Below are positions 1 to 37,189 of a stretch of DNA of 37,189 nucleotides, one piece after another. The number at the start of each line of letters is the position of its first letter. Within the stretch, counting starts at the first letter, position 1. This DNA is from Rhodocyclaceae bacterium. GTDB taxonomy: Bacteria > Pseudomonadota > Gammaproteobacteria > Burkholderiales > Rhodocyclaceae. The translations under genes were made by a program, and so were the position numbers. The notes beneath the pieces were generated by a model that worked only from the letters and a program-made list of their open reading frames with translations, was not told where the DNA came from and made no database searches. The stretch is from assembly GCA_028687645.1 (NCBI GenBank), contig JAQTZQ010000019.1, positions 1 to 37,189 on the forward strand, read 5' to 3'.

Positions 1-197
1 CGCGCAGCTTGATTGATCCTGGTGCCCCTATTTAGCGACTTGTCGCTTACCCCCGAGGCAGCAGCTGACGGATTGAAAAGAGCGCTTTGGATAAACACCC
101 TGACCACTGAATGAATTTGAACCTCTCCATCCGTCCACTCTGTTCAGTCGTTTTGACTATGCGGATAATGCAATACAGAGCGTATGAAAATATCGTA

Positions 198-456
198 TCC
201 ACTCACTGCAGCAAGGTCATGGACGAGGACGATACGAATGGATGGTATAGGGCTTTAAAATCCGCTAATATCTCGGGCTTCACTTGGTATGGGTTGCATC
301 GTACTTGGACAAGCTGGCACGCAATGAATGGCTCGCCACTTTAGATTTTTTAGGGGGTTGGGTAGATGCTCGTCGCTAACAATCGTTTTGTGCTATGCCC
401 AACTGACCCCAAGCCACATTGCCAGCAGGGCAGAAAATTCGGGAATTACGTCATAG
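198..456 (+). pseudogene. Decayed C-terminal end of a phage-type tyrosine integrase
   Basis: Two reading frames together give the usual end of a phage integrase catalytic domain. The first frame (to the TAG at 342-344) encodes an ALKSANISGFTWYGLHRTW stretch followed by TSWHAMNGSPL, which aligns by eye with the family pattern ALKRAGI..FRWHDLRHTWASWH..NGTPL. After a frame change near the T-rich run at 346-351, the next frame reads RGLGRCSSLTIVLCYAQL then TPSHIASRAEN and stops at 454-456. This matches the family's LGGW...MVLRYAHLAPSHIA ending, and the catalytic Tyr codon is at 394-396. The box that should read HDLRH is YGLHR, so the catalytic His is lost. Frameshift, stop and lost residue make this a relic. 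Where it starts upstream is not clear. Positions 1-197 hold no gene I can support; AGCGAC-TT-GTCGCT at 34-47 is a small perfect hairpin. Confidence 0.75.
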
Positions 457-502
457 TCAAGACATAGTGATAATGAAAAACCGCATGAATAGAGGCATAG
501 AG

Positions 503-928
503 ATGACAGAAGAACTGCTCCACAAGCACTTTCCTCCTTACGAACCCAAAAAGGGCGAGGAGTACATGAGCGCGAAGCAACTCGCGCATTTTCGCAAGAT
601 ACTTGAGACACTCAAAAAGGAGTTGGGCGAAGATATCGACCGCACGGTTCACACCATGCAGGACGAGGCAACCGTCTTTGCCGATCCAAATGATCGCGCC
701 AGTCAGGAAACTGATATCGCCATCGAACTGCGTAACCGCGACCGCGAACGCAAGCTGATCAAGAAGATTGATGAGACGCTGGCCAATATCGAGGGAGGCG
801 ACTACGGCTTCTGCAACAAATGTGGTGTTGAAATCGGCATTAAACGCCTTGAAGCGCGTCCAACCGCCACGCTCTGCATTGACTGCAAAACGCTGGATGA
901 AATGAAAGAACGGCAGATGGCGAAGTAA
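503..928 (+). CDS. dksA: RNA polymerase-binding transcription factor DksA
   Basis: DksA binds in the RNA polymerase secondary channel and, with ppGpp, retunes initiation at rRNA and amino-acid promoters. The 141-aa product keeps the coiled-coil arms (about residues 33-60 and 70-98), the acidic tip DPNDRAS (61-67), and a four-cysteine zinc finger (C104, C107, C125, C128) inside the conserved block GVEIGIKRLEARPTA. Length is close to E. coli DksA (151 aa), with a slightly shorter N terminus. The frame stays open upstream to 419, but the ATG at 503 is preceded by AGAGG at 490-494 and gives the family length, so it is preferred. The gene stands alone, converges on pnp and shares a terminator with it. 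The upstream gap holds an integrase relic; I see no convincing promoter. Confidence 0.95.
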   Translation: MTEELLHKHFPPYEPKKGEEYMSAKQLAHFRKILETLKKELGEDIDRTVHTMQDEATVFADPNDRASQETDIAIELRNRDRERKLIKKIDETLANIEGGDYGFCNKCGVEIGIKRLEARPTATLCIDCKTLDEMKERQMAK

Positions 929-979
929 CTCGCCAGCCAAGCTGTTACGGTCAACGCTGAAAATACCGTAAAAATTAAA

Positions 980-999
980 GGGCACCTCGCGGTGCCCTT
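980..999. terminator. Bidirectional intrinsic terminator between dksA and pnp
   Basis: GGGCACC (980-986), loop TCGC and GGTGCCC (991-997) form a perfect 7-bp stem. On the + strand it is followed by TTTGCATTT (dksA side). On the minus strand it is followed by TTTAATTTTT (pnp side). Confidence 0.75.
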
Positions 1000-1029
1000 T
1001 GCATTTGGTGGTGCCGAATTATTGCCGAA

Positions 1030-1053
1030 TGCTTCCCGCTTGCGCGGGAAGCA
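1030..1053. repeat. Perfect 10-bp inverted repeat downstream of pnp
   Basis: TGCTTCCCGC (1030-1039) and GCGGGAAGCA (1044-1053) pair perfectly around a TTGC loop. The repeat lies 10 bp past the pnp stop. There is no U-run on either side, so it is more likely a 3' stabilising hairpin of the pnp mRNA or a dispersed palindrome than a terminator. Confidence 0.55.
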
Positions 1054-1063
1054 CTCCTACAAA

Positions 1064-3187
1064 TTACTGCGGCTGAGCAGCTTCGGGGGCAGCAGCGCCC
1101 TCTTCTGCAGCAACTGCCTTCATCGACAGCTTGACGCGGCCACGGTCATCGGTCTCGAGAACCTTGACGCGTACAACCTGGCCTTCCTTGAGGTAGTCCT
1201 CGACCTTGGCAACACGCTCCTGAGCGATCTGGGAGATGTGCAGCAGGCCGTCCTTGCCCGGCAGCACGGAAACGATTGCACCGAAATCAAGAATCTTGAG
1301 CACGGTACCTTCGTAGATCTTGCCGATCTCGACTTCAGCCGTAATCGCATCAATACGCGCACGCGCAGCCGCAGCCGCTTCGCCACTGCTGGAGGCAATG
1401 GTAATGGTGCCGTCGTCCTGAATATCGATCGTGGTGCCGGTTTCTTCGGTCAGGGCGCGAATAACAGAGCCGCCCTTGCCGATGACGTCACGGATCTTCT
1501 CTGGATTAATCTTGAAGGTGTACAGACGCGGTGCGTAGGCCGACATTTCTTCACGCGGGCCGGCAGCGGCTTCCTGCATCAGGTTCAGGATATGGATGCG
1601 GGCATCCTTGGCCTGCGCCAGTGCAACCTGCATGATTTCCTTGGTGATGCCCTGGATCTTGATGTCCATCTGCAGCGCGGTGATACCAGCGGTTGAACCA
1701 GCCACCTTGAAGTCCATGTCGCCGAGGTGATCTTCATCACCCAGAATGTCGGTCAGAACGGCGAAACGATTGCCTTCCTTGATCAAACCCATAGCGATAC
1801 CGGCAACGTGCGCGGTAAGCGGCACGCCGGCATCCAGAAGAGCCAGACAGCCGCCGCAAACGGAAGCCATTGAGGACGAACCGTTGGACTCGGTGATTTC
1901 GGACACCAGACGCATCGAGTAGGAGAAATCTTCCGGCTTCGGCAGCACGGCGAGCAGTGCACGCTTGGCCAGACGACCGTGACCGATTTCGCGACGCTTC
2001 GGCGTACCAACGCGACCACATTCGCCGGTGGCGTACGGGGGCATGTTGTAGTGCAGCATGAAGCGGTCGCGGTATTCACCAGCCAGCGCGTCAATGATCT
2101 GCTCGTCGCGGTTGGTGCCCAACGTGGCAACCGCCAGCGCCTGGGTTTCGCCACGGGTGAACAAGGCCGAGCCGTGGGTACGCGGCAGGACACCGGAACG
2201 CATGGTGATGGCACGAACGGTGCGGGTGTCACGACCATCGATACGCGGCGCGCCACTCAGGATGCGACCACGAACGATGGAAGCTTCGATTTCGTGGAAC
2301 AGGTTGCCGACGGTATTTTCGTCCGGAGCACCCTCGCCCTGGCACAGGGCAGCAATGGCTTCAGCACGGATGACTTTGACGGCCTGGCTGCGCGTTTGCT
2401 TGACGGTGATGTTGTAGGCTTCTTCGAGCTTGGCGCTGACCAGAGCGGACAGGCTGGCAACCAGTGCTTCGTCTTTCGGTGCAGCTTGCCAATCCCATTC
2501 CGGCTTACCGGCTTCTTCAACCAGTTCGTTGATGGCATTGATCGCCTTGATGGATTCGGTATGACCGAAAACCACAGCGCCGAGCATGATTTCTTCGGAC
2601 AGCTGCTGAGCTTCAGATTCGACCATCAGCACAGCGGAATCGGTGCCGGCAACTACCAGATCCAACTGGCTGGTTTTAAGCTGGCTAAGCGTCGGGCACA
2701 GCACGTACTGGCCATCGATATAACCAACGCGGGCAGCACCGATCGGGCCATTGAACGGCACGCCGGAGATCGCCAGCGCAGCAGAAGCACCGATCAGTGC
2801 AGGAATATCAGAATCGATTTCCGGGTTCAGGGACATCACGGTAGCGATGACCTGAACTTCATTGTAGAAACCATCCGGGAACAGCGGACGAATCGGACGG
2901 TCGATCAGGCGGCAGGTCAGCGTTTCCTTCTCGGAAGGACGGCCTTCGCGCTTGAAGAAACCACCGGGGATACGGCCAGCGGCGTAGGTTTTTTCCTGAT
3001 AATCAACGGTCAGCGGAAAGAAATCCTGGCCCGGCTTGGCGCTTTTTGCAGCAACCACGGTCACCAGAACAACGGTCTCTTCCATCGAGACCAGAACAGC
3101 ACCGCCAGCCTGACGAGCAACTTCGCCAGTTTCGATGGTGACGGTATGCGCACCGTAGGCAAATGATTTTTTAACGACGTTAAACAT
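1064..3187 (-). CDS. pnp: Polyribonucleotide nucleotidyltransferase (PNPase)
   Basis: PNPase degrades RNA 3' to 5' by phosphorolysis and is a degradosome component. The 707-aa product has two RNase PH-like cores (about 1-145 and 310-545), a KH domain with the GKGG loop in [15 protein letters not shown] (about 550-600) and a C-terminal S1 domain beginning near [11 protein letters not shown] (about 620-690). This is the full family order and length. The ATG at 3187 has a good ribosome binding site (AAGGGAA). It lies downstream of rpsO in the usual rpsO-pnp order, with an intrinsic terminator in the gap, so part of its transcription probably comes from read-through or processing of the rpsO transcript (inference from the conserved arrangement). 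Confidence 0.97.
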
Positions 3188-3241
3188 AATTCCCTTTCAC
3201 ACTCAACAATTTAGCTTCAACACACAACACAACAACAAAAT

Positions 3242-3273
3242 GAAAAAAGCGGCCGGGAAATATCCGGGCCGCT
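3242..3273 (-). terminator. Intrinsic terminator after rpsO
   Basis: Read on the minus strand, AGCGGCC and GGCCGCT arms enclose a GG/CC-containing loop and are followed by TTTTTT. It lies 22 bp after the rpsO stop and before pnp, as a partial terminator does in the E. coli rpsO-pnp operon. Confidence 0.8.
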
Positions 3274-3295
3274 CTTTCGGGGGCTTTGGTCTAAA

Positions 3296-3565
3296 TTACT
3301 TCCGCAGACCAAGGCGGGTAATCAGGGTACGGTAAGCATCAAGGTTCTTGCCCTTGAGGTAATCCAGCAATTTACGACGCTGGTTAACCATGCGCAGCAG
3401 GCCACGACGTGAGTGGTGATCCTTTTTGTGCTCTTTGAAGTGCGGGGTCAGGTCGTTGATACGGGCGGTCAACAAGGCAACTTGAACTTCCGGAGAACCG
3501 GTATCGCCCTTGGCGCGCTGGAAATCGGCGACGACGCCGGCTTTGACTTCGGCTGTAAATGCCAT
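3296..3565 (-). CDS. rpsO: 30S ribosomal protein S15
   Basis: S15 binds 16S rRNA helix 22 and the central three-way junction early in 30S assembly. The 89-aa product has the full family length and the conserved stretches [16 protein letters not shown] and [20 protein letters not shown]. The ATG at 3565 is preceded by GAGAG. The 110-bp gap to truB holds a likely promoter, and the leader contains a short hairpin (TTCCGT/ACGGAA, 3639-3655). S15 represses its own translation in E. coli through a leader structure; whether this hairpin does so is unknown. Confidence 0.97.
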
Positions 3566-3663
3566 TTCAAACTCTCTTTCATTGTAAAAGCGCAGCCCCA
3601 GTTTGATAGAGCCAGCGCCAAGTTAAAGTATTTTTTTCTTCCGTTGGCGACGGAAAGGATGGG

Positions 3664-3692
3664 ATTATAACTGCTTAAAGCGCTAATTGCAC
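3664..3692 (-). promoter_or_regulatory. Candidate rpsO promoter
   Basis: A perfect minus-strand TATAAT lies at 3669-3664, just past the truB stop. The -35 is poor (GTGCAA at 3692-3687, 17-bp spacing). Transcription would start near 3657 and give a leader of about 90 nt. Confidence 0.45.
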
Positions 3693-4574
3693 CAGCCGTT
3701 TTGGCCAGAGGCGACCATCCGAACCTGGCTCACCCACACCAATCAGACGCTCATCGGCATAAACCCGAATTTTCCCGCTATATCCATCTGGCAGATCAAT
3801 CGGATTGCCATGCCGGAAACGCTCGGCAGCTTCGCCCTCAACCGCCAAAATTGGCAAGCTCAGCAACAAGGCATCGACCGGCTGCAGGCGTGCCAGACGC
3901 TGGGTTTCGTCAAGCGCTTCCAATTCGGCCAGCGTCACCGTATTGGCCAGCGTCAGGTCAGCCACAACCGTCCGGCGCAAACCGATCAGATGCGCGCCGC
4001 AACCCAGTGCATTGCCGATATCTGCAGCCAGGACACGAATGTAGGTGCCCTTGCTACACGCCACACGGATACTCAGGGTATCGCCGGCAAAATCGAGGAA
4101 ATCGATGGCATGGATTGTTACCGCCCTCGCCTCGCGCTCGACGACGATGCCCTGACGCGCCAGTTCATAAAGTGGCCGCCCGTCGCGTTTAAGCGCGGAA
4201 TGCATCGGCGGCGTCTGGAGAATAGCGCCGGTGAATTGCGGCAAGACGCGAAAAATATCCTCCTTTTCGACGTTGACCGTAAGAGTTTCAATAACCTTGC
4301 CTTCAGCATCGCCAGAATCGGTTGTTACACCCAGTTTGACCAGTGCCTCATAGGTCTTATCGGCATTCAGCAGATCAGCTGAAAACTTGGTGGCTTCACC
4401 AAAACACAGCGGCAACAAGCCGGTTGCCATTGGATCAAGGGTGCCGGTATGGCCGCCCTTCGCCGCTGAAAACAGGCGACGTGCCTTTTGCAAGGCATCG
4501 TTCGAGGTTAAACCAATCGGTTTGTCGAGCAGCAAAACGCCATCGACCTGTTTCCAGGTCTTTTTAACTTGCAT
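3675..4574 (-). CDS. truB: tRNA pseudouridine(55) synthase TruB
   Basis: TruB makes the universal pseudouridine 55 in the T-loop of tRNAs. The 299-aa product carries the catalytic motif GHTGTLDPMATGLLP with nucleophile Asp47, the KTYEA box, the SKGTYIRVLAADIG stretch and a C-terminal PUA-like part (about 240-299). It follows rbfA by 7 bp within the rimP-nusA-infB-rbfA-truB operon, the classic arrangement. Confidence 0.96.
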   Translation of the reverse strand: MQVKKTWKQVDGVLLLDKPIGLTSNDALQKARRLFSAAKGGHTGTLDPMATGLLPLCFGEATKFSADLLNADKTYEALVKLGVTTDSGDAEGKVIETLTVNVEKEDIFRVLPQFTGAILQTPPMHSALKRDGRPLYELARQGIVVEREARAVTIHAIDFLDFAGDTLSIRVACSKGTYIRVLAADIGNALGCGAHLIGLRRTVVADLTLANTVTLAELEALDETQRLARLQPVDALLLSLPILAVEGEAAERFRHGNPIDLPDGYSGKIRVYADERLIGVGEPGSDGRLWPKRLVQLAL

Positions 4575-4581
4575 GACGTGC

Positions 4582-4953
4582 TTAGTCTTCCGGCGTCAGA
4601 TCGCTCAAGGCATTGGCCTGAGCAATCAGTTGCGACATGCTGGCACCGTGCTCCAGCGAGTTGTCGAATACAAAATGCAACTCAGGCAGAGTATGAATGT
4701 GAATTCGACGCCCCAATTCACGACGCAAGAAACCCGAGGCCCGTTTGAGACCGGTCTGAATTTCTTCCAGATGCTCCGATTGCAGCGTCGTAAAAAATAC
4801 TTTGGCGTGCGCATAATCCGGTGTCAGCTGAACATCAGTCAAACTGATCATGCCCACACGCGGATCCTTCAACTCGGTACGAATCAGATCGGCGAGGTCG
4901 CGGCGTATTTGCTCCGCGACCCGATCACTACGCTGAAAACCTTTTTTCTTCAT
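4582..4953 (-). CDS. rbfA: 30S ribosome-binding factor RbfA
   Basis: RbfA is a KH-fold assembly factor that acts on the 5' end of 16S rRNA during 30S maturation and cold adaptation. The 123-aa product has the typical beginning (RSDRVAEQIRRDLADLIRTE) and the DPRVGMISLTDVQLTPDYAHA core. Its ATG overlaps the infB stop by one base (TAATG), which suggests translational coupling. Confidence 0.94.
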   Translation of the reverse strand: MKKKGFQRSDRVAEQIRRDLADLIRTELKDPRVGMISLTDVQLTPDYAHAKVFFTTLQSEHLEEIQTGLKRASGFLRRELGRRIHIHTLPELHFVFDNSLEHGASMSQLIAQANALSDLTPED

Positions 4954-7661
4954 TACAGCGAGCGTGCCACTTCCTGGATTTCGTAAACTTCAAGCTGATC
5001 GCCTTCCTGGATGTCGTTGTTGTTCTTGAGCGACATACCGAATTCGAAGTTGCTGCGCACTTCCTTGACGTCATCCTTGAAGCGCTTGAGTGAATCAAGC
5101 TCACCATCCCACATGACCACATGGTTGCGCAACAGACGAACCCGCGAGGCGCGCTTGATAATGCCTTCGAGCATGTAGCAACCGGCAATCGCACCGACCT
5201 TGGAGTTGTGGAAAACCTGGCGAATCTCGACCATCCCCGTCACATGCTCACGCTTCTCAGGCGACAACATGCCGGATAGCGCCGCCTTGACTTCATCAAC
5301 CGCATCGTAAATCACGTTGTAGTAACGGATATCGACACCGAAGGTTTCGGCCAACTTGCGTGAGCCCGCATCGGCACGGGTATTGAAGCCGATGATGACA
5401 GCACCTGAAGCCTGCGCCAGATTGACGTCGGATTCGCTGATCGCGCCAACCGCACCGTGGATAACGTTGACCCGGACTTCTTCGTTGGCCAGCTTGGACA
5501 GCGTCTGAACCAGCGCTTCCTGGGAACCTTGGACGTCGGCCTTGACGATAAGCGCCAGGGTTTTGACTTCGCCCTCTTCCATCTGCTGGAACATGTTTTC
5601 GAGCTTGGCTGCCTGCTGCTTGGCCAGTTTGACATCACGGAACTTGCCTTGACGGAACAACGCGATTTCACGCGCTTTCTTGTCATCGGCAAGAACGATA
5701 GCCTCTTCACCCGCCGCCGGTACATCAGACAAGCCGAGAATTTCGACCGGAATGGATGGCCCCGCTTCATCAATCGGCTTGCCGTTTTCATCCAGCATGG
5801 CACGAACACGGCCAGAAACCTGACCCGCCAGAATAATGTCGCCACGGCGCAAAGTGCCGGACTGCACCAGCATAGTTGCCACCGCACCACGGCCCTTGTC
5901 GAGACGTGCTTCGATGATCAAACCCTTGGCCGGTGCATTAACTTGGGCCTTCAGTTCAAGAATTTCAGCTTGAAGTAGCAACTGCTCAAGCAATTCGTCG
6001 ATACCCGTGCCCTTTTTGGCAGAAACCGGAATAAAGGGAGAATCACCGCCGTACTGCTCCGGAATGACGCCTTCGGCGACCAGTTCCTGGGTAACCCGAT
6101 CCATATTGGCATCCGGCTTGTCCATCTTGTTGACTGCAACGACCAAGGGCACACCGGCCGCCTTGGCGTGATGGATTGCCTCTTTGGTCTGTGGCATCAC
6201 GCCGTCGTCGGCAGCAACCACCAGAATAACAATGTCAGTCGCCTTGGCACCGCGAGCACGCATTGCCGTAAAGGCTTCGTGACCCGGGGTATCGAGGAAG
6301 GTCACCATGCCACGATCAGTTTCGACGTGGTAGGCACCGATGTGCTGGGTAATACCGCCGGCTTCGCCAGCTGCCACCTTGGCACGACGAATGTAGTCAA
6401 GCAGCGAGGTCTTGCCGTGGTCGACGTGGCCCATGACGGTAACGACTGGCGCACGCGACAAGAATGGAATGTCCTTGTGCTCACCACCCTGAGTGACCTC
6501 AAGGAAGGCATCTGGATCATCCAGTTTGGCGGCGACTGGCGTATGGCCCATCTCCTCGACCACAATCATGGCCGTTTCCTGGTCCAGGACCTGGTTGATG
6601 GTCACCATCGAACCCATTTTCATCATTGCCTTGATGACTTCAATGGCCTTGACGGCCATCTTGTGCGCCAGATCGGTAACGGAAATGGTTTCCGGCACGT
6701 GCACTTCGCGCACCATCGGTTCGGTCGGTGCCTGGAAACTGCCCTGACCATCATCCGACTTGCTGCTGCCACCGTGTTTTTTGTGCCCTTTGTGTCCTGA
6801 TTTCCAGGAACTGCCAGTATCGGAAGAGCGCGTCTTGATACCCGGCTTTTTCTTGCCATCATCGGCACGAGCGTTAGCAGCGCCTTTTTTGGCCTCTTTA
6901 CCCGGCGCATCCGCCTTTTTGTGCAGCGTTCCTTTTTCAGCCGGTGCGGGAGCAAGCGCCTTGGCGGCCTGAGCGGCGGCGGTCTGCTTGGCCAATTCGG
7001 CGACGGCGGCCTCCGCTTCGCGGCGGCGCGCCTGAGTCAGTTCGCGCTCCTGCTTTTCCCGCATTTCGCGCGCCTGGTGCTCAAGCAATGCGTGGTGGCG
7101 ACGATCATCTTCGTCACGGAATTGACGCCCACCACTGACTGGAGCAGCTGCCTTTGGCGCGTCGACCACAACTTCCGCCACCGTTTCGACAATTTCCACA
7201 GGAGCTTCAACCACCACAACCGGCGGCAATTCAACCGGCGGGGCTTCAACAACGATCGGTTCCGGCTCAACGACCACGGGAATCTCTACTACTGGCTCAG
7301 GCTCGACGACCACCGGTACTTCGATAACCGGCTCAAGCGGCAACTCGACAACTTGCTCCTGACCAGGCTCGCGTTTGACTAAAACGCGTTTTTTGCGCAC
7401 TTCAACCTGTACGGTACGGGCACGACCTTGCGAATCCGTTGCCTTGATTTCGCTTGTCTGTTTACGCGTCAGGGTAATTTTAGTCTTGGACTCATCACCG
7501 TGCGCACGACGCAAATAATCAAGCAAACGGGCCTTATCCTGATCATTCAGGACATCGTTGTCACCCTGCTTGCCAACACCGGCCTTGCCCAATTGCTCAA
7601 GCAGGGCCGAAACCGGCATTTTCAGTTCAACGGCAAATTGTGAAACAGTTGTTGCGGACAT
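4953..7661 (-). CDS. infB: Translation initiation factor IF-2
   Basis: IF-2 is the GTPase that recruits fMet-tRNA to the 30S subunit and promotes subunit joining. The 902-aa product begins with an IF2_N module (about 1-55), then a long variable linker, a second IF2_N module (about 320-375), the GTPase domain with GHVDHGKT (about 409-416), DTPGHEAF (about 462) and NKMDK (about 510), and the C-terminal beta-barrel and fMet-tRNA-binding domains. The linker contains a striking Val/Pro/Glu repeat (about 104-168) and an Ala/Lys-rich part. The ATG at 7661 has a strong GGGAGG site. It is 17 bp after nusA. Internal starts giving shorter isoforms, known in E. coli, cannot be judged here. Confidence 0.97.
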
Positions 7662-7678
7662 TCTTTACTACCTCCCGC

Positions 7679-9151
7679 TCACTCGAACCAGTGAGCCCGT
7701 GCCTTCAGAATAAGTTCTTTGGCACGCTCGTCGTCAATGCCGGTCATTTCGGTCAGTTCATCTATCGCCAACTCAGCGAGTTCTTCGCGGTTTTTAACAC
7801 CATGCCCTGCCAGTTTTGCAGCCAGCTCCTTGCTCATTCCCTCAAGACTGATCAGATCTTCGTCGACCGATTCAAGCTGCTCTTCAGTGGCGATCGCCTC
7901 AGTCAGCAATATGTTACGTGCACGATTACGCAATTCGTTGACCGTCTCTTCATCCAGACCGTCAATTTCAAGCATTTCGGCGAGCGGCACATAAGCCACT
8001 TCTTCCAGCGTCGAGAAACCTTCCTCGATCAGCAAATCGGCCAACTCTTCGTCGATATCAAGTTTCTCAACAAAGACCTGACGAGTCACTGTGTGCTCGG
8101 CATCCGACTTCTTGGCTGACTCATCCTGAGTCATCAGGTTGATCGTCCAGCCGGTCAGCTCGGAAGCCAGGCGCACGTTTTGCCCATTACGACCAATGGC
8201 AATGGCCAGGTTGTCTTCATCGACCACCACTTCCATGGCGTGTTTTTCTTCATCAACAATGATGGAAGAAACTTCGGCCGGAGACAGCGCGCCAATCACG
8301 AACTGGGCGGGATCAGCTGACCACAGCACGATATCGATATTCTCGCCACCGACTTCGTTACGCACGGCAGTAACGCGCGAACCGCGCAGACCGACGCAAG
8401 TACCAATCGGGTCAACACGCGGATCGTTGGATTTGACGGCAATCTTGGCGCGCAGACCTGGGTCGCGGGCACAGGCTTTCAATTCCATCAGGCCATCAGA
8501 AATTTCCGGCACTTCGATATCGAAGAGGCGAATGATGAATTCAGGTGCAGTACGCGACAGAATGATCTGCGGGCCACGGGCATTGCGATCAATGCGCAAC
8601 ATGAAAGCGCGAACACGGTCGCCAACACGCAGATTTTCCTTAGGGATCATCTGGTCACGCGGCAACAAAGCCTCGATCTTGCCAGCCTCAACAATGGCGT
8701 TGCCACGCTCCATGCGCTTGATGGTGCCGAAAACGACGCTCTCTTTGCGATCCAGGAAGTCGGTGAGAATCTGCTCACGCTCAGCGTCACGGATTTTTTG
8801 CAGAATCACCTGCTTGGCGGCCTGAGCACCGATACGACCGAAATCGATCGGTTCTTGTGGCTCCTCGAGGGTGTCGCCACACTCGATTTCTGGATCATCC
8901 TTCTGCGCTTCGGAGAGCGGCTTCTCCATGTATTCATTAACGTATTCGTTATCAGGCACCACCTGCCAACGACGAAAGGACTCGTAAACGCCGCTCGTGC
9001 GGTCAATCGAGACCCGAACATCAGCCTCGTCGTGGATACGCTTTTTGGTCGCTGAAGCGAGCGCCAATTCGAGGGCGCTGAAAACAATGTCTTTGGTGAC
9101 ATTCTTTTCGCGCGCCAGCGCATCGACCAGCAGCAAAATTTCACGGCTCAT
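7679..9151 (-). CDS. nusA: Transcription termination/antitermination protein NusA
   Basis: NusA binds RNA polymerase and nascent RNA and controls pausing, hairpin termination and antitermination. The 490-aa product has the N-terminal polymerase-binding domain (about 1-125), S1 (about 135-200), KH1 and KH2 (about 230-345; the [19 protein letters not shown] stretch is in KH2) and two C-terminal helix-hairpin-helix acidic repeats (about 365-490), as in proteobacteria. The ATG at 9151 is preceded by AGGAGG. It is the second gene of the rimP-nusA-infB operon. Confidence 0.97.
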
Positions 9152-9172
9152 GAGCTAAAACCTCCTAGTCCT

Positions 9173-9613
9173 TCAGTCGAATCTCGGCACTAGGCGTGCC
9201 TTTTCGATATTATTAAATTCAAGTTCCACATCATCTTTTTCTAGCCGCAGTCCGACTTTGCCGTCTTTGAGGCCGAGCAACTCGCCTTGAAAATTACGGC
9301 GCCCTGCATGGGGAATGCGTAGCTTGAGCTGGATATCCTGACCGGCAAAGCGCTCAAAATCTTCAGCCTTTTTGACCACACGATCCATACCCGGAGAAGA
9401 AATCTCAAGGCGATCAAAATCGATATTTTCGACCTCAAAAAGGCGCGTCAGCTGATTGGAAACCTTGGCGCAGTCTTCGACATCGACACCACTTTCCTTG
9501 CTTCGGTCATCAATGAAGACACGAATCGTACGACCGCGCGGCGACATCTCGACATCGACGAGTTCATAACCAAGACCGACAACGGTCGTTTCAAGCAGCG
9601 TGTTTAAATCCAT
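9173..9613 (-). CDS. rimP: Ribosome maturation factor RimP
   Basis: RimP is needed for 30S subunit maturation. From the ATG at 9613 the product is 146 aa, near the E. coli length (150). It begins MDLNTLLETTVVGLGYELVD and contains the family stretch DCAKVSNQLTRLFEVE followed by YxLEISSPGxxR-like DRLEISSPGMDRVV. The frame is open up to a TTG at 9688, but the extra N-terminal residues match nothing in the family and lie at the predicted transcription start, so the shorter form is used. The ribosome binding site is weak, and a terminator-like hairpin ends 11 bp before the ATG. Confidence 0.93.
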   Translation of the reverse strand: MDLNTLLETTVVGLGYELVDVEMSPRGRTIRVFIDDRSKESGVDVEDCAKVSNQLTRLFEVENIDFDRLEISSPGMDRVVKKAEDFERFAGQDIQLKLRIPHAGRRNFQGELLGLKDGKVGLRLEKDDVELEFNNIEKARLVPRFD

Positions 9614-9623
9614 AGCCACAAAT

Positions 9624-9644
9624 AAAAAATGGGCGAAACGCCCA
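9624..9644 (-). terminator. Terminator-like hairpin in the rimP-nusA-infB leader
   Basis: On the minus strand TGGGCG-TTT-CGCCCA is followed by TTTTTATT. It lies downstream of the predicted promoter (9725-9697) and just upstream of the rimP ATG, so it would act as a leader attenuator and not as the end of rluB, although it could also stop rluB read-through. Confidence 0.6.
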
Positions 9645-9696
9645 CTACAATAAAAAAGATGCCCCGCCAGAAACGACGAGAGGAACAAACCCGTGA

Positions 9697-9725
9697 ATTA
9701 TAACGGATTTATTCCCCCCGGTAAA
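9697..9725 (-). promoter_or_regulatory. Promoter of the rimP-nusA-infB-rbfA-truB operon
   Basis: On the minus strand TTTACC (9725-9720), a 17-bp spacer and a perfect TATAAT (9702-9697) form a good sigma-70 promoter in the rluB-rimP gap. Start is expected near 9690. Confidence 0.7.
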
Positions 9726-9740
9726 TGCGCGCAAAGCGCT

Positions 9741-10766
9741 TTATGTACTCTCGCCGGTAGCGTTGGCCGCTCTGATCGATTTTTCCAGTTCGCGCATGAA
9801 GGCTTTGACTTCTTCTTCAGCCAGCTCTTTGGTCATCCCGCGCTTGAGTTGCGGCGGCAAACCAATCGGCCCGTAACGAACGCGAATCAGGCGACTGACC
9901 GTGCAGCCAACCGCTTCAAACATGCGGCGCACCTCACGATTACGACCTTCAAAGAGGGCAACGCGATACCAGTGATTGGCGCCTTCACCGCCGCCATCTT
10001 CAAAACGCGCAAAACTGGCGATACCGTCTTCCAGCTCAACCCCTCGGGTTAATTGTTGCTGTGCATCCAGCGTCACTTCGCCCAGGACGCGCACCGCGTA
10101 TTCACGCACGAGCTGCGAGCTCGGGTGCATCAGCTTATTGGCCAGCTCACCCGACGTCGTAAAAATCAGCAAACCGGAGGTATTGAAGTCAAGACGCCCG
10201 ACATTGATCCAGCGCCCACCACGCACTCGCGGCAAGGCGGAAAATACTGAGGGACGGCCATCTGGATCATCACGCGAGACGATTTCACCTTCCGGCTTGT
10301 GGTACATCAGGACGCGCGGCGTGCGGGTACTGACGAATCGCGTGTTGATCAGGCGACCACCGATCTTGACCTTGTCGCTCGGCACGACCGATTGACCGAT
10401 AGTGGCAACAACCCCATTGATCGTGATGCGACCGGCAATAATCCACTCTTCCATTTCGCGTCGTGAACCAACCCCGGCTTGCGCCAGAACTTTCTGCAAA
10501 CGCTCCGGTTCGGCTTCGATAATCGGCTTGCCGTTACGCCCGATATTGCCACGATTGGCGCGACCAGTTTGCGGCTTGGGCGCCCGCCGTGAAGGCTTGG
10601 CACTTACCGGCGCGGAGGTTTCGGTGACCTCTTCTACCCGTTGGCGCGCACCACGACCACGCGGTGCCGAATCATTACGGTCAACGCTGTTTTCCGGGCG
10701 TTTTTTTTCAAAACCGCCCTCAGCCCTGGCGGGCGATTGGCGAAGTGGTGTTCGTTTAGTTTTCAT
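9741..10766 (-). CDS. rluB: 23S rRNA pseudouridine synthase, RluB type
   Basis: RluB-family enzymes make pseudouridine 2605 in 23S rRNA. The 341-aa product has a basic, low-complexity N-terminal extension (about 1-85), an S4 RNA-binding domain (about 87-135, [20 protein letters not shown]) and the catalytic domain with [14 protein letters not shown], nucleophile Asp193. RluE/RluF share this fold, but the S4 domain and the neighbourhood after scpB favour RluB. Its ATG overlaps the 3' end of scpB by 11 bp, as in many scpA-scpB-rluB operons. Confidence 0.9.
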
Positions 10767-11298
10767 AATTCAGCTCCAGTGTCTGGCTGATTTGTTCGAG
10801 CGGCGGCAGTTCACTGACGCTGCGCAGGCCCAGATCATCAAGAAATTGTTTGGTCGTGGCAAAAAGCGCCGGCCGACCGGGTGTTTCGCGATGCCCAACG
10901 ACATCGATCCAGCCACGCTCTTCGAGCGTTTTAACGACATTTGTATTGACTGCAACGCCACGAATTTCCTCAATATCACCGCGTGTTACCGGTTGGCGGT
11001 ACGCGATGATAGCCAAGGTTTCGAGCATTGCCCGAGAATATTTTGGCGGTTTTTCCGGGTTAAGACGCTCAAGATAAGGCAAATATTCGGCCCGTGTGCG
11101 AAAACGCCAGCCGGAAGCCAATTGAATCAATTCCACCGGACGCGCCGCCCAATCGTCACGCAGCTCATCCAGTAATTTACGCACAACATCCGTCGACAAT
11201 TCCTTGTCGAACATCTTGCGCAGTTCGAGCGGCGTCATCGGCTCATGCGCAGCGAGCAAAGCTGCTTCAAGCACTTTCTTGACTTGGCTCGCTTCCAC
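10756..11298 (-). CDS. scpB: Segregation and condensation protein B (ScpB)
   Basis: ScpB is the winged-helix (kite) partner of ScpA in the SMC-ScpAB condensin complex. The 180-aa product has the usual pattern, including [27 protein letters not shown] and the [22 protein letters not shown] block. The start is a GTG at 11298 inside the 3' end of scpA (32-bp overlap), preceded by an AAGG-like site; no better ATG precedes the conserved region. Confidence 0.93.
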
Positions 11299-12106
11299 CT
11301 TGATGCACTCTCACATAAATCGGCTGAAAAGCCTCGGTTTGGGTAAATTCGACCAGTTTTTCACGCGCCAACTCCAGCATGGCGAGAAAATGCACCACCA
11401 ACCCCGGCGCACCCATTTCCGGGTCAAACATCGTTTCAAACTGAACAAAACCACCGCGTTCCTGCAAAAGACGCAGGATGATGCCCATATGCTCGCGCAC
11501 TGACAACTCTTCGCGACCAATTTTATGGTTTTTGTTCAGTCTCGCCTGACGGAAAATTCCCTCCCAGGCATCTTTCAAATCGGCTACCGAAACATCGGGG
11601 TGCCGAATATAAAGTGACTTTTCTACCAGCGTCTCAACCCAGAAAAATTCACGTTCTGCCTGCGGCATGGCGTTCAGCTTTTGGCCAGCGAGCTTGATCT
11701 GCTCGTATTCCATCAAACGACGCACCAGCTCAGCGCGTGGATCCTCTGCCTCGTCGTCGGCGCCCACTTTGGTGCGTGGTAGCAACATGCGCGACTTGAT
11801 TTCGATCAGCATCGCCGCCATCACCAAATATTCGGCGGCCAGTTCGAGATTGCTGGCCTGCATGCTGTCGATGTAATCAAGATATTGCCGGGTCAGCGGC
11901 GCCATCGGGATGTCGAGAATATCGACGTTGGCCTTACGAATCAGATAGAGCAGGAGGTCAAGCGGCCCTTCGAAAGCGTCGAGCATGATCTCCAGGGCAT
12001 CCGGCGGGATGTAGAGATCCTGCGGCAGATGCTCCATCGCCGCACCATAAATGCGGGCAACTGGCGTAAAAAGCTCGGTCTGAGGTACGTCGATTAGCAC
12101 TTCCAT
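11267..12106 (-). CDS. scpA: Segregation and condensation protein A (ScpA)
   Basis: ScpA is the kleisin that bridges SMC heads in chromosome condensation. From the ATG at 12106 the product is 279 aa, with the N-terminal kleisin motif [19 protein letters not shown] and the C-terminal winged-helix part. An upstream TTG at 12112 would add two residues. It follows trpS by about 30 bp and overlaps scpB, so ScpA and ScpB are probably made in balance. Confidence 0.93.
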
Positions 12107-12134
12107 CAGCAACCGACTTTAACGCTCGCCCACA

Positions 12135-13337
12135 TCAGTGGTATTCCAGCCCCATCGACTCGCGCACATCGCGCATGGTTTCGCGCGCCAATTCGCGGGC
12201 TTTTTCACAGCCATCGGCAATGATATTTTTGACCAGTGTCGTATCGTCGAGATACATCTGGGCGCGTTCGCGCATCGGCGCCTGCTCGCGCAGGATGCCA
12301 TCGATGACCGGTTGCTTGCACTCGATGCAACCAATGCCGGCACTGCGGCAACCTTGCTGCACCCATTCCTTGCAAGCGTCGTTGGAGTAAACCAAATGCA
12401 ATTGCCAGACCGGGCACTTGGCCGGATCGCCCGGATCAGTGCGCCGCGCCCGGGCCGGATCCGTCGGCATGCTCTTGACCTTTTTGGCGACCGATTCCTC
12501 TGATTCGCGCATGGTGATCGTGTTGTTGTAGGACTTGGACATCTTGTGCCCATCCAGCCCCGGCATCTTCGATTCTTCGGTCAGCAGGTAACCCGGCTCG
12601 ACCAGAATCATCTTGCCGGTACCTTCGAGGAAGCCGAACAAACGCTCACGGTCAACCGCTGAAAGGTGTTGAATTTCATTGAGCATGGCATGCGCCTGCT
12701 CGATGGCTTCCTTGTCGCCTTCCTGCTGGAAACGAACACGCAACTCTTCATACAAGCGCGCCTTCTTGCTACCCAAGCGCTTGACCGCTTCGCGCGCTTT
12801 GTCCTCGAAACCGGGTTCGCGGCCGTACATGTGGTTGAAGCGGCGCGCCAGTTCACGGGTGAATTCAACGTGCGGAATCTGATCTTCACCGACCGGCACC
12901 TTGTCGGCGCGGTAAATCAGGATGTCGGCGCTCATCAGCAGAGGATAGCCAAGGAAACCGTAGGTCGTCAGATCCTTGCCAGCCAGCTTTTCCTGCTGGT
13001 CCTTGTAGGTCGGCACGCGCTCCAACCAGCCGAGCGGGGTCATCATCGACATCAGCAGGTGAAGTTCAGCATGCTCCGGCACTTTGGACTGAATGAACAG
13101 GGTTGCCTGATTGGGATCGACACCGGCTGCCAGCCAGTCGATGACCATATCCCAGCTGGCCTGTTCGATACCCTGCGGGTTGTCGTAATGCGTGGTCAGC
13201 GCATGCCAATCGGCGACGAAAAACAGGCAAGGGTATTCATGCTGGAGTTTGATCCAGTTTTTGAGCACCCCGTGGTAATGGCCCAGATGGAGCGCACCGG
13301 TGGGGCGCATGCCGGAGAGAACACGTTCAGCGTACAT
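12135..13337 (-). CDS. trpS: Tryptophan--tRNA ligase
   Basis: This is a class I aminoacyl-tRNA synthetase that charges tRNA-Trp. The 400-aa product has the HIGH-type motif GALHLGHY (14-21) and the KMSKS loop GHKMSKSYNN (about 263-272). It belongs to the longer (about 400-aa) TrpRS type, with a Cys-rich insertion near the C terminus (C...GC...GCIEC), unlike the roughly 334-aa E. coli enzyme. It sits between the M50 peptidase gene (7-bp gap) and scpA. Confidence 0.96.
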   Translation of the reverse strand: MYAERVLSGMRPTGALHLGHYHGVLKNWIKLQHEYPCLFFVADWHALTTHYDNPQGIEQASWDMVIDWLAAGVDPNQATLFIQSKVPEHAELHLLMSMMTPLGWLERVPTYKDQQEKLAGKDLTTYGFLGYPLLMSADILIYRADKVPVGEDQIPHVEFTRELARRFNHMYGREPGFEDKAREAVKRLGSKKARLYEELRVRFQQEGDKEAIEQAHAMLNEIQHLSAVDRERLFGFLEGTGKMILVEPGYLLTEESKMPGLDGHKMSKSYNNTITMRESEESVAKKVKSMPTDPARARRTDPGDPAKCPVWQLHLVYSNDACKEWVQQGCRSAGIGCIECKQPVIDGILREQAPMRERAQMYLDDTTLVKNIIADGCEKARELARETMRDVRESMGLEYH

Positions 13338-13343
13338 AGTCGA

Positions 13344-13997
13344 TCAATAAAGCCCAAAAATAGTTTCAATAGCCCGTGCCGCAAATATCACCAGCGGATT
13401 CATGATTTGCCCAAGAATGCCGGTGAATAACAAGACCAGCAAAATCGGAAAACCCCAGCGTTCAAGCTGGGCAAACTTCCATGCCAGTTGGTGCGGTAGC
13501 AGGCTGACGGCAATGCGGCCACCATCGAGTGGCGGCAAAGGTAACAGATTGAGAACCATCAGCACGCAATTGACCATGATGCCGATCTTGCTCATTTCAG
13601 AAAGCGGTAACGTGAAATCGTTGCTCGGCATCAACCAAGCCATTTTGAGCATCAAAGCCCAGAAAAAGGCCATGAACAGGTTGGCACCCGGCCCCGCCGC
13701 CGCCACCCAGAGCATGTCGCTCTTGGGATTGCGCAAACGACTGAAATCGACCGGCACCGGCTTGGCATAGCCAAAAAGAAAGGTGCCACCCGAAAACAAC
13801 AAAATACTGGCTGGAATAACAATGGTGCCTAGCAGGTCAATATGACGGAGCGGATTCATGCTTATCCGACCCAATTGCCACGCGGTGGGATCACCGAAAT
13901 GACGTGCGGCGTAACCGTGCGCGGCCTCATGCAAGGTAATCGCGAAGATGACGGGCAAAGCAGCGACGGCAATGGTCTGGATCAGGCTTTCTAACAC
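13344..13997 (-). CDS. Site-2 protease family (M50) membrane zinc peptidase
   Basis: This is a 217-aa polytopic membrane protein with the zinc-binding HEAAH (H23, E24, H27) in the first membrane region and the third-ligand motif NLLPLPPLDGGRI (Asp158). It is the short M50B form without a PDZ domain. These intramembrane peptidases are common next to trpS and scpAB in proteobacteria, but their substrates are mostly unknown. The chosen start is a GTG at 13997, 2 bp after the preceding stop; GTG is the only start that keeps the full first helix. Confidence 0.88.
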   Translation of the reverse strand: MLESLIQTIAVAALPVIFAITLHEAAHGYAARHFGDPTAWQLGRISMNPLRHIDLLGTIVIPASILLFSGGTFLFGYAKPVPVDFSRLRNPKSDMLWVAAAGPGANLFMAFFWALMLKMAWLMPSNDFTLPLSEMSKIGIMVNCVLMVLNLLPLPPLDGGRIAVSLLPHQLAWKFAQLERWGFPILLVLLFTGILGQIMNPLVIFAARAIETIFGLY

Positions 13998-13999
13998 GC

Positions 14000-14626
14000 T
14001 TAACCCAGCCCGAAGGGCGTCAAGGAACCGCGCCCGGCACGAATCAATTCGGGTGATGCCCCCGTCAGATCAATAACTGTCGTCGGTTCGGTACCGCAAT
14101 GCCCGGCATCAAGAATGTATTCCAGCTGATCTTCCAGACGATCCTGAATTTCCCAACCCTCGGTCAGCGGCTCGTCATCACCCGGCAATTGCAACGTCGT
14201 GGTCAATAAAGGCTCATTCAATTCTTCCAGCAGCGCCAGCGCAACCGGATGATTGGGGACGCGCAGGCCAATGGTCTTGCGTTTGGGGTGTAATACGCGA
14301 CGCGGTAACTCCTTGGTACCTTCGAGAATAAAGGTATAGCTGCCGGGTGTCGTTGCCTTAAGCAGGCGGTACTGTGAATTATCGACTCGGGCAAAATGGG
14401 CAATTTCCGAGAGATCGCGCACCATCAGGGTCAAGTGATGACGCTCATCCATCTGGCGAATCAGGCGAATACGATCCATTGCCTCCTTGTCGCCAAGATG
14501 GCAACCCAGGGCGTAACAAGAATCGGTCGGCAAGGCGACAATCGCGCCATTGCGAATAAACTCGGCCGCCTGCACCAGCAAACGCGGCTGCGGGGTATCG
14601 GGATGAATATTGACGACGCGTGCCAT
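14000..14626 (-). CDS. L-threonylcarbamoyladenylate synthase-like protein (Sua5/YciO/YrdC family)
   Basis: The 208-aa product has the YrdC-like fold signature: GAIVALPTDSCYALGC near the N terminus and the later KTIGLRVPNHPVALALLEEL block. Family members bind double-stranded RNA or tRNA and make the threonylcarbamoyl-AMP used for t6A37. Sequence and the rnm (yciV) neighbour favour the YciO branch, whose activity is much weaker than that of TsaC, so the essential t6A enzyme may be encoded elsewhere. The ATG at 14626 lies 2 bp after the upstream stop. Confidence 0.88.
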   Translation of the reverse strand: MARVVNIHPDTPQPRLLVQAAEFIRNGAIVALPTDSCYALGCHLGDKEAMDRIRLIRQMDERHHLTLMVRDLSEIAHFARVDNSQYRLLKATTPGSYTFILEGTKELPRRVLHPKRKTIGLRVPNHPVALALLEELNEPLLTTTLQLPGDDEPLTEGWEIQDRLEDQLEYILDAGHCGTEPTTVIDLTGASPELIRAGRGSLTPFGLG

Positions 14627-14628
14627 GT

Positions 14629-15516
14629 TTACCGTACCAAACGCCAGACTGGCTTTAAATCTTCAGGTAATTGGGGCAATTTACCTAGATCAACGTAACT
14701 TTCCTGCGGCCCATGAAAATCCGAGCCGCGTGAAGCATGAAACGCGTAATGCCGTGCCAACCGCGCAAAGTGCATGACATGATCGGGCGAATGACTACCG
14801 CAGGTGACTTCAATGCCCTGCCCGCCGACATCTTTGAAATCATCGAGAAACCGCCGCGATTCAGCACCTGACATTTTGTAACGCCCCGGGTGCGCAACTA
14901 CGGCAACCCCTCCGGCACCAGTGATCCACCCCACTGCGTCTTCCAGCGTCGCCCAGCGATGATCGACATAGCCCGGTTTACCTGGTGTCAAGTAGTGCTG
15001 AAACAAACTGGACATGTCGCGGGCAATGCCAATGGAGACCATGTAGCGAGCAAAATGAGCGCGTGAAATCAGGCTCGGGTTGGTGGCATAACACAAGGCG
15101 CCTTCGTAAACCCCGGGGATATTGATCGCCGCCAAGGCATCACCCATACGTTTAGCACGCTCAATACGGCCAATCTTCAAAGCCTCCAGACCGTTCGACA
15201 AAATAGCGTGCTGTAAATCAAAACCAAGGCCAACGATGTGAATCGGCACGCCTTTCCATTCAATGGAAATTTCAACACCATTGACGAAAGCCATCCCGCA
15301 TTCCTCAGCGACCTCTTTGGCCTCAGCCAAGCCGCCCAAATCGTCGTGATCTGTTAATGCCCAAAGGTCAACGCCGTTGGCAGCCGCACGCCTGGCAACC
15401 TCTTGCGGTGGCAAAAGACCATCAGAAACGGTGGAATGGCAATGAAAATCAAAATTAGCGGGGGTCACAGGCAGAAAAAGCGAAGCAAAGAAAGAGTTTA
15501 TCACGAAGGCGTCCAT
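14629..15516 (-). CDS. rnm: PHP-domain phosphoesterase, RNase AM / 3',5'-nucleotide phosphatase (YciV/TrpH type)
   Basis: PHP metal-dependent phosphoesterase. Visible motifs are DFHCHSTVSDG (metal-binding His), ALTDHDDLGGL and the later CGSHSPDHVMHFARLA and GSDFHGP. E. coli YciV hydrolyses 3',5'-bisphosphonucleotides and trims RNA 5' ends, and its gene also adjoins yciO, which supports the call. The start is uncertain. The frame opens at an ATG at 15564, but that lies over the gcv promoter. ATG at 15516 (295 aa) is used here; a GTG at 15468 (279 aa) begins closest to the first motif. It faces away from the glycine riboswitch and may be the first gene of the trpS-scpAB run. Confidence 0.85.
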   Translation of the reverse strand: MDAFVINSFFASLFLPVTPANFDFHCHSTVSDGLLPPQEVARRAAANGVDLWALTDHDDLGGLAEAKEVAEECGMAFVNGVEISIEWKGVPIHIVGLGFDLQHAILSNGLEALKIGRIERAKRMGDALAAINIPGVYEGALCYATNPSLISRAHFARYMVSIGIARDMSSLFQHYLTPGKPGYVDHRWATLEDAVGWITGAGGVAVVAHPGRYKMSGAESRRFLDDFKDVGGQGIEVTCGSHSPDHVMHFARLARHYAFHASRGSDFHGPQESYVDLGKLPQLPEDLKPVWRLVR

Positions 15517-15546
15517 CACCCGGACACCGTTGTGCGGTGCAGCAGG

Positions 15547-15575
15547 TTGCTTAGACTTGACCATCCCGTTATAGT
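15547..15575 (+). promoter_or_regulatory. Original gcv operon promoter
   Basis: TTGCTT (15547-15552), a 17-bp spacer and TATAGT (15570-15575) would start transcription near 15582, immediately before aptamer 1. With the element inserted downstream, it now reads towards the recombinase genes. It overlaps the 5' side of the divergent PHP gene. Confidence 0.65.
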
Positions 15576-15585
15576 GCCCCCCGTA

Positions 15586-15748
15586 TTGTGGGAGAGCGCA
15601 GATAAAGTCTGCCGCCGAAGGCGCAATTTCACCCGAAAACGCTCAGGCAAAAGGACCACAGCACCGAAATGGCTTGCCATTTTGAAACTCTGGAGAGCGG
15701 CGTTTGCAGCGCCCACCGATGGGGCAAATCTCTCAGGTATCGAGGACA
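15586..15748 (+). promoter_or_regulatory. Tandem glycine riboswitch, interrupted at the 3' end of aptamer 2
   Basis: Aptamer 1 runs about 15587-15660: its P1 is TGTGG (15587-15591) with CCACA (15656-15660), and the conserved GGAGAG, GCTCAGGCAAAAGGACC signals are present. Aptamer 2 runs about 15688-15748: CTCTGGAGAG, then TCTCAGGTATCGAGGACA. The next bases should be GAG to close P1 with CTCT (15688-15691), but the sequence changes to TAACCACA. The missing GAGGGG is found at 34489-34494, after the mobile element. The two aptamers are joined by a linker holding a 7-bp hairpin (AAATGGC-TT-GCCATTT, 15667-15682). In intact systems, glycine binding usually turns on gcv expression; here the expression platform is gone. 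Confidence 0.9.
15744..15748 (+). other. Left attachment core (attL)
   Basis: GGACA, shared with the right junction. The left side is riboswitch aptamer 2, the right side is element DNA. Confidence 0.75.
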
Positions 15749-15811
15749 TAACCACAACTGCGACTTCAGTTGTAGTTAAAAGACCCCATAACCACATTCC
15801 AGCTTGGCAAT
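15747..15811. repeat. Repeat cluster at the left end of the element
   Basis: CATAACCACA occurs twice (15747-15756 and 15787-15796; 40-bp period). TAACCACAACTG (15749-15760) and CAGTTGTAGTTA (15767-15778) form a 12-bp inverted repeat with one mismatch around CGACTT, with no U-run, so it is not a terminator. AGCTTGGCAAT (15801-15811) has an inverted 10/11 match at 34424-34434. The cluster resembles recombinase core and arm sites. Confidence 0.55.
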
Positions 15812-15835
15812 CACCCAGATTTTGCACATAAATTC

Positions 15836-15865
15836 TTGTAACTAAATGGCGTTGCGATTTACAAT
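15836..15865 (+). promoter_or_regulatory. Candidate element promoter for the recombinase operon
   Basis: TTGTAA (15836-15841), an 18-bp spacer and TACAAT (15860-15865) precede the first recombinase ATG by about 30 bp. This gives the operon its own promoter besides the captured gcv promoter. Confidence 0.5.
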
Positions 15866-15896
15866 AAACAACAGCTTGAAAAATGACCGTTAACAG

Positions 15897-17150
15897 ATGC
15901 CAACCTACCGTCTAACTCGATTCATCCGTCCCAACGGGGAGCGATACCCAATCCTCGTGGATCAGGACAACATCCCTGTCTTTTACCCCACGCTTTTTGC
16001 AACAGCGAAGATCAGGAACGCGGGATTTGCGGCCAACACGATGGATCAGTACCTTACCTCCATCAAGGTGCTACTACGCTGGAGTGACGAGAAAAGAATA
16101 GATCTTGTGAGCCGCATCCTTACCCAGCAGTTCCTGACAACGGGCGAACTTGATCAACTTGCGGACGAATGCGGAAAAAAGCGGCGTGCCGTGAAAACTG
16201 GAAATGTCGTTTCACTCAAGAAAGGTTGGCGTCGACCAACTCCACAGGTCGACCCCGCCACTAAGTACATTTACATCGGTCGTATCAGCGAGTATTTGAA
16301 ATGGCTATCGGAAGCTTTACTTGCCAAGCGCTTAACGGCGGATGCCCAAGCCCAGATTGATCGCCTAGTTGAAAACATAGAGGCCAGGCGAGTCGCACCA
16401 CGCGGTCGAAACCGCATTGATGATGAAGCTCCGAAAGGGATCACGCTTGAGCAAGAGGCGCGGCTGTTCCACATACTCCAACCGGAATCCCCATTAAATC
16501 CGTTTCACGATGCGGGCGTCCAGGTCAGGAACTACTTGATCGTCAAATTGCTACGACTGACCGGCATGCGTGGCGGGGAAATCCTGAACCTCAAGATCAA
16601 AGATATTGACTGGATCAAAAAGCAACTAAGAATCATCCGCAGGGCAGATACCAAGAAGGACAAGAGGAAGAAACAGGCCCTCTCGAAAACGCGGCAGCGC
16701 GCACTTCCGCTCACGGATAAAACATTGGCTGAAATCCGCTCGTACATTGTCGAGGTTCGTAAGCACATCCCGAACAGTGACAATTGTGAGTATTTGTTTG
16801 TGTCTCAAAAAAGCGGCCCGACGCAAGGCCAGTCACTCTCGCTATCAAGCATGCAGGAACTCTTTTCCGCCATCCGTAAAGCATATCCAGAACTCAACAT
16901 GACAGCCCACGACCTACGTCATCGATGGAATGAGTCTTATAGCGATGCGATCGCCGCGCAAAATAGAATTGGATATCTTGAAGCTGAAAAATTGCGCAGC
17001 CTGCTTGCAGGATGGACGCCAAATAATTCTCAGATGGGCGCGGTCTATAACTCACGCCACATTCGCCGCAAGGCTCACGAAGCCATGCTGGCTACTCAAG
17101 AGCTCACCGAATTGCAGATTCGTGAGCGGCAAAAGCAAATAAGGGACTAG
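15897..17150 (+). CDS. Tyrosine recombinase, first of three (GmtY-like)
   Basis: This 417-aa protein is a complete tyrosine recombinase: an N-terminal SAM-like core-binding part (about 30-170), then the catalytic domain with Arg225 in LTGMRGGEIL, a basic beta-hairpin region (about 245-275), His338 and Arg341 in AHDLRH, and a likely nucleophile Tyr384 in MGAVYNSRH. It probably cuts and joins DNA at the element ends. It opens a six-gene operon and is followed by the second recombinase after 7 bp. Size, position and partners resemble GmtY of the gamma-mobile-trio class; this is from family memory and needs a profile search. The ATG at 15897 has a weak ribosome binding site. Confidence 0.85.
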   Translation: MPTYRLTRFIRPNGERYPILVDQDNIPVFYPTLFATAKIRNAGFAANTMDQYLTSIKVLLRWSDEKRIDLVSRILTQQFLTTGELDQLADECGKKRRAVKTGNVVSLKKGWRRPTPQVDPATKYIYIGRISEYLKWLSEALLAKRLTADAQAQIDRLVENIEARRVAPRGRNRIDDEAPKGITLEQEARLFHILQPESPLNPFHDAGVQVRNYLIVKLLRLTGMRGGEILNLKIKDIDWIKKQLRIIRRADTKKDKRKKQALSKTRQRALPLTDKTLAEIRSYIVEVRKHIPNSDNCEYLFVSQKSGPTQGQSLSLSSMQELFSAIRKAYPELNMTAHDLRHRWNESYSDAIAAQNRIGYLEAEKLRSLLAGWTPNNSQMGAVYNSRHIRRKAHEAMLATQELTELQIRERQKQIRD

Positions 17151-17157
17151 ACAAACT

Positions 17158-18903
17158 ATGAATGATTCTAGGCACTTGAATGTGATCCGCGATGCTCACG
17201 TATCCGACACGGGAAACAGTTCAAACCTCCCCGAAGAGTGGTGTGAATCTCTTGCCGGTGAAAAGTTCAATCTCAACGCCGACCGTTGGCAGTTGACGAC
17301 CAAAAAATCGCTCAATGTCGGCCCACTGCGCAGTCTTCTGCATTCACCGACCCTTCGAGACAGTGGAATCCGCACGTTGGCACACCTCGCCAAAACGAAG
17401 TCTGTTGATCAATGTATAAATACCTCACTTCAGATGAGGCATTTGTTGCGGTTCTGGGATACACCTCTTGGCGACGAGATTCCCGTCGCCGCAATCACCA
17501 GTTTCCGCCACCATTCGCGCGAGAGCGACGGACACGATGCTAAGGTGTCTGGCCGCATCCGCCCTTTCTTGACGAAGTGGCATGAACTCGGTTATCCAGG
17601 GGTCTCCAAGGAACTGATCGAGCAGATGGCGGACTGGACGCTTAAAAACCAGGAAAGGGGTGCCCGCGCCAACCGACTCGACCCCAATGAAGGCCCCTTG
17701 ATGCCGGACGAGGCACTGAGTTTCAAAGCGCTCGCATTATCGGCCTTCGAAAAGGGATCAATACCACTCGCGGATTACGCTAGCTTCCGCCTCGCCAGTT
17801 TGGGCTACCGCCGACCGGAGCAAATAGTCTCACTTAAATGCAAGGACATGGACGACTCCAGGCTCGAAACCCGCGAGCCAAATAGGCTTCCCGAGCGCAT
17901 GCTACTCCTGATGGTCCCGCGCGTGAAAGGCGGGCGTTCCTGGCGCAAACATTTTCGCTCTATCCCCCTCTCCGTAGATTTGTGGAACCTGCTCGCCCTT
18001 CACCGTACAGAGGTAATCCGGCGCTTTGATGAGCTTCTGGCCTCGCTTGCGCTTAAACTCCAACAGCAGGAACTTAAATTTATCCACGACGAACTGGCAC
18101 TATTCCCGGCGTGGATGCTAATCAAGAAATCGCTGCAAACCTTGGCGATGCTTATAGATGACGGAAAATACGGTGAGGCGGTCAATCACCTGCGCGACCT
18201 CGTGGTTTCGAGAACTTGGCACGCGGAGACTATAGTAGGTATCCGTGATCCCCTTGCTCGCATCGTTGCCGCCACACACGCCATCAATCGCAACAATGAA
18301 CCCTTGAAAGTATTCCAGACTCGTTTCCGTTACACGGCAAACTTTGAAATGGAACGGCAGGGCTGCCCTCCCCCTGTTAGGGCGTGGAACTTGGACCACG
18401 AAACGACTGATTCACTAATCAGTTACCATACGAATGGACCCGACGCAGCTGCCCGATTGAGCAAAGCAACCGCCAATGGCATGTCGAAATATGTTCGGAT
18501 GTTCCAAGGTAAAGTCGTCGACCGTGAGTCGGATGCAGAAGGGGGAAGCGACCCGGACGCTTCGCGCCTATTCATCCATGGCATGCATGAGGGAGCGACC
18601 TGTTCTGTCAAACGGGGTTGCGGCATGACGACCATCCCGCGTTGTTGCTATGCCGGATGTGCGCACTTCCAGCCATGGGTCGACGGCCCCCACGAGGCGC
18701 TGTTGGACGAACTGCTAGAAGAGCGCGAGTTACTCCTTAAATCTTTGCGCCCGTTGGAGGATCGCAAAATTATAGAGGCGAATGACGGACTCATCCTCGG
18801 CGTCGCCCAGGTGATCTGGCTGTGCGAGTCCCGTCGCCAGGAACTCATCGCCGAAGCGAAGCAAGCGGACGGTAAGAAACATCATAAAGGAGCACGAAAA
18901 TGA
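17158..18903 (+). CDS. Tyrosine recombinase-like protein, second of three
   Basis: The 581-aa product has a diverged recombinase catalytic domain: Arg218/219 in LGYRRPEQIVSL, a basic VPRVKGGRSWRKHFRSIPL strand, RFRYT (Arg391) in place of the HxxR box, LDHE (His414) and ISYHT (possible nucleophile Tyr423). An insertion rich in helices lies between the arginine boxes (about 285-385). The C terminus has a Cys cluster (CSVKRGCG...RCCYAGC) and a coiled-coil-like ELLEERELLLKS segment. It probably works in a complex with its neighbours and not alone. It resembles proteins annotated in Vibrio GMT islands as VPA1269-type (recalled, unverified). Its stop overlaps the next start (ATGA). Confidence 0.7.
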   Translation: MNDSRHLNVIRDAHVSDTGNSSNLPEEWCESLAGEKFNLNADRWQLTTKKSLNVGPLRSLLHSPTLRDSGIRTLAHLAKTKSVDQCINTSLQMRHLLRFWDTPLGDEIPVAAITSFRHHSRESDGHDAKVSGRIRPFLTKWHELGYPGVSKELIEQMADWTLKNQERGARANRLDPNEGPLMPDEALSFKALALSAFEKGSIPLADYASFRLASLGYRRPEQIVSLKCKDMDDSRLETREPNRLPERMLLLMVPRVKGGRSWRKHFRSIPLSVDLWNLLALHRTEVIRRFDELLASLALKLQQQELKFIHDELALFPAWMLIKKSLQTLAMLIDDGKYGEAVNHLRDLVVSRTWHAETIVGIRDPLARIVAATHAINRNNEPLKVFQTRFRYTANFEMERQGCPPPVRAWNLDHETTDSLISYHTNGPDAAARLSKATANGMSKYVRMFQGKVVDRESDAEGGSDPDASRLFIHGMHEGATCSVKRGCGMTTIPRCCYAGCAHFQPWVDGPHEALLDELLEERELLLKSLRPLEDRKIIEANDGLILGVAQVIWLCESRRQELIAEAKQADGKKHHKGARK

Positions 18904-21113
18904 CCAACATGATGCTCCCTCATCTAAATATGGTTCTGCCTAATGCGGTGACGCAAAATCTCGCCATATTCATTGCCGAAGCAAAGGCCCTGACCATCTT
19001 CGGCAAAGATCTTGACTGGGACCACTGGAACTGGCCCGGGGTTGGCAACTTCACCGTAATGGGGAGCCGAAGATTTAGAAAGACTACGCAACATTCGGTT
19101 GTGCTCCTGCACCCGTCCTTCTTGGACTTCGCCAAAGCATATGTCCGCTACGCCGAAAGCGAAAATCCCAGCAAAAGCGCTCGTGCAATTAATCTGGCAG
19201 CACTGCGCGCGGTTGAGAGCGCCTTATTGATAGGAAATCTAGATGCCAATCCGGCAAACATCACGCTCGCCACTTTGAACCAGGCAGCGCAGATCGTGCG
19301 CACGCACTTTGCCTCAAAAGGTGTAGCGTACAGCGTTGGAGTAAGTCTCCATCTACTGGCCCGGGTAATGAGTCGTAAGGGGCTTACGCGCAACGATATC
19401 CGGTCATGGTCCAATCCGATTGCCGCTCCCGACCTTATAAATACCAAGCTTGGTGCCGAAGCCGACGCTCATCGCCAAAAGCGACTTCCAGACGAGCGTG
19501 CCATTAAGGGTATCGGGGGCAAATTTGCCGACGGGTTTGACCTTCATGATCCCTCCACCCATCCGGACGTCTATCTGACGTCCACCGTCGCTCTTCTCCT
19601 CCACGCATCCTCACGCGGTCAGGAGCCACACGAACTGATGATTGATGCTGAGTGCGAAGACTACGATCAGGAAGGCATTCTGCGCTACGGCCTTCGCTGG
19701 CATGCCGGAAAGAACACTAAGGACCCCTCCAAAATCAAGTGGGGCAACTCGTCGATGGAACCGTTCGTGCGTGAAGCGTTTCGTCGTATGCAGGTGATCA
19801 CAGACGAACCCCGCGCCTTCGCTCGCTATTGCGAGCAGCAACTGGAACTGCGAAGAAGGAACATCGATGTAACGCTGCCTTTCTACCGCCACGCTATGTG
19901 CCCGGACGTCCCCGACGACCAGCCCCTCAATGCCGCACAAGTACGCGCCGCGCTCGGCTCAAAATCAACAGCGTGGTCCATCCTGCCCGACAAGGGACTG
20001 TCGAACAAACCTGGGACCTACACCCTGAACAGCCTATGGCTGTGGGTGCTCAACCGTCTGCCCAAAGGCTTCCCTTACGTGGTGGGTGCCAAAAACAAAC
20101 ACCTCAAGTACAGCGAGGCGCTGTTCTGCATGCACAAGTCTCAACTCAAAGCAGGGGAAAACAGCACCACCGACCCCGTCTCGGTGTGGATGCCGAGCAT
20201 AGCTCAACTCTCCGGCATGCTGGGCGGTGCAACGTCAAAGGGCTTTAAAAGCTTTTTCGAGCGACACGGCATTTTGGACGAGACCGGCACACCGCTACGC
20301 TTACGTTCGCACTCTTTCCGCCACTTGCTTGACACCATTGAGCACGAAGGTACGGGAAAGGACTTCCTCGAAGACGCGTTCATCAACGCCCGCGCAGGGC
20401 GATCTGCTGCCTATCAGGGCGCCACCTACAATCACTCTTACCCTGAGGACAAAGCTGAAATCGTACGTGACGCATTGACTCGTCCAGATGGCAGTGTGGC
20501 CGTAATAGATCTACCCAAACCGGCTGCTGACCCCCCCCAGGAAACCCAGCACTGGGTGGTCACCCGGCCGGGACCGCGCTCGTGCGCCGACATTGAAATT
20601 AATCATCGCAGTGCGGTACTCAATACCCTTTGGGGTGGCTGCGAGCACGACTGGTTACTCGAACCTTGCCAGTACCATCGCGACTGCCTCAACTGCAAGG
20701 AGCACTTCTGCATCAAGGGAGCCGGCAAAGATGATCAGGAACGCCTAGAACGACTGCGCGCATTGTTGCCCATGGTGATTCATCAACAGCAACTTGCCAA
20801 AGTGGCCATGGATAAAGGCAAGCCAGGCTCTAAATTCTGGCACCAGCATCAAACCGATTACCGCGAACGAATCGAACAGTTGATACATATCCTAGAAGAC
20901 CCCAGCGTACCCGAGAACTCGACGGTACGGCTAGCTGATGGCAAAGCCAATTCACATCTGCATCGAGTGCTGCGTGAGGTAGTCCTGCGCCGGATCGAAG
21001 ACAAGTCGGAAACCAAGGACGTGATCGACGCCCTAGAATCTGCCTTTCGCGAGAACCGCGCGCTACCCATCAAAGAAATCGTCTTACTCCGACTGGAGCA
21101 ACACCATGGCTAG
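18900..21113 (+). CDS. Large tyrosine recombinase/integrase, third of three (GmtZ-like)
   Basis: This 737-aa protein has a long N-terminal region (about 1-190) and a recombinase catalytic domain with Arg239 in ASSRGQEPHEL, His471 and Arg474 in HSFRHLLD, and Tyr510 in GATYNHSYP as the likely nucleophile. After it comes a C-terminal Cys/His cluster (GGCEHDW...CQYHRDCLNCKEHFC, about 581-604) that looks like a zinc-binding knuckle, then a helical tail. Size and layout resemble GmtZ-type integrases (recalled, unverified). Start overlaps the previous stop (ATGA) and its end overlaps the next gene by 8 bp. Confidence 0.75.
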   Translation: MTNMMLPHLNMVLPNAVTQNLAIFIAEAKALTIFGKDLDWDHWNWPGVGNFTVMGSRRFRKTTQHSVVLLHPSFLDFAKAYVRYAESENPSKSARAINLAALRAVESALLIGNLDANPANITLATLNQAAQIVRTHFASKGVAYSVGVSLHLLARVMSRKGLTRNDIRSWSNPIAAPDLINTKLGAEADAHRQKRLPDERAIKGIGGKFADGFDLHDPSTHPDVYLTSTVALLLHASSRGQEPHELMIDAECEDYDQEGILRYGLRWHAGKNTKDPSKIKWGNSSMEPFVREAFRRMQVITDEPRAFARYCEQQLELRRRNIDVTLPFYRHAMCPDVPDDQPLNAAQVRAALGSKSTAWSILPDKGLSNKPGTYTLNSLWLWVLNRLPKGFPYVVGAKNKHLKYSEALFCMHKSQLKAGENSTTDPVSVWMPSIAQLSGMLGGATSKGFKSFFERHGILDETGTPLRLRSHSFRHLLDTIEHEGTGKDFLEDAFINARAGRSAAYQGATYNHSYPEDKAEIVRDALTRPDGSVAVIDLPKPAADPPQETQHWVVTRPGPRSCADIEINHRSAVLNTLWGGCEHDWLLEPCQYHRDCLNCKEHFCIKGAGKDDQERLERLRALLPMVIHQQQLAKVAMDKGKPGSKFWHQHQTDYRERIEQLIHILEDPSVPENSTVRLADGKANSHLHRVLREVVLRRIEDKSETKDVIDALESAFRENRALPIKEIVLLRLEQHHG

Positions 21114-21552
21114 AAACCGCATCTTTACTGACACAGACATCGAAGGCATCATCGAAGTAATACGAGCATGGCCCACGGGCACCATCGCATGGGCCAATGT
21201 GTGTAAGAAAGCAGAATCTGTATTGGGTTTTATTCCCTCGCGTCAGGGACTCAGCCAACACCAAGCGATTCAAACTGCATTTCAGGCCAGAAAGGAAGGC
21301 CTTCGCATTGCCCCGCAAAAAGATAGGCCCATGCCCAGTAGTTTAGCCGTGGCATCCGAGCGGATCGCCCGCCTCAATGCCCAGATCGCTGAACTGGAAC
21401 TGGAGAACACCCGCCTACGCGACCGATTTATCACCTGGCAGTACAACGCTCATGCACGAAACATGACGCAAGCAGATTTGGACACCCCGCTGCCTCAAAT
21501 TGATCGTGAGGTAGATTCATCCGAAAAGGATGAATACGGGAGAGTCATATGA
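21106..21552 (+). CDS. Small accessory protein of the recombinase module (GmtX-like)
   Basis: This 148-aa protein has no catalytic motif I recognise. Residues about 1-70 look helical and DNA-binding-like (FTDTDIEGIIEVIRAWP ... SRQGLSQHQAIQTAF), and about 82-112 form a coiled coil (IARLNAQIAELELENTRLRD). Its place after three recombinases recalls small accessory subunits such as TnpC of Tn554 or GmtX of GMT elements. It overlaps both neighbours, so it is probably translated together with them. Confidence 0.6.
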   Translation: MARNRIFTDTDIEGIIEVIRAWPTGTIAWANVCKKAESVLGFIPSRQGLSQHQAIQTAFQARKEGLRIAPQKDRPMPSSLAVASERIARLNAQIAELELENTRLRDRFITWQYNAHARNMTQADLDTPLPQIDREVDSSEKDEYGRVI

Positions 21553-22022
21553 GTACGCAGGGACTCAGCGGCCAGCAGATCGCGGCCAATAATCTGCAAA
21601 AGTTTCAGTCTTGGATTCTTGAGCGCGACGCTACCGCTGACTGGTTAGACTATGTTCGTCAAGGCAAGCTCAACCGGAGCGAAATCGCAACCGAGTGCGG
21701 CTTTGCCCTATCTGTCGTTCGTCAGAACCCAGCGGTAAAGGCTGCCTTGGAGGCGCTGGAATCTCGCCTGCAAGCATCAGGCATACTCGAAAATAATACA
21801 GCTACATCTAGCATGACTGATGCGACCGCAGACATAGCGACAATTCACGCAGTAGATCGTCGCATCATGGCTGCCAAGTCAAAAGCGGAACAGCGGGTCA
21901 AGTCTCTTGAGGAACAAAATGCGGCTCTAAAAGCCGAATTACGCGACGTGCGCGAGCAACTGAAGAACTACAGGTACTTGGACGAACACCTCTGTGCCAC
22001 CGGAAGACTTTTGTACGCATGA
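21549..22022 (+). CDS. Second small coiled-coil protein of the recombinase module
   Basis: This 157-aa protein has a helix-turn-helix-like N-terminal half (GKLNRSEIATECGFALSVVRQN, about 39-60) and a C-terminal coiled coil (about 108-147). I do not recognise a function; it resembles proteins called VPA1267-type in Vibrio islands (recalled, unverified). ATGA overlaps at both ends (21549 and 22019) place it firmly in the operon. Confidence 0.6.
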   Translation: MSTQGLSGQQIAANNLQKFQSWILERDATADWLDYVRQGKLNRSEIATECGFALSVVRQNPAVKAALEALESRLQASGILENNTATSSMTDATADIATIHAVDRRIMAAKSKAEQRVKSLEEQNAALKAELRDVREQLKNYRYLDEHLCATGRLLYA

Positions 22023-24253
22023 GTGACCTGTCCGTTCAGCTTCGCATAACGTCCATCCGTAGCCGAGGGAAGTTCGGCGGCGTAATTTTCGCTGGCAGAA
22101 CAGACGCTGGCGAAAACTACGTGGCAGTATGCCACCATAAATTAATTCCGGATTCGAGCCTCGTCGACAAAGGGCAGCAATGGAGGATTCGCGGGACTCC
22201 GTCCTTGCGAGAAACATTCGGGTCGAACGGTTTTAAAATAAAGGAAATGCAGATCACCGCTGTGGAGGTTGAATTGGTTCGTCCCTCTGGGCGCAACCTC
22301 ATCGACTGGATTGCCGAGTGTCCAGATTGCCAGGGCATCGGGCAAGTTAGGGCCAGTAGGCTCTACGACCACTTTGGCCCCTCCCTCGTTGACCACATTG
22401 AACAGAAGAACCTCGGCGCATTGGCAGAAGTCATCAGCGAGGATGCTGCTGAACTGCTCTGCCACGCCTTCACTAAACATCATATGTCAAGCACACTGCT
22501 TTGGTTGGATAAGGCAGGCATTCCGCGTCGAATCGGCAAAAAAATTACCGACTTCTACAAGGACAAGGCGCAAGAGAAAATCGAGGCCAACCCCTACGTA
22601 CTAATCAGCTTCGAAGCCAATTGGAAGACAGTCGATGAACTCGCGCGCCAGCGTTTCAGTGTCCCATTGGATGATCCACGTCGATTGGAAGCTGCAATTG
22701 AAGAATCGCTGTATCGCGGACTGAAAAGCGGGCATACGTGCTTGCCGGCCAATCAGCTCCGAACTCGCCTGACGACCCTCCTTGGAAATTCAAATGCGCT
22801 TGCCGACCAGGCGCTTGCCGGAGGCATGATCAGCAGCCAGTACCGCGTGATTGGCGACATCTACCAGGCCAGCGGCATGTATTTGATCGAAAGCTATCTA
22901 ACGAACCGTTTGCAGGCGATGGTGATAGGAGAGAATGAACAAGGACAGGTGGGGCTGTTCGGGAAACCGTCCTATGATCCTCGTAACGTCGACAGGGTTA
23001 TTGCAACCTACGAACGAGCCCATGCGATCCAACTGTCGCAGGAGCAGAAGGAAGCGGTGCGACGTAGCGCAGGCGCATACCTGAGCCTCATTCTTGGCGG
23101 TGCTGGTACTGGCAAGACGACCGTATTAAATGCGCTCTATGAGGTTCTGGAAGAGTTGCAACCTGACGTGCCGATCTACCAACTGGCGCTGGCTGGGCGT
23201 GCCGCGCAGCGCATGTCCGAAGCGACTGGCCGGGAAAGCATGACCATTGCCGGCTTTCTAACGAAAGTAGATTCTGGCCAGATCGACCTGGGATCGGTCG
23301 TTGTGGTGGATGAAATGTCGATGGTCGATGTAATTCTGATGTATCGCCTTTTACGCCACATACCTCCGGGGGTTCGATTGATCTTGATCGGTGATCCTTC
23401 GCAGTTGCCGCCCATTGGCCCCGGTCTGGTACTGCATGCATTGGCCGGCTTGGCGTCAATCCCGCAGACTGAGTTGAAGGTCGTCAAGCGCCAAAGTAGT
23501 GCCAGCGGCATACCAAAAGTTGCAGCAGCGATTCGTGCCCATAACGTGCCAACCTGGGCTCCTTACAACGGTAACCCCAGCCATGGTGTCTCCTTCATTT
23601 CCTGTTCGCTGGAGGAGCTAGAGTCGACCGTGGAGCGTGTTTACGAAGAACTTGGGGGAACTGGCACGGACAACCGTGTGCAGATCCTCTCCATCACCAA
23701 TTCGAACGTCGGCGGGGTAAAGAACGTCAATGCTGCCCTGCACGGCCGCTATCGGCAGGGTGCTGAGCCTGTCCATTGTCCAGATGCTGAATTTGGCGTG
23801 GTGGGCGCCACAACGCTTGAGCGCGTGCCATTGAAGGTTGGTGACCTAGTGATCTACACCGAGAACGATTACACCCTTGGCCTACGCAATGGCAGTCTCG
23901 GCAGGATCGTTGGAACGCTTCCTGTCGGCGAGCCCGACGAGCCTTGCTGTGTCTGCGACTTCGAAGGCACCGAATACCGTCTAACTGCCGCGCATATGCA
24001 TGCACTCAATCACGCCTACTCGATCACTGTCCACAAGAGCCAAGGCAGTCAATTTGAACGGGTGATCGTGCCGATCCGTGACTCACGACTTCTCGACCAA
24101 ACCTTGATCTATACGGCTGTGACCCGTGGGGTAGCCCAGGTAGTTATTATAGGGGACTTAGCCACCGCTGAGAGTGCAATCAAGGCACCAGCGTCTGCTG
24201 CGCGCCGACACATCACACTCCCCACGCTACTTGTGTCTGAAATCGGGTCATGA
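22019..24253 (+). CDS. RecD-like superfamily 1B helicase/ATPase
   Basis: The 744-aa protein has an N-terminal region with helix-hairpin-helix-like stretches (about 100-200), as in RecD2, then an SF1B helicase core: Walker A LGGAGTGKTTVL (about 358-369), Walker B VVVVDEMSM (Asp431), GDPSQLPPIGPG (about 460), and the UvrD/RecD C-terminal motif SITVHKSQGSQFERVIV (about 668-684). The enzyme probably unwinds DNA 5' to 3'. Being last in the recombinase operon by ATGA coupling, it may process DNA during element excision, replication or integration (inference). No RecB/RecC partners are present, so a RecBCD role is unlikely. Confidence 0.8.
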   Translation: MSDLSVQLRITSIRSRGKFGGVIFAGRTDAGENYVAVCHHKLIPDSSLVDKGQQWRIRGTPSLRETFGSNGFKIKEMQITAVEVELVRPSGRNLIDWIAECPDCQGIGQVRASRLYDHFGPSLVDHIEQKNLGALAEVISEDAAELLCHAFTKHHMSSTLLWLDKAGIPRRIGKKITDFYKDKAQEKIEANPYVLISFEANWKTVDELARQRFSVPLDDPRRLEAAIEESLYRGLKSGHTCLPANQLRTRLTTLLGNSNALADQALAGGMISSQYRVIGDIYQASGMYLIESYLTNRLQAMVIGENEQGQVGLFGKPSYDPRNVDRVIATYERAHAIQLSQEQKEAVRRSAGAYLSLILGGAGTGKTTVLNALYEVLEELQPDVPIYQLALAGRAAQRMSEATGRESMTIAGFLTKVDSGQIDLGSVVVVDEMSMVDVILMYRLLRHIPPGVRLILIGDPSQLPPIGPGLVLHALAGLASIPQTELKVVKRQSSASGIPKVAAAIRAHNVPTWAPYNGNPSHGVSFISCSLEELESTVERVYEELGGTGTDNRVQILSITNSNVGGVKNVNAALHGRYRQGAEPVHCPDAEFGVVGATTLERVPLKVGDLVIYTENDYTLGLRNGSLGRIVGTLPVGEPDEPCCVCDFEGTEYRLTAAHMHALNHAYSITVHKSQGSQFERVIVPIRDSRLLDQTLIYTAVTRGVAQVVIIGDLATAESAIKAPASAARRHITLPTLLVSEIGS

Positions 24254-24588
24254 GCTTAGCGAAGGGCTGTCAAGACACCGTGGAATAAATGGGAGGGGCC
24301 CGCTTGCGGGAGGCAGCCCGTTTATGCCGCGAAAGGCCTTGACGGACCGTAGCGACCCAACGCTCTCGGCTGCTGGGGTGGGTTGGTTTTTAACCCGCCC
24401 CGGCTGCCTCACGGCGAGTGCGGGGTTTGGGGCTGCGCCCCGAGGGGTTAATTTGGCGATGGATGTAATATCCATCAGGCCGTTATCAAGTTGGTTCGCA
24501 ATTCGCTGCCAGTTACATGTCTTGAATATCGATTGCTACGGCAGTTGTTCAGAAATCATCTGGTTAACCTAAACGAGCGGTTTTCTAT
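24254..24588. other. Gene-free gap between the two converging blocks
   Basis: The gap holds no plausible gene. It is GC-rich and structured: CCCGC-TT-GCGGG (24299-24310); GGGGTGGGTT (24375-24384) with AACCCGCCCC (24392-24401) around GGTTTTT; GGGGC-TGC-GCCCC (24429-24441); and GATGGAT-GTAAT-ATCCATC (24458-24476). Some of these hairpins may end one or both converging operons, although none has a clean U-run. Confidence 0.5.
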
Positions 24589-27348
24589 TTACCAACCTGC
24601 CGCCAACACCTTCTGCATTTCACTCGCCGACAACACCTTGGCGCAACTTTCCCAATCAAGGTTTTCGACCTTGGCATAGCGGTCGTCAAACGGGTGGGTT
24701 TGTTGGATGCCGTCAATCAGACGTTTAGCATTCTCAACCTCGCCTTGTGCGACATCAATCCACAAGGACTCCAGCACGTCGGGAATTTGCCCGAACAGGT
24801 CGAAGATGTATTCCAAACGGCTGGACAGCAGTTGGTGCACACGATCTTCCACCGAGCCGCGATACCGCAGGTTGCACACAAACACCTCATCGCGTACCTG
24901 ACCAATACGCTGAATACGGCCTTTGCGCTGCTCCAATCGCGTTGGGTTCCACGGCAAGTCCAGGTTGATGAGTGTGCCAAGGCGTTGCAGGTTGAGTCCC
25001 TCGGAGGCCGCGTCCGTACCGATCAAAAGGCGAATCTCACCTTGCTTGACCTTGGCCTTGATTTCGTCGCGCTGGCACGCCTTGAATTGCCCCGCCAGCA
25101 GGATGCCGGAATTCGCACCACCCGCATAAATGCCAATGGGTTCTGTGGGAAAGTGCTCGCGTGAAAGAGACTCTGCCAGCCACCATGCGCTATCGAAATA
25201 CTGACTGAAAATGATACAGCCCTGCGCCAGCCAATTCTCGCCGACTAGGTAATCGAGCACTTTCTGAAACTTCGGGTCGCGATCCTGGCTGACTTCCAGT
25301 GCCTTGAGGCAACGCGCCAACTCAACCCGCTCTGGCGCAGTCAGTTTCTTCATCTCGGATTCAACCACCGCATTGAGCGGTTCGCTCTCGTTGCCGTCGT
25401 CACCGTCTGCGCCGACCGCTTCGTCGGAGAGGCTGCTGCTGCCGCGCTCGGCAAACAATTCGCCTGTGCCCCAGGTGGCAAGCATTTTTTCTGTAGTGCG
25501 GCGTCCGGCGTAGATCGAACTGCCCATTCGCCTAAGCAGCAGCGTCTTCAAGAATCCGGCCCCTTTGACACGCTCACTGAGCAGCTGACAGAACTCTTGC
25601 GCCGCATCGTAGGCATCCTGCAAATACGGCGGCAGTGGAACAGCCTCCTGTTCACCTTCGCCGAATAAGCGCACGCGCACCGGTTTCAGATACGGCTCAC
25701 CGGTGGCAGGATCAATGGTGTCTTCCAGATACTGGCGCGTGCGGCGCACGATGTGCCGGATGAATGGGTTATGGTTGCGACCAAAGTCATGCGCCACCTG
25801 GCCTAGCAAAGTTCGGGTGGGGCTGTTCATGGTGCTGATTAAATCGCCAGCTGCAACGTGGGTGCGTTCGTCCAGATTCAAGCGCTGCCGCAGCAGTCGG
25901 AAGTTCGACCCTTCGCCACGCGGCGGCAGGGGATTGCGCACCCAGGGCCAAGCCTCGAAAACGTCGCCAGACAAAGCATCTTCGCCCATGACCACGGGCA
26001 GACAACTTTCCGGCTTGCGCCATTCGCTCCAGTCATTGCCCAGCACGGCATCGTTGCCTGCGGAGAGAATCGCCAGCAAATCCCAAGCTTCAATCGGGTG
26101 CAGTTGTACCGGCGTAGCTGTCGCCAGCAGCATGCTTTTCGTGCGTGGGCTGATTTGAGCCAGAAAAGCGGCAAGGTTGTTGTACTCCGGTTTCGCCGTC
26201 AGGTTATTGCGGTCAATCTTCTTGCGCCGCGCCCGGTGCGATTCATCGCAAATCACACACTCGAAACTCATTGCCAGCAGGTGCGTACAAATCTCATTAC
26301 CCGCCACCACCAAGCCTTGCGAAACAATCCCGAAGCGGCGCGGGCAACGACGCACGCCTTCTGGCCCAGCTACAGGGTGCTCGATACCCTGTTCGTCGCG
26401 CCAGGCGTCGCCCAGCCACACCGCGCTGGAAATACCCAACAGGTCGCGCAGTTCGTCTTGCCATTGAAGCATCAAAGGCTTGGGAACAAGAATCAGCACC
26501 GGCTTATCGCCCGTCAGCGCCATCAGCAAAGCAGCAAGAGCCAGTTGCACTGTCTTACCCAGCCCCACCTGATCGGCCAGCACAAACCGCGCCGTGCCTC
26601 GCCTGTGGGCATCGAACGCCAGCTTCACAAAATATTTCTGGTGCGCCCACAAACCAAACTCTTGCCGATACACCGGCGACTCGACCGCAGCCGATGCCGC
26701 GCTGGCCTGCACATCGCGCCGCCAGTCTTCAATGGGCGTTTCCTGCCGGTCGGCTAGGCGCTTGACATCCTGCACGATGAAGTCCGCCAGCGGCACAGCC
26801 TTCGGATGACCCCACAGCGCCTCAAATTCAGTCTGAACCCAATCCACCGCTTCCTTGCTGTCGTCCTCCCACATCAGTTCGTAGTTCAGCCGCCACGCGG
26901 AAAGACTTTCATTGACGCTGCCCAAGAAACTGATCGCCCGACTATCGGCATAACGGATGACACCCGCCTTGCCATGTACCAGCCCAAAAGCCTGGTCGGG
27001 CAGCACGCGCACTTCGAGCTTGCCGGATGCCAGCAAATCAAATAGGCGACTAAATCGGTTGCGCCCAGCAGCGCCAGTGGCTAATTTCTCTGGTTCAGAC
27101 GCACACCAGGATTGCCGCATGGCCTGCTGCGCCGCCTTGGCCGTTTCTACGTCTGCAGGTTCCAGATCAGAATTGCAAACCACGCGCACTTTGCCAGCCA
27201 CTTTTTCAATGGCTTCGCCCGCAACTTCCAGCAGTGAGGAACGGAAATAACCAGCGATGCGGTCATAGCTTGCCGCGCCATCCAAGCGAGCTTTCAAAAG
27301 CGCAGAATCGAGCTTTTGCTCGCGCGACGAAAAGCGGTTGACCGTCAT
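24589..27348 (-). CDS. Anti-phage PLD-SNF2 helicase
   Basis: The 919-aa protein joins a phospholipase D-like N-terminal domain (about 25-185; half-HKD motif VHGKAGVIRYAD with His125/Lys127, then GSVNES) to an SNF2-type superfamily 2 helicase: GLGKT (262-266), DESH (368-371), TATP (410-413), and the C-terminal GTDAASEGLNLQ and QRKGRIQRIGQ boxes (about 770-815). It is the last gene of the DUF499-DUF3780-DUF1156 operon, 18 bp after the methyltransferase. The arrangement matches Hma-like (helicase-methylase-ATPase) defence systems, where it would be the DNA translocase and perhaps nuclease. One HKD motif suggests a dimeric active site or a recognition role. Confidence 0.85.
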   Translation of the reverse strand: MTVNRFSSREQKLDSALLKARLDGAASYDRIAGYFRSSLLEVAGEAIEKVAGKVRVVCNSDLEPADVETAKAAQQAMRQSWCASEPEKLATGAAGRNRFSRLFDLLASGKLEVRVLPDQAFGLVHGKAGVIRYADSRAISFLGSVNESLSAWRLNYELMWEDDSKEAVDWVQTEFEALWGHPKAVPLADFIVQDVKRLADRQETPIEDWRRDVQASAASAAVESPVYRQEFGLWAHQKYFVKLAFDAHRRGTARFVLADQVGLGKTVQLALAALLMALTGDKPVLILVPKPLMLQWQDELRDLLGISSAVWLGDAWRDEQGIEHPVAGPEGVRRCPRRFGIVSQGLVVAGNEICTHLLAMSFECVICDESHRARRKKIDRNNLTAKPEYNNLAAFLAQISPRTKSMLLATATPVQLHPIEAWDLLAILSAGNDAVLGNDWSEWRKPESCLPVVMGEDALSGDVFEAWPWVRNPLPPRGEGSNFRLLRQRLNLDERTHVAAGDLISTMNSPTRTLLGQVAHDFGRNHNPFIRHIVRRTRQYLEDTIDPATGEPYLKPVRVRLFGEGEQEAVPLPPYLQDAYDAAQEFCQLLSERVKGAGFLKTLLLRRMGSSIYAGRRTTEKMLATWGTGELFAERGSSSLSDEAVGADGDDGNESEPLNAVVESEMKKLTAPERVELARCLKALEVSQDRDPKFQKVLDYLVGENWLAQGCIIFSQYFDSAWWLAESLSREHFPTEPIGIYAGGANSGILLAGQFKACQRDEIKAKVKQGEIRLLIGTDAASEGLNLQRLGTLINLDLPWNPTRLEQRKGRIQRIGQVRDEVFVCNLRYRGSVEDRVHQLLSSRLEYIFDLFGQIPDVLESLWIDVAQGEVENAKRLIDGIQQTHPFDDRYAKVENLDWESCAKVLSASEMQKVLAAGW

Positions 27349-27366
27349 GCGGTAGCTATGCTTTTG

Positions 27367-30264
27367 TCAATGATCGTTCTCCACCGCCCCGGCAAGCCGT
27401 TCAGCAGCGTCGGCATCTTCGGCCCAGTGCGGCATGTGGCCGATATGGGCAAGTGGCTTGAAGTAGGCCAACAGGGCGAGGATGGCCTTGCGCTTGCCCC
27501 AGTAATCCACGGCACCATCGGTCTTGAGGTAGTCAAGACCAGCGCGGGCGTTTTCATCGCGCACGGTTTCGGCGATGGCGAACAACACATGGCGGGTCAG
27601 ACTGCTGGCAAAGCCTTCGCCCTCCAACTGCTGGCGCTTGAATTCGCTGGCCGTCTTAAAGCGTACGGCGTTGGCTTCGGAGCGTTCATACAGGTTGGTG
27701 TATTCGCGTACGCCAAAACCCTTGGCCAGTTCAATATAGGCCCCGGCCCGAGCCTCGCGGTGACACTCCAGTTCCAGCCCCTTTAGATAAAGGCGCTCAT
27801 CAGAACCAAGGCTCTTCCAATGGAATTCGTCAAAGCCACGTGGTATCAGGTGATTGGCGGCAATTTCAACGGCACGGTCAATAACCTTCTCGAACTCGGA
27901 CTTTTGATTGCGGGTGCGTTCGCGGAACAGTTCATGGCGGATATCCATTCCCTCGATGTCAGCGAACTGGGTCAGCACACGCAGGGCCGCAGCGTAGGCG
28001 GCCAACTGGTAATCGGTGTCACCGAAGTTCGGTTCGGATTCATCGTCCAGCGTAGTCATGCTGTCGAGCTGCTGTTTGACTTCATCTTCGATCAGCGGAT
28101 AGATTTCGTCCAGCCAGGCGGAGCGCTGATCAGTACGTTTGCGCAGCACCAGATTGACGGTACCTTGGACGTAGTTGCCCTTCTTGATGCCACCCGTGGC
28201 CGTTTCCGTGCTGATTGTCCAAGCTGCAGTAACCTTGAGGCCGCTGGCCCACAGAATCATGCCGAGGTCGCCCCATACCGCTGGGTTTTGATGGGTGAAT
28301 TGCACCAGTTGCAGCCCATTGTCCGACATGTGCCGGGCAAGATTGGCGTAAATGTCCATCATCGATCGCTTGAAATCATCGCCAGTGCCTTTTACAGACA
28401 ATGTAGTCACATCTTGAAAGCGCCACTCCTTGAAAGCCATTGGCAACAGGCGCTCATACCAGGCAAGAAAGTAATCGGTCAACTCGTGGTAATTGACCGC
28501 ATCGGCATAGGGAGGGTCTGAGAACCAAATATCGGCCTCAGTCGCAACCTCACGGGCATCCATCAACTTGATAGTGGCTGCCGGATTCGCCACGGGTGCC
28601 CTAGTTAAATCGACTGACAGAAAATTTTCAATACCCGACAAGGGACGGCTACCGTAGGTGAAAAGTGTATTCAGTGTTGGGCTAATGAACATTGATTTCG
28701 TTGACCCAGGCCCTTTTGAGAAATGGGGATCGATTGCACATAGCCTGGAAAGACGATTTACAGCCGACCCCGTGCTGATTGCGGCAGTACAAACCCGCAA
28801 AGGATCAGTTGGACATGGTTCAACTGCGCTCTTGATAAATGTGCCTAACATGAACAATTGGCGCGGGGTGAATAAATGATGCCAATGCGTCCATCCTCTT
28901 TCACGGTAAAGCCTAGTTGTCTCATCGCCATGCGGAATTTCTCGGCTCGGAATATATCCTTTTGCCTGCCAATCAACAAAGTGTTGCATTACCAAAGCCA
29001 ACGTCTTTGCCTCACGAGCAATATCCGCTCCGTCAGGTGCCGCATAGACGCGATTTTCGCCCGGTACCGACCATCGCACACAATAAAGCCGCTCCTGAAA
29101 TACATCGTCAGCACGTGATACTAGTTCGGAATTCTCCCAGTGTCGCAAGCCAAGAATTTTCTCTCCATTCACTCGCCGGTCGCCGCGCAGGTCAGCGATG
29201 GAATAGCTGTTGCCAGTTTCTGGACATACCATGCGGCTGCCCTGCAATGCACCTTTTACCGCCTTATGCATCATTGCCGCATCGGCGCCACTAATAATTT
29301 CAATGTCGTAGTTACCCTTTGCCGTATTCTTTTTGATAACAGCACAGACCTTGTATTTCTCAGAGATCACCCACGATGGCGCGAGCGGTACCCACAGGCC
29401 TGTAGCTGGAGACTTGGCTTCGGTCACGTAATATAGCTGCTCATGTCGCCATCCCTTGTCATTAGTTTCTAGACCGTGGGCGTCGATTTCCTTGAGCGTT
29501 GCATCGTAGGCAGTTTGCTGAATTTCGCGAACACGCTGGCGGGTCTTGGCATCACCGCCGACCAGATGCAATGCGCTCCAGGTGAGCAAAGCTGCCACCG
29601 GGTTCAAATCAGAGGCGAAGGCAACGCAGCCGAGACGCGCAGCCTCGAAGGGAATGGAGCCGCCGCCGCACACCGGATCACCGATACGGGGGATATGGCC
29701 GAAGCGGCGCACACCGAGTTGCTGCACCAGTTCTGGCAACGTGGTAGCCGTGGTTCCCAAATGGCCGTTGATGTCTGCCCATGCTTCGGGTGAGGGGCCG
29801 TCTATCTGCTCCGGGCGCAGGCAATAGTCAAGCTTTTCGTCGTAAGGCAAGCGGTCGAAGGCCAAGCGCTGGACAAGGTCTTTCTCTTCTGTACTGAGGC
29901 CCGCCCCCCAGCGAGGTTTGCGGTCGCCGTTCTCGTCGCGCAACCAACAGCGAATTTCGTCTTCAGTCAGGAGTGTTTCCAGCGTTTCCTGGTCGATGGG
30001 CTTGCTTTTTCGCTGCCGCAAACCAGCTTCGTCCATTGTCATTATCTTGAGGAAAATGTCACGGTCACGCTTTGGGTCGCTCGACACCGGCATCAGCAGC
30101 CCGATCAGACACGCACGAACCAGCACCAGGGGTTTGCGGCCCCACCACTTACCAACGCCCGTCAGTGTTTGGCTGGAACCAGCCCCGGCCATGCGTTCTT
30201 TATAGGATTCCGCCGAGACGCGCGCCACCGGAAATTGTTGTTCTATGAAGCTCAAATTGTTCAT
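27367..30264 (-). CDS. DUF1156 DNA methyltransferase of an anti-phage system
   Basis: The 965-aa protein starts with the DUF1156 pattern (FPVARVSAESYKER and KWWGRKPLVLVR). A SAM-binding-like DPVCGGGSIPFEA lies near residue 197 and the amino-methyltransferase motif SDPPYADAVNYHEL near 581. DPPY enzymes methylate N6-adenine or N4-cytosine. About 380 residues separate the two motifs and probably contain target recognition. It would mark self DNA for the linked ATPase and helicase (inference from modification-based defence). It follows the DUF3780 gene by 14 bp. Confidence 0.87.
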   Translation of the reverse strand: MNNLSFIEQQFPVARVSAESYKERMAGAGSSQTLTGVGKWWGRKPLVLVRACLIGLLMPVSSDPKRDRDIFLKIMTMDEAGLRQRKSKPIDQETLETLLTEDEIRCWLRDENGDRKPRWGAGLSTEEKDLVQRLAFDRLPYDEKLDYCLRPEQIDGPSPEAWADINGHLGTTATTLPELVQQLGVRRFGHIPRIGDPVCGGGSIPFEAARLGCVAFASDLNPVAALLTWSALHLVGGDAKTRQRVREIQQTAYDATLKEIDAHGLETNDKGWRHEQLYYVTEAKSPATGLWVPLAPSWVISEKYKVCAVIKKNTAKGNYDIEIISGADAAMMHKAVKGALQGSRMVCPETGNSYSIADLRGDRRVNGEKILGLRHWENSELVSRADDVFQERLYCVRWSVPGENRVYAAPDGADIAREAKTLALVMQHFVDWQAKGYIPSREIPHGDETTRLYRERGWTHWHHLFTPRQLFMLGTFIKSAVEPCPTDPLRVCTAAISTGSAVNRLSRLCAIDPHFSKGPGSTKSMFISPTLNTLFTYGSRPLSGIENFLSVDLTRAPVANPAATIKLMDAREVATEADIWFSDPPYADAVNYHELTDYFLAWYERLLPMAFKEWRFQDVTTLSVKGTGDDFKRSMMDIYANLARHMSDNGLQLVQFTHQNPAVWGDLGMILWASGLKVTAAWTISTETATGGIKKGNYVQGTVNLVLRKRTDQRSAWLDEIYPLIEDEVKQQLDSMTTLDDESEPNFGDTDYQLAAYAAALRVLTQFADIEGMDIRHELFRERTRNQKSEFEKVIDRAVEIAANHLIPRGFDEFHWKSLGSDERLYLKGLELECHREARAGAYIELAKGFGVREYTNLYERSEANAVRFKTASEFKRQQLEGEGFASSLTRHVLFAIAETVRDENARAGLDYLKTDGAVDYWGKRKAILALLAYFKPLAHIGHMPHWAEDADAAERLAGAVENDH

Positions 30265-30278
30265 GCTGGTCTTGTCGC

Positions 30279-30899
30279 CTAATTCTTGTTTTCGGTGGGC
30301 GCTAACTCAAACTCGGCCAGTCGGCGCTGAATCAAGCCTTCCGACACTGGGTTTTCAGTGAGTGCATAGCGCAACGCCTTGCGCCAACCCTTGCCTTTGC
30401 CATTGATGGCATGGCCGGTGGCGGCATTGGTCATGGTGTAGAGCCACCAGCGCTCTTCCGGCACCAGCCCCAGCCAATTGCGAATGGCAGTGGGGATCAG
30501 CGCCGGATCGCATTCCTCCACCGCCCAGGCTAGAACACATAACTCCTTGCCCAAGGTGCGGTCGATGGGCACCTGGCCCGCTTGCAACCATTTGGCGGTC
30601 TTCTGCCCGTAGATGCGCAGGCGGCGGTTGAACTCGGCCTTCACATCCTCGGCAATCAGGTCCCATACTGCGCGGCGCAGGATGATGCGCAAATGCGCAT
30701 TGGTGGAATTGAGCGGCACAGGTATCGGCACTTCGTCGGTAGGCTCGAACCACTCGAAGTGCTCGGAGATAGTCACCTCCGCCCCCTCGCCCTTGCTTCG
30801 CGGTAGGGTCAACAAAAAAAAGTGCTCGGAAAGCTCAGGCTGAAAGCCGAAGCCCAGCGCCGTTGGTTTCTTGGGCGCAGTTACTTTGGCTTGTGCCAT
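30279..30899 (-). CDS. DUF3780 protein of an anti-phage system
   Basis: This 206-aa protein contains no catalytic motif I can see. Sequence and position between DUF499 and DUF1156 genes identify the DUF3780 family found almost only in this operon type. Notable stretches are GFGFQPELSEHFFLL near the N terminus and PEERWWLYTMTNAATGHA near 150. Its ATG overlaps the DUF499 stop by one base (TAATG), implying coupled translation and a fixed ratio to the ATPase. Its molecular role is unknown. Confidence 0.8.
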   Translation of the reverse strand: MAQAKVTAPKKPTALGFGFQPELSEHFFLLTLPRSKGEGAEVTISEHFEWFEPTDEVPIPVPLNSTNAHLRIILRRAVWDLIAEDVKAEFNRRLRIYGQKTAKWLQAGQVPIDRTLGKELCVLAWAVEECDPALIPTAIRNWLGLVPEERWWLYTMTNAATGHAINGKGKGWRKALRYALTENPVSEGLIQRRLAEFELAPTENKN

Positions 30900-33800
30900 T
30901 ACTGGCTGACCTCACCGGGTTGCAGGCTGCCGTGAATGGCGGCAATCCAGTCAAGTAGCAGTTGCCCACGCTCAAAGCGAATGCTGGTGGCGCTGATGGT
31001 GACCTGACTTCCACCGACGATCTCCTGCATTTTCTTGACAGTTTCGCGCAGGCGGCTGCCTGCCACCAGTTCATTCTCGCCAGCGATGAAAGAGAGTGAC
31101 ACATCTGTGTCGTTGCCGGTGACATCCACCACCAATTCGCGCGCCTGACCCTGGTGCTTTTCGAGCAGATCAATAAATGCAAAGGCTGGGGCGGCGGTGA
31201 GGTTGCGATGCGGATGCGACCACAGCGCAGGCAATGCGGCATCGACCGCTACTTTTTTGGTGCGGTATTCCTCTACATCGATCTTTTCGACATTGGAGCG
31301 AATGTCGCCATCTTCCGCAACGGCCAGCACGAAACGGCATTCAGTGGGTAAGGAAAACGGAGTGTCGTAAGCGCCACCGCTTGCCACAGGGTCGGCACCA
31401 TTGGTTGTGTATCGCAAGTGGCCGCGCGGCACAGCGTGCAATTCGACGCGCCAGTCTTCGCCCTGCTGGAAGACGCGGTACTTCACGGCCAGCGTGTTTT
31501 TCCAAGCAACCACTTGACCCGCTTCATGCTTGCCCGAGGAATCGACACACAAAAAGGTGAGTTTCAGTTCCCGCGTGCGGAAATTGTTGTAGCCGCCTTC
31601 GGCCTCGCTGACCTTGAGCGACCCGGTGGTCGGCTGGGTATCGCCAATTTCGTAGTGGACGGTGTCGCCATTTTGCGGGGTGATTTTGAGAAAAGCCTCG
31701 CCGGTTTTGTCGTCGCGCGACAGGAGGCGCACCTGCACTTCGGTCTTGGGCGGCGGGAATGGGCCTTTTTCAACCGAGTCACCTAGGTCGCGCCACTGGC
31801 CTTCGTTGATTGCCTTGGTTTTGAGCACATCGAGTGCATCCGGGCGGTGTAGCGGCCAGGCGTCGGACATGGCGGCACGGCGCTTGATTTCGTTCCACTT
31901 GGCAGTCTTCTGGCCCTGGAACAAACGGTCTTCGCACTTGCGGCGGAAAGTATCGTTGTTGGTGTCGGTCTCGAACTTCTTGGCGTTGGTTAGCGTATCG
32001 CGGATTAGCTTTTCGCCGTCAAACTGGTTGTTCTGGAAGTTGATACGACAGTCGGTGGTGCGCAGCTGCCCCATGCTCGGATAGACCAGCGTGGTGAAGG
32101 TTTCCTGAATGGCAGAACGCAGGCGCAGAGTAATCTGGTCAAGATTCTGGTTGGCCTGCTGGCGCTGCGGGTCACGCGTGGTGACGCCAGTTGAATCCAT
32201 CTCGGCCAAGATACTGTTGATCGCCTTGAACTGCGCCGACTGTTCCAGTACATGGGTGAGCGTTTCCTGCGAACCCGTGAGATATAGCGCGCGGTTCTTG
32301 AATTCTTGATCGGTATGAAATTTGACCCACTCCTTGGGCAGTTTGGTCGCCGTATCAATGTCGTTGCCTGGTTGCACCAGCAGCAGGGCGGTCTTGTCAG
32401 ATTCGAGGTGCACCTCGTCGATGGCGGCAAGCATTTCAATGCGCTGGTAGCAATCGCGCACGCCGGGCTGGAACAAGCCTTCAAGATAAGCGCGAAGCTC
32501 CTTCAGGCAGGTTTGTTGGTTGTATTGCCGTGCGGTGGAATGCAACTTGGCGGCAAGGTTCTGGATGTCCTTGTAGAACAGGCGGCCGTCGTTGCTCTGG
32601 TGCAGATACCAGGCTTGTGTGGGCAGGTAATCGACGATCTCTTTCTTGACCTTGGAAATGTCACGACCTGGCGCGCACAGGAAGGCCATGATGTCGTTCT
32701 GGCGTAGCCCATGTGTAGCACCGGGAACACTGGCAAGGCTGGCTACCAGCAGCAGCTTAGATACATCTTGCGCATCGGTGCAGCTGTATTTGGTATCTAT
32801 GTCCTCTGCGACGGAATGCCCATTGTTGGCAATGTCATGACTGATGGCCTCTGAAAGCGACGGATTGATTGAACGAATTTCAGAAACGATTTCGTCGCTA
32901 TTGAGGTCGAGGTTGTAGGGGTGAATCAGTTGCAGCTTGTCGGCCTGACCCGTTTCCCACAGATTCGATACCACCATGCGCATCAGTCGGATAAGTCCAC
33001 GGGTTTGCTGAAAGCCGGGGTTTTCTTTGAAACGGGCATATAGATCGCGCAGCCCGAAGTGAAACGGGTAGGACTCTGACAGTTGCGCGGCAAAGGAATC
33101 CGGCGAGTGGTTGGTGACATCCATCTCTCGCGCCGCTTTGACTGCCAGCGCGTAGGCGTTGGCGACCTCGGTGCGCACCGACTGGTCGGGCAGGGTCTGA
33201 AATAGTCGGGTACGCAGAATGTGATAAAGCTCTTCGCCCTGCGAGGAGACCGGTTCAATGCGCAGCGCTGAGCGGCTGGTTTCGTTCTTGAGGTTGTCCA
33301 ATGCCGTGTTGAGCATCGCGCCGCCGGTTTGCCACGAAGCCGTGAGGTCGGCGATGACGACACAGACATTCGACAGTTCTGCTTTGTTCACCGCTACCAA
33401 CAGGTTGGCGATTGCGGTCGCGGTTACGGTGGAGAGCGTCGTTGAACCGATGGATTTGGCCTGGACTGCCTCCAAGTAGGGCGGCAGTTCGTCCAGAAAT
33501 ATCAGCGTCGGTTCACCCTTGAGTAAATTGATCCATGCGCTTTGCCCTGGCGCTTGCAGCGGCTGATAGTAGTCCTTTAATACATCTTTCTTACCAGGCT
33601 GATCGGCAAGTTCCCCCCAAATACCGAACTGGGCATCGGTCTGGCGACCATGAAAGCCAATCACACGAACGCCGCCGACCTTGCTACCGTAACCGGCCTT
33701 GCCCAAGACCTTCTCCCGCAAGGCAGGATTCTTGGCAAGCAGACCAAGCGCAATCATGTTGTGGGTTTTGCCGCCGCCCATAGATTGCGTGAGCAGAAAG

Positions 33801-34003
33801 GTGCTGGCCTGGTCACCGCGATTTTCGAGCCGGGCAAAGGTCTTCTCGAACAGGGTTTTCATGCCGCTGGTGATGAAGTTCTCCTCAAAGAACTTTTCAC
33901 CTTCGATCTTCCCCTCCAGAAAATCGGACAGGTCGAGGACGATATCGCGGCGATTGCGGTCGAAAACGCTTTGGCGCGGTTTGCAATGGGTCTTAAGAGT
34001 CAT
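30899..34003 (-). CDS. DUF499 ATPase of an anti-phage system
   Basis: This large 1034-aa P-loop protein has Walker A SMGGGKTHNM (Lys79) and Walker B LIFLDELPPYLEA (Asp171/Glu172), both near the N terminus, then long helical regions and a C-terminal part with beta-rich repeats. DUF499 proteins are paired with DUF1156 methyltransferases in archaeal and bacterial defence islands and may act as the sensor or motor. It is the first gene of the minus-strand operon. Its ATG at 34003 has a weak ribosome binding site, and no strong promoter is visible upstream; TATATA near 34056 is the only AT-rich candidate. Confidence 0.85.
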   Translation of the reverse strand: MTLKTHCKPRQSVFDRNRRDIVLDLSDFLEGKIEGEKFFEENFITSGMKTLFEKTFARLENRGDQASTFLLTQSMGGGKTHNMIALGLLAKNPALREKVLGKAGYGSKVGGVRVIGFHGRQTDAQFGIWGELADQPGKKDVLKDYYQPLQAPGQSAWINLLKGEPTLIFLDELPPYLEAVQAKSIGSTTLSTVTATAIANLLVAVNKAELSNVCVVIADLTASWQTGGAMLNTALDNLKNETSRSALRIEPVSSQGEELYHILRTRLFQTLPDQSVRTEVANAYALAVKAAREMDVTNHSPDSFAAQLSESYPFHFGLRDLYARFKENPGFQQTRGLIRLMRMVVSNLWETGQADKLQLIHPYNLDLNSDEIVSEIRSINPSLSEAISHDIANNGHSVAEDIDTKYSCTDAQDVSKLLLVASLASVPGATHGLRQNDIMAFLCAPGRDISKVKKEIVDYLPTQAWYLHQSNDGRLFYKDIQNLAAKLHSTARQYNQQTCLKELRAYLEGLFQPGVRDCYQRIEMLAAIDEVHLESDKTALLLVQPGNDIDTATKLPKEWVKFHTDQEFKNRALYLTGSQETLTHVLEQSAQFKAINSILAEMDSTGVTTRDPQRQQANQNLDQITLRLRSAIQETFTTLVYPSMGQLRTTDCRINFQNNQFDGEKLIRDTLTNAKKFETDTNNDTFRRKCEDRLFQGQKTAKWNEIKRRAAMSDAWPLHRPDALDVLKTKAINEGQWRDLGDSVEKGPFPPPKTEVQVRLLSRDDKTGEAFLKITPQNGDTVHYEIGDTQPTTGSLKVSEAEGGYNNFRTRELKLTFLCVDSSGKHEAGQVVAWKNTLAVKYRVFQQGEDWRVELHAVPRGHLRYTTNGADPVASGGAYDTPFSLPTECRFVLAVAEDGDIRSNVEKIDVEEYRTKKVAVDAALPALWSHPHRNLTAAPAFAFIDLLEKHQGQARELVVDVTGNDTDVSLSFIAGENELVAGSRLRETVKKMQEIVGGSQVTISATSIRFERGQLLLDWIAAIHGSLQPGEVSQ

Positions 34004-34483
34004 GGTCGGCGTTTACTTTCTTGTTGTTTCCCGTGATTTCCTAAGATTTTCCGCTATATACCGAAAGAATGAAAGGCTTGAGCCAAGCGGTCGTCCGGAA
34101 CTATTTGTCAGGCTGTGATCGCTGTCTTAGTCATTGCGGAGGTAAGTGGCCTTCTCGCTCTAGCGGGGTTGTCAGAATTTCTGTGTGTGAGGCGTGAATA
34201 GACTTTTCCACGGTGACGGTACCTGATCGCAGCCAGCCGCAGTTAGTGCATCAAGCTAAAGCTCAGACCGTTGGTCTTGGGTGGAAACGCGGGCGTACCT
34301 GTTAAAATCATGTCAACCGGCTCTCTTAGCACTTTATCCCATTTGTAAATAAGAGCCAGGAAATTGAGCCTTAATTTACTAACTTATTTACACAGCTATT
34401 GCAACAAAGGGCACAAGCCATGAATTGGCAAGCTATTCGTCACTCACTCACTCGCTTAATTTGTATCTCACCTGTATTTATAT
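34004..34483. other. Gene-free right end of the element
   Basis: There is no supported gene. Visible items are a bulged inverted repeat GGCTC..TTA/TAAGAGCC (34319-34357), AGCTATT twice (34394-34400 and 34431-34437), ATTGGCAAGCT (34424-34434, the inverted partner of the left arm at 15801-15811), a CACT triplicate (34441-34452) and a lone TAAAAT (34303-34308) with no good -35. The leader and promoter of the DUF499 operon must lie in its left part. Confidence 0.5.
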
Positions 34484-34488
34484 GGACA
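34484..34488 (+). other. Right attachment core (attR)
   Basis: GGACA. The left side (CTGTATTTATAT) is element DNA. The right side (GAGGGGTGAAAC) is the continuation of glycine-riboswitch aptamer 2 and its terminator. Confidence 0.75.
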
Positions 34489-34532
34489 GAGGGGTGAAAC
34501 GCAAGATCCGTTCTTTCGTTTCACCCCTTTTT
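34488..34532 (+). terminator. Orphan glycine-riboswitch terminator upstream of gcvT
   Basis: GGGGTGAAACG (34491-34501) and CGTTTCACCCC (34517-34527) form a perfect 11-bp stem followed by TTTTT. The AGAG just before it is the missing 3' strand of aptamer 2 P1, so glycine binding originally competed with the foot of this hairpin. With the aptamers 18.7 kb away, the hairpin should form whenever it is transcribed. Confidence 0.88.
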
Positions 34533-34575
34533 CGTTTCTAGAACTGACGTTAATAGACGTCTGTAAAGGATTGAT

Positions 34576-35667
34576 ATGCTGAAGAAAACAGTTTTGAATA
34601 CCGCCCATCGCGCGATGAACGCCCGGATGGTCGATTTCGGTGGCTGGGATATGCCGGTCAACTACGGTTCGCAGATCGAAGAGCACCACGCGGTCCGCAA
34701 CAACTGCGGCATGTTCGATGTTTCGCACATGTGCCCGGTCGATGTCGTTGGCCCTGATTGCCGCAAATTCCTCTCCCGCCTCGTCGCTAACGATGTTGCA
34801 AAATTAAAGGTTTCCGGCAAGGCGCTCTACGCCGCCATGCTCAACGACGCCGGCGGCGTCATCGATGATCTGATCATCTATTTTCTCACTGACACCCGCT
34901 TCCGTCTCGTGATCAATGCCGGCACGGCCCTCAAGGATCTGGACTGGATGCAGGCCAAGGTCTCCGAATGGAAGCTGGACGTGACCATCACCCAGCGCCG
35001 CGACGGCAACGAACCGCTTGGCATCATCGCCGTGCAAGGGCCAAACGCTCGTGCCAAGGTATGGGAAGTGCTGCCCCAAACCAAGGCAGCGATTGCCGAA
35101 TTGAAGCCATTTTTTGCTGCCGAAGTGGATCAATACTTTATCGCCAGCACCGGCTACACCGGCGAAGACGGCTACGAAATCATGCTGCCGGCTGGCGAAG
35201 CTGAAGCCTTGTGGAACGCATTGAACAAGGCCGGCGTTGCGCCCTGTGGCCTAGGCGCCCGTGACACACTGCGCCTGGAAGCCGGCATGAATCTTTATGG
35301 CCAGGACATGGATGAAACGGTTTCGCCGCTCGACGCCGGCCTGAGCTGGACCGTTGCCATGAAGGACGAGCGCGATTTCGTCGGTAAATCCGCGTTGACC
35401 GCAGCCGGCCAGCAGAAACAATTCCTCGGCTTGATTTTGCTCGATAAGGGCGTACTGCGCGGCCACCAACAAGTTATTACAAAACAAGGCAATGGCGAAA
35501 TTACTTCAGGTAGTTTCTCACCAACATTGCAGCAATCCATCGCCCTCGCCCGCCTGCCGCTCGGCGTGCAAATTGGCGATGAAGTCGAAGTGGATATCCG
35601 CGGCAAGCTGCTCAAGACCAAGGTCACCAAACCCGTATTCGCCCGCAACGGCAAAGCAGTCATCTAA
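34576..35667 (+). CDS. gcvT: Aminomethyltransferase (glycine cleavage T protein)
   Basis: GcvT moves the methylene group from the H-protein-bound aminomethyl arm to tetrahydrofolate and releases ammonia. The 363-aa product has the family length, with the early [17 protein letters not shown] and MFDVSHM motifs, [10 protein letters not shown] in the folate-binding core and the [17 protein letters not shown] block. The ATG at 34576 has an AAGGA site 5 bp upstream. It opens gcvT-gcvH-gcvP, now 43 bp downstream of an orphan terminator. The coding sequence itself looks intact. Confidence 0.97.
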
Positions 35668-35691
35668 TTACCCCACATTCAGGAGAAAACC

Positions 35692-36072
35692 ATGTCCAAC
35701 GTCCTCGCCAACCTCAAATACGCCGCCTCCCACGAATGGATGCTGCTCAACGCTGACGGCTCCGTCACCGTCGGTATCACCGACCACGCCCAGGAAGCCC
35801 TCGGCGACCTCGTTTTCGTCGAACTGCCGGAAGTCGGCGCTCATTTCGATGCCGAGAAGGAAATCGCCGTCGTTGAATCGGTCAAGGCTGCCGCTGATGT
35901 CTACGCGCCGATCTCCGGCACCGTGACCGAAGTCAATCAGGCGGCTGCCGATGCCCCGGAATCGGTCAATCAGGACGCCTACGCTGCCTGGTTGTTCAAG
36001 ATGACTCCGGACAACGTCGCTGACCTCGACAAGATGCTCGACGCCGCTGCCTACCAGGCGCTATCTGAGTAA
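35692..36072 (+). CDS. gcvH: Glycine cleavage system H protein
   Basis: GcvH carries the lipoyl arm that shuttles between the P, T and L proteins. The 126-aa product has the lipoylation site [14 protein letters not shown] with Lys65, and the usual HEWM...[19 protein letters not shown] start. It lies 24 bp after gcvT with an AGGAGA site before the ATG at 35692. Confidence 0.97.
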
Positions 36073-36075
36073 GGC

Positions 36076-36147
36076 GTAATTGGTGATTGGGGATAGGTTA
36101 ATAGTGAAACCGCCTCCCAATTACCCATTACCAATTCCCCCTAACGC
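36076..36147. repeat. Heptamer-based inverted repeat between gcvH and gcvP
   Basis: One arm reads TAATTGG-TGATTGG-GGATAGG and the other CCAATTA-CCCATTA-CCAATTC-CCCCTAA. The heptads are variants of one another and the two arms are complementary, giving a long imperfect hairpin in the intergenic RNA. Confidence 0.6.
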
Positions 36148-36165
36148 CTCACCAGAGAACCTAAC

Positions 36166-37189
36166 ATGCCGCTCAATCAAGCGCTCTCCACCCTGGAGCA
36201 GCACGACGAGTTCATCGACCGTCACATTGGCCCGTGCGCCAGCGAAATGGCTGCCATGCTGGCCGCCATCGGTGCCGACAGTCTGGAACAGCTGATCGAC
36301 CAGACCGTCCCCGCTGCCATCCGCCTTCCGGCCGATCTGCCGCTGCCCGCACCGCGTCGCGAACATGAAGCGCTGGCCGACCTCAAGGCCATGGCCAGCA
36401 AGAACGTCGTCAACAAGTCCTGCATCGGCATGGGCTATTACGACACGCTGACGCCCAAGGTCATCCTGCGCAACGTGATGGAAAATCCGGGCTGGTACAC
36501 CGCCTATACGCCCTACCAGGCTGAAATCGCCCAGGGCCGTCTCGAAGCGCTGATGAATTTCCAGCAGATGGTCGTTGATCTGACCGGCCTGGAAATCGCC
36601 AACGCCTCACTGCTCGACGAAGCCACCGCTGCTGCCGAAGCGATGACCATGGCGCGCCGTGTTTCCAAGTCGAAATCGAACCGTTTCCTAGTCGATGCCA
36701 ACTGTTTTCCGCAGACTATCGATGTAGTCAAGACGCGCGCTGGTTATTTTGGCTTTGAGTTGGTAATTAGTACGGTCGACAGCCAAAAAGACGAAGAATT
36801 TTTTGGCGCTCTGCTTCAATACCCGAATCAGAACGGCGAAGTCAGCGACCTGAGCGCGACCATCGCCGGCCTCAAGGCCAAGGGCGCAACCATCGCCGTT
36901 GCGACCGACCTGATGGCACTGGTCCTGCTCAAATCACCAGGCAGCATGGGCGCGGACATAGCCCTCGGTTCAAGCCAGCGTTTCGGCATCCCGATGGGTT
37001 TCGGCGGCCCGCACGCCGCTTTCTTCGCCACCCGCGAAGCCTTCGTCCGCTCCATGCCGGGGCGCATCATCGGCATCTCCAAGGATGTACGCGGCAAGAC
37101 CGCCTACCGCATGGCGTTGCAAACGCGCGAGCAGCACATCCGCCGCGAGAAAGCCAACTCCAACATCTGTACCTCACAAGTGCTGTTGG
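36166..37189 (+). CDS. gcvP: Glycine dehydrogenase (decarboxylating), P protein, 5' part
   Basis: GcvP is the PLP enzyme that decarboxylates glycine and loads the aminomethyl group on GcvH. The frame from ATG 36166 runs unbroken to the window edge (341 codons of an enzyme of about 950 aa). Recognisable parts are FIDRHIGP near the N terminus, [39 protein letters not shown] and [12 protein letters not shown]. The PLP lysine lies beyond the window. The ribosome binding site is weak, and the gene follows gcvH after 93 bp that hold a heptamer hairpin. Confidence 0.96.

Follow-up and report, generated by a model that had tools for sequence, protein, structure and literature searches.

A GInt-like island splits a glycine riboswitch whose conserved 3′ end is a likely attachment site for one branch of these elements

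Results

A genomic island within the glycine riboswitch ahead of gcvT

The stretch of DNA analysed here (the window) comprises 37,189 nucleotides from the genome of a Rhodocyclaceae bacterium (G000). Within it, an island of 18,740 bases lies between the second aptamer of a glycine riboswitch and the terminator hairpin that precedes gcvT:

15547..15575, + strand: predicted gcv leader promoter (TTGCTT, 17 nt, TATAGT), assigned by eye
15579..15668, + strand: glycine riboswitch aptamer 1 (Rfam RF00504, 66.8 bits; gathering score 32)
15680..15748, + strand: host part of glycine riboswitch aptamer 2, interrupted within the P1 3′ strand (Rfam RF00504)
15744..15748, + strand: attL copy of GGACA at the left junction (from the sequence; the relatives' leader matches end here)
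15749..34488, no strand: island, 18,740 bases including one GGACA copy (61 of the genus's 63 leaders lack it)
34344..34393, no strand: right-end motif TGTAAATAAG ... TTATTTACAC, probable recombinase-binding site (common to three right ends)
34467..34488, no strand: right-end motif CTCACCYGTAYTTA and attR copy of GGACA (common to three right ends through ACAGA)
34489..34530, + strand: displaced riboswitch end, P1 3′ strand and terminator hairpin (joined directly to the left half in empty relatives)
34576..35667, + strand: gcvT, single copy (one match in the window's genome)

Both Rfam glycine aptamers of the window are on the left side of the island, and none was found at its right end. The riboswitch starts at 15579 by the Rfam match, not at 15586 as originally predicted. 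The match to aptamer 2 spans 15680-15759 and scores 40.8 bits against the gathering score of 32, whereas the same aptamer reaches 53.0-54.4 bits in three empty relatives (L002, L005 and L010); the Rfam alignment reveals that extra P1 pairs are missing from the window's aptamer 2. In the occupied leader of another species, G005 (L008), aptamer 2 scores 38.6 bits. The original prediction had named equal scores for the halves and the whole as the outcome that would speak against it; a whole aptamer 2, scored in the empty relatives, exceeds the cut one by 12-14 bits.

At the left junction the leader runs up to GGACA (15744-15748), in agreement with the prediction, and the leader matches of the relatives end at the same base. 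At the right junction, the predicted arrangement is also present in the letters: a second GGACA (34484-34488) is followed by GAGGGG, a strong hairpin, a T run and gcvT at 34576. The hairpin (34491-34527) is intact, with a folding energy of -28.8 kcal/mol for 34484-34545 (z -5.8; none of 200 shuffles as good). It was missed by a simple terminator scan, so that calling it a terminator is based on this fold and the trailing T run. The P1 completion and the expression platform thus lie 18.7 kb from aptamer 2 in the window, whereas they adjoin it in 61 empty relatives, and no intact second copy of the leader was found in the window's genome. TATAGTG occupies the gcv promoter position in the window and in the six relatives compared; the promoter itself (15547-15575) is absent from the promoter-scan output.

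GGACA is the only exact direct repeat at the island ends, with weak similarity in the flanks. It occurs 33 times in the window, and the five-base repeat by itself therefore proves nothing; the argument for a specific site rests on the empty sites and on two further islands, both described below. The right end (34003-34483) has 45.8% GC compared with 55.1% for the island.

The island carries GInt-type genes and predicted anti-phage cargo

The island holds a set of recombinase and accessory genes on the + strand and a cargo set on the - strand:

15836..15865, + strand: predicted island promoter before ginA (consensus scan, 9/12)
15897..17150, + strand: ginA, tyrosine recombinase (PF00589, 60.6 bits, cut-off 27.1)
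17158..18903, + strand: ginB, tyrosine-recombinase-like (NCBIfam NF041502 'site-specific integrase', 318 bits, below the cut-off of 350)
18900..21113, + strand: ginC, recombinase-fold protein (predicted structure)
21106..21552, + strand: ginD (39-66% identical to the proteins at the GinD position in 8 other islands)
21549..22022, + strand: VPA1267-family protein (NF040697, 122 bits, cut-off 90)
22019..24253, + strand: RecD2-like helicase (TIGR01448, 387 bits, below the cut-off of 500; PF14490, PF13604)
24589..27348, - strand: phospholipase-D/SNF2 helicase, predicted anti-phage (NF042964, 1271 bits, above cut-off; PADLOC PLD_Helicase)
27367..30264, - strand: DUF1156 methyltransferase, predicted anti-phage (NF042963, 1244 bits, above cut-off)
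30279..30899, - strand: DUF3780 protein (PF12635, 161 bits; NF042961, 161 bits, below the cut-off of 200)
30899..34003, - strand: DUF499 ATPase (NF042962, 790 bits, below the cut-off of 1200; PADLOC DUF499, 664 bits)

The gene order ginA-ginB-ginC-ginD at the left end matches that of the other islands found, including those behind ssb and nrdA (tblastn). This gene order and the homology to the islands found here fit the GInts, mobile genomic islands that carry three integrases together with GinD. Like the window's island, the GInts described in the main text of Bardaji et al. 2017 (PMC5385486) have ginABCD at the left end, variable cargo that includes restriction-modification-like genes, a short AT-rich right end and a precise site-specific insertion.

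The GinB profile matches XerA (E 2.5e-4). GinC has no family match by sequence; the 14 best PDB fold matches of its model (mean pLDDT 69) are all tyrosine recombinases (best E 1.5e-3), and this moderate-quality model predicts a recombinase fold. A Cys/His cluster at GinC residues 581-604 (C581, H583, C590, C596, C599, C604) is invariant across 11 islands and is perhaps a zinc site. GinD gave no family match. The VPA1267-family gene and the RecD2-like helicase gene lie directly 3′ of ginD in the window, L041, L048 (15165-17830) and L051 (15593-18219) and are absent in G005; the pair is possibly an optional GInt backbone module.

NCBIfam names the minus-strand cargo set anti-phage, two of its four models scoring above cut-off, and an anti-phage action is predicted from these matches. 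The same set (DUF499, DUF1156 methyltransferase, DUF3780 and HKD/PLD-helicase) makes up Type-2 BREX-related systems (PMC12839542). We found no difference between the two, except that the set is borne here by a GInt, an element type unmentioned in the part of that paper considered.

The leader is uninterrupted in most genomes of the host genus

The host genus is Dechloromonas/Azonexus, sampled here with 76 genomes. We saw the leader in 63 of them, and it is uninterrupted in 61; it was not found in the remaining 13, many of which are incomplete. A pattern across the joint (at most two mismatches) is unbroken in 60 of the 76 genomes, and the 61st empty site, in G037, reads through the joint with one G fewer. 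The empty-site sequence across the joint is GGACAGAG. When 15579-15748 was joined to 34489-34600, the product aligned to 28 empty leaders of the genus with no gap at the joint and with 80.1-92.1% identity. Deleting 15749-34488 thus rebuilds one leader, as originally proposed, and the element-free relatives carry the predicted continuous leader rather than the different one that would have counted against the proposal (61 of 63 leader-bearing genomes).

The two interrupted leaders belong to the window's genome and to G005, which are the two genomes of the genus with a close GinA. GinA-like proteins at 28-35% identity are encoded in four more genomes (G013, G037, G050 and G073); the leader is empty in the first three (28-34% identity), and no leader was found in G073.

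Related islands interrupt the riboswitch at the same point

G005, a second species of the genus whose genome is a single contig of 4.17 Mb, has an island at this riboswitch point too, with cargo that differs from the window's. Its leader breaks at GGAC and picks up at ACAGAGGGG about 16.8 kb on, ahead of gcvT, and its gin products are 55% (GinA), 47% (GinB), 51% (GinC) and 66% (GinD) identical to those of the window. The left end of this island (L037 822-870) has CCTGAGAG, a perfect complement of the aptamer's CTCTCAGG; in this island only, the pairing could misfold aptamer 2.

A third case was found in a Sulfuritalea metagenome genome (G709), where an island whose GinA is 44% identical to that of the window splits the gcvT leader. 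There ginA lies 150 bases past the leader's GGACA (L041), and on a second contig the island right end abuts ACAGATGGGG before gcvT, the two halves of the leader being on separate contigs. Among 31 Sulfuritalea genomes the leader is present in 25, and the 24 others all read GGACAGAT unbroken. In this genus aptamer 1 alone passes the Rfam gathering score, in occupied and empty leaders alike, and aptamer 2 was recognised by conserved letters only. Between window 15897-24253 and L041 3639-10576, identity climbs along the backbone (GinA 44, GinB 46, GinC 51, GinD 64, VPA1267 71 and RecD2 79%), as if the recombinases diverged faster or modules had been exchanged.

The three right ends have in common TGTAAATAAG...TTATTKACAC, YTTATTKACTAACTTATTKACAC-like repeats and CTCACCYGTAYTTA, conserved up to ACAGA, and these motifs are probable recombinase-binding sites, judging from their conservation. 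The left ends read GGACATAAC, GGACTAAAG and GGACATAAG, and agree only in GGAC and the A/T-rich bases after it.

Wider searches gave few further cases. Scanning genome contigs with the single GinA sequence returned no relative; the GinA alignment returned 18 loci, one of them with a glycine riboswitch (the Sulfuritalea locus L041). No GinA relatives were found in viral contigs. In the order sample, 2 of 399 genomes matched GinA at E <= 1e-60, namely the window's own and G437, which is without the riboswitch. The family sample gave six of 395 genomes at E <= 1e-70, with the riboswitch in G000 and G709 and none beside ginA in G559, G535, G602 and G779. The left-junction pattern occurred in one of 369 genomes of the class sample, the window's own. 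The protein database held 44 GinA relatives at E <= 1e-30 including the window's own, most from metagenome-type sources.

A tree built from 23 GinA rows places G559 and the three riboswitch islands together in a single branch (support 100/99). The G559 island (L061, L093 and L094) is damaged, adjoins the C-terminal half of an rlmI-like gene (matching positions 225-395 of the 396 in profile NF011707) and has ginA and ginB fused in one frame; no right-end motif was found within 39.8 kb. It looks like a decayed island at a secondary site. Because of G559, the riboswitch label requires two changes on the GinA tree, which 33 of 500 shuffled labels equalled, and its place in an rlmI-like gene means that the GinA branch is not wholly loyal to the riboswitch site.

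Sister islands lie behind ssb (L042, L043, L044, L046 and L047; ssb proteins confirmed by NCBIfam), L044 having a gap of 400 bases after ssb, and behind nrdA (L053, L054 and L057; confirmed by NCBIfam). For L048 (ssb) and for L055 and L056 (nrdA), the target was assigned by eye from the upstream DNA. Both ssb and ribonucleotide reductase are named as GInt targets in the main text of PMC5385486.

Predicted transcription across the junctions

The gin genes are co-oriented with the leader in all three riboswitch islands, and no terminator-like site was found between the junction and ginA in the window, G005 or L041. In contrast, both of the two ssb-type islands scanned have such a site before ginA. 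In another GInt, transcription from outside into ginA has been detected by RT-PCR (PMC5385486). The gcv promoter and the aptamers, without their terminator, would likewise read into ginABCD. Promoter predictions comparable to that of the window precede ginA in L037 (G005) and L041 (Sulfuritalea).

On the other side of the island, the single-copy gcvT would sit behind a terminator without aptamers, and no outward + strand promoter was found at the right end in the window or in G005. Lower gcv expression would be expected because gcvT is single-copy and aptamer-less, with no promoter-like site directed toward it at the right end. We rejected a substitute antiterminator at the right end as a general feature, since 1148 of 2000 shuffles were as good in the window and 646 of 2000 in Sulfuritalea. 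At the right end of G005, eight bases are complementary to the 5′ arm of the terminator, a match equalled in 12 of 2000 shuffles.

Discussion

Three related islands stop at the same point of a riboswitch, and three is a small number of independent cases; this recurrence suggests that they probably use the riboswitch sequence for docking. We consider it highly probable that the island of the window is a GInt between aptamer 2 and the gcvT terminator, and that one GInt branch likely has the conserved riboswitch 3′ end as its attachment site. The original prediction, in which a conserved regulatory RNA serves a mobile element as attachment site, is likely to hold, given the empty leaders and the two related islands stopping at the same point. 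It had further presented such a site as not known for this element type. That type is a GInt, and GInts have been described before as preferring the conserved ends of genes (PMC5385486).

GInts insert at conserved places and excise as circles, and circle excision needs all four gin genes, according to the main text of PMC5385486. From the position of the islands, their ends and this published reaction, we infer site-specific recombination here too. The recombinases are predicted to join a circular island to GGACA|GAG, a sequence that is conserved because the RNA needs it. After integration, the host promoter and both aptamers would face ginABCD with the terminator gone, and gcvT would lie behind the terminator, deprived of aptamers and promoter. 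Excision would restore the riboswitch exactly.

How far the function of the RNA matters to the island is a separate question. Tyrosine recombinases read DNA, and the target could simply be a stretch of DNA that lies in a riboswitch by coincidence, RNA function being irrelevant and no regulation gained, an account toward which we lean slightly. It is in keeping with the sister sites at ssb and nrdA, which have only conservation in common with the riboswitch, and with the right ends of the window and Sulfuritalea, where no new RNA switch was found. Nothing speaks directly against it; however, the insertion parts the sensor from the actuator exactly at their boundary, and the stretch after the cut has no terminator-like site, unlike the two ssb-type islands scanned, a small sample. 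The common orientation of gin genes and leader in three cases and the RT-PCR result on host-to-ginA transcription in another GInt (PMC5385486) would agree with selection of the leader as a host promoter behind glycine sensors that feeds ginABCD, glycine modulating mobility. We regard this as improbable, because the insertion removes the expression platform and leaves aptamers without a known output, and because each island has its own predicted promoter before ginA. A further reading, in which the riboswitch 3′ end is the dedicated site of a GInt branch and forms a two-part device, integration plugging the glycine leader into the recombinase operon and shutting the glycine-cleavage operon behind a terminator, and excision reconnecting both, is a tentative suggestion that we hold to be doubtful.

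In place of a site preference, one could propose a one-off chance insertion or a faulty assembly join, since the window's genome is a draft of 310 contigs and the relative in G559 is located elsewhere. The same arrangement is nevertheless found within the single 4.17 Mb contig of G005 and is repeated in Sulfuritalea, with right ends conserved to the same base, which makes this explanation extremely improbable.

Neither the GInts with their site preference nor the cargo system is new. The GInt targets given in the main text of PMC5385486 are an ABC-transporter gene, ssb and ribonucleotide reductase, and the word riboswitch is absent from that text, whereas the target in the window is a riboswitch; the published elements have imperfect direct repeats of 10-17 nt, compared with exactly repeated five bases here. 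Among the papers listed in the literature search, none described a riboswitch serving as attachment site; PMC7643969, PMC4907049, PMC9569102 and PMC5644110 are, in the parts considered, unrelated. Islands in tRNA and tmRNA genes (Islander, PMC4383910, as far as considered) also have a conserved structured-RNA gene as attachment site, but they restore the RNA gene that they split, whereas the riboswitch of the window stays split, with no right-end aptamer by Rfam. The nearest precedent by place is Vibrio cholerae Aux3 (PMC7721734), a mobile element that also lies beside gcvT, between gcvT and thrS. Aux3 is P4-like with a single integrase, unlike the island of the window, and the main text of PMC7721734 mentions no riboswitch. 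The strand-biased circularizing elements (SEs, PMC10214605) have several recombinase-type genes at the left end, as here; in the part of that paper considered, they are marked by tfp and srap genes and are set apart from GInts by sequence.

If the preferred reading is correct, mobile islands dock at riboswitches as well as at tRNA genes, the other structured RNAs used in this way, but the riboswitch remains split where its sensor meets its actuator. A natural experiment would then be on offer in two species of one genus and in one Sulfuritalea, where the glycine switch is gone from a metabolic operon present in single copy, and a glycine-binding leader has been gained by a recombinase operon. 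It would also suggest that catalogues of integration sites based on tRNA and protein genes have missed regulatory RNA. Plasmids hold GinA-like integrases as well, in 43 records (all below 60%, about 37% identity), 30 of them from Escherichia and 28 predicted to be conjugative, and these could provide a route of GInt transfer.
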